Positions 1-64,000 of a stretch of 64,000 nt of DNA are shown one piece after another. How positions within the stretch are numbered: the stretch's first letter is position 1; each line of letters opens with the position of its first letter. Where the stretch lies: contig NZ_JACGWA010000011.1 of assembly GCF_014077505.1 (NCBI RefSeq), positions 1 through 64,000 on the forward strand, in the 5' to 3' direction. The notes beneath the pieces are model-generated. The model was given only the letters and a program-made list of their open reading frames with translations. It searched no databases and was not told where the DNA came from. A program made the translations under genes and the position numbers. This DNA comes from Colwellia sp. BRX10-3. Lineage in GTDB: Bacteria > Pseudomonadota > Gammaproteobacteria > Enterobacterales > Alteromonadaceae.

Positions 1-269
1 AAATAACATTCAAGTAACACTTAAATACTTTATATAATTCAAATAAAAACAATACCTTTCATTAAATAAAGGCAAACAAAAAGTCCTCTGCTAATATAAT
101 AGTAATCGCTAAATATATCACCTTAAAATAACCTCAAACCTTTAGGTTAATAATGTATATCTATTAACCAACCAAACGGTTACTGTAATAAATCTCTCTT
201 AACTCTTTGTGCTATTTTAGTCACTTAGATTGGGTCCTTAACTCATTTATAATATGGATTGTTAATAAA
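1..269. other. AT-rich leader region without a gene
   Basis: This stretch precedes the first c-di-GMP gene. It is very AT-rich and has stops in all frames over short distances. I see only short imperfect repeats and no confident promoter, RNA or coding signal. A TTG at 207 is in frame with the next gene, but nothing like a ribosome binding site precedes it. Confidence 0.5.
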
Positions 270-2579
270 ATGTTGCAACGCACATTAAGAGAAAAAGTAT
301 TACTCGCCATAACGAGCATCACTGGCTCGGCTGTTTTTCCACTCTTTATTGTGAGTATAAATGACGGCGATGTGGCACACATGATGGTAAATCTTTTAGG
401 GGTTACACTAATGGCTGGTACATTTCTGGGTGTTTGGTACACAAGGAATGTTCAATTATATAGCAAAATAGTAACCATATTCATTTTCATTACTATAATG
501 ATATCAGTGTATATAAAAGGTATCAGTTTGATTTTCTGGTTATATCCCGCCATTATTGCTTCTTTTTATTTGATACCGCCCTTATCTGCTTTGCTGCTTA
601 GCCTTACGCTGATATTAATATCTTGTTCATTAACCTATAACCAATTCGATAGTTTCACCTTCACTCGAGTTGTGATAACACTAATATTAACTATTATTTG
701 TACTTTTGTATTTTCTACATATATAGAAAAAGAAAATAAGAAGTTCATAGAAAATGAAAAATTTAACCACTTACGTAATAAGATTTTAGAGCTTATTGCA
801 TGTTCCGCCAAGCTACCTGATGTATTGCATGCGATTGTCGATGCCCTCGAAAATGAAAATCCTGACGCTATATGCAGTATATTATTGCTTGATAAAACAG
901 AAACAAGGCTTACGTTAGGGGCAGCACCAAGTTTGCCAGATTTTTACAATCAGGCCATTGACGGTCTATTGATAGGTCAAGGGGTAGGCTCGTGCGGTAC
1001 CTCTGCCTATACCGGTAAAAAAGTTATCGTGCTAGATATCGCCACTCATCCTCATTGGACACAGTGGTCAGAGTTAACAAAAAAAGCAAATCTAACCACC
1101 TGTTGGTCAGAGCCTATTATTAACAACCGTGGCAAAGTGATCGGTACATTTGCCATATATTTTAAAAAACAGACCTCCCCAACAGAAAAAGATTTTAGAT
1201 TAATCGAACAATTTGTCAGTTTATCTCGTATTGCGATCGAACGAGAAAAGGCAGATCAACTGATTTGGCATCAAGCCAATTTTGACCATTTAACGCAATT
1301 ACCCAATCGCAGCCTAGTGAACGAATATTTAAGTAATATAATTAAAAGGGCCAAACGTGAAAATACCCAATTTACTATTGCGATCCTCGATATTGATAAC
1401 TTTAAAGATGTAAACGACTCTTTAGGCCATAGTGCTGGCGATGCTTTATTGGTAGAAACCGCAAAACGCATTAAAGATACTCTCAGAGACAGCGATATTA
1501 TAGCTAGGATAGGCGGTGATGAATTTATCTTTGTTTTAACCAATACTAATGGCGTGCAAAACATCGAAGTTGTTGGTAACAAAATATTAACCGCTTTGGC
1601 TAAGCCATACCTTTTTGAAGAAAAAAAAATCTATTGTACCGCCAGTATTGGTGTGGCCATTTACCCGAATGATGCCGACAATATTAACGAATTACTGAGA
1701 AATGCAGATCATGCTATGTATGGCGCCAAAGCAAAAGGCCGCAATGCCATACATTACTTTACTGAAAATATACGTACAGAATTCCTCAAACGTATACAGT
1801 TAATTCAAGACCTGCGCATCGCCGTAAAAAAACAGCAATTTTTTCTTGTTTACCAACCGATTGAAAACTTAAAAAACAATAAAATTTATAAAGCCGAAGC
1901 ATTAATTCATTGGCAGCATCCAGAGAAAGGCCTTATTTCACCGTTAGATTTCATTCCTATTGCTGAAGAAACCGGCTTGATTATTGAAATAAGCGAGTGG
2001 GTATTTCAACAGGTTTTACAGGACCTTAAACTATGGCGAGGAGCGTATTGCGAAAATTTACAAATAAGTATTAATACCTCCCCTGTCCAGTATAAAAACC
2101 ACGGCAAACAAATTTTAAACTGGGTTGAGCAATTAAAGCTACACAACATCCCGACCCACGCGTTGATCATTGAAATAACTGAAAACCTATTAATGGAAGA
2201 TCAGGACGAGGTGGTCAATATTATTGCTGACATTAGACGACAAGGCGTGGTGGTTGCCATCGATGACTTTGGTACTGGTTACTGCTCATTTTCTTATCTT
2301 AAAAACTTCACGATTGATTACATAAAAATTGATCAAAGTTTCGTCAAAAACATGTCATCAGATAACAATGATATGGCAATATGCGAAGCCATCATTGTCA
2401 TGGCGGATAAGCTTAATATCGAAGTGATTGCTGAAGGCATTGAAACCGCACAACAACGACAGCTTCTAGCTACAGCCGGCTGCACTTTTGGCCAAGGATA
2501 TTTATTAGCAAAACCTTTGCTGAAAAAAGATTTTGAACAATTATTAATTAGCGCTAATAACGAAAAAAGTGAATTTTAG
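270..2579 (+). CDS. Membrane-bound GAF-GGDEF-EAL c-di-GMP enzyme
   Basis: This is a bifunctional-type cyclic di-GMP protein of about 769 residues. Roughly the first 160 residues are hydrophobic, with several membrane segments. A GAF sensor domain follows (about 190-330), then a GGDEF domain with an intact GGDEF at 415-419 preceded by an RxxD inhibitory site (RDSD), then an EAL domain with EAL at 543-545 and the later motifs DDFGTGY, IKID and EGIE. Both the synthase and phosphodiesterase sites look intact, so which activity dominates cannot be read from sequence. I chose ATG 270 over TTG 207; neither has a strong ribosome binding site. The elaA-like gene starts 4 bases after its stop, so the two are probably co-transcribed. 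Confidence 0.9.
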   Translation: MLQRTLREKVLLAITSITGSAVFPLFIVSINDGDVAHMMVNLLGVTLMAGTFLGVWYTRNVQLYSKIVTIFIFITIMISVYIKGISLIFWLYPAIIASFYLIPPLSALLLSLTLILISCSLTYNQFDSFTFTRVVITLILTIICTFVFSTYIEKENKKFIENEKFNHLRNKILELIACSAKLPDVLHAIVDALENENPDAICSILLLDKTETRLTLGAAPSLPDFYNQAIDGLLIGQGVGSCGTSAYTGKKVIVLDIATHPHWTQWSELTKKANLTTCWSEPIINNRGKVIGTFAIYFKKQTSPTEKDFRLIEQFVSLSRIAIEREKADQLIWHQANFDHLTQLPNRSLVNEYLSNIIKRAKRENTQFTIAILDIDNFKDVNDSLGHSAGDALLVETAKRIKDTLRDSDIIARIGGDEFIFVLTNTNGVQNIEVVGNKILTALAKPYLFEEKKIYCTASIGVAIYPNDADNINELLRNADHAMYGAKAKGRNAIHYFTENIRTEFLKRIQLIQDLRIAVKKQQFFLVYQPIENLKNNKIYKAEALIHWQHPEKGLISPLDFIPIAEETGLIIEISEWVFQQVLQDLKLWRGAYCENLQISINTSPVQYKNHGKQILNWVEQLKLHNIPTHALIIEITENLLMEDQDEVVNIIADIRRQGVVVAIDDFGTGYCSFSYLKNFTIDYIKIDQSFVKNMSSDNNDMAICEAIIVMADKLNIEVIAEGIETAQQRQLLATAGCTFGQGYLLAKPLLKKDFEQLLISANNEKSEF

Positions 2580-2583
2580 AAAA

Positions 2584-3051
2584 ATGCAAACTAATGGCTT
2601 AAACTGGAAAAACAAAACCTTCTCACAGCTAAACACCAATGAACTTTATGATTTACTTAAATTACGCATTGATATTTTTGTTGTTGAGCAAACATGTTTT
2701 TATCCTGACTTGGATGATCACGACCGTCACCCGCTAACCCAACATTTATTTTGCTATCAAAACGGTGTTATGACGGCGTATTTACGCATTTTACCTAAAG
2801 GCTTAACTTATCCAGACTATATTAGTATTGGCCGTGTTGTAATTGCCCCTTGCGCACGTGGCAGCGGACTAGGACATGAGTTGATGCGAGTTGGTTTAGC
2901 GCAATGCCTCACTTGCTTCCCAAATGACACGGTAAAAATTTCTGCTCAAGAACATTTAGAAAAATACTACAATCAGCATGGTTTTGAACGCGTCAGTGAA
3001 ATGTATTTAGAAGATGATATTCCCCATATCGGCATGTTAAAAACAGATTGA
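2584..3051 (+). CDS. elaA: ElaA-like GNAT acetyltransferase
   Basis: This protein of about 155 residues belongs to the GNAT N-acyltransferase superfamily and closely follows E. coli ElaA along its whole length. It shares FVVEQ near the start, IGRVVIAP leading into the acetyl-CoA loop (CARGSGLG), and the ending DIPHIGM. The natural substrate of ElaA is not established. ATG 2584 is preferred over GTG 2569, because the latter lies inside the upstream gene and gives only five extra residues. It follows the GGDEF-EAL gene by 4 bases and is followed by a hairpin shared with the convergent MAPEG gene. Confidence 0.88.
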   Translation: MQTNGLNWKNKTFSQLNTNELYDLLKLRIDIFVVEQTCFYPDLDDHDRHPLTQHLFCYQNGVMTAYLRILPKGLTYPDYISIGRVVIAPCARGSGLGHELMRVGLAQCLTCFPNDTVKISAQEHLEKYYNQHGFERVSEMYLEDDIPHIGMLKTD

Positions 3052-3092
3052 ATTTGAGCAGACACCAACTAAAACTTAAGTGATTAAAAGTC

Positions 3093-3125
3093 AAAACGCC
3101 AACATTGATGTAACCAATGTTGGCG
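3093..3125. terminator. Bidirectional hairpin between elaA and the MAPEG gene
   Basis: The arms CGCCAACATTG and CAATGTTGGCG pair perfectly (11 bp) around a 7-base loop. AAAA lies on the left side, which gives a U-rich tail on the minus strand. It sits between two convergent genes, as expected of a shared terminator. Confidence 0.7.
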
Positions 3126-3155
3126 TGTTAATCACTATTCTACCTTTGTTAAAGT

Positions 3156-3551
3156 TTAACCTAGAACAAATAACCGAATATTTTCTATCGATAAAACTAA
3201 TAACACGATAAAGGTTCCAAGCACACCTATTTGACGTGGTTTTGAACTGCCAATCGTTTTACTTAAACCTATCACATGTGACAAACGTGCTAACAATAAT
3301 ACCCCACCTAGGATATGAAGCATCAAAGCTGATGCGCCATTTATTTCGTAACAACCTAGTAATATTAATGCCAGTGGAACATATTCTGAAAAATTGCCAT
3401 GAATTCTTACTCGCTTAGCTAAAAGGTCATTGCCACTGGTGCCAATGCCAATTTTCGCACTTAAGCGTACGCGAATAATATTTATAGATAGACCTATATA
3501 TAAAAGTCCTAATAAACTGGCATAAAAGCCAGTTAATGAAAGCGTTACCAT
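3156..3551 (-). CDS. MAPEG family membrane protein (YecN-like)
   Basis: This 131-residue integral membrane protein resembles E. coli YecN of the MAPEG family (membrane-associated proteins in eicosanoid and glutathione metabolism). Visible hallmarks are RIHGN followed by EYVP, and a hydrophobic four-helix pattern. The function of bacterial YecN-type members is not settled; glutathione-linked chemistry is only a family association. The start has a good AAGGA ribosome binding site. It is a single gene, convergent with elaA. Confidence 0.85.
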   Translation of the reverse strand: MVTLSLTGFYASLLGLLYIGLSINIIRVRLSAKIGIGTSGNDLLAKRVRIHGNFSEYVPLALILLGCYEINGASALMLHILGGVLLLARLSHVIGLSKTIGSSKPRQIGVLGTFIVLLVLSIENIRLFVLG

Positions 3552-4058
3552 CGTTTTTCCTTAATACAGTTACTTATAAATAATTAAATTTCGTATTGTG
3601 CAGAATACTACCTATTAAGCAGTTAAATTAATAGCTGTATTTATAGCTTATAAATATACGACTAATGAACGCTGTGTATGTGGTAAGTTAACTGGTTTTT
3701 TATATTATTATAAAATCAAAATACTCTAGCCGTATAATTTCCTTTTGACAGTCAAAAAACGTTGACGTTTATGGCGGTTTTAATTTTTGCAAAGTTAAAC
3801 ATGCAAAACACAAATCAAGCATCTTGGACACGCTCATCACAGCTTTTTGGCGTTATCTAACAAAATAATATTTTACTTAGACTGTTGCACTAAACTTAGT
3901 AGAAGGCTTAAGTTCTTTCAAATTTACTATGGCTACCGAAATTCATATCGATTAGTTAAGGTAAATGATAAAAAGTGAAATACCTTTGATTCATAGCAGG
4001 TCTACTTGGTATAGCTAGATAACGCTTTACACATTCATCATTTAGAGACGAGATTCTT
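3552..4058. other. Intergenic region between MAPEG and msrA genes
   Basis: About 500 bases without a convincing gene. TTGACA-like hexamers occur at 3745 and 3762, but no good -10 box follows at the right distance. A short open frame of 29 codons starts at ATG 3771 and has no support. The region must contain the divergent promoters of the two flanking genes, which I cannot place with confidence. Confidence 0.45.
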
Positions 4059-4658
4059 ATGAAAAAAATATTAGGTTTAGTTTTAGCATCATCTGTACTT
4101 TTGTATGCATCGTTCGGCCATGCAGATGAAACAGCAAAAGCAGTCTTTGCTGGCGGTTGTTTTTGGTGCATGGAATCGGACTTCGAAAAGTTATCCGGCG
4201 TTACCACTGTTGTATCAGGATTTACTGGCGGAAAGATTAAAAACCCAACCTATAACGGTAATCATATCGGCCATTATGAAGCGGTCGAAATAACTTACGA
4301 TCCATCAATAGTAAGCTATCAAGGCATACTCAATCATTACTGGGTAAACATTGACCCTTTTGATGCCAAAGGGCAATTTTGCGATAAAGGCCCTAGCTAC
4401 CTCAGTGCCATTTTCGTTGATAACGCACAAGAACGTAAACTAGCTGAAAAATCTAAAGCCGCTGTAAAAGCAGAGTTTCCTAATCAAACTGTTGTTACGC
4501 CTATATTAAACACGAGTACGTTTTATCCTATAAAAGGTGAGGAAAGCTATCATCAAGATTATTACAAAAACAATCCCATTCGTTATAATACTTATCGTTG
4601 GCGCTGTGGCCGAGATAGCCGTTTAGAAGAAATCTGGGGAGATAGAGCAACTCATTAG
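4059..4658 (+). CDS. msrA: Exported peptide methionine sulfoxide reductase MsrA
   Basis: MsrA reduces the S-epimer of methionine sulfoxide in proteins. The catalytic motif GGCFWCME is present with nucleophile Cys34, and the C-terminal HQDYY and CGRDSRL segments match the family. The first 22 residues form a signal peptide (basic MKK, hydrophobic core, GHA before the mature part), so this copy probably acts in the periplasm rather than the cytoplasm. At 199 residues it is normal size once the signal is removed. The ATG is preceded by GAGACGAG. No partner msrB or msrPQ gene is adjacent. Confidence 0.93.
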   Translation: MKKILGLVLASSVLLYASFGHADETAKAVFAGGCFWCMESDFEKLSGVTTVVSGFTGGKIKNPTYNGNHIGHYEAVEITYDPSIVSYQGILNHYWVNIDPFDAKGQFCDKGPSYLSAIFVDNAQERKLAEKSKAAVKAEFPNQTVVTPILNTSTFYPIKGEESYHQDYYKNNPIRYNTYRWRCGRDSRLEEIWGDRATH

Positions 4659-4800
4659 AAGTAAAAAACACACTGTTCATAAATAACAAACCAAGAGAAT
4701 GAATTTTTCAAAATCAAGTATGGCTGTCTGAATCAATTTTGAGGCTAGATAAAACTTAATTGATAAAAATTTCATCGCAAATTTGTGCCGTTATACCCAC

Positions 4801-4825
4801 AAAAAAAGCTCGCCTAAGCGAGCTT
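4801..4825 (-). terminator. Rho-independent terminator of adk
   Basis: The arms AAGCTCGC and GCGAGCTT surround a CTAA loop. Read on the minus strand they end in a run of seven T. It lies just downstream of the adk stop codon. Confidence 0.85.
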
Positions 4826-4858
4826 CATCATTTTTAAGTTAACGATAAAATACTTAAC

Positions 4859-5503
<645 letters not shown>

Positions 5504-5602
5504 TTAGTATAACCCTATTTAATAAATGAATTGGTTTTCGAAATTGCAAACACTATACATATTCAAAGGATTTCAAACAAGTAGTAAGCGATGCAAAAAA
5601 AC

Positions 5603-5632
5603 AAAAAAGGAGCTAAAAAGCTCCTTTTTTTG
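5603..5632 (-). terminator. Strong terminator between htpG and adk
   Basis: A 12-bp arm of six A followed by GGAGCT pairs with its complement around an AAAA loop. T-runs lie on both sides. On the minus strand it follows the htpG stop and precedes the adk start. Confidence 0.85.
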
Positions 5633-5683
5633 ACTAAAGTCTAACGAGATTATGACTTAAGTACTATTCAACCTAAGTTGTGT

Positions 5684-7645
5684 TTATTTCGTCAGACTTA
5701 GCATTAGTTTGTTCAAACGCGCAACAAAAGTTGCAGGGTCTTTCAAGCTACCACGCTCTGCTAACATGGCTTGTTCAAATAACACTTCAGCCCATTGTTT
5801 GAACTGCGCATCGTCTTGCTCTTGTGCAACGTGCTTGATCAAGTCATGTTCAGCGTTGATTTCAAAAATTGGCAAAGAGTCTGGAACTTCTTGACCTACC
5901 GATTGCATCAATTTCATCATTTGGCTGCTCATGTCATGTTCGTCAGCGACAATACAGGCAGGTGAGTCTGTTAAACGTTGTGAAAGTTTAACGTCTTTAG
6001 CTTTGCCTTCAAGTGCTGCTTTTATGCGAGTAACCACTGAATCGAATTCTTGCTCAAGTTTCTCTTGTGCTTCTTTCGTTTCTGCGTCATCCATATCACC
6101 TAAGTCTAAACCGCCACGAGTAACTGATTGTAATTGCTTACCATCAAACTCTGTTAAATGGCTAACTAACCATTCATCAATACGGTCAGACATTAATAAT
6201 ACTTCAATGCCCTTTTTGCGGAATACTTCTAGATGCGGACTATTTTTAGCCGCTTCAAAACTATCAGCAACCACGAAGTAAATCTTCTCTTGGCCTTCTT
6301 TCATACGCTCAATGTATTGCGCAAATGAGACACTTTGCATACTGTTATCTTCATGAGTTGAAGCAAAACGCATAAGTTTAGCAATCGCATCTTTATTAGC
6401 AGAGTCTTCTGCTGGACCTTCTTTTAGTACTTGACCAAATTCGTTCCAGAATAGTTGATATTGCTCAGCATCTTTTTTGCCCAACTTTTCAAGCATTTTC
6501 AATACTCGTTTAGTACAGCCCTTACGAATTGCTTCAGTGATTTTGTTATCTTGTAATATTTCACGTGATACGTTTAACGGTAAATCATTTGAGTCTAATA
6601 AGCCTTTTACAAAACGTAAATAGCTCGGCATGAATTGCTCGGCGTCATCCATAATAAACACACGTTGAACAAATAATTTCAAACCATGCTGTTTTTCACG
6701 GTTATGCATATCAAACGGGGCTTTAGATGGAATGTAAAGTAATGAAGTATATTCAGTTTTACCTTCAACTTTATTGTGTTCCCACATAAGAGGATCAGCA
6801 AAGTCGTGTGATACATGCTTATAAAATTCTTTATATTCGTCATCAGAAACTTCTGATTTTTCACGAGTCCACAGTGCGGTTGCCTTGTTAACTGGCTCCC
6901 ATAAAGCAGGAATAGCATCACGCGCTTCAATAGCAGGGGTTGTTACATTGCCTTCATCATCTTTGGCTTCTTCAACCGCTTCTACGCCAGGTACTTCTGG
7001 TGTTAACATTTCAACAGAAACAGAAATATGATCAGAGTACTTAGTAACAATAGACTTTAAACGCCAGTCATCAGCATACTCACTTTCTTCTGCTTTTAAG
7101 TGAAGAATAATGTCGGTACCACGGTTGGTTTTTTCAATTTTAGCCGTAGTGAATTCACCTTCACCCGCACTTGTCCACTCAACACCTTCAGACGCATCAA
7201 CACCGGCAGCACGTGAACGCACAGTTACTGAGTCAGCAACGATAAATGCTGAGTAAAAACCAACACCGAATTGACCAATTAATTGTGAGTCAGACGCTTG
7301 GTCACCCGAAAGTTGTGAGAAAAATTCAGCGGTACCAGATTTAGCAATAGTACCTAAATGCTCAACGATTTGGTCATGAGTCATACCAATACCGTTATCA
7401 GAAATAGTCAGGGTATTGTTTTCTTTATCACAACTTACACGAACACGTAATTCACCGTCGCCTTCATATAAATCAGCATTAGATAATGCTTTGAAACGTA
7501 ATTTATCAGCAGCATCGGCTGCGTTAGAAACTAACTCACGTAAGAATATCTCTTTATTTGAGTAAAGTGAGTGGATCATTAATTTAAGTAACTTCGCATT
7601 ATCAGTTGCAAACTGATGATTTTCTTTTTGGCCTGTTTCTGACAT
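5684..7645 (-). CDS. htpG: Chaperone HtpG (bacterial Hsp90)
   Basis: HtpG is the ATP-dependent cytosolic Hsp90 chaperone. The GHKL ATPase domain shows ELVSNAADA near residue 38, DNGIGM and GQFGVGFYS. The middle domain contains NVSREILQ, and the C-terminal dimerisation domain is complete. At 653 residues it is longer than E. coli HtpG (624). The extra length is mainly an acidic insertion of roughly 25 residues at about 215-245, before the conserved WEPVNK and LWTREKSE segment. A sigma-32-like promoter lies about 90 bases upstream. It belongs to the ancestral recR-htpG-adk block. Confidence 0.97.
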
Positions 7646-7731
7646 TTAAAAATTTCCTACTCTAACTAACATTAAAACGATTGTTTATCGTGAAGATCAA
7701 ACATCATTATTCAATACTCACTTGATAGTTA

Positions 7732-7761
7732 ACATGTGGGGGTAGCTAAAATATTTTCAAG
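7732..7761 (-). promoter_or_regulatory. Sigma-32 (heat-shock) type promoter of htpG
   Basis: On the minus strand the sequence reads CTTGAAA, then 12-13 bases, then CCCCCACAT. This closely matches the RpoH consensus of a TTGAAA -35 box and a CCCCATNT -10 box. It ends about 87 bases before the htpG start codon. Heat-shock control of htpG is well established in E. coli; its use here is inferred from the match. Confidence 0.75.
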
Positions 7762-7971
7762 CAGAAAATTAAATAAATTTCACAAAAAGCGTCCATATCT
7801 CCTATCTTCTCTGAAGCGCTTAGTAATATTGATATGCACTTTACATACTCTACATAACAAATAATTATTTGCTTTCAGTAACTTCTATCCTTACATTGAA
7901 GCGTTCGCTTATAACTACTCCCCAAACGATACTGGCTCTTTTGTTTCATTAGCTCTTACAAAGGGATTAAC

Positions 7972-9162
7972 ATGCTTTTTGACCGAAATAACAATGCCGC
8001 TATTTTATTAGCGGGTATTCTAGCTTTAGTGGTTGGCGTAGGGGTCGCTCGATTTGCCTTTACGTCTTTATTACCCTCGATGCTAGAAAACCATCTAAGT
8101 ATTGCTTTCGCTGGCGTACTCGCATCAATTAACTATGTGGGTTATTTATCGGGGTCAATTTTTTCCATATTCATTAAAGATATTCATGCCAAGGTTAGAT
8201 TCTTTCGCCTCGGTTTAGCTTTGTGTGTTATTACATCGCTGCTACTGGCTTTTACCGAAAACAATACCATCTGGTTACTTTCTCGCTTATTTGCAGGCTT
8301 TGGTGCCGCCATGGCATTAGTGGTAGGCTCTGCTATTGTGATGTCAAAATTACAAAACACCAATAAAACCAAAGCAATGGGCATTCACTTTAGTGGTTTA
8401 GGTTTTTCTATTTTAGTGTCTGATTTAATCATGCGCGGTGTATTTACTTATAGCGAAAACTGGCAACATGCTTGGTTAGCTTTAGCTATTTCTGGCGCAA
8501 TATTCGCCTGCTATTCCGGCTATATTTTAAGTTTTGAAAAACAATCAGCTGATCAAGTTATTAAACACAAATTTGATAAATCGCTATTTACTCCTTTAGT
8601 TATTGTTCTAGCGCTCGCCTACTTTACTGAGGGCGTTGGTATGGTGGTTCAAGCAACGTTTTTGCCTGATATTGTTAACTCATTACCAGGACTCGAAGGT
8701 TACGGCGGCTATGCGTGGTTAGCGGTTGGCCTAGCCGGTATTCCATCTTGTATTATCTGGATGCGTTTAGCACACAAGTACAACAGTATCGATATTATGA
8801 TGGTGGCAATGGCGTTGCAGGTTATTGGCATTTTAATACCGACATTTTCCGCTAACATCATGCTTAATTTGATCAGTGGCATATTATTTGGCGCAACATT
8901 TATTGGGCTAGTCTCATTGTTTATGAATTATGGCGGCCAACTAGCAGGAAAAAATCCGGTATTTATCATGGGCCTGATCACGGCGGCATATGGTGTTGGA
9001 CAAGTAGTTGCACCGCTGTATTGTGTGGCATTAATAGCAGAATTTAAAAACTATAACGCGGCGCTTTATTTAACCGCTTTTATTGTATGTTGTGGCATAT
9101 TATTACTTAAATACGCACAGACTCATTTAATCGCTAAGCCGCCAATAGAAAATGATGCGTAA
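7972..9162 (+). CDS. YbfB/YjiJ family MFS transporter
   Basis: This 396-residue polytopic protein has the twelve-helix look of the major facilitator superfamily. The start, with GVGVARFAFTSLLP in the first helix and INYVGYLSG in the second, is characteristic of the YbfB/YjiJ group (older name UPF0226). The substrate is unknown. It is transcribed divergently from htpG and convergently with recR, so it interrupts an otherwise ancestral minus-strand gene block. Confidence 0.85.
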   Translation: MLFDRNNNAAILLAGILALVVGVGVARFAFTSLLPSMLENHLSIAFAGVLASINYVGYLSGSIFSIFIKDIHAKVRFFRLGLALCVITSLLLAFTENNTIWLLSRLFAGFGAAMALVVGSAIVMSKLQNTNKTKAMGIHFSGLGFSILVSDLIMRGVFTYSENWQHAWLALAISGAIFACYSGYILSFEKQSADQVIKHKFDKSLFTPLVIVLALAYFTEGVGMVVQATFLPDIVNSLPGLEGYGGYAWLAVGLAGIPSCIIWMRLAHKYNSIDIMMVAMALQVIGILIPTFSANIMLNLISGILFGATFIGLVSLFMNYGGQLAGKNPVFIMGLITAAYGVGQVVAPLYCVALIAEFKNYNAALYLTAFIVCCGILLLKYAQTHLIAKPPIENDA

Positions 9163-9258
9163 ATTAACAAGGAATGTGCTAACTCAGTGATATATTCACT
9201 TATCTTGTGCATGTTATTAAGCATGCTGTTCTGAGTTCTAAAACTAAATAGTTAAAAC

Positions 9259-9864
9259 CTAAAAGCTATAATTTTTACGACCGGATAAAGCATGAGCTAA
9301 AGTATTACCATCAACATATTCTAGTTCGCCACCTACAGGCACACCATGAGCGATGCGTGAAATTTCAACATCATGTGTTTGGGTTAGCTCAGCAATAAAG
9401 TGTGCGGTTGCTTCGCCTTCTACAGTGGGGTTGGTGGCTAATATAACTTCAGTAAACTGCCCTGTCGCCAATTGCTTTTCTAAAACGTCTAAACCTAAAT
9501 CGTCCGGACCAATACCATCTAGTGGCGACAAATGCCCCATGAGTACAAAATAACGTCCTTGAAATTCGCCGGTTTGTTCAATGGCAATAACATCAGCAGG
9601 CGTTTCAACAATGCAAAGCTGTGTGGCTATTTTTCGTTTTGGACTCTGACAAATTTCGCATAAGGCTTCTTCGGTAAAATTACGACATTGCTCGCAATGA
9701 CCTATATTCTCCATCGCAAGCGCTAAGGTTTGAGAGAGTTTACTACCCCCGCGACGATTACGTTCAAGTAAATGAAATGCCATACGTTGCGCTGATTTTG
9801 CACCTACACCGGGTAAACATTTTAATGAATCAATAAGTTCTTGAACTAACGGGCTAAATTTCAT
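9259..9864 (-). CDS. recR: Recombination mediator RecR
   Basis: RecR works with RecO (and RecF) to load RecA onto SSB-coated single-stranded DNA gaps. The 201-residue protein has the N-terminal helix-hairpin-helix ([17 protein letters not shown]), the four-cysteine zinc finger (CEQC and CEIC) and the Toprim domain beginning with LCIVETPAD. All family landmarks are present. In relatives recR follows dnaX and ybaB; here those genes are not upstream, and recR is preceded by a divergent MFS gene. Confidence 0.97.
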
Positions 9865-10092
9865 TACGACTCTTTCTTGGCTTAATTGATTTCATTCACC
9901 TAACGTGAACTAAATGAATAATATTTACAACGGAGTTTATCATTGAGTTTAAGGATTGATAATAACTAATTAAAAAGAATTTTTTCGCTTTAAGGAGGGT
10001 AATTTCACCCAAAACTTTGAAACTTCAGTATGATGGTGTTAATAAAAAGCTTCATCATACGAATTTTTACTACATCATCAATAAGGCCAATC

Positions 10093-11403
10093 ATGCTAAC
10101 CAATATTTTCATAACACTAGCATTATTAATCTTAAGCTTTTTTGGCTTACAACGACTATTTACCCTACCAAAAAATGTCTGGTTACTATTTTTAGTGCAA
10201 CCGTTAGTGATGGCTGCATCGCCGGTGATTGTTTTTATTGGCGGTATACTTGCCACCAGCATGGGCGCTGATCCTGCACTAGTTACCTTACCCGTGACTG
10301 TGATGATACTCGGCGTTGCGAGTGGCGCTATTCCCGCGGCTTTATTAGCTAAAAAGAAAGGCCGACGCTTTGCCTCATTCACTGGTTTTAGTTTAGGCTT
10401 CTCAGGTACCATGTTGGCAACGTTTGCCGCTTTAAATGGTAGCTTCAAATTGCTGGTATTAGCCAGTTTGCTCTTCGGCATCAGCACGGCCTTTATTCAA
10501 CAGTTACGTTTTGCCGCTATCGAAAGCGTAACTGACAGCAACGAGGTGCCAACGGTACTTTCAATTCTAATGCTCAGTGGTATTTTTTCCGCGTTTTTGG
10601 GTCCTGAAATCGCTGTAACCGCAAAAGACTGGTTAAGCTCACCTTATGGTTATGCAGGTTCTTTTTTATTCCTATCAGGGCTCTTTATTGTTGCCATGCT
10701 ACTGATGTTGAACTTCAAAGATCCAGAAATAAAACATAGCGATAACCAAGGAGACATTCGCCCTTTAAGTGTCATCATTAAGCAACCCATTTTTATTATC
10801 GCAATATTATCCGCCGCTATTGGCTTTGCACTCATGAGTTACCTAATGACCGCCACCCCCTTGAGTATGCATCAACTGCATGGTCATAGTTTAAACGATA
10901 CAAAATGGGTGATACAAAGCCACATTGCTGCCATGTTTATCCCGTCATTATTTACCGCTTTATTGGTTAAACGTATTGGCTTGAAGAACTTAATGTTAGC
11001 CGGCACATTCATTTATGCGATTGTTACGGTTATTGCCTTGTCAGGTGAACAAGTCATGCATTATTGGTGGGCGTTAGTTTTATTAGGCATTGGTTGGAAT
11101 TTCCTTTTTCTCACCGGCACTTCATTATTACCCCAAAGCTATCACGCTAGCGAACGCCATAAGGTTCAGGCGATTAATGACTTTATTATTTTTGGCTTTC
11201 AAGCAACGGCGTCATTACTGGCAGGTTGGATATTATTTAAAGCCGGTTGGCATGTTGTAGTGCTCACCAGTTTTCCTTTTATTATGATTTTATTCGCTGT
11301 TAGCTGGTTTTACTTTAAAAAAGAGCGTGAAAAAATCAATCAAGCATCCGCCAATGCTGTTGCTAATGCCCAGAAAAAAATCATTCAACAAAGCGAAGTA
11401 TAA
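10093..11403 (+). CDS. MFS transporter of unknown substrate
   Basis: This is an MFS-type permease with about twelve hydrophobic segments and a basic cytoplasmic loop (LLAKKKGRR) between helices 2 and 3, as in the family signature. The substrate is not evident. The start is uncertain. ATG 10093 has AAGG eight bases upstream, while ATG 10030 would add 21 residues but its nearest strong ribosome binding site (TAAGGAGGG near 9991) is about 30 bases away. The following peptide deformylase starts only 2 bases after the stop, which suggests one transcript. Confidence 0.82.
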   Translation: MLTNIFITLALLILSFFGLQRLFTLPKNVWLLFLVQPLVMAASPVIVFIGGILATSMGADPALVTLPVTVMILGVASGAIPAALLAKKKGRRFASFTGFSLGFSGTMLATFAALNGSFKLLVLASLLFGISTAFIQQLRFAAIESVTDSNEVPTVLSILMLSGIFSAFLGPEIAVTAKDWLSSPYGYAGSFLFLSGLFIVAMLLMLNFKDPEIKHSDNQGDIRPLSVIIKQPIFIIAILSAAIGFALMSYLMTATPLSMHQLHGHSLNDTKWVIQSHIAAMFIPSLFTALLVKRIGLKNLMLAGTFIYAIVTVIALSGEQVMHYWWALVLLGIGWNFLFLTGTSLLPQSYHASERHKVQAINDFIIFGFQATASLLAGWILFKAGWHVVVLTSFPFIMILFAVSWFYFKKEREKINQASANAVANAQKKIIQQSEV

Positions 11404-11405
11404 TC

Positions 11406-11933
11406 TTGAGCACTTTAACTATTTTACAACGTGGCGAGCCAGTATTATCTACTATCGCAAAACCGATTCTCGATATTCATGCCGCTGAAATAAAACAGCT
11501 TATTGTTGATTTAAAAACCACAGTAACCCTCGCAAAAGGTGTCGGTATTGCTGCGCCTCAAGTAGGTACAAGTTTGTGTCTATTCATTATGTGCTCTGCC
11601 CCCAGTGAGCGCTATCCTGATGCGCCGTTATTAGCGCCTTCTGTCATCATCAATCCAGAAATACTTAACACCAGTGATGAACAGGAATTAGGCTGGGAAG
11701 GCTGTTTAAGTGTTAAGGGCAAACGAGCACTTGTGCCTCGATATAGCAGCATTGATGTTAGCTATTTAGACGAAACTGGCATCATACATAATCAAACACT
11801 CACGGGATTTCTTGCTAGGATTTTTCAACACGAGTTAGATCATCTTGACGGTATCACTTTTATTGAGCGACTCGACAACGAAAACGATGCTATTGACGAA
11901 GCACAATGGCGACAACAAATACTGAATAACTAA
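11406..11933 (+). CDS. def: Peptide deformylase (probable second copy)
   Basis: Peptide deformylase removes the formyl group from the N-terminal methionine of new proteins. All three metal and active-site motifs are intact: GVGIAAPQVG (from residue 45), EGCLS, and QHELDHLDG with the HExxH metal site. The start is TTG, two bases after the preceding MFS stop, so translational coupling is likely. In related bacteria the main def is next to fmt near the origin. Because fmt is absent here, this is probably an extra copy, but the rest of the genome is not visible. Confidence 0.9.
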   Translation: MSTLTILQRGEPVLSTIAKPILDIHAAEIKQLIVDLKTTVTLAKGVGIAAPQVGTSLCLFIMCSAPSERYPDAPLLAPSVIINPEILNTSDEQELGWEGCLSVKGKRALVPRYSSIDVSYLDETGIIHNQTLTGFLARIFQHELDHLDGITFIERLDNENDAIDEAQWRQQILNN

Positions 11934-11979
11934 ATCGACCCCGTTCTACTTCATATCAAACTTTGACATTGATAAGTGG

Positions 11980-11993
11980 TGAATACGTATGCA
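11980..11993. promoter_or_regulatory. MalR-type operator before the sugar MFS gene
   Basis: TGAATACGTATGCA is a near-perfect palindrome with a central CG step, typical of LacI-family operators. It lies 12 bases downstream of a TTGACA hexamer (11963-11968), where a bound repressor would cover the promoter, and 130 bases before the MFS start. The same motif occurs twice between the LacI gene and malP and twice before the TonB receptor. Confidence 0.75.
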
Positions 11994-12123
11994 GCTAATG
12001 TTGTATCTTAAAGACTATTGCTAAGATGGAAATCGATACCGTTAACCTATATTTTTGCTGAGTAAGCTTTTAAACCTAAAATGATAAAAGTTAACTCCGA
12101 TTTATAACAATAAGAGTTCGTAT

Positions 12124-13623
12124 ATGACCACCAAACCACAACTTAATTTTTGGCAAATTTGGAATATGTGTTTCGGCTTTATGGGAATACAGTTTGGTTT
12201 TGCCCTGCAAAATTCGAATGTCAGTCGCATATTTCAAACCTTAGGCGCAGACTATTCTAATATGGCCATATTATGGATTGCGGCGCCAATTACCGGACTT
12301 ATCGTTCAGCCTATTATTGGTTATTTCAGTGACAATACTTGGAATCGACTTGGCCGTCGTAAACCTTATTTCCTTTACGGTGCTATCGCCGCGAGTTTAT
12401 CGCTATTTATTATGCCCAACTCCCCTACTTTATGGGTTGCCGCAGGTATGCTGTGGATAATGGACGCGTCAATTAATGTTTCAATGGAACCCTTTCGCGC
12501 TTTTGTTGGCGACATGTTACCGAGAAAACAACGCGCAATGGGTTATGCCATGCAGAGTTTTTTTATCGCTGTTGCCTCAGTTGTCGCCTCATCTTTACCC
12601 TGGATGATGGCCAATTGGTTCGACATCAGTAATATTGCAGCACCCGGCTTACTGCCCGATACGGTGAAGTTTTCATTTTATGCCGGTGGTGTAATATTCT
12701 TGCTTGCTGTGTTGTGGACTATATATTCAACAAAAGAATATTCTCCTGAGCAATTACAAGCTTTTCAAGAAGCTGAAGATATAAACTTAAGTGAAGAAAT
12801 ATTTACCCCTCGCAGTGCAAAAAAATATTTTACTGGTGGTGCTAGTTGGTTACTACTAGGCTTAGTAAGCTTCGCCATAGTCGCGCTTAATATTCAGCAA
12901 CTAGATAAAAGTTTATTTATTCTTGCCGGTGGGTTTTGTTTCTTTGCTATTTGTCAGTTAGTGGCAGGCTTGATGGCAAAAAATAATAATCATAATGGCT
13001 TTGCGCAAGTAATGTCAGATTTATTTTCCATGCCACAAACCATGAAGCAACTCGCCTTTGTGCAGTTTTTTTCTTGGTTTCCATTTTTTGCCATGTGGAC
13101 GTACACCACAGCAGCAGTTACTGAATTCCACTTTGGCAGTTCTGATGTGACATCGGCAGCGTTTAATGAAGGCGCAGACTGGGTGGGAGTGCTGTTTTCA
13201 GCTTATAACTTAACCTCAGTTTTTGCTGCGATATGCATTCCAATGGTCGTTAAATATTTTAATTTACGCATTGCGCATATGATCAACCTATTCTTAGGTG
13301 GTGCTGGTTTTATCTCGTTCCTCTTCATTAAAGATCCAACCTTACTTATTGTTTCTATGATAGGTATCGGCTTTGCTTGGGCGTCAATTTTATCGGTACC
13401 CTACGCTATATTAGCCAATGCTTTACCGGCTAAAAAAATGGGTTTATATATGGGGATATTTAACTTCTTCATCGTATTACCGCAAATATTAGCCGCCAGT
13501 ATTTTAGGCTTTTTAATTACTAAGGTTTTCGACAATCAGCCGGTATATGCGCTCGCCGTTGGTGGAGCCAGCATGGTACTTGCGGGTATATTAACCTTAC
13601 GAGTAAAAGAGCCTGAGTACTGA
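12124..13623 (+). CDS. Sugar MFS carrier, probable maltose/maltodextrin transporter
   Basis: This 499-residue permease of about twelve helices resembles the GPH/SLC45-type sugar carriers of Alteromonadales and Xanthomonads, which serve as proton-coupled maltose or sucrose transporters. Markers are IIGYFSD and the LGRRKPY loop between helices 2 and 3, and SMEPFRAFVGDMLP in the fourth helix region. A MalR-type operator precedes it, and the LacI regulator, malP, malQ and an amylase follow. The maltose assignment rests on this context. A terminator follows the stop codon. Confidence 0.85.
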   Translation: MTTKPQLNFWQIWNMCFGFMGIQFGFALQNSNVSRIFQTLGADYSNMAILWIAAPITGLIVQPIIGYFSDNTWNRLGRRKPYFLYGAIAASLSLFIMPNSPTLWVAAGMLWIMDASINVSMEPFRAFVGDMLPRKQRAMGYAMQSFFIAVASVVASSLPWMMANWFDISNIAAPGLLPDTVKFSFYAGGVIFLLAVLWTIYSTKEYSPEQLQAFQEAEDINLSEEIFTPRSAKKYFTGGASWLLLGLVSFAIVALNIQQLDKSLFILAGGFCFFAICQLVAGLMAKNNNHNGFAQVMSDLFSMPQTMKQLAFVQFFSWFPFFAMWTYTTAAVTEFHFGSSDVTSAAFNEGADWVGVLFSAYNLTSVFAAICIPMVVKYFNLRIAHMINLFLGGAGFISFLFIKDPTLLIVSMIGIGFAWASILSVPYAILANALPAKKMGLYMGIFNFFIVLPQILAASILGFLITKVFDNQPVYALAVGGASMVLAGILTLRVKEPEY

Positions 13624-13663
13624 TAGCTTACTTCGAAAGTTACCTGTTTATAACAATCAAAAG

Positions 13664-13699
13664 AACTGAGTTCAGAATTATCACCGGACTCAGTTTTAT
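13664..13699 (+). terminator. Terminator of the sugar carrier gene
   Basis: The arms AACTGAGT and ACTCAGTT pair over 8 bp with a 16-base loop and are followed by TTATT. It lies 40 bases after the stop codon of the carrier. Confidence 0.6.
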
Positions 13700-13857
13700 T
13701 AACTTAAGGTTTACCTACCCCTCAATGGCTTCACCCGTATTCTTACCAACACATTCTTAAGATATAATGCTTTTTATGATTAACCTTAAAGCTTTGTAGT
13801 CAATATCAATACCAATAACAGTAGCTATATCAATAACAGAATAAAAATGAGTAATGC

Positions 13858-14274
13858 ATGCAAGTAAATATCATTAAAGAAGTGGCAGCCGTAGAAGACT
13901 TTTTACGCTTAAGGATAGTTTCAGGTTTAACACCTCGCCCTATTGAAGCCGCGAAAAAAGCCTTACCCAATAGTTTATTTGGCGTTCATCTTGTTGTTAA
14001 CGCAAGCACAGTTGCTATGGGCAGAGTGGTAGGAGATGGTGCGTTAAATTTCGAAATTGTTGATGTCGCGGTAGATCCTAATTATCAAGGTAAAGGCTTA
14101 GGTCGCATAGTAATGCAAAATATTATGCATTACCTTGAACAAAATGCAGTTGAAGGTGCTTACATTACCTTACTCGCCGATGTACCTGAGCTTTATAAAA
14201 AATTTGGTTTTGTGCTCAGCCGACCAGAATGTGAGGGTATGCATTGGGAACCAGGGCTTAAAAATAATGGTTAG
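13858..14274 (+). CDS. GNAT family N-acetyltransferase
   Basis: This 138-residue single-domain GNAT acetyltransferase has the acetyl-CoA binding loop YQGKGLGR in motif A, preceded by VDVAVDP, and ends with the typical LYKKFGF strand-helix element. The substrate cannot be told from sequence. It stands between the sugar carrier and a DUF3565 gene and is probably not part of the maltose pathway. ATG 13858 is the first in-frame start; no strong ribosome binding site precedes it. Confidence 0.82.
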   Translation: MQVNIIKEVAAVEDFLRLRIVSGLTPRPIEAAKKALPNSLFGVHLVVNASTVAMGRVVGDGALNFEIVDVAVDPNYQGKGLGRIVMQNIMHYLEQNAVEGAYITLLADVPELYKKFGFVLSRPECEGMHWEPGLKNNG

Positions 14275-14353
14275 CTTGTTTAAATTGAGTAGCTTGTTCA
14301 CGTTATCAATTCAAATTACTTAAAAAAGCCAATTTACAAATATGGGGATTAAC

Positions 14354-14566
14354 ATGCTACAAGCGATTATCGACTACCACCTCGATGACGAAAACCATTG
14401 GGTAGCTCGACTAGCCTGTGGTCATTTTCAACATGTTCGCCACCAACCGCCGTTTATTAATCGCCCTTGGGTACTTCAACAGTCAACGAGAAATGCAAAA
14501 CTTGGCCAAAAGCTAAATTGTATTAAGTGTGAAAATGGTGCTGCAGCAGATTTTAAGCCAACATAA
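14354..14566 (+). CDS. DUF3565 family small protein
   Basis: This protein of about 70 residues belongs to a conserved family without known function. Visible features are WVARLACGHFQHVRH followed by PP and RPWV, plus a late CIKC pair. With CGH these could form a small metal site, but that is inference. ATG 14354 is chosen because GGGGATT lies just before it; ATG 14342 would add four residues and itself overlaps that site. It is convergent with the LacI gene. Confidence 0.8.
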   Translation: MLQAIIDYHLDDENHWVARLACGHFQHVRHQPPFINRPWVLQQSTRNAKLGQKLNCIKCENGAAADFKPT

Positions 14567-14629
14567 CTGGCCGTTTTAAAGAGCCGCGAATGTGTAATAT
14601 AAATTCTGAAAGCAAAAAGGTGGGATTAC

Positions 14630-15652
14630 TTAGCTACCACAAGACTTTCGCACCACTAATGTCGCTGGCATTAATTGGGTTTTCGCCACTTCGCCGCTAA
14701 CTAATTGCAGTAACTTATCCACTAAAAGCTCACCTGCTAATACCGTGTCTTGTTTAGCGGTAGTTAATGCCGGAGAAGTAGAGCAAGCTGTAGCGATATC
14801 ATCAAAACCTACTATCGCAATATCGCCAGGTACATTATATCCCGCTTCTTGTATTGCTCGCATTGCACCAATAGCAATTAAATCGCTTGCCGTACAAATG
14901 GCATCAAATTTTATGCCTGAAGCTATAAGCTGTTGAGCGGCTTGATAGCCAGACTCATCTGTTGAAATAGCGTCAATTTGTAGATTACTATCAACGTTAA
15001 GGTTATTGTCTTTTAACGCTTGGCAGTGGCCTGTGTATCGGTCTAAAAACTCAGGAGAACCTGTACTAACACCCCCTAAAAAAGCAAAATGTTGACGGTT
15101 TTTCTTAATAACATGTTCTGTTACTTGATAACCGCCGTGAAAGTTATCACAACCAACAGACACTACTGACAGCCCTTTAACATCGGCGCCCCAGCGTACA
15201 AAGTGAGTTTCTTGTTTTATGAGTTGAACGAGCTTTTCTTCATAATCAGTGTAATCACCATAACCCAATAAAATAATGCCATCAGCTTTACGGGTATCTT
15301 CAAAGTCGGCGTGCCAATCATTACTCATTTGTTGGAAAGAAACTAATAAGTCATAGCCTTTTTTCGCACTTGCTCGAGTAATGCTACCTAACATCGATAA
15401 GAAGAATGGGTTGATCAAAGAATCATCATTGGTTGGGTCTTCAAAAAGTAATAATGCAATAGTGCCACTGAGTTGAGTGCGTAAACTACTGGCATTTTTA
15501 TCTACTTTATAGTTTAGCTCTTTGGCAATGGCTTGCACACGAAGACGCGTTTCCTCATTAACCAAAGGGCTATTACGCAACGCTCGTGACACGGTCGATT
15601 GAGAAACGCCAGCACGATAAGCAATATCAAATGATGTTTGTTTTGATCTCAC
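14630..15652 (-). CDS. malR: LacI family regulator, MalR-like
   Basis: This 340-residue LacI/GalR protein has an N-terminal helix-turn-helix (FDIAYRAGVSQSTVSRAL, residues 8-25), a hinge region around 45-60 and a periplasmic-binding-protein-like sugar domain, with a late DDIATACSTSPALTT segment. It lies between the sugar carrier and malP and reads away from malP. Two copies of a 14-bp palindrome lie in the divergent promoter region, so it probably controls these genes and itself. The start is GTG. The effector (maltose, glucose or another sugar) is unknown. The symbol is given by context. Confidence 0.88.
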   Translation of the reverse strand: MRSKQTSFDIAYRAGVSQSTVSRALRNSPLVNEETRLRVQAIAKELNYKVDKNASSLRTQLSGTIALLLFEDPTNDDSLINPFFLSMLGSITRASAKKGYDLLVSFQQMSNDWHADFEDTRKADGIILLGYGDYTDYEEKLVQLIKQETHFVRWGADVKGLSVVSVGCDNFHGGYQVTEHVIKKNRQHFAFLGGVSTGSPEFLDRYTGHCQALKDNNLNVDSNLQIDAISTDESGYQAAQQLIASGIKFDAICTASDLIAIGAMRAIQEAGYNVPGDIAIVGFDDIATACSTSPALTTAKQDTVLAGELLVDKLLQLVSGEVAKTQLMPATLVVRKSCGS

Positions 15653-15881
15653 AATAAACCTATAAGTAAAAATATCTAATTTATATTAACCGAGGGGTTA
15701 GGCTAAGTACATAATTTAATTGATGATGAGTAAACCTCACAAGACAAACATATTATCCCTATCACAACGGCTGCAAATAGCCAACATCAAGCGAATACCA
15801 AACCAGGCGCTTAGAATCCTAAGAACCACTTGTTAGCCAATAGACTGAGTAACTTAAAATAACGCTGATAAAACACTCAAA

Positions 15882-15895
15882 TACATACGTATGCA
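15882..15895. promoter_or_regulatory. MalR-type operator O1
   Basis: TACATACGTATGCA is the exact reverse complement of the second copy 39 bp away. The core ATACGTAT is fully symmetric, with a central CG as in LacI-family sites. Confidence 0.78.
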
Positions 15896-15920
15896 TCCAT
15901 TTTAACTCAGTTTTCTGCAG

Positions 15921-15934
15921 TGCATACGTATGTA
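15921..15934. promoter_or_regulatory. MalR-type operator O2
   Basis: TGCATACGTATGTA forms a pair with O1. The 39-bp centre spacing is about four helical turns, so dimers could face the same side of the DNA. It is about 200 bp before the malP start. Confidence 0.78.
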
Positions 15935-16129
15935 GCGCATTGCTCTAATTACTGACATCGGCATAATTAATTCAACAGTAAATTCAAACGCTAAAATAAA
16001 GCGAACTTTCAAAAATGCTTTTTAACGTGATGGACATTACCTTTTGTCTCGCTCACGAATTATTAACAGAGATAACGTATCTTCACCTTTTGCATTAATA
16101 CGAAGAAGTTAACATTTACCGACAATACA

Positions 16130-18667
16130 ATGTCCGATAAAAGAGTTTGTAGTTATATGGTTACTAAAACAAAAACGTCGACTAACACAAAGTCTTCAGC
16201 TAGAAATAAAACACAATCAATTACAGTGGCTGAGATTAGCCAACGTATCGAACACCACTTAAAATTCACTTTAGATGAACAAATCAACGTAGACCAAAAA
16301 CCAGCATACTGGCGCGCCACTTCCCTTGCGCTTAACGATATAATCGTAGGAAAACTACAAAGCACAAACGTTCGCCAACAGCAAAGCGAAGTAAAGTCGG
16401 TTAATTATTTGTCACTTGAGTATTTAATGGGTCGTTTGCTGTCCAATAATTTACATAACTTAGGTCTATATACCAATACTGAAAAAGCCTTGAAAACAAT
16501 GGGTTTTGAATTGGCCGATTTATGCGAACAAGGCGCTGATTTAGCGCTAGGTAACGGTGGTTTAGGCCGTTTAGCTGCCTGCTTTTTAGACTCACTTGCT
16601 ACCTTAGATTACAACGCTATGGGTTACGGTGTGCATTATCAACATGGTTTATTTAAACAAAGCTTTGCTGATGGCCAGCAAATAGAAACCCCAGATATGT
16701 GGCGTGAATTCGGTAGTCCATGGGAAATTTGTCGCCCTGAGTCAAGCCAAACCATTCCGCTTTATGGCCATGTTGAAGAAGTTGCCCAAGCTAACGGTAC
16801 ATTCAAATCAATTTGGCATGCCGGTAAAATGTTAAGAGGTGTACCTTGGGATGTGCCAATTGTTGGTTACAATTCTGATACGGTTAATGCTCTGCGTTTA
16901 TGGGAATGTCGTGCCGATAATGCCTTTGATTGGGATACATTCAATCATGGTGACTATTTACAAGCACACCAACAGCAAGTTGCTGCTGAAACCGTGTCAA
17001 AAGTACTTTATCCAAATGACGAACACGACGCAGGTAAAGAATTACGCTTTGTTCAGCAATATTTTTTCTGCGCCTGTTCAGTGCAAGACATCATTGCTCG
17101 TTTTGAAAACCAATATGGCGCTATTGCAGAGCAGAGTAAATGGCAAATATTCTGTGACAAAGTGGCTATTCAGTTAAATGATACCCACCCTACCATCGCT
17201 ATTTTAGAATTAATGCGCACGCTCATAGATAACCATAATGTTGATTGGGATAATGCCTGGGCGATATGTCAAAAAGTATTTGCTTACACAAATCATACAT
17301 TATTACCTGAAGCTCTAGAAAAATGGTCAGTGGCTTTATTTGCACGTGTACTTCCGCGCCACTTAAGCATTTTATATCGTATTAATGAAGCGTTCTTAAA
17401 TAATGAAGTTGATGTGCTATGGCCTAACAATGATGAAATGCGCGCTCGCTTATCACTTATTGAAGAGGGTCATGAACCTAAGGTTCGTATGGCACATCTT
17501 TGTGTTGTTACTGCACATAAAGTTAACGGCGTAGCCCAAATTCATTCAGACCTAGTAAAACAAGACTTATTTCCAGAATTTGACCAACTATGGCCAAAAA
17601 AATTAACCAATGTTACTAACGGCATTACTCCTCGTCGTTGGTTAAAAGCATGTAATCCTTTATTAGCTAATTTACTTGATAACACCATTAACGGTGATTG
17701 GGCTAAAGATCTCAACAGTTTAAGTGAACTTAAAAACCTTGCTGACAATGTCGATTTTCAACAACAATTTATGGCAATAAAGCAGCAAAATAAAATTGCC
17801 TTAACGAAAGAAATTAAAAAACTAACCGGTGTTACCGTCAGCCCTGATGCGATTTTCGATGTGCAAATTAAACGTTTACATGAATACAAACGTCAACATT
17901 TAAACCTATTACATATCATAGCGTTATATCGGCAACTATTAGCTAACCCTGAGCTAGATATGCAACCACGTGTGTTTATCTTTGGCGCTAAAGCAGCTCC
18001 TGGTTACAAACTAGCAAAAGAGATTATTTACGCGACCAACAAAATCGCTGACAAGGTCAACAATGATGTTCGCATTCAAGACAAACTGAAAGTGGTGTTT
18101 TTACCTAATTATCGCGTTAGTTTAGCGGAGAAAATAATCCCTGCTGCTGATGTTTCTGAGCAAATATCTACCGCAGGTAAAGAAGCATCAGGTACCGGTA
18201 ACATGAAATTAGCTCTCAATGGCGCTGTCACTATAGGCACACTTGATGGCGCGAACATCGAAATTGCAGAAGAAGTCGGCGCTGACAATATCTTTATTTT
18301 CGGTTTAACAGTTGATGAAGTGAAAGCCTTAGATACGCAAGGCTATAACTCATACCAATACTACGAAAGTAACGCCGAAATTCGTGCTTGTTTAGATTGG
18401 CTCGACACTGATTACTTTACCCCAGGCAAGCCCGGTGAATTATCGGTGATTAAAGAGTGCTTCTTAGGTGGTGGTGATCCATACAAAGTGTTGGCTGATT
18501 TTCAAAGCTATTCTGATGCACAGCATGCATTAGGTAAGGCTTATCAAGACCCAAGTCGATGGGCAAAAATGGCGATATTAAACACCGCGTTAATGGGTAA
18601 GTTTAACTCAGATCGTTCCATTGAAGATTATGTACAAAACATTTGGCACTTAACAGTGAGTAAATAG
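16130..18667 (+). CDS. malP: Maltodextrin/glycogen phosphorylase
   Basis: This PLP-dependent alpha-glucan phosphorylase releases glucose-1-phosphate from maltodextrins or glycogen in the cytoplasm. The PLP motif EASGTGNMKLALNG is intact, with the cofactor lysine at about residue 693, and GNGGLGRLAACFLDS is near residue 140. The protein is 845 residues, with a low-complexity Lys/Thr/Ser-rich N-terminal extension of about 30 residues compared with E. coli MalP. The start could instead be ATG 16157. Its position after malR and before malQ favours a maltodextrin role over a glycogen role. Confidence 0.93.
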   Translation: MSDKRVCSYMVTKTKTSTNTKSSARNKTQSITVAEISQRIEHHLKFTLDEQINVDQKPAYWRATSLALNDIIVGKLQSTNVRQQQSEVKSVNYLSLEYLMGRLLSNNLHNLGLYTNTEKALKTMGFELADLCEQGADLALGNGGLGRLAACFLDSLATLDYNAMGYGVHYQHGLFKQSFADGQQIETPDMWREFGSPWEICRPESSQTIPLYGHVEEVAQANGTFKSIWHAGKMLRGVPWDVPIVGYNSDTVNALRLWECRADNAFDWDTFNHGDYLQAHQQQVAAETVSKVLYPNDEHDAGKELRFVQQYFFCACSVQDIIARFENQYGAIAEQSKWQIFCDKVAIQLNDTHPTIAILELMRTLIDNHNVDWDNAWAICQKVFAYTNHTLLPEALEKWSVALFARVLPRHLSILYRINEAFLNNEVDVLWPNNDEMRARLSLIEEGHEPKVRMAHLCVVTAHKVNGVAQIHSDLVKQDLFPEFDQLWPKKLTNVTNGITPRRWLKACNPLLANLLDNTINGDWAKDLNSLSELKNLADNVDFQQQFMAIKQQNKIALTKEIKKLTGVTVSPDAIFDVQIKRLHEYKRQHLNLLHIIALYRQLLANPELDMQPRVFIFGAKAAPGYKLAKEIIYATNKIADKVNNDVRIQDKLKVVFLPNYRVSLAEKIIPAADVSEQISTAGKEASGTGNMKLALNGAVTIGTLDGANIEIAEEVGADNIFIFGLTVDEVKALDTQGYNSYQYYESNAEIRACLDWLDTDYFTPGKPGELSVIKECFLGGGDPYKVLADFQSYSDAQHALGKAYQDPSRWAKMAILNTALMGKFNSDRSIEDYVQNIWHLTVSK

Positions 18668-18745
18668 CGACAAAATTTAATGTCCGTTCATCAGTTTTTT
18701 TAAAAGGCATTTATTGTAGAAATAAAAGTCAACGGCTATTAGCTG

Positions 18746-18856
18746 ATGAAAAGATTGAAAACGCTAATTATTATCGCCTCTGTGTTTTCAGAGACTAATT
18801 TTAAAAATAATAACGCCAGCGCTAGCGTGCGAAGCGATCAGCAAAGAGAAACATAG
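18746..18856 (+). CDS. Possible short ORF before malQ
   Basis: A 36-codon open frame (begins MKRLKTLIIIASVF) ends one base before the malQ start codon. It has a basic start and a short hydrophobic stretch. There is no clear ribosome binding site. It could be a leader peptide coupled to malQ translation, or chance. I cannot support a function. Confidence 0.2.
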   Translation: MKRLKTLIIIASVFSETNFKNNNASASVRSDQQRET

Positions 18857-18857
18857 A

Positions 18858-21041
18858 ATGAACTTAATTGAGAAACTTGCAAAACTTGTTGGCTTTCATG
18901 CAACTTATACCAATTCATTTGGCGAAAAAGTTTTTGCCAAAGATGAGGCGAGACACTCGTTACTTAATGCTATGGGTTATGATCTTTCATGTGATAAAAA
19001 GATCGCAGCTAGTATTACTGAGCTAGAACAAAAAACTTGGCGTAACATGCTGCCACCAGCACACATTGCAAAATTTGAAGCTGAGCAGCATCACGTAACT
19101 ATCAGTATTGCAAACTCAGCAATGCCAGAACTGAACTGGGAAATCACCCTAGAATCAGGAGCAAAGATTAAAGATCGTATAACGTTAACTGCCTTAACCT
19201 TGCTAGATTCTGCCACATTCAACGATTCAGTATTTACCAAATATGCTCTACCATTGCCGGCCTTAGCACAGGGTTATCATCAATTAACTCTTCAATACGG
19301 TGAACTTAGTGCAACCTGCCCTTTGATATTTGCACCACAAACTTGTTATAGCCCGCAAGAAGCCTCAAGCGATAAAATGTGGGGTTATGCTGCACAATTA
19401 TATTCATTAACCAGTACAGATAACTTAGGTATGGGTGACTTTGGTGATTTAGCTAAACTGATTGATATATCAGCCAAACAACAAGCGTCAGCTATTGGTT
19501 TAAACCCTTTACATCCGCTATATCAGAATAATCCGGCACACCGCAGCCCTTATTCCCCCACTAGCCGTTGTTTTTTGAATACGCTGTACATTGATATTAA
19601 ACAAGTGCCGAACTTTGCGAACTGCCAAGTGGCACAATCGCGCTTTCACAGTGAAGAAATTCAACACAAAATTTCCCTCGCAAGACAAACAAAGTTAATA
19701 GACTACCCTGCTGTCGCCGATATAAAATTTGAAATTTTAGAGTTATTATTTCAAGACTTTATCAGTACAATTACAGATGAATGTGCTGAATTAAAGGAGT
19801 TTAACGCATTTAAGCACAGCCAAGGTGAAGACTTATTACAATTAGCCACTTTTGAAGCGCTGTACGAACACTTTAGAAAAACTGATCCTAATGCTTATGG
19901 TTGGCCTAATTGGCCAACTGAATTTCAAGCACCTGACAGCTATGAAGTTAAAGCTTTTCAGCAAGAGTATTCAAGCCGTATTAACTACTTCTGTTTTTTA
20001 CAGTGGCTCGCGCATCGTCAATTAAAGTCGGTCGCCAAACAAGCAAAAGATGCAGGAATGCCTGTTGGTTTATACCTTGATTTAGCCGTGGGTTGTGACG
20101 GTTCAGGTGTAGATGTTTGGTCAGATAAAGATGTCTATGTCGCTGGCGCAGCCGTTGGCGCACCACCCGATGCCATGAATACCTTAGGACAAGATTGGGG
20201 ACTAACGCCAATTAATCCCGTTGCACTGCAAAAGCAAGGCTATCAGCCGTTAGTAAAAGCATTACGCAGCAATATGCAATATGCCGGTGCACTGCGCATC
20301 GATCATATTCTAGGATTAATGCGTCAATATTGGGTAGCGCCAGGCATGAAAGCCGATCAAGGTGTTTATATTACCTTCCCTCTGGAAGACATTTTACGCA
20401 TTATAGCGTTAGAGTCTCGCCGCAATAACTGTGTTGTTATCGGTGAAGATTTAGGCACGGTTCCAGATGGTTTTGGCGAAATAATGGCACGTGCTGGTTT
20501 GTTATCTTACAAAGTATTGTTTTTTGAACGCTGGGACTCTGGCTTTTTCATGCGTCCAGAGCTTTACCCTGCGCAATCTATGGTGACAGTATCAACCCAC
20601 GACTTACCAACACTGGCGGGTTGGTGGACAGGTAAAGATCTTGAGTGGCGTCAAAAACTCCAACTTTACCCTAACGAAGTTATGGGACAAAACGAGCGTA
20701 ATAGCCGTATTGAAGATCGAAAACTTTTGCTTGATGCATTAAACGATCACAACGTCATAGATATGAGTAAAGCACCTGCTCAGGCGCCTGCAACAATGAA
20801 CCGAGAATTAAGCCTTGGCGTGCAAAAATACATGGCAAAAGCTCCAAGCCATATTCAATTAATTCCGCTTGAAGATGCTTTAGATGTAATTGAACAAGTT
20901 AATATTCCAGGCACTATAGATGAACATCCAAATTGGCTACAAAAATTGCCAGTGACTATCGAAGAGTTTGATCAAATTGATTCCGTTACCGAACTCGCGA
21001 CAGCAATGAAAATTGCTCGACCTAGAACTAACCGCCATTAA
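18858..21041 (+). CDS. malQ: 4-alpha-glucanotransferase (amylomaltase)
   Basis: MalQ disproportionates short maltodextrins so that MalP can degrade them. This 727-residue GH77 enzyme is of the long form, with an N-terminal extra domain as in E. coli (694). The catalytic nucleophile is Asp482 in ALRIDHILG, the acid/base Glu530 is in VIGEDLGTVPDGF, and the third carboxylate is Asp582 in STHDLPT. It lies 190 bases after malP on the same strand and 54 bases before the amylase, consistent with one operon. Confidence 0.95.
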   Translation: MNLIEKLAKLVGFHATYTNSFGEKVFAKDEARHSLLNAMGYDLSCDKKIAASITELEQKTWRNMLPPAHIAKFEAEQHHVTISIANSAMPELNWEITLESGAKIKDRITLTALTLLDSATFNDSVFTKYALPLPALAQGYHQLTLQYGELSATCPLIFAPQTCYSPQEASSDKMWGYAAQLYSLTSTDNLGMGDFGDLAKLIDISAKQQASAIGLNPLHPLYQNNPAHRSPYSPTSRCFLNTLYIDIKQVPNFANCQVAQSRFHSEEIQHKISLARQTKLIDYPAVADIKFEILELLFQDFISTITDECAELKEFNAFKHSQGEDLLQLATFEALYEHFRKTDPNAYGWPNWPTEFQAPDSYEVKAFQQEYSSRINYFCFLQWLAHRQLKSVAKQAKDAGMPVGLYLDLAVGCDGSGVDVWSDKDVYVAGAAVGAPPDAMNTLGQDWGLTPINPVALQKQGYQPLVKALRSNMQYAGALRIDHILGLMRQYWVAPGMKADQGVYITFPLEDILRIIALESRRNNCVVIGEDLGTVPDGFGEIMARAGLLSYKVLFFERWDSGFFMRPELYPAQSMVTVSTHDLPTLAGWWTGKDLEWRQKLQLYPNEVMGQNERNSRIEDRKLLLDALNDHNVIDMSKAPAQAPATMNRELSLGVQKYMAKAPSHIQLIPLEDALDVIEQVNIPGTIDEHPNWLQKLPVTIEEFDQIDSVTELATAMKIARPRTNRH

Positions 21042-21095
21042 ATTCGTTAACCTTGGCTAAAATTGACTAACATTGACTAACATTGGATAAAAAAT

Positions 21096-22955
21096 ATGTT
21101 TAAAAAGAACAAACTATCCGCATTGTTGTTATCAACCTTCGCGACATTGGTTTTCGCTGGTTGTGGCAGTGATAAAGTAATAAAGAATACACAAGTTGAG
21201 CAATTATCAGTTGCAGGGGTAAATGTAAAGTCTGGGCAAACTAACACTACAAAGCAATATAAAACCGCAGCCGACCTGCAGCATTACCTTGAACGCGATG
21301 TGCAAGAAGAAGTGTTTTATTTTGTCATGCCTGACCGCTTCAACAATGGTAATACCGATAATGATTTAGGCTCAAAAACTCAGCCTATTTCTGCTGGTGG
21401 ATTGGATAAAACCAACAAAGGTATGTTTCATGGCGGTGATATTCAAGGTCTTAAAGACAAATTACCTTACTTAAAAGAATTAGGTATATCTGCCATTTGG
21501 TTAACGCCTATTCTACGTAACCAAGCCATGCAAGCTGACAGTTCGGGTTATCATGGCTATTGGGTATTAGATTTTACTGAAATTGACCCACACCTGGGCA
21601 GTAACGACGACTTAAAAGATCTAATCAATAGTGCTCACGCTGAAAACATTAAAATTTATTTCGATATTATTACCAATCATACCGCTGATGTTATTAAGTA
21701 CGTTGAATGTCATGGTGAAGACGGCCTACAGTGGTTAGTTAAGTCTGATAAAGGTTGTCCATTTAAATCATTAGAGCAATTGGCTAGAGGCGATAAATAC
21801 ACCACGGTAATTCCACAGGGGCACGAGCAATTAAAAACCCCAGCTTGGTTGAACGATCCAAAGTATTACCACAATCAAGGTGATTCTTTCTGGCAAGGTG
21901 AAAGTGCAAAACGAGGAGATTTTGCTGGCCTTGACGATATTGATACCAACAACCCTGAAGTACTTGCAGGAATGATAGATATTTTCAAAAACCTCATCAC
22001 TGAATTTAAACCTGACGGTTTTCGCATTGATACCGTTAAGCATGTAAACACTGATTTTTGGGCTGAGTTCTCACCAGCATTAGTTAATCACGCACAAAGT
22101 ATCGGCATTAAAAACTTTTTTATGTTTGGCGAAGTTTATAGCTTTACCAGTAAAGAGCTAAGCGAATACACCACCGCCGGCAATATGCAATCAGTATTAG
22201 ATTTTGGCTTTCAAAGTGCCATGGTCCAAAGCTTAATAGAACAAAAAGGCACTAAAGCGTTAGCGACACTTTTTGCCGATGATGTTGATTATCTTGATCA
22301 TGACAGTAACGCTAATCAGTTAATGAATTTTACGGGTAATCACGATATGGGACGCTTTGCTTATATGTTAAAACAAAGCGAGTTTAATTACAGTGAAGAA
22401 CAAATGGTTAAACGTAATTTACTGGCTCATGCCATGACCTATTTTATGCGTGGTGTACCCATTATTTATTACGGGGACGAGCAAGGTTTTGTCGGTGATG
22501 GCGGCGACCAAGCATCACGCCAAGATATGATGCCATCATTAGTTGCTAGTTATAATGACGATGACTTATTAGCCACTGACGCTACAACCGCAGACGATAA
22601 CTTTAATACTCTGCACCCTATTTACCAAAGTTTCGCGCAATACGCTGATATTTTTTATCAATATCCAGCACTACGTCGAGGAGAACAAAAAACGGTATAT
22701 CAAGCCGATAACAATGCTATTTTCGCTATCACTCGTAGTTTAGCGTTTACTGATAAAGCAAATAACGAAAGCTCAAAAATGTTAATCGTTTTTAATACTG
22801 CTGATAAGTCAGCAAAAGCCAGTATTGCGCTGCAAGATGAAAGTTATCGATTAGTTGTTGGTGAAAACAAACTTACACAATCGAGCAAAGATACTCATAC
22901 CATTGAAATGCCGGCACTAAGTTTCGCGATATATGAAAAAATCATAAGCGAGTAA
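21096..22955 (+). CDS. GH13 alpha-amylase lipoprotein
   Basis: This 619-residue alpha-amylase family enzyme hydrolyses alpha-1,4-glucans. A lipoprotein signal (MFKKNK, hydrophobic core, then FAGC with the lipidated Cys at about 22) places it on the periplasmic side of a membrane or on the cell surface. The GH13 triad is Asp312 (GFRIDTVKH), Glu346 (FGEVY) and Asp417 (TGNHDMGR). It is last in the malP-malQ cluster and followed by a terminator. Its likely task is shortening maltodextrins before inner-membrane transport. The exact product pattern cannot be read from sequence. Confidence 0.92.
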   Translation: MFKKNKLSALLLSTFATLVFAGCGSDKVIKNTQVEQLSVAGVNVKSGQTNTTKQYKTAADLQHYLERDVQEEVFYFVMPDRFNNGNTDNDLGSKTQPISAGGLDKTNKGMFHGGDIQGLKDKLPYLKELGISAIWLTPILRNQAMQADSSGYHGYWVLDFTEIDPHLGSNDDLKDLINSAHAENIKIYFDIITNHTADVIKYVECHGEDGLQWLVKSDKGCPFKSLEQLARGDKYTTVIPQGHEQLKTPAWLNDPKYYHNQGDSFWQGESAKRGDFAGLDDIDTNNPEVLAGMIDIFKNLITEFKPDGFRIDTVKHVNTDFWAEFSPALVNHAQSIGIKNFFMFGEVYSFTSKELSEYTTAGNMQSVLDFGFQSAMVQSLIEQKGTKALATLFADDVDYLDHDSNANQLMNFTGNHDMGRFAYMLKQSEFNYSEEQMVKRNLLAHAMTYFMRGVPIIYYGDEQGFVGDGGDQASRQDMMPSLVASYNDDDLLATDATTADDNFNTLHPIYQSFAQYADIFYQYPALRRGEQKTVYQADNNAIFAITRSLAFTDKANNESSKMLIVFNTADKSAKASIALQDESYRLVVGENKLTQSSKDTHTIEMPALSFAIYEKIISE

Positions 22956-22981
22956 AGCCATCTCAAAAATTTGACTTATTG

Positions 22982-23015
22982 AGTCCACAACTAGCTAAAA
23001 GATGTGGACTTTTTT
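22982..23015 (+). terminator. Terminator of the mal gene cluster
   Basis: The arms AGTCCACA and TGTGGACT (8 bp) are followed by TTTTTT. It begins 27 bases after the amylase stop codon. Confidence 0.85.
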
Positions 23016-23502
23016 ATCTCTACAACTAACAGTTTTAAACACTATTTTAGTAATAAACCCCACTCCTTTTCGTCGCGTAACCTAAAGCTGCTTACAAATT
23101 ATTACCAATAGCGAAACGAGATGGCAATTAAGAATAAATCACCTTAATAATAAGGACTTAAAGTACATGGTGTTGTATTGATATTATTAACGATAAGTAC
23201 TTAATACTGAGTATTTAGTGATACATTTTTTCAATACAAAAATAACAGCTACCTCGCGTTGTGCTTGTAAAAGAAGTGCACTTAAGTAAACTGATATACA
23301 AGAATTGAGTAATATGTAATGTAAGTCGGTTTAATAACTCGATAATTTTTAACTAAATCACTTCATCTAAAAAGTCTTACACCTATTCAATGCACTCAAC
23401 CACTATGCCCGCGGTCATTAGCCGCTCAAAATTACTGATTATTTACCTCTGTTCTACCAATATGGGGTCTTAAATAAATTGTTTACTACCTAAGGATGTT
23501 CA
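23016..23502. other. Intergenic region, no gene seen
   Basis: About 490 AT-rich bases lie between the mal cluster terminator and the PH-domain gene. I see no open frame with coding character, no repeat of note and no RNA signature. The promoter of the next gene must lie here but is not distinct. Confidence 0.4.
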
Positions 23503-23871
23503 ATGATTGATTTTGAAAATAAAGGTTTTTTTAAACTTAAGCAAGATATCGACTACGCAGAAAAAGTAACAGATTTACTGTTAGAAGATGAACAAATAGT
23601 CGACTCATATAAAACTATGCGTGACGGAGTGGTATTTACTACCAAAAGAATAATCGCGGTAAATGTTCAAGGTATAACGGGTAGCAAAAAAGACTATACC
23701 TCACTACCTTACAAAAATATCGTCGCCTACTCTATTGAAACATCAGGCACCTTTGACCTTGATTCTGAGTTAGAGATTTATTTTTCGGCAATTGGTAAAG
23801 TCAGATTTGAATTTTCAGGCAAAACATCAATGCTAGAAGTTTCAAAAATAATATCTAGCCATGTATTATAA
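23503..23871 (+). CDS. Bacterial PH-domain protein
   Basis: This 122-residue soluble protein carries a single bacterial pleckstrin-homology-like domain (bPH type). The recognisable order is DEQIVDSYKTMRDGVVFTTKR, then a strand pair, then LPYKNIVAYSIET, and a closing helix. AAGGA precedes the ATG. The family's role is unclear; some members are linked to stress or membrane repair. It is a single gene. Confidence 0.8.
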   Translation: MIDFENKGFFKLKQDIDYAEKVTDLLLEDEQIVDSYKTMRDGVVFTTKRIIAVNVQGITGSKKDYTSLPYKNIVAYSIETSGTFDLDSELEIYFSAIGKVRFEFSGKTSMLEVSKIISSHVL

Positions 23872-23888
23872 AGGCTTATTAAGCAAAC

Positions 23889-23918
23889 AAAAGTTAGCAG
23901 TCGTATCTGGCTGCTAAC
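23889..23918 (-). terminator. Hairpin between the PH-domain and small membrane protein genes
   Basis: GTTAGCAG pairs with CTGCTAAC (8 bp, 10-base loop). On the minus strand it is followed by CTTTTGTTTG. It lies between convergent genes and could serve both. Confidence 0.6.
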
Positions 23919-24015
23919 GGCTATGTTAACACTGCTCACTAATTTAAAGCGTGGCCATATTGATCAATTTTTCAGTGGTATATAGCGTCATTTCTGACAA
24001 TTAACCACCTGCCAA

Positions 24016-24249
24016 CTAGGTTAAATAAGCTATCAAAACAATTAATAATACGTAAAAAAACATTCCTAACAGACAAATTAAATTGATAATTTTAGATCTA
24101 CTCGCCTTAAACGAAGCGAAATTATTATACTCAGCTTTAAATTGACCGAAGGTAAATATTTTTATAATTAAACAGCTGGTCGAATAAAAAATAAAACCCA
24201 ATATAATGTCAACTAATAACCACGTAAATATATCTATTACGAAATTCAT
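24016..24249 (-). CDS. Small membrane protein, unknown
   Basis: This is a predicted protein of about 77 residues with two hydrophobic segments (residues about 5-30 and 55-77) joined by a basic, polar loop containing FKASRSK. I do not recognise a family. ATG 24249 is preferred, with GGGT upstream; ATG 24273 would add eight residues. The hydrophobic pattern, start context and following hairpin make it a plausible gene, though there is no homology evidence. Confidence 0.5.
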   Translation of the reverse strand: MNFVIDIFTWLLVDIILGFIFYSTSCLIIKIFTFGQFKAEYNNFASFKASRSKIINLICLLGMFFYVLLIVLIAYLT

Positions 24250-24521
24250 ACATACCCATAAACTAGCCAGCAACAGGCTAATGGTTAGCTATTTAAAAAG
24301 CCGGCTATAAAGATAACCAACACACTAAAAATGTACCTAAGTAAAAGTGTAGCTTGACGGATTTAGGATGTCGAGAAATCACAACCTTAGCCTTAAGGTC
24401 AAAGCCAATAGTTCATCTAAATACGATTTAACCTTAATAATACTAATCATTAAATCAAACTCTCCCCTTTCATTTAATAGTTTAATAATTTTCTAATCGG
24501 GGGTTGAAATAAAAATAATTC

Positions 24522-24539
24522 AGCGTACACTTGTGCACT
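24522..24539. promoter_or_regulatory. FabR/DesT-like operator, copy 1
   Basis: AGCGTACACTTGTGCACT is an imperfect 18-bp palindrome. Its left half AGCGTACAC is identical to that of the second copy 26 bp downstream. The form resembles sites of the TetR-type regulators FabR and DesT, which control unsaturated fatty acid genes. The regulator is not in this window, so the match is inference. Confidence 0.5.
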
Positions 24540-24547
24540 CAAATTTG

Positions 24548-24565
24548 AGCGTACACATGTAAGCT
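24548..24565. promoter_or_regulatory. FabR/DesT-like operator, copy 2
   Basis: AGCGTACACATGTAAGCT matches its own reverse complement in 7 of 9 half-site positions. It ends 31 bases before the reductase start codon. A GAGC/GCTC extension adds one more pair at each end. Confidence 0.5.
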
Positions 24566-24596
24566 CAAAAAATTCAGACCAAATAGAGATTTAGCG

Positions 24597-25655
24597 ATGA
24601 TGTTCACTCCAGTATTAAACCAATTTTCAACGTGGTTTTTACACCATCAAAGTTTTGCAGGTTATATAGAGCCAATTATGCAAATGTTTAAACCTGAATG
24701 GCGCGCAGGTCAATTTAGAGCACAAATAATTAAAGCAACTATATTAAGTGGTGAATTTTTAAATGTGCAAATTAAACCAAGTAAACAATGGCATGGTCAC
24801 ATTGCCGGACAGCACATTAGTTTAACAGTGGAAATTAACGGTCGATTATTAACGCGAGTATTTACAGTTGCATCAAGTCCACAGTACTTTAAAAAAACAG
24901 GAAAACTGCGTTTATTAATTAAAACAAGCAACCAAGGACGATTTACTGGTTTATTAAATAGCAAATTTACAAAAAATGTATGGTGTAATATTTCAGCGCC
25001 AACTGGCGACTTTGTATTTGAAAAATCATCAAGACCAGCAACATTTATTGCTGGAGGTTCAGGTATTACACCTATGCTAGCAATGCTTCATGAGCAACTG
25101 AGACTAACCTCACAAAAAACGTCTAAAAAAATCTCGCTAATTTATTACGCTAAAGCAGCAGAGCACCAATGTGTTGATGAACTGAGTGATCTAGCAGCAC
25201 AATTTAGTCATTTTTCGTTTTTGTTGTTAACGCGAGCACAATCAAGCGACATAACCAGCAATATAAATACGGCGGAAAAGCCTGATATTTATTGCTGTGG
25301 TCCAACAGATTTTATGCAAACCCTTGCTGATTTTTCAAATAAACACAGTTTAACCTATTACCAAGAGGCGTTTGGTTTGCAACTATCCCGCTTAAATGAT
25401 GATAGTCAGTTTAACGTAAAGCTGCATAGCAGCACACATATTGTTAGTGCAAACGACGTATTACTTCCTCAGTTTGAAGCACAAAACCTTCCTGTTAAAC
25501 GTGGTTGTGGCATTGGTATTTGTCACCAATGCCAATGCATTAAAAAATCAGGAGTGGTGCGAAATTTAAAAACAGGAGAACTATCAGATAGCGGCGAGCA
25601 ATTAATCCAACTTTGCGTTAGCCAAGCTGTTAGTGATTTGGAGTTACAACTATGA
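24597..25655 (+). CDS. Ferredoxin-NADP reductase-like partner of acyl desaturase
   Basis: This 352-residue oxidoreductase combines an FAD domain (TRVFTVASSP), an NAD(P) domain (FIAGGSGITPML and CCGPTDFM) and a C-terminal plant-type [2Fe-2S] ferredoxin domain with cysteines at 304, 309, 312 and 340. It would pass electrons from NAD(P)H to the di-iron desaturase encoded next. The desaturase start overlaps its stop by 4 bases, so the two are coupled. The arrangement matches desaturase/oxidoreductase pairs such as P. aeruginosa DesB/DesC and mycobacterial DesA3/Rv3230c. Confidence 0.92.
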   Translation: MMFTPVLNQFSTWFLHHQSFAGYIEPIMQMFKPEWRAGQFRAQIIKATILSGEFLNVQIKPSKQWHGHIAGQHISLTVEINGRLLTRVFTVASSPQYFKKTGKLRLLIKTSNQGRFTGLLNSKFTKNVWCNISAPTGDFVFEKSSRPATFIAGGSGITPMLAMLHEQLRLTSQKTSKKISLIYYAKAAEHQCVDELSDLAAQFSHFSFLLLTRAQSSDITSNINTAEKPDIYCCGPTDFMQTLADFSNKHSLTYYQEAFGLQLSRLNDDSQFNVKLHSSTHIVSANDVLLPQFEAQNLPVKRGCGIGICHQCQCIKKSGVVRNLKTGELSDSGEQLIQLCVSQAVSDLELQL

Positions 25656-26704
25656 AAAACATGAATTATGAGCTGCTAGCAAAAGAATTAGATGCTATTA
25701 AAATGACTACACTTAGCAAAGTAGGTCAAAAAGATGCCGACCATATACGCGCTATTGTTCGTCAACAGCGAATATGTGAATGGAGCGGACGTATTTTACT
25801 GATGCTTGGTTTTATTCAGCCATTATTATGGCTCGCGGGTGTGTTACTGCTCGCATTGGCTAAAATTCTAGACAACATGGAAATTGGCCACAATGTAATG
25901 CATGGTCAATATGATTGGATGAACGACAAACAACTTAACTCACAACATTATGAATGGGATATAGCTTGCGATGGGCAAAGTTGGCATCGTATTCATAACT
26001 ATGAGCACCATACTTACACCAATATTATTGGTAAAGACCGAGATTTTGGTTACGGCTTATTACGTTTGAGTGATGATTTTAAATGGCGCTTTAAAAATGT
26101 CTGGCAGTTTTTTACATACATCAACTTAAGCGTGCTTTTTCAGTGGGGTGTCTCGTACCATGAATTAGCAGCAGAGCGTGTTTTTATTGGAAAAAAGAAA
26201 GAAAATCGCCAAGGGTTGTTGTCACATTCTACGTTAAAAAGACGTTTTTTTAGTAAAGCTGCACGCCAGTTAATTAAAGACTATGTTATCTTCCCGCTAC
26301 TTGCTGGACCATTATTTTTATGGGTATTAGTGGGTAATTTAGTGGCTAATTTAATTCGTAATTTATGGACATCTACTATTATTTTTTGCGGTCACTTTAC
26401 TGAAGAAACCGAAACCTTCAAAGAAGAAGATTGCATAAACGAAAGCCAAGGCCAGTGGTATTATCGCCAAGTACTGGGTTCGTCTAATATTAAAGGCGCA
26501 AATTGGTTCCATATTTTAACAGGACATTTGAGTTGCCAAATAGAACATCATTTATTTCCCGATATGCCATCATCGCGCTATCAAGAGGTTGCTCCACAAG
26601 TACAAGCTGTTTTACAAAAACACGGTATTGTCTACAACACAGGGGGATTCTTTAAACAGTATACGTCAGTCTTAAAACGTATTTTGCGTTACTCATTTAA
26701 GTAA
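25652..26704 (+). CDS. Membrane fatty acyl desaturase
   Basis: This 350-residue membrane di-iron desaturase introduces a double bond into acyl chains. The three histidine boxes are intact: H80-x3-H84 (HNVMH), HNYEHH at 115-120, and QIEHHLFP at about 296. Hydrophobic segments lie between them. Electrons should come from the upstream reductase, with which it overlaps by 4 bases. The position of the new double bond cannot be told from sequence. Tandem FabR/DesT-like sites upstream suggest control by membrane fluidity or unsaturated acyl supply. Confidence 0.93.
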   Translation: MKNMNYELLAKELDAIKMTTLSKVGQKDADHIRAIVRQQRICEWSGRILLMLGFIQPLLWLAGVLLLALAKILDNMEIGHNVMHGQYDWMNDKQLNSQHYEWDIACDGQSWHRIHNYEHHTYTNIIGKDRDFGYGLLRLSDDFKWRFKNVWQFFTYINLSVLFQWGVSYHELAAERVFIGKKKENRQGLLSHSTLKRRFFSKAARQLIKDYVIFPLLAGPLFLWVLVGNLVANLIRNLWTSTIIFCGHFTEETETFKEEDCINESQGQWYYRQVLGSSNIKGANWFHILTGHLSCQIEHHLFPDMPSSRYQEVAPQVQAVLQKHGIVYNTGGFFKQYTSVLKRILRYSFK

Positions 26705-26719
26705 CCTGTAGCGCAATAT

Positions 26720-26760
26720 ATAATTGGCCAGTGTCATTGCATTGGCCAATTATAACCTTT
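26720..26760 (+). terminator. Terminator of the desaturase operon
   Basis: ATAATTGGCCA and TGGCCAATTAT form a perfect 11-bp stem with a 12-base loop, followed by AACCTTTTT. It starts 16 bases after the desaturase stop. Confidence 0.82.
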
Positions 26761-26961
26761 TTATAATATGCAGAGGAACATAAGCTAATACAATGCTTGA
26801 GAACCGCGCCGCTATATTCTCCCAGTGGATTATTTTCGTCACTCTACCTAAAAGCTTAACCTTGACCTGACCCTATTTATATACATTGAAAATGAATGAG
26901 TCACCATTATTAAAGTTTGCTCTGGAAATTAAACTATAAGGGGTTACCACTATAGTGCTTT

Positions 26962-27360
26962 TTAGCTATAGCTACGCAACCTACCTAAGAAATTGTTTAT
27001 ATAACCGTTATACATATTAAATAAATCATGAAACACCATTTTTTTCGAAGTGGTTCGTACAAGTACTTCTGTGAGCTCTTCATTTTTATAAAAAGTAATA
27101 GTCATTTTGGTTGAAAGTATTAAAGGCCAGCCTATTGGTTTTATAACAGTATCAAAACAATCCTCAGTAATTTGAGTTATTTGGGTGTAAGAATAAAAAC
27201 GCTTTTTTTCACTTAATATTGTTTTGATGTAACCACTGATTTCCTGAACAGGAATTTCAAATGATTCTGCAATTTCCCTTTTTACAGTCACAATATTATC
27301 GATATGACTAACGCATTGAAAGAAGCAGAACAAAGGTGAAAAACAGCTAAAAATTCGCAC
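26962..27360 (-). CDS. Hypothetical protein downstream of the GST gene
   Basis: This predicted protein of up to 132 residues starts at GTG 27360, 14 bases after the GST stop, so the two are probably one transcript. From about residue 24 (TVKREIAESFEIP) the pattern of a helix followed by strands, ending in a basic helix (NNFLGRLRSYS), vaguely recalls small START/SRPBCC-like folds, but I cannot claim that family. The Cys/Phe-rich first 20 residues look non-native, so the true start may be the GTG codon at residue 24. Confidence 0.5.
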   Translation of the reverse strand: MRIFSCFSPLFCFFQCVSHIDNIVTVKREIAESFEIPVQEISGYIKTILSEKKRFYSYTQITQITEDCFDTVIKPIGWPLILSTKMTITFYKNEELTEVLVRTTSKKMVFHDLFNMYNGYINNFLGRLRSYS

Positions 27361-27374
27361 ACTTCAAAATCAGC

Positions 27375-28097
27375 TTATTTACCAACAAAAACTACCTCTT
27401 CACCACTATCAAGCCACAAGGGGTGCTTTGCCATAACTTTAGTAAACATTGGGCTTTGTAAATAGCTATTTAACCACTTTTTAAGATTCGGATACGGTGA
27501 TTGTAAATACCACTGGCGCTCTATTCGAGCAAATTGACGAATAAAGGGTAGTAAGGCTATATCGGCTAAGCTTTCGTGTGTTGAGAATAGATAATCATGC
27601 TGTGTTAAGCGACTTTCTAATACTTGAATGTATTGCTCACAAGCCACACGGCAATCGGTGAGTGTATTTTCATGATAACGCTTTGCACATTTATACGCTT
27701 CCAACCGAACTTTAAACTCGACATCGAAGTCTTTAATTAACGCTATCATTTCGCTTAATGTGTTGTTGGTGTGTTTTTCCTGTAAGTCAGACTGATGAAG
27801 CAGATTATCAGGATCGGCTCTATTCAGCGCCCACAGCATGATATCGAAACTTTCATCAATAATCTTATTCTTAGCTTCTACTGACTTTTCGATGTTAGTC
27901 TCGCCGTTAATTTCACCCTGTTCTTCAAGCACTAAAATCGGTACTGTGGCCTTGGCTGAAGCTAAAATCATTTCGGCTGGCTTATTGGTCAGTACCACAT
28001 CGCGAAGTAAAACCGGCTGTTGTGATTTAAAAATGGCAATGCGCGCTCGCATTGCATACGGGCAGTTTCTTAACGAATAAAGGATAGGGAGTGCCAT
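27375..28097 (-). CDS. Glutathione S-transferase family protein
   Basis: This protein of about 240 residues has an N-terminal thioredoxin-fold GST domain starting LPILYSLRNCPYAMRAR, where CPYA resembles the glutaredoxin-2 type active site. A helical C-terminal domain follows (SLADIALLPFIRQFAR). ATG 28097 is chosen because AAGAAGAG lies just before it and the GST fold begins there; ATG 28154 would add 19 residues. The substrate is unknown. It is divergent from the U32 gene and upstream of a small hypothetical gene. Confidence 0.85.
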   Translation of the reverse strand: MALPILYSLRNCPYAMRARIAIFKSQQPVLLRDVVLTNKPAEMILASAKATVPILVLEEQGEINGETNIEKSVEAKNKIIDESFDIMLWALNRADPDNLLHQSDLQEKHTNNTLSEMIALIKDFDVEFKVRLEAYKCAKRYHENTLTDCRVACEQYIQVLESRLTQHDYLFSTHESLADIALLPFIRQFARIERQWYLQSPYPNLKKWLNSYLQSPMFTKVMAKHPLWLDSGEEVVFVGK

Positions 28098-28213
28098 TGT
28101 GCTCTTCTTGATGAATTCATTTTCTGCTAATACTGCAACTTTAACGGTATTCATTAGGGAAATATACGGGTAAAATCCCTGCTCTGAAATTTAGCGAATA
28201 AAAAGTTGTACAA

Positions 28214-30514
28214 ATGGATCATAAAATAGAATTATTAGCCCCAGGTGGCGATGTTGACGCAATTAAAGCGGCAATTATAGCTGGAGCCGACGCGGTATAT
28301 TGCGGTTTAGACACACTAAATGCCCGTAATCGCGCTGCTAATATCTCCTTTGAACAACTCATTGGCATCATTCGTCTTGCCCATCAATACGAATGCCAAA
28401 TATTTTTGACCTTAAACGTTATTATTTTAGAGCGTGAATTTAAGTCGATTGCAAAGCTTCTCAGTAAATTGGTAAACACCACATTAGACGGCGTTATCGT
28501 GCAAGATATCGGCATGTTTAACATTATTAAAAAGCATTTTCCGACTTTAGACATTCATGCTTCAACTCAGTTAACTACCCATAATATTGGCCAAATTCCG
28601 TTTTTGAAAAAATTAGGTGCCTCGCGGGTTAACTTATCAAGAGAATTAAACTTACGCGAAATAACCGCTATTACTGAAGTTTGCAATGAATATAATGTGC
28701 TAACCGAAGTATTCGTTCATGGCTCACTTTGCGTTGCCTTTTCAGGCTTATGTTACTCAACCTCTGCTAGTGTTGGTAACTCAGGAAACCGTGGTCGCTG
28801 CAGCCAAGCATGTCGTGAAGAATATGAAACCACACCGACTGGTCATAACTTCCCACTAAATATTAAAGACAACTCTGCCTTTTTTGACTTACCTGCTTTA
28901 ATCGAAGCTGGTGTGCATTCTTTTAAAATTGAAGGCCGTATTAAAGGCGCTAACTACGTACACACGGTAGTTGATAGTTTCCGTAAACAAATTGATGGTT
29001 TCCTCAATACCGGCGAATTAACTGAAGATGGCGAACGACTTTATAAAGTATTTAATCGCGACTTCTCCAATGCCTTTTTACGTGGCGATTTAAATCAATC
29101 GATGTTTATTGATAACCCGCGCGATAACTCAAAAGTGCATGCGGTCAGTAAGTTTAAAGCCGATGAAAGCCAAGCTATTTCAGTGGTACAAATTCAAGAT
29201 GTAGAGCAAAACCTGCAAACAGATAAAAACGATATTGAAGCGGAAGTGGTTGAGAAAATAAAGCATTTAAGTATTGAAAAAGTGCCGTTAACCTTAAGCT
29301 TTTCAGGTCAACTTGAGCAACCGCTCACGGTTACAGTAAACACAACAGGCTTTTCTATTGAGCAAAATACCTTTGCCGTGCAGTCAACTAGCCTATTACG
29401 CGCCAGTGATAACGCCAGTATTGACAAGGCAACGATAGAAAAACGCTTTAAAAGTTTTAACAACGCCGAATTTTTACTGACCGAGCTAAACTGCGATAAC
29501 CTAAACACAGGTTTAAGCATCCCATTTAAAGAGCTAACCGCACTTAAAAACCAAATCGCCAGCACGTTAAATAATGCTGTTGATATTATCCCTGAGGTGA
29601 CTTTACCTAAGTTGGTTAGTCACCCTAAAAGTGATACTTCAAAGGCAAGTAAAGCTGAACTATCAATTTTGATTTGTGACGAAGCCGATGTTGCGCTTAC
29701 AGAGGTTACTGATGCTGATATTTACTTTAAATTACCCGATGCTTACAAACGTGGCTGCACTAAGTATGTTGGCTTTTTACAGAACAACCCACGTTTAATC
29801 CCATGGTTCCCTGCCGTACTTATCGGTAAGGATTACGATGCGGCTGTCACTATTTTAGAGCAAGTAAAACCTGAACTTATCGTCACGAATAACACAGGCA
29901 TTGCTTATAAAGCCAATGCCTTAGGCATAAAATGGATTGCTGGCCCGTTTTTAAACACCACCAACTCATACGCGCTATTAGCCATGAAAGAAGACTTTGA
30001 CTGTAGCGGCGCGTTTATTTCAAACGAAATTAATGCCATGCAAATGAAGCATATTGCACGCCCTGAAAACTTTAAATTATTTTACAGCATTTACCACCCT
30101 ATCTTGTTGATGACTAGCCGACAGTGTTTCTTCCAACAAAGTGTGGGTTGTGAAAAACCACGCATCGACAATGGCTGTATGCTCTCATGTGATAAGTCGA
30201 CTAGCATCACTAACCTTAAAGGCGTGTCGTTTGCTATTGATAAACAAAAAGCCGGTTACCCAAGTATTTATAACCAAGATCAGTTTTTAAATATGGAAAT
30301 TATTGAAGATTTATTCGGTTTATTCGACAGCTTTATGATTGATTTAACCAACATTGGCGCAGGCGATAAAGAATCTCCTGATAAAGCCTTGATGATCAGC
30401 CAATTTGAAGAACTATTGTCTAATCAAGTGCAGGATGAGCAGTCGGCAGTAAAACAACAGTTAAATAATTTAGTGCCTGAGTCGACTAATATTCAATACC
30501 ATAATGGTTTGTAG
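28214..30514 (+). CDS. rlhA: U32 family protein, RlhA-like rRNA hydroxylation factor
   Basis: This 766-residue protein belongs to the peptidase U32 family. It starts IELLAPGGDVDAIKAAI, and the characteristic HGSLCVAFSG and GNRGRCSQACR segment supplies the iron-sulfur cysteines. It aligns best with E. coli RlhA, which is needed for hydroxylation of C2501 in 23S rRNA, but is about 110 residues longer. The C-terminal part carries a second cysteine group (SRQCFF, VGCEKP, CMLSC). Assignment to RlhA rather than another U32 paralogue is likely but not certain. It is a single gene, with a terminator shared with the convergent aldo/keto reductase gene. Confidence 0.82.
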   Translation: MDHKIELLAPGGDVDAIKAAIIAGADAVYCGLDTLNARNRAANISFEQLIGIIRLAHQYECQIFLTLNVIILEREFKSIAKLLSKLVNTTLDGVIVQDIGMFNIIKKHFPTLDIHASTQLTTHNIGQIPFLKKLGASRVNLSRELNLREITAITEVCNEYNVLTEVFVHGSLCVAFSGLCYSTSASVGNSGNRGRCSQACREEYETTPTGHNFPLNIKDNSAFFDLPALIEAGVHSFKIEGRIKGANYVHTVVDSFRKQIDGFLNTGELTEDGERLYKVFNRDFSNAFLRGDLNQSMFIDNPRDNSKVHAVSKFKADESQAISVVQIQDVEQNLQTDKNDIEAEVVEKIKHLSIEKVPLTLSFSGQLEQPLTVTVNTTGFSIEQNTFAVQSTSLLRASDNASIDKATIEKRFKSFNNAEFLLTELNCDNLNTGLSIPFKELTALKNQIASTLNNAVDIIPEVTLPKLVSHPKSDTSKASKAELSILICDEADVALTEVTDADIYFKLPDAYKRGCTKYVGFLQNNPRLIPWFPAVLIGKDYDAAVTILEQVKPELIVTNNTGIAYKANALGIKWIAGPFLNTTNSYALLAMKEDFDCSGAFISNEINAMQMKHIARPENFKLFYSIYHPILLMTSRQCFFQQSVGCEKPRIDNGCMLSCDKSTSITNLKGVSFAIDKQKAGYPSIYNQDQFLNMEIIEDLFGLFDSFMIDLTNIGAGDKESPDKALMISQFEELLSNQVQDEQSAVKQQLNNLVPESTNIQYHNGL

Positions 30515-30550
30515 ATAAGGTACGATTTATTATTTAGACAATGTAAATTA

Positions 30551-30595
30551 AAAAAGCCACTCACTTACGATTATAAAGTAAATGAGTGGCTTTAT
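30551..30595. terminator. Bidirectional terminator between rlhA and the aldo/keto reductase gene
   Basis: AAAGCCACTCA pairs with TGAGTGGCTTT (11 bp), and the stem extends by a further TTAC/GTAA. An A-run lies on the left and a T-run on the right. The flanking genes converge. Confidence 0.82.
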
Positions 30596-30631
30596 TGATG
30601 GTTAACTTAACACTTTATTTAAAAAGAAAAA

Positions 30632-31549
30632 CTACGGCACTGCTTGGCCATTTCTAGCTTCTAGCAAGCGATACCAATCTTCACGCGAGTAATCTAGTGC
30701 TAAGGCTTGTTTGGCCGCAACAATGCGCTCTGGGGTCGTTGAACCTATAATGGGGCAAATATTGGCAGGGTGTTTTAACAACCAAGCAAGAATAACTTGC
30801 CAAGGTGCGCAACCATAGATTTTACTTTGGCTGTTTAGTTCTCTTTCAATTCTTTGCTCATCTTCAACTGAAAACGTATTTCCCCATGCAGAATAAGCAA
30901 CACCGCCTAGCGGACACCAGGCAATAGGTGTAATACCCTGTTGCTGACATTGATCTAACGTGCCATCAAGTAAGGTATCGATATTGTGAATATTAATTTC
31001 TACTTGATTGACCAATAATGGCATAGATAACGCAGATTTTAACAACTCAACTTGTGACGGTTTAAAGTTACTAACTCCAAAATGCTTAACCTTACCACTG
31101 GCTTTTAATAGCGCAAAGGTTTCAGCCACTTCGTGCACGTCAAATAAATAATCGGGACGATGCAGTAAAAACATATCTAAATAATCAGTATTTAACCGCT
31201 TTAAAGAACCTTCAACGCTAGACAATAAATACTGTCGACTAAAGTCATAACGTTTTGGCGCGTAGCTATCCTCATTATTATTTGGTCGTATACCGGCTTT
31301 TGAGGTGATAATAATTTCTTCACGTAAATATGGTTGTTCTGCTAACAATTCACCAAAAAGGCTTTCGCAAGTACCGCCTCCGTAGATATCAGCATGATCA
31401 AAATGATTATAGCCAGCTTCGAGCGCTGCCATTACGGCTTGTTTACCTTTAGCACGATCACTCGTGCTATTGTCACCAGCAATACGCATGCAGCCGTAAA
31501 TAAAGCGTGATGACTCGATAGTGGAATTGCCGATTGAGATTTTTTTCAT
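30632..31549 (-). CDS. Aldo/keto reductase (YdhF-like)
   Basis: This 305-residue NADPH-dependent aldo/keto reductase has the (beta/alpha)8 barrel pattern. The catalytic Asp-Tyr pair is in FDHADIYGGG, a Lys is in IITSKAG, and the His is in LLHRPD. The closest named relative by look is E. coli YdhF. It is third in the receptor-halogenase-reductase operon, 20 bases after the halogenase. The substrate is unknown; a sugar or an aldehyde is possible given the regulon. Confidence 0.88.
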   Translation of the reverse strand: MKKISIGNSTIESSRFIYGCMRIAGDNSTSDRAKGKQAVMAALEAGYNHFDHADIYGGGTCESLFGELLAEQPYLREEIIITSKAGIRPNNNEDSYAPKRYDFSRQYLLSSVEGSLKRLNTDYLDMFLLHRPDYLFDVHEVAETFALLKASGKVKHFGVSNFKPSQVELLKSALSMPLLVNQVEINIHNIDTLLDGTLDQCQQQGITPIAWCPLGGVAYSAWGNTFSVEDEQRIERELNSQSKIYGCAPWQVILAWLLKHPANICPIIGSTTPERIVAAKQALALDYSREDWYRLLEARNGQAVP

Positions 31550-31569
31550 TTTTTACTCTTGGTTCTTGA

Positions 31570-33060
31570 TTAAATTTTATTAAGAAACGCTTCATGTGTC
31601 GGCAACTTATCAACCGAACGTTGAATTAATACCTTTAAATTATCAAATAATTCTTCTAATTGGTCTTTTGTGAGCTGGTCGCTTAACGGGTGAGTATCAT
31701 TTGGTACTAGTCCTTGACCAATCATGACTTGCTGCCATGCTATTTCTGTAAATAAATCATCATAATCTCTAAATACTTTACCTGAAGATTTAAACAGCGC
31801 CATTTTAGTGGCTAATGACTCTGGGATATCCATGCGTTGACATTCACGCCAAAATGGCGAGTCACCACGCTGGTTTAACTTATAATGCAAAATAATGAAA
31901 TCTCGAATTTTTTCGATTTCTATTTTTGATTGTCGGTTAAACTCATTAATTTCTTCTTCTTTTATGCCTTGATGAGGGAAATGTTTAATTAATCGAATTA
32001 CTGCGGTTTGAATCAAGTGAATACTGGTCGACTCTAGCGGCTCTAAAAAGCCACTTGATAGACCAATCGCAACAACATTCTTATTCCATTGCTTTCTTCT
32101 TCTACCGGTTTGAAAAGGGATCACTTTAGGCTCTGCAAGCGGCTCACCATCAACATTAGCTAACAAAATTTTCTTTGCACTTTCGTCATCTAAATAGCGG
32201 CTCGAATAAACAATACCGTTACCTGTTCTATGCTGTAGAGGAATTTGCCATTGCCAACCGGCTTCATGGGCAATAGATCGAGTAAATGGTTTAATCGGCG
32301 TTGTCGATGTTGTTGGCATCGCCATCGCTCGATCACAAGGAAGCCAATGTGACCAATCTTCATAGCCTGTGTTTAAGGCTTTTTCTATCAATATTCCGCG
32401 CATTCCAGAACAATCAATAAAAACATCACCAACAACCTTTTGCTGATTATCCAATGTTAAGGTTTTTACATTGCCCGTTTTATTATCAAGCTCAACATCT
32501 TCAATAATGCCTTCAATTCTCTCAACCCCTTTAGCTTCGCTATATTCTCGCAAAAACTTAGCATATAAGCCGGCATCAAAATGGTAGGCATAAGTAATAC
32601 CTGGGATATTCGTACCTTCAAGATTAGGCATTTTACCGAATTTATTCTGCGTTGCCGCTTGATAGTTTACTGAAAAGTCCCAAAAGTCTGACGCTATGCC
32701 TAGTTGCTGACTTTTTACCCAAAAATGATGAAAGTCACAAAATGGAAAGTTTTTGCCTACGCCACCAAAAGCATGCATATAACTGCTGCCAAGCTCTTTC
32801 CAATTTTCAAATTGAATACCTAGCTTTATTGTTGCTTTGGTCGCTTTTAAAAAATCATTTTCATTAATACCGAGTGCGTTATTAAAGTTAATCATTGGTG
32901 GAATTGTCGCTTCTCCAACACCCACTATGCCTATTTTTTCTGATTCTATTAAAGTGATCTTAACGGCTTTTCCTAAAATTTTAGCTAACAAGGCAGCTGA
33001 AATCCAACCTGCGGTACCCCCGCCAACAATAACAACATTTGTGACTTTATCTTTACTCAT
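31570..33060 (-). CDS. Flavin-dependent halogenase (tryptophan halogenase family)
   Basis: This 496-residue protein has the FAD site GGGTAGW at 13-19, GEATIP near 49-54, and Lys79 in the same register as the catalytic Lys79 of PrnA. It also has the halogenase signature WQWQIP and the LEPLEST segment containing the catalytic Glu. All key residues are present, so it should be able to halogenate a substrate with reduced flavin. No tryptophan or antibiotic genes are near. Instead it follows a TonB receptor with MalR-type operators, an association seen widely in sugar-uptake clusters of Alteromonadales and Caulobacter. The substrate is unknown. Confidence 0.9.
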
Positions 33061-33100
33061 TACTACCTCTAGCTAAAACAGATTTTCAGGTTATTTAAAT

Positions 33101-33135
33101 AAAAAAGCCCCTGCAATATTTATATTACAAGGGCT
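33101..33135 (-). terminator. Intra-operon terminator/attenuator after the TonB receptor
   Basis: On the minus strand AGCCCTTGTAATAT pairs imperfectly with ATATTGCAGGGGCT and is followed by TTTTTT. It lies between the receptor stop (33155) and the halogenase start (33060). Partial read-through would give much receptor and little halogenase and reductase. Confidence 0.75.
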
Positions 33136-33154
33136 AAATAAATACTAGATTAAT

Positions 33155-35956
33155 TTACAGCTTGTAGCTGAAACCTAGCAAATATGTACGACCATAATCT
33201 TGATAATCGCGTACTTGAAGTGCATTTTCGCCCTGAAGAGAGGTAAATGGTTCTGCAGTTAAGTTATAGCCTTGTAAGAATACTGACAAGCCTTCTAAAC
33301 CTTCGATACCTGCTTCACCAAAGTCATAACCAATTTGTGCATCCCAGACCGTTTCGCCAACAATATCAACTTGCGTAGTAGTGAAGCCTAAACCGTAAAC
33401 ATCGCCTTTAAAATCACCACGCTTGCGCATGCTAGTTCTAAATTGAATACCTTCTTTCTCATAGTAAAATGTCAAATTTTGAATTTTGCTCGAAAGACCC
33501 GGTAATTCGTAATCATTACTATTGTGGTCATCAATATTTGACTTAACTCCAGTATGACTAGCAATTAATCCAAAACCATCTAAGCGTTCATCAATAATTT
33601 TGAATGGAAATGTCACCGACAGTTCATAACCCCAAAGTGTGCCGCCGCCGCCATTAACTTTGCCATTACCTGAGGCTATTGGGTTATCAGGTATGTTTCC
33701 TGTTTCTGGATTTACTACACCTGACATGTCAACTTCATATTTTCCGTCGAAGATCCACTGATCTAAATCTTTCCAGAAAAATGCTGTTGAAAAGTAACCT
33801 TCATCACTGAAATAGTTTTCATATGATAAATCCACACCTAATGCTTCTTTTGGCTCAAGTAATGGGTTACCACCACTAATACTCCAATTATTGCCGTTGT
33901 CATCTACTTGCTGACTATAATTAGCATTGACTGAAGCATTCATTTCATCAAGACGGGCACGAGATATAGTTTTAGCGATACCAAAGCGTAACGTTTGTTC
34001 ATCATCAATACGCATTGACAAGTTCAAGCTCGGTAAAACGTTTGAATAATCATGGCTAATATCTGTCGGTGTAGTTACAACCTTTTGATCAATAGTCTGA
34101 ATAGCTGAGCCTCTAGAGCTCTGCTCGGTTTGTACATAACGCACACCAAGATTACCCGTTACTGGAAAGCCGCCTATTTCAGTATCGATGTCAGCTTGAA
34201 CAAATAAAGCGGTAACTTCTTCGTTAACTGACCAAGATTTAGTAGCATGACTAGAATTTGTTAAACTTTCGCGCGTTAAGTCGTAGTAACCGTCTCTTAT
34301 TAACCCTTGAGTATCATAAGCTATCATGTCACCCATACCGATAAAACCTAATGAAGCAGTTCCTTCTCTATATTGCTCTGGGACTGCCATCATGCCTGGA
34401 TTGTCAGGGTATGAAAACGATGAAAGCGTCATAAAGTAACCTTCTGACTCTTTTACTTTTTCGCGCTCACGATATGAAAAACCGTAAGTAATACTTGCAA
34501 TAACGTCATTTTCTATCACTTGAGTTGCCGCCAGTTTAATGGCTTTTAGTTCATCATCAATGCTTGGCGCATTAATAAAACCATCTTGTAACTGGTTTTC
34601 ATATTCAGTGCCTGTAACACCAAACTTATCATTTAATGCTTGGCTCCAGCCCCAAGATAACGGACCGCCTAATTGAATAAGATTGAAATCACTGTAATCT
34701 AAGTCATGGGTAAAAGTAGCGCCAGTATTGCCGCCATCAAAGGTATAACCTAAGTTATCGGCAACACCACGAGCATCACCACGACCGGTACCTGAGTAAC
34801 TTTCAACACTCCAAGTTTCACGTTCAACTTTAGAGTAGCTGACATCAAAGTCTAATGCCCAATCGTCATTAAGGTCATATTTAGCATTAAAGCCAAATGA
34901 TGTCAGTTCAGCGTTTCGCTCTTCGTAGTCATTACGAACAACTACGCGCTGGCCTTGTGTAATAGCACTTGTTACAAAACCGGTATCCGGGTCAATAGTT
35001 GCTGTGTCGCCAGAAATAGAGCCTTGGCCCCAAGCGAAAGGTACTTCAATGCCGCGTAAAATCTTTTCATCAGAAAAGTCTACGTAAAGGGCATCAAAAG
35101 TCATTAATAATTTGTCGTTCGGCGCAACTTCTACAACAAGCATAGTTGAGTCGCGATCTAGTGTAGATGAACGAACAAAAGGTTTAGCACCACCAAGTAT
35201 AGAACCCGTAGTGCCATCTCCATTGGTAAATTCAGGGTAACCCCATGCGTTCCAGCGCTTCTCTTGATTTGGAGAGCTCATTCTAGAATGTGCAAAAGCT
35301 ACACCAACGGTGTCATCAGCAAATTTATCCATATAAGCAAATGTGCCACGAAAACCGCTGTCGTTGCCATCAGGATTTAATTTATCAAAACTGGTTTGCT
35401 CTAATTGGCCATTGAATTGGATAACACGTTCTGATTGAGACAAAGGTTTGACTGTTTGCATATCGATAACACCAGCGATACCTTCACCTTCTATAGTGGC
35501 ATTAGGCGTTTTATAAACCGTTACACCGCTCATGATTTCTGATGGATATAAATCAAACTCAACGCCTCGGTTATCACCGATAGAAACTTGCTCACGACCG
35601 TTGAAGGTAGTTGCACTTTCATTTTCGCCAAAACCGCGAATACTGACTTTACTTGCTCGACCATCTAGTCGCTGTGCTGCAAGGCCAGGTAAACGAGCTA
35701 AAGATTCAGCAATAGAGGAGTCTGGCAGTTTACCAATATCTTCAGCTGATATAGTCTCTACTACGCTAGATGAAAAGCGTTTTTTGTTAATTGACTCTAT
35801 TAAGCTTCCGCGAAAGCCTTTTACTTCAATGACTTCAACTTCTTGTTCTGATACTTCTTTAGCTGCCGTTTCTTCAGCAAGCAGTGGCATACTTAACGCC
35901 ATAAATCCGCTTGATAGCAAAGCCAAAGTTACTCGGCTTGGTTTAAAATTTAACAT
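33155..35956 (-). CDS. TonB-dependent receptor, probable maltodextrin uptake
   Basis: This 933-residue outer-membrane receptor has a signal peptide ending at LLAEE, a TonB-box-like IEVKGF near 43, a plug domain (ISAEDIGKLPDSSIAESLARLPG) and a long beta-barrel, ending in SYKL. It looks like the large TonB receptors of Xanthomonas/Caulobacter type used for oligosaccharides. Two MalR-type palindromes lie 134 and 330 bases upstream of its start. This regulatory link, not homology alone, suggests maltose or maltodextrin as substrate. It heads an operon with a halogenase and an aldo/keto reductase. Confidence 0.92.
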   Translation of the reverse strand: MLNFKPSRVTLALLSSGFMALSMPLLAEETAAKEVSEQEVEVIEVKGFRGSLIESINKKRFSSSVVETISAEDIGKLPDSSIAESLARLPGLAAQRLDGRASKVSIRGFGENESATTFNGREQVSIGDNRGVEFDLYPSEIMSGVTVYKTPNATIEGEGIAGVIDMQTVKPLSQSERVIQFNGQLEQTSFDKLNPDGNDSGFRGTFAYMDKFADDTVGVAFAHSRMSSPNQEKRWNAWGYPEFTNGDGTTGSILGGAKPFVRSSTLDRDSTMLVVEVAPNDKLLMTFDALYVDFSDEKILRGIEVPFAWGQGSISGDTATIDPDTGFVTSAITQGQRVVVRNDYEERNAELTSFGFNAKYDLNDDWALDFDVSYSKVERETWSVESYSGTGRGDARGVADNLGYTFDGGNTGATFTHDLDYSDFNLIQLGGPLSWGWSQALNDKFGVTGTEYENQLQDGFINAPSIDDELKAIKLAATQVIENDVIASITYGFSYREREKVKESEGYFMTLSSFSYPDNPGMMAVPEQYREGTASLGFIGMGDMIAYDTQGLIRDGYYDLTRESLTNSSHATKSWSVNEEVTALFVQADIDTEIGGFPVTGNLGVRYVQTEQSSRGSAIQTIDQKVVTTPTDISHDYSNVLPSLNLSMRIDDEQTLRFGIAKTISRARLDEMNASVNANYSQQVDDNGNNWSISGGNPLLEPKEALGVDLSYENYFSDEGYFSTAFFWKDLDQWIFDGKYEVDMSGVVNPETGNIPDNPIASGNGKVNGGGGTLWGYELSVTFPFKIIDERLDGFGLIASHTGVKSNIDDHNSNDYELPGLSSKIQNLTFYYEKEGIQFRTSMRKRGDFKGDVYGLGFTTTQVDIVGETVWDAQIGYDFGEAGIEGLEGLSVFLQGYNLTAEPFTSLQGENALQVRDYQDYGRTYLLGFSYKL

Positions 35957-36089
35957 TGGTGAACTCCCCTATACATCCATGCTTTATTTATTATTCAGCG
36001 TTCCAGCGCTGATGTAGCTATTTGTATTTTTCTGCTTAGTTTTGCAGACAATTCTAATATAGAGTGGAGTCCTGTTGATGAATACTATT

Positions 36090-36103
36090 TGCATACGTAT
36101 TCA
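36090..36103. promoter_or_regulatory. MalR-type operator, receptor-proximal
   Basis: TGCATACGTATTCA is the exact reverse complement of the operator before the sugar carrier (TGAATACGTATGCA). It lies 134 bases upstream of the receptor start. Confidence 0.75.
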
Positions 36104-36285
36104 TAAGTCCTCTACAAATACCTATAGGAAAGACAAACATGATACATCATCCAATTTCTTTTAAAATAAAAACCCAACTGAATAACATTTAACTATTTAA
36201 TAACATGGAGTTACAAAAAAATAAAAACCGATTTTTAAAATAGTATTTGCCACAACAATTAATAATTTTCTTTTAATATCAGCTT

Positions 36286-36299
36286 TGAATACGTATGTA
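36286..36299. promoter_or_regulatory. MalR-type operator, receptor-distal
   Basis: TGAATACGTATGTA has the same ATACGTAT core. It is 196 bp from the proximal copy and about 350 bases upstream of the divergent membrane-protein gene. Confidence 0.7.
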
Positions 36300-36644
36300 A
36301 CACATGTGGTCATTTTAGTGCTTTGGAACAATTTAGACATAATTACCGTCATGGTATTTATCTTTCAGAATAATATCGGCTTAAACTACTTTTATACGTA
36401 AAGGTGATATAAATTAGCGTCTCAACTTACGCTATAAGTTAAATGGTTAACTTTGAACACTATCATCGGATTTAGAAGCAACACTATTTTTATTATGTTT
36501 GTTCATGTTGCGCAGACTTAGTGCTTTACACCTTGGCTTATTGCTTAAAATTCAACTTCAAGCGTTCATTAAACTCCTTTATACTAAACACTCATTAGTT
36601 AAGTATAAAAAGTTTAAATATCAATAATTACAAAAGGATTACCT

Positions 36645-37685
36645 TTGAGAGCCGCTGTAAAATACCGTTTAATATTCTTATGTACTGCCATAATAAGCTA
36701 CTACTTAGGATTTGCATTTATACCTGAAACTACAACCACTAAATTAGGGCTATATCCTGTAATTCTTGCAAGTATTATTTACTTTGTAGTGCTGCCAATA
36801 TTTTACTGGTTTATGATCATAAAAGCCGGCAAGCAAAAGGCATGGAAACTATTAATTATATTTAGTCTTTCTAGTGCTATTGCCCGCTTTAGTTTTCCGG
36901 AAGATATTGCACAACATTTCGATTTTATTTTATGGCTGCGATATCCCATTATTGCCGTTTTATTGATTATTGAATTATATTTGATGTTTGTTATTGTCAA
37001 AGGTCTATGGCAAGCGCGTAATTTAACGGGTGATCCGCGTATTAGTGTAATTGAAAAGTATGATGATGATAAAAAACAAGCTTTGGCGTTAACCTTAGCT
37101 ACAGAGCCTGCCAGTTGGTATTACGCCATACCTCGGTTGTCTAAACGGCATATTAAGTCAATAGACAAAATCAACTTACTATCAAGCAATACTTGGCATT
37201 TTCTAGCCATCAACTTGTCATTAATTGTCATAGCAACGCTTTGTTACCAATTGCTGGTAGATTGGAGTGAAACCCTTGCCATCATAGCTGCTACATTTAT
37301 TTTGTATGGTTTTATTATGATGACAGCAAACTATCGATTATCACGCTACTACTCTATTTATATTCAAGATGAAAAACTGATCATTAACAATACTATTTTC
37401 AACTTTATGGTAATACCGCTTGCCGATATTACGTCGGTTTCATTAAACCCAGTCGATAAAATAGCAACAGATAAACAACAAGACAATAATGACGATACTA
37501 CAAATAATGAGCGCTTAATTATTGGGCGAAGTAAATACCCCAATATAAAAATAACTTTCAAAAAGCCTATAAAATATTGGGGTATGATGGGCGCTTTTGT
37601 TGAGTCGTTTGAACAAGTTTTAATCAAGGTTGAACAACCAACAAAAGTGATTAATGCTTTGGAAGAAATTAATTCACCGCAGTAA
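36645..37685 (+). CDS. Hypothetical membrane protein
   Basis: This 346-residue protein of unknown family starts at TTG, with AAAAGGA eight bases upstream. Four hydrophobic segments occupy roughly residues 8-120, a polar domain follows, two more segments lie around 185-230, and then comes a soluble tail. The tail (SIYIQDEKLIINNTIFNFMV, then VIPLADITSVS) has the look of a PH-like strand-rich domain of the kind seen in bacterial bPH2 membrane proteins, but I cannot assign it firmly. It stands alone upstream of lgt, from which it is separated by 114 bases. Confidence 0.7.
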   Translation: MRAAVKYRLIFLCTAIISYYLGFAFIPETTTTKLGLYPVILASIIYFVVLPIFYWFMIIKAGKQKAWKLLIIFSLSSAIARFSFPEDIAQHFDFILWLRYPIIAVLLIIELYLMFVIVKGLWQARNLTGDPRISVIEKYDDDKKQALALTLATEPASWYYAIPRLSKRHIKSIDKINLLSSNTWHFLAINLSLIVIATLCYQLLVDWSETLAIIAATFILYGFIMMTANYRLSRYYSIYIQDEKLIINNTIFNFMVIPLADITSVSLNPVDKIATDKQQDNNDDTTNNERLIIGRSKYPNIKITFKKPIKYWGMMGAFVESFEQVLIKVEQPTKVINALEEINSPQ

Positions 37686-37799
37686 CAAGTAGCTTGATAG
37701 AATATCGGAAATTAAATCGCTGCTTAACTTAAATCATATTAAATTTTTGCATATTTTAGTTAAGTAACATCCAACATTAGCAATATTAAGGGTTATTCT

Positions 37800-38588
37800 T
37801 TGCAACATTTAGTTTGGGATCTGGATCCCGTATTTTTCTCCATTGGGCCACTAACCATACATTGGTATGGTGTATTATTTGCAACCGCAATTTTATCTGG
37901 TTTGCAAGTTATGAAGTGGATTTTTCAAACTGAAAAACAAGATTTAGCTGCGTTAGATAACTTACTAGTTTACATTGTTATTGGTGTTATCGTTGGTGCA
38001 CGTTTAGGGCATTGTTTCTTTTACGACCCTGGTTATTACTTTGCCAACCCGATGAAAATACTCGCCATTTGGGAAGGTGGATTAGCTAGCCATGGCGGAG
38101 GTTTAGGTGCCATTATTGCTGCTGGTATTTATAGCAAAAAAAATGGTATGAACTTTATTTGGTTGCTCGACAGACTAGCACTATGTACGGCCCTATTTGG
38201 TTTTTTTGTCCGCAGTGCAAACTTCGTTAACTCTGAAATTTTAGGCACCCCGAGTAATGTACCTTGGGCAGTAGTTTTTGCCCGTATTGATAACGTTGCT
38301 CGCCACCCTTCTCAACTGTATGAAGCCTTCGCTTATTTAGCTATATTTTTTGTTTTGATGGTTTTTTATAAACAGAAGAAAGCCCAAACACCACAAGGCT
38401 CTATTTTAGGCATATTTTTAATCTTAATTTTTACTGCGCGCTTTCTTATTGAAATGTTAAAAGAAAAACAAGCTGCTTATACTGCTGACATTGCATTAAC
38501 TGCAGGCCAAATGTTGAGTATTCCGTTTTTTATCGCAGGTGTTGTATTAGTTATTTGGTCAATGAAAAACAACAAAAAAGTAAAATAG
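37800..38588 (+). CDS. lgt: Prolipoprotein diacylglyceryl transferase, atypical
   Basis: Lgt adds diacylglycerol from phosphatidylglycerol to the lipobox Cys in the inner membrane. Landmarks are IHWYGVLF, GARLGHCFFYDP, the His motif LASHGGGLG, the Arg/Asn segment FVRSANFVNSEILG, RHPSQLYEA and a late ARFLIE Arg. At 262 residues it is shorter than E. coli Lgt (291). The wording around NSEILGTP and LKEKQ looks more like Bacteroidetes Lgt than the gammaproteobacterial form. The gene starts with TTG and is not next to thyA, so it may be an acquired second copy. Confidence 0.88.
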   Translation: MQHLVWDLDPVFFSIGPLTIHWYGVLFATAILSGLQVMKWIFQTEKQDLAALDNLLVYIVIGVIVGARLGHCFFYDPGYYFANPMKILAIWEGGLASHGGGLGAIIAAGIYSKKNGMNFIWLLDRLALCTALFGFFVRSANFVNSEILGTPSNVPWAVVFARIDNVARHPSQLYEAFAYLAIFFVLMVFYKQKKAQTPQGSILGIFLILIFTARFLIEMLKEKQAAYTADIALTAGQMLSIPFFIAGVVLVIWSMKNNKKVK

Positions 38589-38675
38589 CCTTTACTGTTA
38601 GCAATAATAACTAAGCAATCTAAAAATACTTAGATAATGACAAAACTATGCTTAATCAAGAATGGTCAAAAATTT

Positions 38676-39473
38676 ATGAGTAAAAAATATTACGTGGTAT
38701 GGAAAGGCGCAAAAACCGGTGTTTTTGAACTGTGGAATGATGTTAAAAACCATACCCAAGGCCGTGCAGATGCTCAATATATGGGGTTTCCATCAAAAGC
38801 AGAGGCCGAAGCCGCGTTTCAATCAACCTATACTAAGGCTTTAACAAAACGCTCGATGAGTAAAAGTAGCGGCGCTAAACCTGCGGCTTCTGCCGCATAT
38901 GTTAAAGCTGATAGTGCAGGAGCTAGCAATAGCTCTTCACCTGCAAAACAACATGCTGATATCAATATTTATTGTGATGGTGCTTGTTCTCCAAACCCTG
39001 GAAAGTCAGGTACGGGCATGGCTGTATATCAACAGCAGCAATTAATTGAATTATGGTATGGCTTATATCAACCTATGGGCACTAATAACACCGCTGAACT
39101 TAATGGTTTACTGGCCGCATTTAATTACGCACAAGATCATATTAAACAAGGTAAAACCGTACAGGTGTTATCTGACTCTAAGTATTCGATTGACTGCATT
39201 ACCAAGTGGGCAAAAGGTTGGCAAGCAAAAGGCTGGACCCGTGGCAAAGGTGAAGAAATCAAAAACCTTGAGATCATCAAACAATGTTTTACGCTATACC
39301 AAGCGCTAAAGGCTAATTTAATCATTAGTCATGTAAAAGGCCACGCCAACATAGAAGGTAATGAGCTTTCCGACAGAATGGCGGTGCTAGCAAGAGTGAA
39401 GTGTACAAAGGGTTTTGTTCAATATAATGAAACGCTTGATATTAAAGCTATTTTAGCCATGGCTTCAGGCTAA
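38676..39473 (+). CDS. rnhA: Ribonuclease HI with N-terminal viroplasmin domain
   Basis: This RNase HI removes RNA from RNA/DNA hybrids. Residues 1-45 (KKYYVVWKGAKTGVFELW) form the caulimovirus viroplasmin-like hybrid-binding domain. A low-complexity Ala/Ser linker follows, then the RNase H fold with the catalytic Asp (IYCDGACSPNPG), Glu (NTAELNGL), Asp (LSDSKYSID), and the late His and Asp (VKGHAN, LSDRMA). ATG 38676 is preferred because the viroplasmin domain begins directly there; ATG 38637 would add 13 residues. This two-domain form is uncommon among gammaproteobacterial main rnhA genes. Confidence 0.9.
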   Translation: MSKKYYVVWKGAKTGVFELWNDVKNHTQGRADAQYMGFPSKAEAEAAFQSTYTKALTKRSMSKSSGAKPAASAAYVKADSAGASNSSSPAKQHADINIYCDGACSPNPGKSGTGMAVYQQQQLIELWYGLYQPMGTNNTAELNGLLAAFNYAQDHIKQGKTVQVLSDSKYSIDCITKWAKGWQAKGWTRGKGEEIKNLEIIKQCFTLYQALKANLIISHVKGHANIEGNELSDRMAVLARVKCTKGFVQYNETLDIKAILAMASG

Positions 39474-39517
39474 GCGAGTTTTAATATCTTGTTTGAATCA
39501 TAAGACATCTGAGTAAA

Positions 39518-39546
39518 ATAAAAGGCAGTTAATCACTGCCTTTTTT
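39518..39546. terminator. Bidirectional terminator between rnhA and the peroxiredoxin gene
   Basis: AAAGGCAGT pairs with ACTGCCTTT around TAATC, followed by a run of six T. The flanking genes converge. Confidence 0.85.
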
Positions 39547-39601
39547 AGCATTTAGCTTTCAGCTAAGATATTAATTTACTATAAATAACGCGGCATTTAT
39601 T

Positions 39602-40351
39602 TTACAACTTAGCGAGCGCAGCAATAATTGCTTCAGATGACATACGCGACTTATAATCCACTTCTGCTTGCATGGTACGTATAATGCCTTTTTTATCGAT
39701 AATAAACGCACCTGGTGTTGGTAAACCATTACCGCCTTTACCATTAAACTCTTCAATATCTAAACCATGCTCTTTATATATTCTAGTTAGATCTTCTGGC
39801 ATTTCAAAATACAATTTATAGCCTTTCATAACTGAGGTTGTGCTATCACTGAGCACTTGAAATGGAAATCCATTTTTTTTCAATTGTTCTGCAGACTTGT
39901 CTGGCGATTGTGGTGTAATTGCAATGACTTGGGCGCCATACTTTTCAAACTCAGGTAGGTTCTTCTTCAAGTCATGTAAGTGTAAATTGCAGTAAGGACA
40001 CCAAGCGCCTCGATAAAAAACAAGCACAACAGGCCCTTTAGCAAGTTCTTGAGTTAATTCTATGGTTTTTCCAAAGGCATTTAACAATTTAAAATTTGGG
40101 GCTTTATTACCAGCTTTTAAACCTGGATTCGGTAATTCATTGACTAATTTGTCATTCGCCGCTTTCATTATCGCTTTATCTTCGTCTGTCCAAGTAGTTC
40201 TTTTCTCCTGCATTTTTGTCATGTTTTTTTTGTGCTTTTCGGCATAACTCTCAATCGATTCAGCAGCGAAAGAATTTACACTGGTAAAAGTTAAAGAAAT
40301 CAGTATTGGCAACGACACGATTGACGTTATTTTTTTTATTGATAAATGCAT
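39602..40351 (-). CDS. Exported AhpC/TSA-type peroxiredoxin-like protein
   Basis: This 249-residue thioredoxin-fold protein has a signal peptide (MHLSIKK, hydrophobic core, NSFAAES), so it acts outside the cytoplasm. A helical segment of about 50 residues precedes the redoxin domain. The redox motif FYRGAWCPYCN carries a CxxC pair, as in peroxiredoxin-like proteins of the AhpC/TSA family. Its role is probably peroxide or thiol chemistry in the periplasm. AAAGGAA precedes the ATG. It is a single gene. Confidence 0.87.
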   Translation of the reverse strand: MHLSIKKITSIVSLPILISLTFTSVNSFAAESIESYAEKHKKNMTKMQEKRTTWTDEDKAIMKAANDKLVNELPNPGLKAGNKAPNFKLLNAFGKTIELTQELAKGPVVLVFYRGAWCPYCNLHLHDLKKNLPEFEKYGAQVIAITPQSPDKSAEQLKKNGFPFQVLSDSTTSVMKGYKLYFEMPEDLTRIYKEHGLDIEEFNGKGGNGLPTPGAFIIDKKGIIRTMQAEVDYKSRMSSEAIIAALAKL

Positions 40352-40496
40352 TATGTGTTCCTTTGAAATAAATTAATGATGACTTAATAGCTCTGGTCTT
40401 AATAAAGTGAAATTTGTTACCTAATAACCCAAAAGCCCTTGCCTAGTGTGTAATATCTCAGTATTCTACGCGGCCATTTTACCTTTGGACATCAAC

Positions 40497-41855
40497 ATGA
40501 TCGGATTTGACTACGGTACATCAAACTGTGCTGTCGGCGTTATGGAAGACCATACCCCAAAACTATTATCTTTAGGTGATCATGGTCGATATATATCGTC
40601 AACATTGTATGCGCCCAGTCGTGACGTTATTGTAAACTGGCTACACAAACACTTGACCTTGGCAGAACAAAAAAACTTTCAACTGCAGCGTCAACGCCAA
40701 CTACAAAAAGGCCAAAATTCCCTAAGAGAACTAACCTTAGATGGTTACCCAACTGAATTATCCTTCGGCCAACAAGCATTAAATAACTATCTGCAAGAGC
40801 CAGACGAAGGTTACTACATAAAATCACCAAAATCATTTCTTGGTGCCAGTGGTTTATTGCCACAACAAATTGAATTATTTGAAGACATTGTTGCGGCTAT
40901 GATGAGTAATGTAAAAAAACTCTCTGAGGCTGCGCTTGGCAGAAGTATTAGCCAAACTGTTATTGGCCGCCCAATTAACTTTCAAGGTCTACGCGGCGAA
41001 GAAAGTAACCAACAAGCATTACAAATATTAACGAATGCCGCAAAACGGGTCGGCTTTACAGATGTTGAATTTCAATTTGAACCCGTTGCCGCTGGTTTTG
41101 AATATGAAGCTAGCCTGACTAAAGAAACCAAAGTGCTAGTGGTGGATATTGGCGGTGGCACCACAGATTGTTCAATGTTATTAATGGGACCTAAACAAGC
41201 GATATTAACCGATAGGTCCAATGATTTATTAAGCCATAGCGGTGAACGTATTGGCGGTAATGATTTCGACATTGCCTTTGCCCTTAAAGGCATTATGCCC
41301 AGTTTTGGTTTAAATAGTTTATTAAAAACCGGTAAACCTATGCCAAGCAATAGTTACTGGCAAGCAATGGCCATTAACAACATTAATCATCAAACTGAGT
41401 TCTACAGTGCCGCCAATGGTCGTTTTTTAGAACAACTTATTCGTGATGCAGAACAACCTGAGCTGTTAGAGCGTTTATTAACGGTTCAACAACAAAAATT
41501 GAGTTACCGTGTGGTCAACGCGGCTGAACAAAGTAAAATTGCCTTAACGGAACAAACCCAACTACAAATAGACTTGTCTGATATCGATGAAGGACTTAGC
41601 GTTAATCTTGACAGAGATCGCTTTGCCATTGCGTGTAAACGTGAGCTGAATGCTATTGCAGTGTTAATGGAAGATGCTATTACGCAGGCAAACTGTCAAC
41701 CTGATGTGGTATTTGTAACGGGAGGTACCGCTAAATCACCGGTATTAAATCAATTTTTACAGCAGCAATTTCAAGATACACCGATTGTTATTGGTGATCA
41801 TTTTGGCAGTGTTACTGCTGGCCTTACCCGGTGGGCTAAGACTATTTATTCATAA
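40497..41855 (+). CDS. yegD: YegD-like Hsp70 family protein
   Basis: This protein of about 452 residues has the actin/Hsp70 ATPase fold without a substrate-binding domain, and matches E. coli YegD in order. Shared segments are MIGFDYGTSNCAV at the start, KSPKSFLGASGL, IGRPINFQGL, the phosphate-2 motif VVDIGGGTTDCS and the adenosine motif FVTGGTAKSP. YegD is a poorly understood DnaK-like protein, so the role here is unknown. ATG 40497 is chosen because the phosphate-1 motif starts at its third residue; the open frame extends 17 codons upstream without similarity. Confidence 0.9.
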   Translation: MIGFDYGTSNCAVGVMEDHTPKLLSLGDHGRYISSTLYAPSRDVIVNWLHKHLTLAEQKNFQLQRQRQLQKGQNSLRELTLDGYPTELSFGQQALNNYLQEPDEGYYIKSPKSFLGASGLLPQQIELFEDIVAAMMSNVKKLSEAALGRSISQTVIGRPINFQGLRGEESNQQALQILTNAAKRVGFTDVEFQFEPVAAGFEYEASLTKETKVLVVDIGGGTTDCSMLLMGPKQAILTDRSNDLLSHSGERIGGNDFDIAFALKGIMPSFGLNSLLKTGKPMPSNSYWQAMAINNINHQTEFYSAANGRFLEQLIRDAEQPELLERLLTVQQQKLSYRVVNAAEQSKIALTEQTQLQIDLSDIDEGLSVNLDRDRFAIACKRELNAIAVLMEDAITQANCQPDVVFVTGGTAKSPVLNQFLQQQFQDTPIVIGDHFGSVTAGLTRWAKTIYS

Positions 41856-42196
41856 TTTTGATAAAATAGCGTGGTACATTAAAAAGTAGTTAAACGCTAT
41901 TGTTGAAACTGTTAATTGCCTTAAATACTGAAGACTTCTAGTTAACATTCAACACTAAAAAAGAATAAGTAATAGTACAAATAAATGTTGGTATATTTTT
42001 AGGTTACTTAATTTATATCAGTAATTATGGTAGATAGTAAGAAAGTTCTTTAGATAAAATAGCTTTATTCATTTCATCTACTAGCACGAGGTAACCCTGA
42101 ATATCACGTATTTAAACTATCTTAAATACGTGAACTTCAAGTTTATAAAGTATTTATCACTTGAGTTCACGCCCCAATGAATTAGCTTCACTTTAA
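41856..42196. other. Intergenic region with long inverted repeats
   Basis: This 341-base stretch lies between the convergent yegD and GGDEF genes. The left two thirds is AT-rich without signal. The right end holds a perfect 11-bp inverted repeat and an adjoining imperfect one, which may act as the shared terminator although T-runs are poor. Confidence 0.5.
42105..42132. repeat. 11-bp inverted repeat (hairpin)
   Basis: CACGTATTTAA and TTAAATACGTG pair perfectly around ACTATC. It is followed directly by GTGAACTTCAAG, which pairs with CTTGAGTTCAC 20 bases on with one bulge, giving two neighbouring hairpins. Confidence 0.65.
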
Positions 42197-44032
42197 TTAA
42201 ACTTCAACGATTCTATTTCGTCCGAGGTCTTTGGCCTTATAAAGCGCATTGTCTAGCCGCTGAAAAATTGTTTCAAAATTAGAAATTGATTTATCAATAT
42301 AGGTTATGGAAAAACTTGCCGTAACCGCTATTTCTCTTTCGTCATTTATAAATATAGGGTTACTTTCAAAACTACTGCGGATACGTTCAACAATAATTTG
42401 CGCAGATACTTTTTCTAAATCCTTTAAACAAACTACAAATTCCTCACCACCAATTCTCCCAAATAGATCTTGCTGTCGGATATTGTCTTTAGTTAATTTA
42501 ACAATATGTCTCAATGCTTTATCACCACAAATATGTGAATATTTATCATTAATTGATTTAAAGTCATCAAGGTCGAAAAGAATAATAGCGTGTACATCAT
42601 TATTCTGTGTGTTTTTCAGGTTACTTATTTGTTCGAAAATGGCTCGCCTATTGTAGATACGGGTTAGCTCATCAGTTTCTGATAATATTCTTTGTTTATT
42701 TTTTTGATGCCAAATAAATAAACAAATAGCGATTAAAACAAATATTAAAATACCTGACAATATTAGGGTGATTTTTGATTTCTCTAATGTCGATGACATT
42801 AAGCTAAGTTCAAGTGTGACTATATCTTGTTGTAATTCTGCTACACCTAATATAGAAACCGAGTTTTGTTGATTAATTAAAGCCTGCTGATTGATATCAA
42901 TGTAGCTTTCAAAATATGTTTTTGATAGTTGAGTTTGATTATGAGAAATATAATATTTGATCAAAAACTCATAAAGATAACGCAAGTTTGACTTTTTTGT
43001 TTGTTTAACTAACAAGTCTTTCTTTGATATAAAGGTATTAACACATTCAGTTCTATTATTTTCCACACACGCTATAGCTTTATACAAAGCCATTTTATTA
43101 TCTTTATGCAAATTTTCAATCATACTCTGATAGGGCTCAAATTCATCAATAAGCGCTAACATTACATCAAACTTTTTTTCTATATAGGCAAATTTTATTT
43201 TCAAAATTAATAATAAAACTTGGTAATCTTCAGTATTTATAAATAGGTCCGATCCTGATTCAAATTTTCTAAAATAAGACCTACTTTCTTCAATTTCACC
43301 TGCATCTAATAATTCAGTTGCGATAGCATAGTAAGTCCAATGTATATCGAAATCATCTTCAATATAAGACAATTGTTTTTTGAACGTATTCGCGGCAATA
43401 GTAAACTGACCTAGAGATGAATATATTTGAGCTATAGTCAGGTAAAGATTACTAATAAAATGGTTATCGCCTTTATTTAACTCCTGTAGCCTAACAAATG
43501 ATCTGATTTTTTCAACTGCTGTAATTTCAGAACAATATTGGAGTTCTACCATATCTAAGTATTTCAAAAACTCTTGCGAGGCATTTGTTACTTTAAGTCG
43601 ATTTTCATGCAAAAAATCACACGATTTTTTGTGTGAATACTTATGATAAAATATTGTTAAATCATGGATTGCAATAGATAAAATATTTACGTTTACTTCG
43701 TTAATTGGTAAATGGGTTATTTTTTTCAGCTGTTTTAAATAATCTTCACTAGCCCCATACTTGCAAAATATCACAGTCGATTTTTGCCAGAGTAATTTCG
43801 AGCGTTCTTCATTTGACAAATTAGGTGAGTTTGCTAAAAACCATCCAACTTTATCACTCAACACTTTGTCCACAGGACAAGCATAGTTATGTGTTGGTTG
43901 AATACTATTCAACGTGATTTTCAAGTCATTGGCGAATGCCAAATTAGTAATAGATAACAAGCAATATATGATAGAAAATATCATAAACTTACTAACTGCA
44001 ATTATTAAGTTATTCAAAATTCGTTCTTCCAC
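42197..44032 (-). CDS. TPR-like sensor diguanylate cyclase
   Basis: This 611-residue protein has an N-terminal signal or anchor segment, a large helical periplasmic region of tetratricopeptide-like repeats (about 40-400), one transmembrane helix near 425-445, and a cytoplasmic GGDEF domain. The active site reads GGEEF at 528-532 and is preceded by the inhibitory RxxD (RQQD), so it should make c-di-GMP. The EAL domain is absent. The architecture is the same as that of the protein at 48607-50439. The signal sensed is unknown. Confidence 0.88.
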   Translation of the reverse strand: MEERILNNLIIAVSKFMIFSIIYCLLSITNLAFANDLKITLNSIQPTHNYACPVDKVLSDKVGWFLANSPNLSNEERSKLLWQKSTVIFCKYGASEDYLKQLKKITHLPINEVNVNILSIAIHDLTIFYHKYSHKKSCDFLHENRLKVTNASQEFLKYLDMVELQYCSEITAVEKIRSFVRLQELNKGDNHFISNLYLTIAQIYSSLGQFTIAANTFKKQLSYIEDDFDIHWTYYAIATELLDAGEIEESRSYFRKFESGSDLFINTEDYQVLLLILKIKFAYIEKKFDVMLALIDEFEPYQSMIENLHKDNKMALYKAIACVENNRTECVNTFISKKDLLVKQTKKSNLRYLYEFLIKYYISHNQTQLSKTYFESYIDINQQALINQQNSVSILGVAELQQDIVTLELSLMSSTLEKSKITLILSGILIFVLIAICLFIWHQKNKQRILSETDELTRIYNRRAIFEQISNLKNTQNNDVHAIILFDLDDFKSINDKYSHICGDKALRHIVKLTKDNIRQQDLFGRIGGEEFVVCLKDLEKVSAQIIVERIRSSFESNPIFINDEREIAVTASFSITYIDKSISNFETIFQRLDNALYKAKDLGRNRIVEV

Positions 44033-44609
44033 TTCATTTTTGGCATATAAAATAAAAGCCTGTTATTGCTTTATACAATGAGATATCCAATCACTAATTA
44101 TTTGTGATTAAAAATAGTTCGGATCTGAATAATTTAATTTATAGTGTAAAATTTGAGAAGATTAAATAAAAGGGTTTTAGGTAGTATTAACCTAATTCCT
44201 TTTTCAATTTAATCATGCAATGTAAAAGAATAGCTTGAAAATATCAATTCTGGCAAACCCGTGACAATAGTAAAAACCTTAGCCTGCAAGTTTCACGCAT
44301 ATGGTTTTCTCCATACTAACTTTTACAAAAACCATTTAAACAACATACCTAAATGTGTTAAAAATTACAACGACATTTAATGCAATACATAGTATTAACA
44401 TAAAGTTAACATTATCTAGGTGGAAAATTAACGAAAGCCTATTTAAGCAGTGTTAGTGATAAGCCTTAGTAACAAGTATTTTCTAATGAAGGAAATTCTA
44501 TTGCTATGCTAAATACTACTTTCTACCTAAAAGTAAACACCTCTCCAACCAACTCGTTTATATTCAAAGGCAATAAAATAAAAAGTGATTTTAAAAACGC
44601 TAATGGCAC
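44033..44609. other. Intergenic region, no gene seen
   Basis: About 580 AT-rich bases lie between divergent genes. I see no coding frame or strong repeat. The promoter at its right edge is listed separately; a promoter for the GGDEF gene should lie near 44040-44120 but is not distinct. Confidence 0.4.
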
Positions 44610-44638
44610 TTGAGGGGTTGGCATATTTTGCCTACAAT
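44610..44638 (+). promoter_or_regulatory. Sigma-70 promoter of the DUF3297 gene
   Basis: TTGAGG and TACAAT are separated by exactly 17 bases. Transcription would start near 44645, about 26 bases before the ATG. Confidence 0.6.
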
Positions 44639-44670
44639 AGCGCACTTTTTATTTATTACAGGTCTCCAAA

Positions 44671-44919
44671 ATGAACGACACTAATTCGCTACCCACTTTA
44701 CCGGATCGCCTTTCGATTAATCCTCGCAGCCCGCACCATGTTGCAGAAGTTTTCGAGCACGAAATTGGTATTTTGCTCAATGGTAAAGAGCGATTCGATG
44801 TTGAAGAATATTGCATCAGTGAAGGTTGGGTGAAAGTCGCTTCGGCTAAAGCGTTAGACCGTCGTGGACAACCGCTTTTGGTGTCAGTAAAAGGAACTGT
44901 TGAAGCCTTTTATCGTTAA
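44671..44919 (+). CDS. DUF3297 family protein
   Basis: This 82-residue soluble protein belongs to a small conserved family of unknown function. Typical features are LPDRLSINPRSPHH near residue 10, a central GILLNGKER, and VEEYCISEGWVKV. Sequences of this family are often named only by their DUF number. A good sigma-70 promoter precedes it and no neighbour shares its strand closely, so it appears to be a single gene. Confidence 0.85.
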   Translation: MNDTNSLPTLPDRLSINPRSPHHVAEVFEHEIGILLNGKERFDVEEYCISEGWVKVASAKALDRRGQPLLVSVKGTVEAFYR

Positions 44920-45226
44920 GCCTTATCGATAAAAATAAAGGTCTAATTTGGTTTGTCCAAGACATTTTAAATAGGGTCATAAGAGCTTTATGTCAATATT
45001 TTTTGACCCTATCCAAACTATAGAAAATATAATCAGCACAATGGCTGCTTAAAACTTAATATCTTTTATTGGATTTGAGTTAAATTGTCAGGGTTTCAGG
45101 TAAGCAGCTACGATAGAATAATAAGCGATTACATCTTCCTTATGCTCGACATAATCATAAGTACAACAATTGCTTTATGGCTTTAGAAAATTGAAGTAGC
45201 TACTTAAATGCTTAATATATAAATCT
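44920..45226. other. Intergenic region with an AGGGTCA inverted repeat
   Basis: This 307-base gap has no coding signal. It contains ATAGGGTCA (44971-44979) and TGACCCTAT (45004-45012), which can pair over 9 bp. The same TGACCCTATTTA string occurs near 26869 in another gap, so it may be a remnant of a dispersed repeat. Confidence 0.45.
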
Positions 45227-45991
45227 ATGAGTAGTTCACAAAATTATGGTAATAAAGAAATGACAAATTGCGCCAATAAACATAAACAAGAAGAGCTAAA
45301 AATTGCCTTAATTGTTGGCGCCAGTGGTTTAGTGGGGCAACATTTGTTGATGCAGTTATTAGCAAGTGCCGCATATAGCAAAGTTATCGCCTTAGTTCGT
45401 CAACCTTTAGCTTTAGAGCATACCAAACTTGAACAGAGGCAAATAGATTTTGAAAATTTAGCAACAGCATTATTAGACTTCAATTTATCTGTTCAAAAGC
45501 AGAAAAACATACCATCTGACAGTGGAGAATTACCAAAAATCAATCACATCTTTTGTACCCTTGGCAGTACCATCAGAAAAGCGGGTTCTAAATCCGCTTT
45601 TAGTGAAATCGATTATGAATTCCCACTTATTATCGCCAAACACTTTTATACTCAGAATACGGTTTTATTTGCCATAGTGACGGCAATGTCAGCAAATGCG
45701 TCTTCTTTCATATTCTATAATCAAGTTAAAGGTAAAATAGAGACTAGCTTAAGCGATATTGGTTATCAGCACCTTGGTCTATTTCGCCCATCTATGCTAT
45801 CAGGTCAACGTAATGAGTTTCGAATTGGCGAACTATTGGGCACAATATTGATGAACGCTCTAGCTTTTATGATCCCAAAAAAGTATCGAGTCATTCAAGC
45901 AAATAAAGTGGCAAATGCTATGCTAGCCTACGCAGAACATCCGCCATTGGGTATTAGTATTATTCAGTCAGATCAGCTGCAAAACTACTAA
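45227..45991 (+). CDS. NAD(P)-binding Rossmann oxidoreductase (atypical SDR)
   Basis: This 254-residue protein carries the dinucleotide site IVGASGLVGQH after a hydrophilic leader of about 25 residues, and a YxxxK pair in FYNQVKGKIE, as in the HTATIP2/TIP30-like atypical short-chain reductases. FRPSMLSGQR follows, typical of the same group. The substrate is unknown. The 3' end overlaps the convergent acetyltransferase gene by 32 bases. Confidence 0.83.
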   Translation: MSSSQNYGNKEMTNCANKHKQEELKIALIVGASGLVGQHLLMQLLASAAYSKVIALVRQPLALEHTKLEQRQIDFENLATALLDFNLSVQKQKNIPSDSGELPKINHIFCTLGSTIRKAGSKSAFSEIDYEFPLIIAKHFYTQNTVLFAIVTAMSANASSFIFYNQVKGKIETSLSDIGYQHLGLFRPSMLSGQRNEFRIGELLGTILMNALAFMIPKKYRVIQANKVANAMLAYAEHPPLGISIIQSDQLQNY

Positions 45992-46451
45992 GTGTTTTGC
46001 CTGTCATTCGATAGCCAACCCACTCTTCTTGCGCGGCAGCACCTAACGAATGATAAAACTCTCTTGACGGTGTATTCCAATCCAAGCAACTCCATTCAAA
46101 TCGTGCGCAATCTTTTTCCACGGCAATTTTTGCCATAGCTTTGAGTAATTTAACGCCTGCGCCTTTACCACGATACTCTGGCATAACGTATAAGTCTTCT
46201 AAATACAGACCTGATTTTGCTAACCAAGTTGAATAATTGAAGAAGTAAATAGCTGAGCCAATAGCCACACCGTCAAGTTCACAAATTAGGGCGAAAACAT
46301 GACTATTTTCAGCAAAAAGAGTTTCTTTTATGGTTTGCTCTGTGGCTAATACTTCATGTTCAGCTTTTTCATAGATAGCAAGATCTATAATAAATTTAAA
46401 TAATATACTGGTATCGTCAACTGTAGCTGTTCTTACGACTAAATTGCTCAC
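45960..46451 (-). CDS. GNAT acetyltransferase, diamine (SAT1)-like
   Basis: This 163-residue GNAT enzyme resembles spermidine/spermine or thialysine N-acetyltransferases. It shows the SAT1-type sequence YLEDLYVMPEYRGKGAG, then LDWNTPSREFYHSLGA. It may acetylate a polyamine or an amino-acid analogue; the substrate is inferred only from family resemblance. AAGGAGAAA precedes the start. The stop lies inside the end of the neighbouring oxidoreductase gene on the other strand. Confidence 0.85.
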   Translation of the reverse strand: MSNLVVRTATVDDTSILFKFIIDLAIYEKAEHEVLATEQTIKETLFAENSHVFALICELDGVAIGSAIYFFNYSTWLAKSGLYLEDLYVMPEYRGKGAGVKLLKAMAKIAVEKDCARFEWSCLDWNTPSREFYHSLGAAAQEEWVGYRMTGKTLSSFAADLTE

Positions 46452-46507
46452 ATTTTTCTCCTTATTATTTTATTGGCTAATTTCATATAACACACAATAT
46501 TAGCAAA

Positions 46508-47401
46508 TTATTGGTTATTTAGCGCGTGTCGCGCACGCGCGATTATCGAGATTGAAAACGCCTTAAACACCCCTTTCAATAATACCCAATGATGCCAGTA
46601 TAGTGTTCTGGTAATAGGGTTGTCTGGCATTAAATTTATTAACTCACCGACCGCAAGTTCAGTTTGAATTTGCAGTTTCGGGATCAGGCAATACGCTAAA
46701 CCTTGTTTGGCAAAATTAACAAAAGCTTCTGAAGATCTTACAGTATGGCAAGGATACGAACCACCTTTTAAACTAAAGGTTTGTTCAATGTATTTGATAT
46801 GCATATCATCTTTTTGATCATAAGCGACGGCCGGAGCTTTTGCTAATGACTGCTCATTAATACCATCAGGGAAATAGCTTTTGATGAAACTTGGCGAAGC
46901 AACTAATAAATATTGCATATCACCTAATTTATTTAACGTACAGCCAGGCAAAGCGTGTTGATGCGTACTAAGCGCGCCAAAAACTTCCCCGTTTTTTAAA
47001 TAATTAATGGTTCTATTTTCATCGGCAAGTCGAAAGTTTACCGCGACATTATATTCGTGACAAACATCTCCAATAGCAGCAATTAACCAGGTAGCTAAAC
47101 TGTCAGCATTACTGGCGATATTAGCCGTAATAGTTTCGTTTTTATTATTACCTGAAATATCGGGAATAATATCTTGTTCGAGTAATTTAACCTGTTGATA
47201 ATGAGCTAGTAATTTCTTGCCAATAGCGGTTGCGACTATAGGTTGTGCGCGAATTAACACCGGTTGACCTATGGTTTGCTCTAAGCTTTTAATACGCTGA
47301 GACACGGCAGATTGTGTGATCGCTAATACCGATGCGGCTTTGTCAAAATTTTGTTCATCTACCACCACGCTCAGTGCATGTAAGAGTTTGTAATCTAGCA
47401 A
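46508..47401 (-). CDS. argP: LysR family regulator ArgP
   Basis: ArgP (IciA) is a LysR-type regulator that responds to lysine and arginine and activates the arginine exporter gene. The 297-residue protein starts LDYKLLHALSVVVDEQNFDKAA, with the helix-turn-helix ITQSAVSQRIKSLEQ, close to E. coli ArgP. It lies divergent to argO, the known target, which supports the assignment strongly. The start is TTG with AGGAG nine bases upstream. Confidence 0.9.
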   Translation of the reverse strand: MLDYKLLHALSVVVDEQNFDKAASVLAITQSAVSQRIKSLEQTIGQPVLIRAQPIVATAIGKKLLAHYQQVKLLEQDIIPDISGNNKNETITANIASNADSLATWLIAAIGDVCHEYNVAVNFRLADENRTINYLKNGEVFGALSTHQHALPGCTLNKLGDMQYLLVASPSFIKSYFPDGINEQSLAKAPAVAYDQKDDMHIKYIEQTFSLKGGSYPCHTVRSSEAFVNFAKQGLAYCLIPKLQIQTELAVGELINLMPDNPITRTLYWHHWVLLKGVFKAFSISIIARARHALNNQ

Positions 47402-47475
47402 GGCATTTCGCTCCTAATATCATTATATTTTTACCATTTACTGTTACTACATTAGCAAAACTAATCAAATATAAA

Positions 47476-47505
47476 AAACATTAATTATACTTATTATTAA
47501 TGTTT
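47476..47505. promoter_or_regulatory. Inverted repeat in the argP-argO intergenic region
   Basis: AAACATTAAT and ATTAATGTTT are perfect inverted copies separated by 10 bases. It lies 53 bases before the argO start and 75 bases before argP. Its position fits an ArgP binding site controlling both genes. Confidence 0.55.
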
Positions 47506-47557
47506 CGTTAAATTAGCCGCAATAACTCAGCACACGATTCTATTTTTTGGAGCGCAA

Positions 47558-48172
47558 ATGTTTTCACCTCTGCTACAAGGTCTTTTTTTAGGCGCAAGTA
47601 TGATCATTCCGCTTGGCGCGCAAAACTCGCATGTGCTAAATCATGGAATTAAAAGGAATCATCATTTTTTGGCCGCGACAATTTGCATGCTTTGTGATGT
47701 GATTCTTATTGCGTTGGGGGTGTTTGGTGGAGCAAAGCTTATTGCTTCATCACCAAACTTAGTCACGCTTATTTCTTGGGGCGGTATACTATTTTTATGT
47801 GGTTATGCGAGTTTATCTTTTAGTCAGGCTTGGCTTAATAACTACGAAAAGTGCCAAAAAACAGCTTCAGCAGCGAACAAAAAACCTTGGTTAGTTATAA
47901 TTTCAACCTTAGCGGTAACCTTGCTAAACCCGCATGTTTATCTTGATACTGTGATGATACTAGGCAGTGTTGGGGGCCAATTTCAAGGTAATGAAAAAAT
48001 CGCCTTTGCGCTTGGCACCATGCTTGCCTCTATGCTTTGGTTTTATAGCTTAGCTGGAGCGGCAGCAAAAATGTCACCTTGGCTTAACCAAGCTAAGATA
48101 AAAAGAGTGATTGATATCGTGGTTGGATTAATTATGTGCGCTATAGCATGGTCATTGTTTAATAACCTGTAG
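47558..48172 (+). CDS. argO: LysE family arginine exporter ArgO
   Basis: ArgO exports arginine (and canavanine in E. coli) across the inner membrane. The 204-residue protein has about six hydrophobic helices and begins with the LysE-family GLFLGASMIIPLGAQNSHVL. LLNPHVYLDT in the second half is also typical. TTGGAGCGCAA precedes the ATG. It is divergent from argP, the regulator known to activate it. Confidence 0.93.
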   Translation: MFSPLLQGLFLGASMIIPLGAQNSHVLNHGIKRNHHFLAATICMLCDVILIALGVFGGAKLIASSPNLVTLISWGGILFLCGYASLSFSQAWLNNYEKCQKTASAANKKPWLVIISTLAVTLLNPHVYLDTVMILGSVGGQFQGNEKIAFALGTMLASMLWFYSLAGAAAKMSPWLNQAKIKRVIDIVVGLIMCAIAWSLFNNL

Positions 48173-48186
48173 CAACCTAAAGCGTA

Positions 48187-48528
48187 TCAAGAAAGCCTTT
48201 TGCGCCAATTACCCGCGTGATACAACATACAGTTTTCTTCGCTGTCTAGCTCGATTTGGTTTTTAGGTTCTTTAAGTTGGATGCCAATATCTGCAAGGCT
48301 ATCAGTAATTAATGCTGCTAAGTCTTGATTATTAGCTGATTTTATATAGTTTGCTAACTTGATATTACTATCAAAAATACAAACAATTTTTAAACTTTCT
48401 GGAAATTTTTCAAAATTAACCGTGTGCGTTAACCACTCAAAGCCATCGATGTCTTCTAACGCTGATTGGCAAACTTGCGTTAACACCTTTATTATATGAT
48501 TCTCAATTTTTTTATCTGATTTACGCAT
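48187..48528 (-). CDS. Conserved hypothetical protein
   Basis: This 113-residue soluble protein starts MRKSDKKIENHI and contains GFEWLTHTVNFEKFPESLKIVC, then a charged C-terminal end with ENCMLYHAGNWRKRL. Close relatives occur in Shewanella and Pseudoalteromonas, where some are loosely labelled Fis-type regulators. I see no helix-turn-helix that supports that label. It lies downstream of a GGDEF gene on the same strand, with a 78-base gap. Confidence 0.72.
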   Translation of the reverse strand: MRKSDKKIENHIIKVLTQVCQSALEDIDGFEWLTHTVNFEKFPESLKIVCIFDSNIKLANYIKSANNQDLAALITDSLADIGIQLKEPKNQIELDSEENCMLYHAGNWRKRLS

Positions 48529-48606
48529 TCGTTATTTCTATTACCTTAAAATTTCACCATTAAAAGCAGCTTTATAATTTATCTTTAAAAAGCTTTTACA
48601 TTTTGC

Positions 48607-50439
48607 TTACGCATTACCATTAGAAAAATTGCTTGAAAACCCTGTAACGTTTAAACCATGAGATTTACTGCCCAAATAATTGTTTTTTCCTGATTTTTTT
48701 GTCGCTAATAAATACTCGTCTGCCGCCTTTATCAAGCTATCAAAATTAAAGTTTTCAGCTTTATTATGTAAAGCATAACCTGCCGATATTGTTACTGAGA
48801 GCGTTGTCTGGTCGTATTCTAGTAACAAGTCACTAATACTACTTGTGATACGATTGGCAAGTTCGCGCATTTGTGTGTGACTTATCGACTCGCAAATCAA
48901 CACAAATTCATCACCACCCCAACGCAGCAGCAGGTCATGTTCTCTAATTTGTGTGCTGATGGTATTCACAATAGCTTTTAATGCTTTATCACCACCGGCA
49001 TGTCCAAAAGTATCATTAATAAATTTAAAGTCATCGCAATCAATAATTAAAGCGCCCAACGACAATTCATTATTTGTCTCACGCTCAAACCTAGATTTTA
49101 CCGCGGGTAAATAGCTTTTTAAATAACTACGGCAGAATATACCGGTTAACCCATCTTTCATCGAAGATACGACTTGTGCCTTTAACATACGATGATGAAC
49201 AAAAAATACAATGATAACAAAGCAAAAAGCCAGTCCGAGTAAAATAATAATAAAGATAGAAAATTGTTGTTTATTTTTATTCTCTTCTGCCATGACTTTA
49301 TTAATCAGTAATGAGTTTTTTAGCTCGGTGAACTTTTGTTGGCTTTGAATATTCTCAATTCGTTTATCCATGTTGGTAATGACACTCACGGTGTTCATTT
49401 CATTAGCTGAAAGTCGAAAATCAGCGTAGGCACGTAAATATTTTAGTGAATTTTTATCATCTCCCATCTGCTGATATATATTACTCAGTAAATAATGAAT
49501 CGCAGCGAGATGATTAGCATGCGCGGTTTGATTATTAAATTCTAAACTATTAATAGCATAATCGAGTGCGAGTAAAGGCTTATCAGTTGCCAAATATAAT
49601 TCTGCGAGGTCTTTACTCACAATTTGCAACAAACGAACATCATGATCTGATTTAGCTTTAGTCTGTGCCAATTCGAACCATTTTTTCGCTGCTGAAAAAT
49701 CGCCGATTTGTTGATGTACTTCGCCTTTTAATCGAGATAAATAGCCATTATTGTTATTATATTTCGACGGGATTTTTTCAGCAACTAAGGTTAAAGCGAG
49801 AGTTTCTTGTCGGTTAAATTGAGGTAAATTACTGCGCACACTGATTAAATATAATGTTGCTAAAAATTCACTATCATAATCTTTTGTTTCACGCGCTAGG
49901 GCTAGCGCCAGTTTCAGAGGCTCAATAGCTAATTGAAAAAGCTCTAATTGGATATAACTTAATGCTAAGCGGTTTAAAGCTACAGTTTCACCTCGTTGAT
50001 TTTTCGTTTTATTGGCAAAATCAGCCATTTTTTGTACATAAATTATCGTTTCAGAGTAATCCCCACGAATCAAAAATATGCCACTGATACTCTCTAAAGA
50101 ATCTATAAATAAATCGTCATTATTAACCAAAGGTAGTTTAGCAATGGCTAAATCAAGGTAATATTTACCTTCAAGCCAATTACCATCTCTGGTTTTTAGC
50201 TTAGCGATATAAGCATAAATAGGCGCTTGAAAGGCAAGGTAATTCTGTGTATTAACTTCACTTAATAAGTTATTAACAAATAGACGATTTTGTTCTGTAT
50301 TTACATACTGTACTTTTTTTAATTCAGCATAATGTTCTATCGGCTCTTGGGCGAATGCTTTTGTAACTAAAAAAGCCGCCAAGATAAACCAAATAAAGGT
50401 TGTGACGTTAAGTAGAGAGTTCCTACTAGTTAAGATCAT
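48607..50439 (-). CDS. TPR-like sensor diguanylate cyclase
   Basis: This 610-residue protein has a signal peptide (ending AFAQEP near 32), a periplasmic region of tetratricopeptide-like helices (about 40-380, with ALNRLALSYIQLELFQLAIE a clear repeat), a transmembrane helix near 405-425 and a GGDEF domain. The site GGDEF is at 508-512, with the RxxD inhibitory motif (REHD) before it, so c-di-GMP synthesis is expected. The last 20 residues are a polar Ser/Asn-rich tail. It has the same layout as the gene at 42197. Confidence 0.89.
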   Translation of the reverse strand: MILTSRNSLLNVTTFIWFILAAFLVTKAFAQEPIEHYAELKKVQYVNTEQNRLFVNNLLSEVNTQNYLAFQAPIYAYIAKLKTRDGNWLEGKYYLDLAIAKLPLVNNDDLFIDSLESISGIFLIRGDYSETIIYVQKMADFANKTKNQRGETVALNRLALSYIQLELFQLAIEPLKLALALARETKDYDSEFLATLYLISVRSNLPQFNRQETLALTLVAEKIPSKYNNNNGYLSRLKGEVHQQIGDFSAAKKWFELAQTKAKSDHDVRLLQIVSKDLAELYLATDKPLLALDYAINSLEFNNQTAHANHLAAIHYLLSNIYQQMGDDKNSLKYLRAYADFRLSANEMNTVSVITNMDKRIENIQSQQKFTELKNSLLINKVMAEENKNKQQFSIFIIILLGLAFCFVIIVFFVHHRMLKAQVVSSMKDGLTGIFCRSYLKSYLPAVKSRFERETNNELSLGALIIDCDDFKFINDTFGHAGGDKALKAIVNTISTQIREHDLLLRWGGDEFVLICESISHTQMRELANRITSSISDLLLEYDQTTLSVTISAGYALHNKAENFNFDSLIKAADEYLLATKKSGKNNYLGSKSHGLNVTGFSSNFSNGNA

Positions 50440-50929
50440 TTTATAAATTCCATTTTTACAAAAACGTTCTATTATATTGGCGATAGCTTACCTTATTTAG
50501 CACTCAAAGTATAAAGTTTGTACTGCAAGTTAAAGCTTTATATAGTCAATTAAAGGCCAGATAATGGTGTTAATAACGGTCTTCATTTATCAAGTTGCCA
50601 TCATAAAAATCATTTTGACTATTGAGCTGTTAAATATTAGATTTTTAAAGTCATTTGGATAAAGCTAAAAATTAAAGAGAGCTTATTTCAACTTGAATAT
50701 TATAAATACTCAGTAGTGCGGAATTTTATTTAACTCATAAGATAATTGATTAAAACATGCTATATTAATCATTAATTTAAAGCTTTATGTAGATCAATTA
50801 AATTCATCTAAAAGTAATCAATACTTTCATAAAATAGCGTATAGTAAGAAACAATTAATCGATTCTAGCTTAACTTTATATAGGCGTTAGTTAGGCTCTG
50901 GCTAGGTAATAAAGGGGCATAGGATATAA
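50440..50929. other. Intergenic region with two long direct repeats
   Basis: This 490-base AT-rich gap lies between divergent genes. Two imperfect direct repeats of about 24 bases (core AAAGCTTTAT and TCAATTAAA) lie at 50531-50554 and 50778-50802. No gene or RNA signal is seen. Confidence 0.5.
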
Positions 50930-52303
50930 GTGAATAATACCAAACTCACCCAAGACGAAAACCTATCCATCAAGGTCAGTTACCAATTATTGCCTACTGA
51001 TCACCAACGACTGGATTTATACTTTTCATTACCGGTTGAAATGGGCATTGGCCCTAAAACCTTAGCGGAAGAGCAGTATTTTCATAGCAGTATAGAAAGT
51101 CACAGTGCTTATTACTCAGATCAACTGCACTTACCATTAGTACGAAGCCGTTTTATTAGCCAAAAAAAAGGTGAGATAAGTGACTATCGATTAAACCTGA
51201 ATTTGTTTTCTTATCAAATTTTAATTGCTCTTGATACTGATATAAAACAAACCATAAAACTTAGAGAAAGTGAGAATTTCTACCCACAAGCTATTGTGTT
51301 AGCAGAGCAAATATCTGGATTATTGAAAAAACTAAGAAGGTACACACCGACCGATAAAAAACTCAGTCCATTTTTTGAAAATGCTGATAATTACCTTAGT
51401 TGGCAGGTTGAACAGTCGTTTTTAAAGTTACTTTCTCGAGGACCAAAAAGTAGCGATTTCACCACTGAAAGAAACTTCTTATTTGCCCTATGCCGTAGTG
51501 AAAACGAATATAGGGAAACCAATCAATACAATTCGCAGACCACCTTAGGTGATCCTAATCGCATTACCAATAAAATGCGTTTACTCCAACGATTAATAGA
51601 ATACGGCGTGGTACTTCAACAAGAAGTTAAAAGTCTGAATCGTAATTTAAAACGTATTGTTAGTGGCTCAGTTACTGCAGTAATTATGGCTTTTGTAATG
51701 ATGTTAGTTCTAAATGCTCGAGCCAACTTTACTGAAGTCACCATTGCCTTAGTAGGCATGTTAGGCTTTTTTTATGGCTTAAGGGAAATATTTAAGGACG
51801 ATATAACCCGGATTATTTGGCGCAGCATTCAAAGAGGCTTGCCAAAGTGGAGGAATATTTACACCAATAGTGTTGATAAAACCCGCATTGCTAGCCAAAC
51901 TATTTGGCTAGAATACATTCGTAATAAAGATCTACCAAAGCAAGTTGATAAACTATTTCAAACCCGACGTCATCAAAATAAGCAAGCTGCACAATTACTA
52001 CATTTTCGCAGCGATACTAAAGTAAATGCCAAGAGCTTCATGCCTGGCTATGATAAAATTCAACAACGTATCTATTTTAATTTAACGCCCTTTATTCGTT
52101 TTCTAAAAAGAGGTGAAGGACGTTTATATACACTTGATGGTAGTAAAGTCACTAAACAAGCTGTTGAACGCCGTTACCAAATAAACGTAGTTTTAATGCA
52201 AACAGATAAACAAGACCTACAACAAACACAACGTTTTAAGATCACGCTAAACCGCTCTGCCATTGTCAATATTGAAGCGATGAAAACAGATGACGATGAT
52301 TGA
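50930..52303 (+). CDS. Uncharacterised membrane protein
   Basis: This 457-residue protein belongs to no family I recognise. The first 235 residues are soluble, mixed strands and helices. Two closely spaced hydrophobic segments at about 242-285 form a hairpin in the membrane. The last 170 residues are basic and soluble and end in a short acidic tail (KTDDDD). The GTG start has AGGA eight bases upstream. The domain order, with both ends on the same (probably cytoplasmic) side, would fit a membrane-anchored assembly or signalling protein, but nothing specific is visible. It appears to be a single gene. Confidence 0.72.
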   Translation: MNNTKLTQDENLSIKVSYQLLPTDHQRLDLYFSLPVEMGIGPKTLAEEQYFHSSIESHSAYYSDQLHLPLVRSRFISQKKGEISDYRLNLNLFSYQILIALDTDIKQTIKLRESENFYPQAIVLAEQISGLLKKLRRYTPTDKKLSPFFENADNYLSWQVEQSFLKLLSRGPKSSDFTTERNFLFALCRSENEYRETNQYNSQTTLGDPNRITNKMRLLQRLIEYGVVLQQEVKSLNRNLKRIVSGSVTAVIMAFVMMLVLNARANFTEVTIALVGMLGFFYGLREIFKDDITRIIWRSIQRGLPKWRNIYTNSVDKTRIASQTIWLEYIRNKDLPKQVDKLFQTRRHQNKQAAQLLHFRSDTKVNAKSFMPGYDKIQQRIYFNLTPFIRFLKRGEGRLYTLDGSKVTKQAVERRYQINVVLMQTDKQDLQQTQRFKITLNRSAIVNIEAMKTDDDD

Positions 52304-52449
52304 TACTACAAACTTAGATTATTCTCTCACATTGAATATCTAATAAAACTAAAACAACAAACTAAATAGCTGCGTTTTGCAGGGTTAGTTTGAAACTATC
52401 ATTGAGTATCGCGACCAAAAAGTGAGATAAAATTTGACTCTACATAGTG

Positions 52450-53349
52450 TTAATTACCGATTTCAACTTTTGCTTTTAGCCAAGTAACTAGTTTGGGAAA
52501 ATGATCATCTACCGCTTTTGGGTGAGTTAGAATATTAATGTGGTCATAATTAACTAGGTTGCCCGCCTGTTTTGAGAGTACTGAAAAATCTGCAGCGCTA
52601 TTACCGCATTCATCAATAAACAGTTGTACATCTTGTTTGTGGCCTAAAGCATAATCGCTAATACCGGTAAAATGCCAAGTGGGTGGCCATACTATATTTT
52701 GCGCAGCGCCGTAGTAGTCAAAATTATCAGAATGATCTCGCCATTGACCTGGAATAACCCAAGCTATACTTTCCTTCAACGACTGTTGTGTTTCACTATC
52801 TGAGCCATAACGAAATTTTTTAGCATCAAAATAACCGTGTTTCCTTGCCAAAATTGGCGCAATATAACGCCACATAAAACCTAGCTTAAAATAGGCTTCA
52901 AAAGTTTTAACACTAACAACTCGCTTGGTACCAAAACAAGCTTTACTGAGCACTTTGTCAAGCCACTCTGGATAACGGGCCAGAAAACTCGTTATTAATA
53001 CACCACCCCATGAATGGGCGATTAGATGCATTTTTTGCGGATTAAGGCTCTGTATTTTCTCTAAAAATAACGGAATATCACGCGTAATAGCTTCGTGTTG
53101 CCCAAACGATGATTTGGCATTAATTGCTGGGTGGCTTTTGCCCCGGCCACGTAAATCACCAACATAAACATCAAAACCTTGCTCAGCAAGAAAACAAGCT
53201 AAACCTTTACCCTTTTCAGTATAAAAAATAAAGCCGTTTTCAATTAGGCCATGCAACATAAAAATTGGCACACCACCATTATTTTTCCAAATATGGCGTA
53301 AGTGAAGTTGGTTTTCACCATCTTCAATATAAATTGACTCTTGCTGCAT
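52450..53349 (-). CDS. Alpha/beta hydrolase
   Basis: This protein of about 299 residues has the alpha/beta hydrolase fold. The oxyanion region is MLHGLIENG, the nucleophile Ser is in AHSWGG (a variant of GxSxG), and the likely catalytic His is in DHINILTH near the C-terminus. GDLRGRGKSHP is typical for lipase- or esterase-like members. The substrate is unknown. GTG 53355 would add two residues; ATG 53349 is used here. There is no signal peptide, so it is cytoplasmic. Confidence 0.85.
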   Translation of the reverse strand: MQQESIYIEDGENQLHLRHIWKNNGGVPIFMLHGLIENGFIFYTEKGKGLACFLAEQGFDVYVGDLRGRGKSHPAINAKSSFGQHEAITRDIPLFLEKIQSLNPQKMHLIAHSWGGVLITSFLARYPEWLDKVLSKACFGTKRVVSVKTFEAYFKLGFMWRYIAPILARKHGYFDAKKFRYGSDSETQQSLKESIAWVIPGQWRDHSDNFDYYGAAQNIVWPPTWHFTGISDYALGHKQDVQLFIDECGNSAADFSVLSKQAGNLVNYDHINILTHPKAVDDHFPKLVTWLKAKVEIGN

Positions 53350-53776
53350 TAACACTTGTTCATCAGTTATAGGTTACTCGTTAATATGATAAATATTACA
53401 GACACTCACCAAATATAATAATGGTCAGACCAGAGTGCTAGGTTACTTATTTTAAAACTAAAGAACAAGTAGCAAAAAGTTAATTTTACCATCGAGTATA
53501 AGTTCCTATCATCTGTTTATGCTTACATATAAAACTGGCTATATTTATGGTTTGCAGCACGCTTTAAAGTTGTGATTTAACAGGTAACAGTTTGTTACTT
53601 TATCACGTAAAAAACCGACATAAAATAGCCAAGTAATTATTATGATAACAATAATTACTTGGTTTATAGCCTTGATTATTGACAGTAAAACGACAAGCAG
53701 TTTCACAGAACGAAAACGATCCAAGCCATGGATAAGGCCAGCATATTGGATCATCCTTTATAGTTTGAAGTTTATC
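53350..53776. other. Intergenic region with a perfect long inverted repeat
   Basis: This 427-base gap lies between divergent genes. The open frame extends upstream from 53777 to 53642, but its translation there has no family likeness, so I treat it as non-coding. The 13-bp inverted repeat is listed separately. Confidence 0.45.
53629..53662. repeat. Perfect 13-bp inverted repeat
   Basis: CCAAGTAATTATT and AATAATTACTTGG flank the 8 bases ATGATAAC. No T-run follows. It may be an operator or a small mobile repeat. Confidence 0.65.
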
Positions 53777-54043
53777 ATGATTGATTTATTATTCGATATT
53801 ATAGGCATGTCTGGAACAATTCTTGTTGTGGATGCATTTCTAATGTTACAACTAGAGCAAGTAAATCTGAAAATTTTGGCTTATAACCTAACTAACCTTT
53901 GTGGCGCAGTTTTACTGTTAATTAGCTTGTGCTACAACTTTAATTTATCGAGTTTTTTGATCGAACTATTCTGGATTGCCGCCTCAATAATTGCTTTAGT
54001 TAAGTATTATACTAAGTTTCGACAAACAGTAATTAGTCAGTAG
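53777..54043 (+). CDS. CBU_0592-like small membrane protein
   Basis: This 88-residue protein has three hydrophobic segments. The pattern FDIIGMSGTILVVDAFLML, then NLTNLCGAVLLLIS, then a third helix ending in KYYTKFR matches the small membrane family typified by Coxiella CBU_0592, of unknown function. ATG 53777 with GAAG upstream is chosen because the family begins at that point; the upstream ATG 53642 would add an unrelated 45 residues. A hairpin follows. Confidence 0.72.
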   Translation: MIDLLFDIIGMSGTILVVDAFLMLQLEQVNLKILAYNLTNLCGAVLLLISLCYNFNLSSFLIELFWIAASIIALVKYYTKFRQTVISQ

Positions 54044-54068
54044 TAATTACATTTACTAATTAACAGCA

Positions 54069-54111
54069 CCTTTGTCAGCTAAGTTTTTTCAATGGCATCG
54101 ACAAAGGTTTT
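54069..54111 (+). terminator. Terminator after the CBU_0592-like gene
   Basis: CCTTTGTC and GACAAAGG form an 8-bp stem with a 23-base loop, followed by TTTT. The loop is long, so confidence is moderate. Confidence 0.55.
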
Positions 54112-54254
54112 AGTTGATTAACTCTCCACATTTTGTTGCTTTAAACATCAGTTTAGACTTTCTATACTTTATTAGCCTGATTCGCTTGCGTTAGGTTATT
54201 TTACAAGTATCATGCCGCCCTATTTTTATGTTTTATCGTCGGAAAATCTGTTTC

Positions 54255-55424
54255 ATGAGAAAATTACTTACCTCGCCAAATGCCATGTCGCTTAGTACTA
54301 CCGAACAAACAATTTATCAAAACGCGTTGTCGTTTGTTGCCGACCTTAGCCTTAATTTAATGGCAGTAAAAGTAGAAAACCATCCTGATAATTTTCTTAA
54401 CTGGTGCAGAGAATTATATCGAATTTGCTTACATGACATAAACCATGATTTATTAGAGCCTAGCCAACTAAAGCCTTTAAAAAAGTTGCAAGATACCATG
54501 TCAAATGGTGTTAGTGCATGCCAATTAAAAATGGCCCGTATTATCCCATGGCCAATATTTACGGATTTTGTTCAAGAACACGCTGCATTACAAGCCTTAC
54601 CTGAGAGACTAAAATTATTAGATTATATTGCCACAATACGCAGTAATAAATTGGCTGAGATGATTGATGAAGACAGATTAGCCTTTGCAGGTAAACATAG
54701 TGCCCAGCATGACATAAGCGTGTATGACTTTGACGTAGAGTGGTTTGCCGGAACGCGCGGTGCAAAGACTTTTCATCAATTATTAAAATCTCATCCACAA
54801 GCCTTTGATCTAGCCCTTGATAACATTCCATTAGACGGTGATGTTTCATTAGCAGACTATCAAAACTTTGTTAATGCTTATCAGGCCGTATTTGCAGTTC
54901 ATACTAATGAAGAAAAAGCACCATTAAGTGCAGCCACACGTTTATTGGCTATGCGCCGACCTGACCAATTTATTGCGCTCACCAGTGGTAAAATAGATAC
55001 CCTTTCACAAGGCCTAGGCTTAGTAAAACTCAACAACCAAAGTTTTGATGACTATTGGCATGAAATGATTGCAAGCATTAGAAACACCCAATGGTGGCGT
55101 AGCGAAATGCCAAGTGATGAAGTTGAACTTCAACTTTGGAAAAATCGCGCAATATTAATTGATCTGTTTTTATTTGCTGATAATACTTTGGCAGAAAATT
55201 CAAATTATATTCGTATGCGTGATAAGCCTAAAAAAATTAAAATTGGTGTCGCTAAAGCAGTAAAACGTAGTAAAGCGTCAGCAGAAGCTATTGTTGACAA
55301 AGCTTTTGAAGCAGATGATATTCCTGAGTTTATCCTCAACATGCGCAGCACAATAGTCAATAGCGTTAAAGACGGTAAAACTGTTGATCAAGCCATTACC
55401 CTGATGCGTAATATTTTTGGCTAG
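54255..55424 (+). CDS. Uncharacterised conserved protein
   Basis: This protein of about 389 residues shows no family I can name. It is mostly helical, with no signal peptide or membrane segment. A central tryptophan-rich part contains DVEWFAGTRGAKTFHQLL, LLAMRRPDQFIALTSGKID and QWWRSEMP. The C-terminal 70 residues are basic (KKIKIGVAKAVKRSK) and end in a small helix. ATG 54255 with GGAAAA upstream is preferred over ATG 54228. It is a single gene followed by a very strong hairpin. Confidence 0.72.
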   Translation: MRKLLTSPNAMSLSTTEQTIYQNALSFVADLSLNLMAVKVENHPDNFLNWCRELYRICLHDINHDLLEPSQLKPLKKLQDTMSNGVSACQLKMARIIPWPIFTDFVQEHAALQALPERLKLLDYIATIRSNKLAEMIDEDRLAFAGKHSAQHDISVYDFDVEWFAGTRGAKTFHQLLKSHPQAFDLALDNIPLDGDVSLADYQNFVNAYQAVFAVHTNEEKAPLSAATRLLAMRRPDQFIALTSGKIDTLSQGLGLVKLNNQSFDDYWHEMIASIRNTQWWRSEMPSDEVELQLWKNRAILIDLFLFADNTLAENSNYIRMRDKPKKIKIGVAKAVKRSKASAEAIVDKAFEADDIPEFILNMRSTIVNSVKDGKTVDQAITLMRNIFG

Positions 55425-55455
55425 TTATTATTTTTAAAACCAAATACTGAAATAC

Positions 55456-55494
55456 TAATATTCTAAGCCCAATTTTATTGGGCTTAGAATATTA
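55456..55494. terminator. 17-bp perfect hairpin
   Basis: A 17-base arm ending CTAAGCCCAA pairs perfectly with its complement around TTTTA. It lies 30 bases after the upstream stop and between convergent genes. The stem is unusually long, so it may be more than a terminator. Confidence 0.7.
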
Positions 55495-55715
55495 GAACAA
55501 CACCATCACGCTTATTTTACTGTTAGGTGTTACTTATTAAGTGTTAGATTTTCACTGATACTTGATTATGGCAACCAACAAACCTTGAGCGAGTTTTGTT
55601 GGTATTAAAAGAGTTAAATAAAGGTTATATATCAAAAAAATATGCTGGCCGCACCACTACTGTTAAGTGATAAAAGTTTATCATTTGAATTAATCAATTG
55701 TTCACCTAACATGCA

Positions 55716-56579
55716 TTAGTTTGATTGGTATAACGTCCACTTAAATCCAACGCCTAATGCATAGTTGAAGTCTTTTTTAAATAAAGGGCTATCCACATTA
55801 CTTGCGCCTTTATAAAAACCTAATTTAGAGCTTACAAATATTGATATATCGTGACGAACTTTAAAACGATTAACCAGCACAAGTTCAGAACCTAAGTAAC
55901 CACCTTTTGCATCATAGGCCGGTCGTTCGGTTGTACTATATTTTTCATCAACTTGATAAAAATACTGGTGTGTTTTGTTCGTAGCAAACAGCGGTGCAAA
56001 GGTAAATTTAAAAGAGTCGTTGTCACTAAATAGCTGCTTTCCTTGATAAGATATTTCAGGCTGAAATATATAACCACGATCATCTATGCGGGAAAAATCA
56101 GAGGAAAAGACCTTACGAAATTGCAAATTAAGCCAAGTTTCGCTTGCGTCTGTATTGCTCAACATAATGCTAACTTCAGGACCAACTTCAAATATAAAGT
56201 CTAGGTCTGGCATACCTTCTCTAACTTTAGCATCATCAGAATTAGCATTAAATGCAGCTCCTAGCGATAAATCAATTTTAAAGCGAGGCTTATCAACGGC
56301 CATAGCTTTAATAATACCGTCTTCTCCAACTCTTAATCGCTCACCTCGATATATTACAAAGGGTACGGGTAATACTTTACCTTGGGATTCAGCTGCAGCT
56401 GGATACAAAGGAGCATTAAAAACCGCTAAAAAAGCCCCTATTTCCCATATTGGTTTATCTGTTTTCATAATGATTTCTGTCGATTTACTGGCCATTGTTG
56501 CGTATACAGGTAATGTAATTATAAACATGGCGAACAGGCTAAAAAATTTTAAATGGAAAGTTGTACTCGTCTTTTGCAT
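55716..56579 (-). CDS. MipA/OmpV family outer-membrane protein
   Basis: This 287-residue protein has a signal peptide (MQKTS, hydrophobic core, ending VYATMA) and alternating beta-strands of a small barrel. IWEIGAFLAVFNAPLYPAA and VLPVPFVIYRGERLRVGEDG are hallmarks of MipA/OmpV proteins, and the end GVGFKWTLY is a typical barrel closure. Family members act as outer-membrane scaffolds or porin-like proteins; the exact role here is unknown. It is a single gene, divergent from the acetyl-CoA hydrolase gene. Confidence 0.88.
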   Translation of the reverse strand: MQKTSTTFHLKFFSLFAMFIITLPVYATMASKSTEIIMKTDKPIWEIGAFLAVFNAPLYPAAAESQGKVLPVPFVIYRGERLRVGEDGIIKAMAVDKPRFKIDLSLGAAFNANSDDAKVREGMPDLDFIFEVGPEVSIMLSNTDASETWLNLQFRKVFSSDFSRIDDRGYIFQPEISYQGKQLFSDNDSFKFTFAPLFATNKTHQYFYQVDEKYSTTERPAYDAKGGYLGSELVLVNRFKVRHDISIFVSSKLGFYKGASNVDSPLFKKDFNYALGVGFKWTLYQSN

Positions 56580-56814
56580 TCTTTGCTGCTCTCGTTTTTA
56601 ATATTAATTATAGAGTTAAAGTTGTTAGGTACTTATGCGCAATAAATAATGATAATTAAATTTGAAGTTAATGTTTTACGACTTTTTTGGCTAGTAAATT
56701 GGTCCAATAAAGCATTAGGTTTGACTTGGATCAAGTAATAAATTAACCATTAGCTCATACTTAAATAAGTTCTGTGATAAATTAAACTCCACAGTTGCAC
56801 AAACAGAGAGAATT

Positions 56815-58650
56815 ATGCCATCAGGGAAACAGCACCAATCTACTGTCGACTGGTCTAAATACCTCAAGTCTGGAAATAGAATTTTTATTGGCTCCAATGC
56901 TGCAGTACCCAATGCATTAATTGAAGATATTATTGCCAATAGCCAAGGTTTACATGACATTGAAGTTGTGCATATCTTGACGCTTTCAGACGACATTTGG
57001 GCAGAGCCAAAGCACCGAAATTTATTTAAAGTTAACACCTTTTTTATTGGTGGCGAAAAAATTCGTAATGCAATTAATGAAGGACGCGCTGATTACACTC
57101 CTTCGTTTTTATCTGAAATCCCAAAACTATTTAATGAGAATATTTTACCTTTAGACGTGGCTTTAATCATGGTCAGTCCACCGGATGAATATGGCTATTG
57201 TTCGTTGGGCGTCAGTGTTGATATTGTCCAGGCTGCAATAAATAAAGCTAAATTTGTTATCGCTCAAATCAATCCAAAAATGCCTCGAACTAACGGCCAT
57301 AGTTTTGTTCATATAAATCAAATTCATGCTTCAATGACCGAAAAACAATATTTACCAGAAACCCCAATACCTGAAGTTGACCGAGTAACAGAACAAGTAG
57401 GCCAATATGTGGCAATGCTGGTAGACAACGGCTCAACTATCCAAATTGGGATTGGCAATATCCCTTCGGCTGTATTGCGTTACTTAGCTAATCATAAAGA
57501 CTTAGGTGTGCACAGTGAAATGATTTCTGATGGCATTATTGACTTAATGCTTTCAGGGGTTATTAATAACCGTAAAAAAACCTTTCATAAAGGTAAAACC
57601 GTAGTAAGTTTTTGCGTTGGAACGCGTCGATTATACAAGTTTGTTGATGGCAATCCGCATGTTGAGTTTTATCCTAGCGAGCATGTTAATTCGCCGGTAA
57701 ACATCGCTCGTAATGACAAAATGGTGTCTATTAATAGTGCTATCGAAGTCGATTTAACTGGTCAAGTGGTGTCTGACTCCATCGGTTATCATTTTTATAG
57801 CGGTATTGGTGGACAAGTAGATTTTATTCGCGGTGCCTCTTTAAGTAAGGGAGGTAAGCCCATCATTGCCCTCCCATCAACAACCAAAGACGGTAAAATA
57901 TCGCGTATCGTGGCACATATTACCGAAGGTGGTGGCGTAGTCACATCACGAGGTCATGTTTCTTATGTAGTCACAGAATACGGAATTGCTTCACTACAAG
58001 GAAAAAGCATTCGTGAACGGGCTTTAGAGTTAATACGTATTGCACACCCTAAATTTCGCGATCAATTACTTCAAGATGTGCGAAAACACTATTGGGTACC
58101 TGAATACCAAGAAAACACCCCTACATCAGTACCTGAACTTGGGGAAGTAGAGATAAAGCGCTTTACCTTTGCTGATTCAGAATACTTTCTTCGCGCATTA
58201 TCACCCGCAGACGAACGCAAGCTACAAGAGTTTTTTTACTCTCATAACCAAGAAACATTAATGATGCGATACAACCACCATACAACACAAATGACCCGTG
58301 AAAAATCGTGTGATTTGGTGAGTGTAAATCAGCATATTGATTTAGCCTTGTGCTTAACTGAACGAGATCATTTGGGTGAGTCTATACAAGGTGTTGGCCG
58401 CTATTATTATCTTAAAGCAAATAATAGTGCTGAAGTTGCTTTTGTTATTAAAGAAAGTAAACGTGGCAAAGGTATGGCAAAAGCACTGCTCACTGAAATA
58501 ATCGCCATTGCTAAAATTCGGGGTGTTGAACAATTGATAGCAAGTGTTAGACGAGACAATGCACCAATGTTGAAAGTATTTGAAAAGGCAGGTTTTTTAA
58601 GAAAGCCATCAGACGGTTATGACGAAGTGAGCTTAGCTTATACACTATAA
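56815..58650 (+). CDS. Acetyl-CoA hydrolase/transferase fused to GNAT domain
   Basis: This 611-residue protein fuses two enzymes. Residues about 1-430 are an acetyl-CoA hydrolase/CoA-transferase (class I type, with IGSNAAVPNALIEDI, QIGIGNIPSAVLRYL, and GGQVDFIRGASLSKGG). Residues about 450-605 form a GNAT acetyltransferase with motif A KESKRGKGMAKALL. Such fusions occur in other proteobacteria. The second domain could acylate proteins using CoA thioesters handled by the first, but this is inference. An HDAC-family gene follows 82 bases downstream on the same strand. Confidence 0.9.
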   Translation: MPSGKQHQSTVDWSKYLKSGNRIFIGSNAAVPNALIEDIIANSQGLHDIEVVHILTLSDDIWAEPKHRNLFKVNTFFIGGEKIRNAINEGRADYTPSFLSEIPKLFNENILPLDVALIMVSPPDEYGYCSLGVSVDIVQAAINKAKFVIAQINPKMPRTNGHSFVHINQIHASMTEKQYLPETPIPEVDRVTEQVGQYVAMLVDNGSTIQIGIGNIPSAVLRYLANHKDLGVHSEMISDGIIDLMLSGVINNRKKTFHKGKTVVSFCVGTRRLYKFVDGNPHVEFYPSEHVNSPVNIARNDKMVSINSAIEVDLTGQVVSDSIGYHFYSGIGGQVDFIRGASLSKGGKPIIALPSTTKDGKISRIVAHITEGGGVVTSRGHVSYVVTEYGIASLQGKSIRERALELIRIAHPKFRDQLLQDVRKHYWVPEYQENTPTSVPELGEVEIKRFTFADSEYFLRALSPADERKLQEFFYSHNQETLMMRYNHHTTQMTREKSCDLVSVNQHIDLALCLTERDHLGESIQGVGRYYYLKANNSAEVAFVIKESKRGKGMAKALLTEIIAIAKIRGVEQLIASVRRDNAPMLKVFEKAGFLRKPSDGYDEVSLAYTL

Positions 58651-58732
58651 TTAAAAACACATTAAAAACATTTAAACAGCTAGGTTATCGATAAATGATA
58701 ACTTATCAGTTGAAACATACAGAGGGTAAAAT

Positions 58733-59656
58733 ATGACCGTTGGCGTTATTAGTCATCACCAGTGCTTAACACATGATATGGGAGATCATCACCCCGAAGC
58801 GCCAGCGCGTATGGCCGCTATTCAGGATCAGCTTATTCGTAGCGGTCTCGACTATGTTATTCAACAGTTTGATGCAAAAGCTATTGATAAAGAGCTACTT
58901 TATTTAGCACATGACAAAAACTATATTGAATCAATTTTTGCCAATGCCCCAAGCGAAGGTACTTATAACGTTGATGACGATACCGTTATGAACCCTAATA
59001 CCCTTAACGCCGCCTTACTTTCCGCAGGAGCCGCAAAAGACGCGGTAGATCTGGTGATGGCAAAAGAGATTTCATCCGCATTTTGCGCTACCAGGCCTCC
59101 CGGACATCATGCAGAATATAATAAAGGCATGGGGTTTTGTTTTTTTAACAATGTCGCTATTGCCGCCGCCTATGCTAAAGAGAAATATAAATTAAAGCGA
59201 GTCGCTATTGTTGACTTCGACGTTCATCATGGTAACGGCACAGAAAATATTATTAAAGATAAAGAAGGTTATTTGTTTTGCTCTACTTATCAATACCCAT
59301 TTTATCCGTTTGAAGTGCAGGAAAGTTCTCAGCCGCCCATCATTAATACACCATTAGCGGCAACAGCAAAAAGTGGTGACTTTCGACACGCCATTATTGA
59401 TCATTGGCTACCGGCATTAAACAAGTTTAAACCGCAAATAATATTCATTTCTGCAGGCTTCGACGCTCATGTAGAAGATGATATGTCACAAGTGTGTTTA
59501 GTAGATGAAGATTATCGTTGGGTTACAGAGCAACTTAAAGATGTTGCCGACAAATATGCACAAGGACGCATTGTGTCAGTGCTTGAAGGTGGATATGCAC
59601 TTAATGCTTTAGGAAGAAGTGCTGTCGCGCACATTAATGGATTAATCGGCTATTAG
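58733..59656 (+). CDS. Histone deacetylase family (acetoin-utilisation type) deacetylase
   Basis: This 307-residue arginase/deacetylase-fold protein has the zinc and catalytic residues intact: the His pair RPPGHHAEY, the metal site DFDVHHGNGT, and SAGFDAH with the second metal Asp, closing with LEGGY. Bacterial members remove acetyl groups from proteins, polyamines or small molecules. It directly follows the CoA-transferase/GNAT fusion, so the pair may add and remove the same acyl mark. GAGGG precedes the ATG. Confidence 0.92.
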   Translation: MTVGVISHHQCLTHDMGDHHPEAPARMAAIQDQLIRSGLDYVIQQFDAKAIDKELLYLAHDKNYIESIFANAPSEGTYNVDDDTVMNPNTLNAALLSAGAAKDAVDLVMAKEISSAFCATRPPGHHAEYNKGMGFCFFNNVAIAAAYAKEKYKLKRVAIVDFDVHHGNGTENIIKDKEGYLFCSTYQYPFYPFEVQESSQPPIINTPLAATAKSGDFRHAIIDHWLPALNKFKPQIIFISAGFDAHVEDDMSQVCLVDEDYRWVTEQLKDVADKYAQGRIVSVLEGGYALNALGRSAVAHINGLIGY

Positions 59657-59723
59657 TTAAATTCACCAAGCTTTAATAAACAAATTAAAGGTTATATGGA
59701 TATAACGCTGAGTTGATTAAAAC

Positions 59724-59751
59724 TATACCTAAAGCATATGCTTTAGGTATA
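59724..59751. repeat. Perfect 28-bp palindrome
   Basis: The 14-base arms (TATACCTAAAGCAT and its complement) meet with no spacer. It lies between the convergent HDAC and hypothetical genes. It could act as a terminator hairpin, although no T-run follows. Confidence 0.65.
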
Positions 59752-59769
59752 CAACATCTTAGCGAGTAA

Positions 59770-60219
59770 CTACTTAATCATAATTTCTCTTAATCGATAT
59801 TCGCCCGTTAAAGCTCTAACATTCGGATAAGTTTTCGTTATTTCTCGAGAGTTTTCTTGATTGGCTTTACCCCAACTTTTCATAAAGGTATTGTATTTTT
59901 CCTGGTTCGGCTCTAGGTCACTACTTTTCTCAAAAACCACCATTAATACCATATTAAAGTTACCACTTTGCGGTAATTCACTGCCGTATATTTTCCAATC
60001 TTTAATGTAACCTAACTGTTTTTGCAAGCGAACAGCTTTTACCCAGCTTTCTCGAAGTCCTTCTAAATAGACATCTTCCATATTGGGATCAATACGTACT
60101 GTTGTCATTGAAATTATTTCACTTCCAAGATCATAATCTTTATAGATCTCAAGCTCAGCTTGAGAAGAAAAGGCAAAGAGTATGCAACATAATCCAAAAT
60201 ATTTTACGATATGTTTCAT
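59770..60219 (-). CDS. Hypothetical periplasmic protein
   Basis: This 149-residue protein has a clear signal peptide (MKHIVKYFG, hydrophobic core, SSQAELE) and a mature domain of about 128 residues. I do not recognise the family. It alternates strands and helices (ISMTTVRIDP, then WVKAVRLQKQLGYIKDW, then FNMVLMVVFEKSSDL), which is reminiscent of ferredoxin-like alpha/beta barrels but not enough to claim. GGAGAG precedes the ATG. It is a single gene. Confidence 0.72.
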   Translation of the reverse strand: MKHIVKYFGLCCILFAFSSQAELEIYKDYDLGSEIISMTTVRIDPNMEDVYLEGLRESWVKAVRLQKQLGYIKDWKIYGSELPQSGNFNMVLMVVFEKSSDLEPNQEKYNTFMKSWGKANQENSREITKTYPNVRALTGEYRLREIMIK

Positions 60220-60340
60220 TTTAAACTCTCCATTGTTTACCGAAAACTCGGCAACACAAGTATAGTTAGTGAGCGTTAAATAGCGAATGAAAGGTAAAGT
60301 AAGACGAGTAGGTGCAATGAAGATGGAAATTGAAAGATAT

Positions 60341-60378
60341 CGTTATGCTTTTATAAAAGTTAAATATAAAGCATAACG
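60341..60378 (-). terminator. Hairpin downstream of the DUF6172 gene
   Basis: CGTTATGCTTT and AAAGCATAACG form a perfect 11-bp stem with a 16-base loop. It is placed 30 bases past the DUF6172 stop on the minus strand. The tail is only weakly T-rich. Confidence 0.5.
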
Positions 60379-60410
60379 AAAGTGATTCTGTGCATAACTG
60401 AGACTAAAAG

Positions 60411-60701
60411 CTATTTTTCTTCAAATGTACGAATGGCTGGTTTAACCATAATTTCAAGATAAAATGAAGTCACTTCTTCAGCTAAAAGTGTGTCTATTTC
60501 TTGGCTAATCGTCGCAACATGAATAACATCAGCCGTTTGCTCAGATTTACCAATTTTACAATCGAAATCCCAATAATCTGCACCTTCAGGTAGCGTTTTA
60601 TTACGCTCACGTTTTAAATATTTTTTAACTTCGTGTTTCGCTGACTCAACCATTCTAGCGACTTTGATTTTAGGGTGAGTTAACTCGAATGTTTTTTTCA
60701 T
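60411..60701 (-). CDS. DUF6172 family protein
   Basis: This 96-residue basic soluble protein of a conserved family has no known function. The pattern KKTFELTHPKIKVARMVES, then KHEVKKYLKRER, TLPEGADYWDFDCK is characteristic of DUF6172. AAGGA lies before the ATG. It is a single gene with a possible terminator downstream. Confidence 0.82.
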   Translation of the reverse strand: MKKTFELTHPKIKVARMVESAKHEVKKYLKRERNKTLPEGADYWDFDCKIGKSEQTADVIHVATISQEIDTLLAEEVTSFYLEIMVKPAIRTFEEK

Positions 60702-61093
60702 GGAATTCCTTGGAGCAAATAAAAGTACGCTTTATAGTAAATTTTTTTCATATAAAGCCAATGTCGCTATTTTACGTAAACATTTAGGTAATAGCCATAC
60801 TTCATCTAATTGTTAGCTAAATAACCTCAAAGCTTATTAAGAGTTTATACCTTAGTTAATTCACACGACCTTCCTCAAAATATGACCATAGATAAGCGGA
60901 TATACATAATTTGGGCTAGAGCTAATAAACTTTAAGCTGAATATCACTGCTATCACACCAACAAGCGGCTACTTAAATCATGCAAATTATTAGAGTAATG
61001 CATTAGTAGAGATACTCAAAAGACTTAGCCTCTGCCAAGGTGGGTAGTGCCATGTCCTAAATCGATTTATGTACTTAGCTTTATCGAGAACAT
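60702..61093. other. Intergenic region, no gene seen
   Basis: About 390 bases lie between DUF6172 and the hpf terminator. I find no coding frame, RNA or repeat. The DUF6172 promoter should lie close to 60710-60790. Confidence 0.4.
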
Positions 61094-61120
61094 AAAAAAG
61101 GCCGTTTGATAACGGCCTTT
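61094..61120 (-). terminator. Rho-independent terminator of hpf
   Basis: AAAGGCCGTT and AACGGCCTTT form a 10-bp GC-rich stem around TGAT. On the minus strand it is followed by a T-run. It lies 31 bases after the hpf stop. Confidence 0.88.
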
Positions 61121-61150
61121 GAGTGGTTAATTAATAACTACTGGCGTGAT

Positions 61151-61486
61151 TTAAGGGCTTTCAAAAGCGTTTGACTGCTCTACTTCAAACTTCTTTTTTT
61201 GCTTAGCTGATAATACACCTTTGCGATGCGCTAAAGCAGCTTCAAGCTTACTCGCAGCACTTGCTATTGCGGCATATAATTCTTTATCGGTAGCGTTAAC
61301 TGAAACAGTTGCGCCCTCATAAGTAGTAGATACTTCTAACCTCTGTTGATGTGGCTCTACGGTAATAATAACTTCTAAAGTCATTAGGCTTGGGAAATGT
61401 TTAGCAATTTTGGCAAACTTATTTTCAACTGCTAGGTTTATACCTTCGGTAATTTCAACGTGATGTCCGGAAATGATTATTTTCAT
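61151..61486 (-). CDS. hpf: Ribosome hibernation promoting factor (HPF/RaiA family)
   Basis: This 111-residue protein binds the small ribosomal subunit and helps inactivate ribosomes in stationary phase. It starts MKIIISGHHVEITEGINLAVENKF, with a central ATVSVNATDKELYAAI, and ends in a Lys-rich tail. Its length is between E. coli HPF (95) and RaiA (113), so either name could apply. It is not next to rpoN, the usual place for hpf, so it may be the stand-alone RaiA-type copy. Confidence 0.9.
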   Translation of the reverse strand: MKIIISGHHVEITEGINLAVENKFAKIAKHFPSLMTLEVIITVEPHQQRLEVSTTYEGATVSVNATDKELYAAIASAASKLEAALAHRKGVLSAKQKKKFEVEQSNAFESP

Positions 61487-61620
61487 ATTGCTACCTTTTT
61501 TGTTGTCTTCAATTATATACTCAGGGCGATGACAACAAAAAACAATAGCTAAAATGAACTAATTTGTAATTTTCACGCCAGATAATTGAAATTATTAATA
61601 AAAGTTAGATTAACATATAT

Positions 61621-62571
61621 CTACTTAACGACTGATTGACGGTTTTTTAATCGAGACATTAAGCTTACAATAGCCAATACTAGACCACCTGCAATAATTC
61701 CGGTAATTCCATCAAGCAAAATCGATAAAATACTTTCTGAAAGTGTTCCAAGGTATTGGCCTACCCATTGTTCAATCTGATGAAATTGACGGTTAAGCCA
61801 TGAAAAACTATGAACAATAATACCGCCGCCAACGAGAAACATAGCGATAGTGCCAACTATAGTTAAAAGCTTCATTAAAAATGGAGCAAAAATTAACAAG
61901 CCTCGACCAATAGATCTTTGCAGCGCATTAAAACGCCCAGATACTGATTTTCGTAGCAAATAGAGTCCTAAGTCATCTAACTTAACAATGCCGGCTACAA
62001 GCCCATAAACACCAACGGTAATCGCTATAGCCAATGCTGAAACAACCATCACTTGCGTTTGAAACGGTACATCTTGAACTGAGCCTAATACAATTACTAC
62101 AATTTCGGCAGAAAGGATAAAGTCAGTGCGAATAGCACCTTTTATTTTTTCTTTTTCGAAGGCCGCAACATCGATATTTCCATCGCTAACCACTTCAACC
62201 AAGGCTTGATGTTCAGCTGTTAACTCTTTTTTACTGTGAAAATATTTATGGAAAACTTTTTCAAACCCTTCAAAACAGAGAAACAAACCACCCAGAACTA
62301 ATAAAATGGTGATCAGCGGCGGTAAAAATGCACTGATGAGTAAACTAGAAGGTACTAAGATTAATTTATTGAGAAATGAGCCTTTGGCAACAGCCCAAAC
62401 AACAGGTAACTCTCTATCCGCTTTAACACCCGATACTTGTTCAGCATTAAGTGCTAAATCATCTCCGAGAACACCTGCCGTTTTTTTCACAGCTACTTTC
62501 GATAAAATGGCTACGTCATCTAGCACTGTTGCAATATCATCTAATAAAGTTAATAGACTCGCACCTGCCAC
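61621..62571 (-). CDS. yedI: DUF808 family membrane protein (YedI)
   Basis: This 316-residue inner-membrane protein is nearly the same as E. coli YedI in its first 90 residues (AGASLLTLLDDIATVLDDV, KKTAGVLGDDLALNAEQVSG, ELPVVWAVAKGS). Seven or so hydrophobic segments follow. The function is unknown. The start is GTG with AGGA seven bases before it. It lies 44 bases downstream of yajD on the same strand and may share its transcript. Confidence 0.92.
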   Translation of the reverse strand: MAGASLLTLLDDIATVLDDVAILSKVAVKKTAGVLGDDLALNAEQVSGVKADRELPVVWAVAKGSFLNKLILVPSSLLISAFLPPLITILLVLGGLFLCFEGFEKVFHKYFHSKKELTAEHQALVEVVSDGNIDVAAFEKEKIKGAIRTDFILSAEIVVIVLGSVQDVPFQTQVMVVSALAIAITVGVYGLVAGIVKLDDLGLYLLRKSVSGRFNALQRSIGRGLLIFAPFLMKLLTIVGTIAMFLVGGGIIVHSFSWLNRQFHQIEQWVGQYLGTLSESILSILLDGITGIIAGGLVLAIVSLMSRLKNRQSVVK

Positions 62572-62615
62572 TTTAAATTCCTTTCATAAATATCGTTATA
62601 CGATTAGTTAACCTG

Positions 62616-62960
62616 TTATTTTTTTAACAGTGATTTTAAACCTGCAAATGGATTATAAGTTGCGGTATCTTGATTGGTATCTCCTGCTTTAACTTCCGTG
62701 TGATAATTTGCATGGTCAGTATATTTCGCATGTTCATTATCGTGGCAGTAAATACAAAGTAACTCCCAATTACTACCGTCATTAGGATTATTTGTATGGT
62801 CATGGTCGATATGATGAACGGTTAATTCCCTAATATTGGAATATTCAAACGCTCGAGCACAACGACCACAAACCCATGGATATAGCTTTAATGCACGATC
62901 GCGGTAACCTTGCTCTTGGCGTTTATAATTAAGGCTGGAGCCTAACCTATCTGAGGACAT
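62616..62960 (-). CDS. yajD: HNH nuclease family protein YajD
   Basis: This 114-residue protein matches E. coli YajD closely. It carries an HNH endonuclease-like zinc domain with CGRC, HHIDHDHTNN and LCIYCHDNEH, so both the metal cysteines and the HNH triad are visible. The C-terminal end YNPFAGLKSLLKK is also shared. ATG 62960 is preferred because the family begins there; the frame continues 26 codons upstream without likeness. The biological role is not known. Confidence 0.9.
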   Translation of the reverse strand: MSSDRLGSSLNYKRQEQGYRDRALKLYPWVCGRCARAFEYSNIRELTVHHIDHDHTNNPNDGSNWELLCIYCHDNEHAKYTDHANYHTEVKAGDTNQDTATYNPFAGLKSLLKK

Positions 62961-63181
62961 AATATGAACTTTTTCAGTAACTAATGCTGTTATTGTATGA
63001 GTAAGGCAACACAACTGCAATACGGTAATTACAATCATTCTAAATGGGCTGTATAACCCAAATATACTTAGCTAACGCCGCTTTAAATATCTACATTTAG
63101 TTATATAGTTCTGGTCAGCTCTATTTACTTATAAACAATAACTTGCCATGATATTTGACTAATTAAGCATAAGGCACTGAC

Positions 63182-63712
63182 ATGAAAACAGTCGAAGAAC
63201 AATTATCAAATTACAAAAGTGTGCACTTTAATAAACTTAATATAAAAACCCACTTTGTAGGAGTACCACTCATTGTTTGGGCAATTACAGTATTGTTAAG
63301 CTTAAATACTTTCTCTATTGAACTTGCCAGTAAAACAATAAGTTATACACCAGCAATAATTTTTTTCACCCTAGCAATGCTTTACTATTTAAAATTACAT
63401 TTAAAGCTAGCCTTGGGTATGCTGCTATATGTTGCTGTAAACATTTATCTTGCTAGCTTAGTGTCGAGTATGGAAAACGCTTTATGGTTAGCTATAGCCG
63501 TGTTTTTCGTCGGTTGGATTATTCAATTTATTGGCCATATCTATGAAAAAGCTAAACCAGCTTTCTTGGATGATATTATGGGTTTAGCTATTGGCCCTTT
63601 ATTTTTAATGGCTGAATTTTACTTTGCACTAGGATTAGAGAAAAAGCTTGAAAAAGACATAACCCCTATGGCAATAGAAAAACGCCGTTTAATCGAGCGT
63701 GCAAATAAATAA
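63182..63712 (+). CDS. Mpo1-like (DUF962) membrane protein
   Basis: This 176-residue membrane protein has four or five hydrophobic helices and the DUF962/Mpo1 signature: an early His (NIKTHFVGVPL), then GWIIQFIGHIYEK and KPAFLDD. Yeast Mpo1 is an iron-dependent dioxygenase in fatty acid alpha-oxidation; bacterial members are presumed similar. The His residues are present. It is a single gene, divergent from yajD. Confidence 0.88.
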   Translation: MKTVEEQLSNYKSVHFNKLNIKTHFVGVPLIVWAITVLLSLNTFSIELASKTISYTPAIIFFTLAMLYYLKLHLKLALGMLLYVAVNIYLASLVSSMENALWLAIAVFFVGWIIQFIGHIYEKAKPAFLDDIMGLAIGPLFLMAEFYFALGLEKKLEKDITPMAIEKRRLIERANK

Positions 63713-63727
63713 TAGCGTTTTTTGTAA

Positions 63728-64000
63728 AACCAGTACAAATTATTGCACTCGAAAAAAGTTAGAAAAAGTTATGTTTTAGCCCAATTTGGGGGGGGATTTA
63801 TAATATTCCGAATTAAAACCAATAATTTAGCTGTAATTAGTCTTGCGAATGTTATTCGTAAAAAATAGCAGAAATGATTATTGTCCATGATGGACGTTCA
63901 CTTTCAATAACGGCAAGCTTGGGTGTGGCTTATTTTAATGAGCAAATGAATGAATTAGAAGATTTAATCAAACATGCTGATATTGCTTAGTATAAAGTCA
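63728..64000 (+). pseudogene. Decayed GGDEF-domain gene fragment (runs off the edge)
   Basis: The plus strand encodes a broken GGDEF domain. One frame gives VRKSYVLAQFGGGGFIIF, in which the active motif GGDEF has become GGGGF, then ISLANVIRKK up to a TAG at 63866. Dropping one base in the A-run (63860-63865) continues in the next frame as MIIVHDGRSLSITASLGVAY, then LEDLIKHADIA, and a TAG (63988-63990) replaces the usual Leu before YK. The start is missing. The degraded motif, frameshift and stops point to a dead gene; an 8-base G run at 63788 may have helped. Confidence 0.72.

Follow-up and report, generated by a model that had tools for sequence, protein, structure and literature searches.

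A predicted MalR regulon in Colwellia sp. BRX10-3: oriented sites before maltodextrin genes and a TonB receptor-halogenase locus

A maltodextrin regulon under a LacI-type MalR has been described in Shewanella and is said there to occur in some other Alteromonadales (PMC2996990). The genes analyzed here resemble that regulon in joining a LacI-type MalR, a TonB receptor (Omp-Mal in Shewanella), a carrier and alpha-glucan enzymes through one motif, and differ from it, as far as the available part of that account goes, in including malP-malQ and a pullulanase and in having a halogenase behind the receptor; the two regulons are set side by side at the level of description. Since such a regulon is already published for Shewanella (PMC2996990), and sites here likewise precede genes for a TonB receptor, a carrier and alpha-glucan enzymes, we place the core within a kind already known. 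MalA of Caulobacter and XCC2469 of Xanthomonas are maltodextrin TonB receptors, the latter induced by maltose, and in these cases, too, the TonB receptor shares its locus with amylolytic enzymes as well as a transporter and a regulator (PMC1790865, likened by description); the word halogenase is absent from the main text of that paper. MalR of S. pneumoniae, a LacI-family repressor of maltodextrin genes (PMC4451989), belongs to the same family and goes with the same type of genes, but differs in being a repressor, from a Gram-positive organism, with no TonB receptor. Neither PMC5343134 nor PMC5507952 contains the term MalR.

The window, that is the whole 64,000-nt stretch under analysis, is part of a genome of 3.87 Mb in 55 contigs. 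RegPrecise holds MalR regulons for Alteromonadales, and parts of the regulon may already be there. The features of the window are as follows; promoter hexamers are consensus matches and denote predicted promoters.

11980..11993, + strand: predicted MalR site TGAATACGTATGCA towards the sugar carrier (pattern scan, orientation analysis)
11999..12027, + strand: predicted carrier promoter, TGTTGT 11999-12004 and TAAGAT 12022-12027 (offsets 19, 42)
12124..13623, + strand: MFS / GPH-type sugar carrier (Pfam, NCBIfam; NCBIfam scores below cut-off)
14630..15652, - strand: LacI-family regulator, MalR-type (Pfam, NCBIfam)
15882..15895, - strand: predicted MalR site between malR and malP (G at base 11 in both orientations)
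15921..15934, + strand: predicted MalR site TGCATACGTATGTA, closest to malP (pattern scan, orientation analysis)
15940..15967, + strand: predicted malP promoter, TTGCTC 15940-15945 and CATAAT 15962-15967 (shifted by one base from the usual offset)
16130..18667, + strand: alpha-glucan / maltodextrin phosphorylase, malP (Pfam, NCBIfam)
18858..21041, + strand: 4-alpha-glucanotransferase, malQ (Pfam, NCBIfam)
21096..22955, + strand: GH13 enzyme (Pfam, NCBIfam)
30632..31549, - strand: aldo/keto reductase, behind the halogenase (Pfam, neighbourhood)
31570..33060, - strand: flavin-dependent halogenase, PF04820 (no second one found in the genome)
33106..33135, - strand: terminator-like hairpin and T-run between receptor and halogenase (folding)
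33155..35956, - strand: TonB-dependent receptor, TIGR01782 type, predicted maltodextrin receptor (Pfam, NCBIfam, relatives)
36056..36084, - strand: predicted receptor promoter, TATTCA 36084-36079 and TATATT 36061-36056 (offsets 19, 42; predicted start near 36049)
36090..36103, - strand: predicted MalR site TGAATACGTATGCA towards the receptor (pattern scan, orientation analysis)
36286..36299, + strand: predicted MalR site TGAATACGTATGTA pointing away from the receptor (no -10 at the offset)

Apart from these, a 346-aa ORF at 36645-37685, preceding lgt, is without any Pfam match.

Scanning the window with TGNATACGTATNCA at up to 3 mismatches returned 25 places, and only the five sites that the sequence-only reading had picked out, all of them intergenic, had 0 mismatches (11980 and 36090) or 1 (15882, 15921 and 36286). 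No place had exactly 2 mismatches and the other 20 all had 3; the earlier reading had noticed no further intergenic copy in the window. At up to 3 mismatches the window was not enriched (25 places against a shuffle mean of 35.8), nor was the whole genome at 2 mismatches (80 against 131 for the backward pattern); because the counts at 2 to 3 mismatches do not exceed the controls, the signal is confined to near-exact matches.

In the whole genome, 15 places had 0 or 1 mismatch to TGNATACGTATNCA (three and 12, respectively), namely the five of the window, C50:63111, C50:63313 and C50:68308 on a second contig, and seven others. Four of these seven lie within ORFs; C44:77146, a one-mismatch place that lacks a -10 at the offset described below, stands before a GH13 gene, C47:251877 precedes a HrpA-like helicase gene, and C44:92867 (TGTATACGTATATA) is located in the gap between an S9-peptidase-like ORF, so labeled from its sequence, and an ORF of the endonuclease/phosphatase family. 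The strict pattern TRNATACGTATNYA gave 8 matches in the genome and 0 for the backward control, with five of the 8 inside the window (P = 6.6e-8 under random placement, computed post hoc). Carbohydrate genes had been expected behind whatever a genome scan would add, and the strict matches outside the window on C50 do mark an alpha-glucan locus, bringing to 7/8 those found at such loci; the eighth is likely C44:92867, whose TGTATACGTATATA fits the pattern. Site C50:63111 ends in CC instead of CA and is thus a near match (1 mismatch) rather than a TRNATACGTATNYA match itself, backed by a -10 at the rule offset.

On C50, sites 63111 and 63313 are upstream of a second TonB receptor gene, the product of which is 36% identical to the first receptor over residues 3-503, and a gene for a 1455-aa pullulanase begins 18 bp behind it. 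Site 68308 is upstream of a GH13 gene, followed by a second GH13 gene whose product carries a C-terminal glucodextranase module. Of the 20 TonB plug-domain genes in the genome, two are located at the sites of window and C50 (matched by position).

The protein encoded at 14630-15652 combines an N-terminal LacI HTH (PF00356, 1.5e-15) with a periplasmic-binding-like domain (PF13377, 9.4e-25); no equivalog cut-off was reached against NCBIfam. Its gene adjoins the sites; no other LacI HTH gene was found in the genome by a search that was positive in 9/14 control genomes. The genome is thus seen with one LacI-family gene and 20 TonB plug-domain genes.

We then calculated the co-occurrence of regulator and sites in 40 genomes, our own included, taking as MalR ortholog a protein of ~58% identity or more. 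The 24 genomes with an ortholog had 3-11 strict sites each, while among the 16 without one 13 had no strict site, two had 1 and one had 2; at least three sites were therefore present in 24/24 and 0/16 genomes, respectively (Fisher 1.6e-11, kinship not corrected). The recognition helix AGVSQSTVSRAL is kept in those orthologs whose N-termini were compared, with one S-to-P change. A MalR-type gene with comparable surroundings was also detected farther away: the best 5 of 4363 plasmid records matching MalR are alphaproteobacterial (52-58% identity), and four of them (Qipengyuania, Sphingomonas, Sphingobium, Novosphingobium) encode a receptor homolog of 36-39% identity divergent from malR, with a ATACGTAT-core palindrome between both genes, recognized by scan in three (1-2 mismatches) and by eye in the fourth. 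The fifth, from Niveispirillum, has neither receptor homolog nor site.

The sites could in principle belong to a regulator other than this LacI protein, their identity being read from sequence alone; we consider this very improbable, as no second LacI HTH gene was found in the genome, orthologs and sites co-occur, the same core lies beside the ortholog in alphaproteobacteria, and the sites have the even palindromic form with central CG that is usual for LacI/GalR operators (1251 even palindromes of 1303 for LacI-family transcription factors, with a central CG in 1173; PMC4052901). The earlier assignment of the sites to the LacI-type MalR is thus sustained by the only such gene found and by the survey of 40 genomes.

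A similar picture was obtained from the receptor side, where 600 bp upstream were scanned in 78 loci of named genomes carrying a relative of the window receptor. The exact site was present in 58/78; the backward pattern appeared exactly in 5/78 and within 1 mismatch in 35/78, a control that is soft in these loci because all five exact matches and most of the others overlap the true site. The 20 relatives without a site within 600 bp comprise 15 from Microbulbifer, 2 from Halieaceae and 3 distant ones; a replacement palindrome was sought there and discarded, the commonest CG-centred one being common to just 4 loci and GC-only. These results also bear on whether the sites reflect chance, or shared promoter ancestry, without common regulation. 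Such a reading could appeal to the counts at 2 to 3 mismatches, which do not rise above controls, and to related promoters, which inflate counts; against it, strict matches exceed backward ones in the genome (above) and, summed over the 24 ortholog genomes, by 163 to 12, and the receptor site is conserved in genera where the remaining upstream sequence differs. With these figures we reject chance origin and regard a reading without common regulation as extremely improbable.

We therefore treat the sites, with high confidence, as predicted operators of the LacI-type protein at 14630-15652, in a regulon that is itself a product of computation. Through them MalR would control the sugar carrier, the malP-malQ-GH13 genes, and the TonB receptor along with the halogenase that follows; it would also control the C50 locus with the second TonB receptor, the pullulanase and two GH13 enzymes. 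The proposal that the three loci of the window form one MalR regulon is thus supported, and the regulon is extended beyond the window. We infer that MalR binds these sites and that its signal is probably an alpha-glucan sugar. What was a local guess becomes a predicted regulon, in which two TonB receptors gain a substrate class.

To describe the placement of the sites, strict sites were collected where an ORF of 110 aa or longer lay no more than 450 bp away (314 rows after duplicate removal). In 235 rows the downstream ORF most resembled one of the references (receptor, GH13 enzyme, malP, malR, carrier); in the other 79 it resembled none, and some of these look unrelated to sugars. The decoys (LGT, U32 peptidase, deformylase) gave the best match in none of the 314 rows. 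Class counts are biased, as the loci had been retrieved through homology to the receptor or MalR, or through the pattern itself. From 212 nearest sites, 198 were kept (ORF of at least 280 aa, at most 320 bp away), giving 103 non-redundant promoters. Counted from the site start, a TANNNT begins at offset 42 in 43/103 and at offset 43 in 25/103 of these (68/103 in total); the median over offsets is 1.9%, and in 500 letter shuffles no single offset exceeded 14.6%. The highest -35 score falls at offset 19, which places the element 5 bp behind the 14-mer; the hexamers are poor and, taking the best of three spacers, average 2.9 and 3.5 of 6.

By class, the rule was followed in 25/26 TBDR1, 8/8 GH13c, 7/9 TBDR2, 8/14 GH13a, 4/5 MFS, 3/3 GH13-glucodextranase, 1/1 GH13b, 1/2 malP, 1/9 malR and 10/26 other promoters. 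In the window, 11980 (carrier) and 36090 (receptor) follow it, 15921 (malP) is one base off with hexamer CATAAT, and 15882 has no TANNNT at the rule offset on either side. On C50 it is followed by 63111, towards the receptor, and by 68308; 63313 faces away from its receptor and nevertheless has a TANNNT at offset 43, and on its outward side no ORF of at least 120 aa starts before a convergent GH13 gene. The -10 was not at the rule offset at the alphaproteobacterial plasmid sites scanned.

Most sites are oriented rather than symmetric, the TATGCA half facing the -10-like element. In the 68 promoters obeying the rule, base 11 is G in all and base 2 is A in ~80%. When 284 non-redundant oriented sites were analyzed with genes ignored, the -10 was found in 59/85 sites of the A2/G11 kind and in 6/121 of the mirror kind (C2/T11), with 15/63 for symmetric C2/G11, 0/10 for A2/T11 and 1/5 for rarer kinds. 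LexA-type control sites in the same relatives showed no fixed offset (no position outside the site exceeded 4/21).

Most LacI-family proteins act as repressors, and repressor-type LacI operators overlap the promoter core or lie downstream of it, with flexible placement. The placement observed here, at a fixed offset before the core, is of another type, with which repression is still compatible. At most promoters analyzed the site, in a single orientation, would be centred near -47 and stop 5 bp short of a weak -35; from there, we infer, bound MalR helps RNA polymerase, that is, activates. An activator touching RNA polymerase needs a fixed distance and orientation and a repressor could show them as well, so we lean moderately towards activation.

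The same regulon could also be run by MalR as a classical repressor which, without sugar, would occupy the stretch just ahead of the -35, stopping or retaining RNA polymerase, until a maltodextrin releases the protein. We regard this as a possible but less likely arrangement: the reach of a LacI dimer past the 14 bp would approach the -35, the usual behaviour of the family and the precedent of MalR in S. pneumoniae (PMC4451989) speak for it, and against it are the poor -35 hexamers and the constancy of distance and orientation across different gene classes, which repression does not require. The sequence-only reading had pictured a regulator released by sugar; the regulon it outlined stands, while the fixed site-promoter distance leans to activation over a sugar-released repressor. 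Among the matches listed in our literature search, no LacI-type MalR activator was seen and no oriented fixed-distance operator was found, and the available part of PMC2996990 has nothing on halogenases, activation by MalR or oriented sites. Should the rule of position and orientation mean activation, it would add a dedicated activator to a mostly repressor family.

The two sites before the receptor had been read together as belonging to its operon. This holds for 36090, which faces the receptor; 36286 faces the opposite way and has no -10 at the offset, making a second receptor operator less likely. In a relative (L086) with a receptor 88-89% identical, a pullulanase gene diverges on the 36286 side, where in relatives the ORF of a pullulanase or of some other lipoprotein-like protein begins; 36286 is therefore probably the remnant of a lost divergent promoter. 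Compared with L086, the window keeps there just 17 bp over the site, whereas the receptor end is 90% identical over 210 bp. A search of the window with four divergent proteins gave no clear remnant of the gene (best E 0.20), and the only strong match of the L086 pullulanase in the genome (53% identical) is directly behind the second receptor. At both receptor promoters a second, outward-facing site (36286-36299 and C50:63313-63326) is present ~200 bp upstream, with no matching gene left there.

The receptor gave no sequence match to solved structures. Many Pseudoalteromonas loci show the recurring order receptor, halogenase, GH13, carrier, and in Thalassotalea loci the receptor lies beside malR, carrier, GH13 or malQ; as sugar genes adjoin the receptor in these genera, its maltodextrin role rests on neighbourhood and sites. 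The role first proposed from the sites in the window thus gains backing, independent of them, from neighbourhoods in other genera and on sphingomonad plasmids, and the window receptor most likely carries maltodextrins across the outer membrane.

By profile and motifs, the gene behind the receptor encodes a flavin-dependent halogenase of the Xcc4156/BrvH type: PF04820 matched at 1.9e-192, with no other member found in the genome, and GGGTAGW 13, ATIKLG 76 and WQWQIP 269 correspond to the family's GxGxxG, Lys79 and WxWxIP, which we take to be flavin-dependent halogenase motifs. The best solved relatives are 9LUQ (E 5.7e-208), 6Y1W (Xcc4156, 2.5e-158) and 6FRL (BrvH, 2.7e-137). The available parts of the reports on Xcc4156 and BrvH state that their native substrates were not known to the authors (PMC7336383, PMC5945002); the window gene differs from both in sitting in a predicted maltodextrin regulon.

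In 71/73 scored loci (5/78 had no scorable one) a same-strand halogenase gene follows the receptor gene within 500 bp. The pairing spans Colwelliaceae, Pseudoalteromonas, Microbulbifer and SAR92/Halieaceae, and recurs on two alphaproteobacterial plasmids. In 72/73 loci a fold below -6 kcal/mol followed by at least four T separates receptor and halogenase; that of the window, at 33106-33135, has -18.2 kcal/mol (z -3.9). Given this hairpin, halogenase expression may depend on read-through, and the levels of receptor and halogenase may be uncoupled by it.

No halogenase in a LacI or maltodextrin regulon was found among the matches listed in the literature search, and LacI and halogenase have 0 occurrences in PMC7564069. 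Our analysis suggests that what goes beyond the published MalR regulon is the oriented fixed-distance operator and the place of the halogenase in the regulon. Taken to its full extent, the reading would be that of a dedicated LacI-family activator with an oriented operator 5 bp before a weak -35 in many marine genera, together with a halogenase of the BrvH/Xcc4156 type made upon maltodextrin uptake and working with or on the uptake system, a combination we advance tentatively. The receptor-halogenase neighbourhood gives the natural role of BrvH-like halogenases a concrete growth condition to examine.

The loci differ in their company. In Microbulbifer loci L115-L158, receptor and halogenase are kept together without a MalR-type site. 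On two of the plasmids, the halogenase behind the receptor is accompanied by GH13 and GH97 genes, and in Qipengyuania (L194:3329-11745) two annotated halogenase genes, a GH97 gene and two alpha-amylase-family genes form one run behind the receptor.
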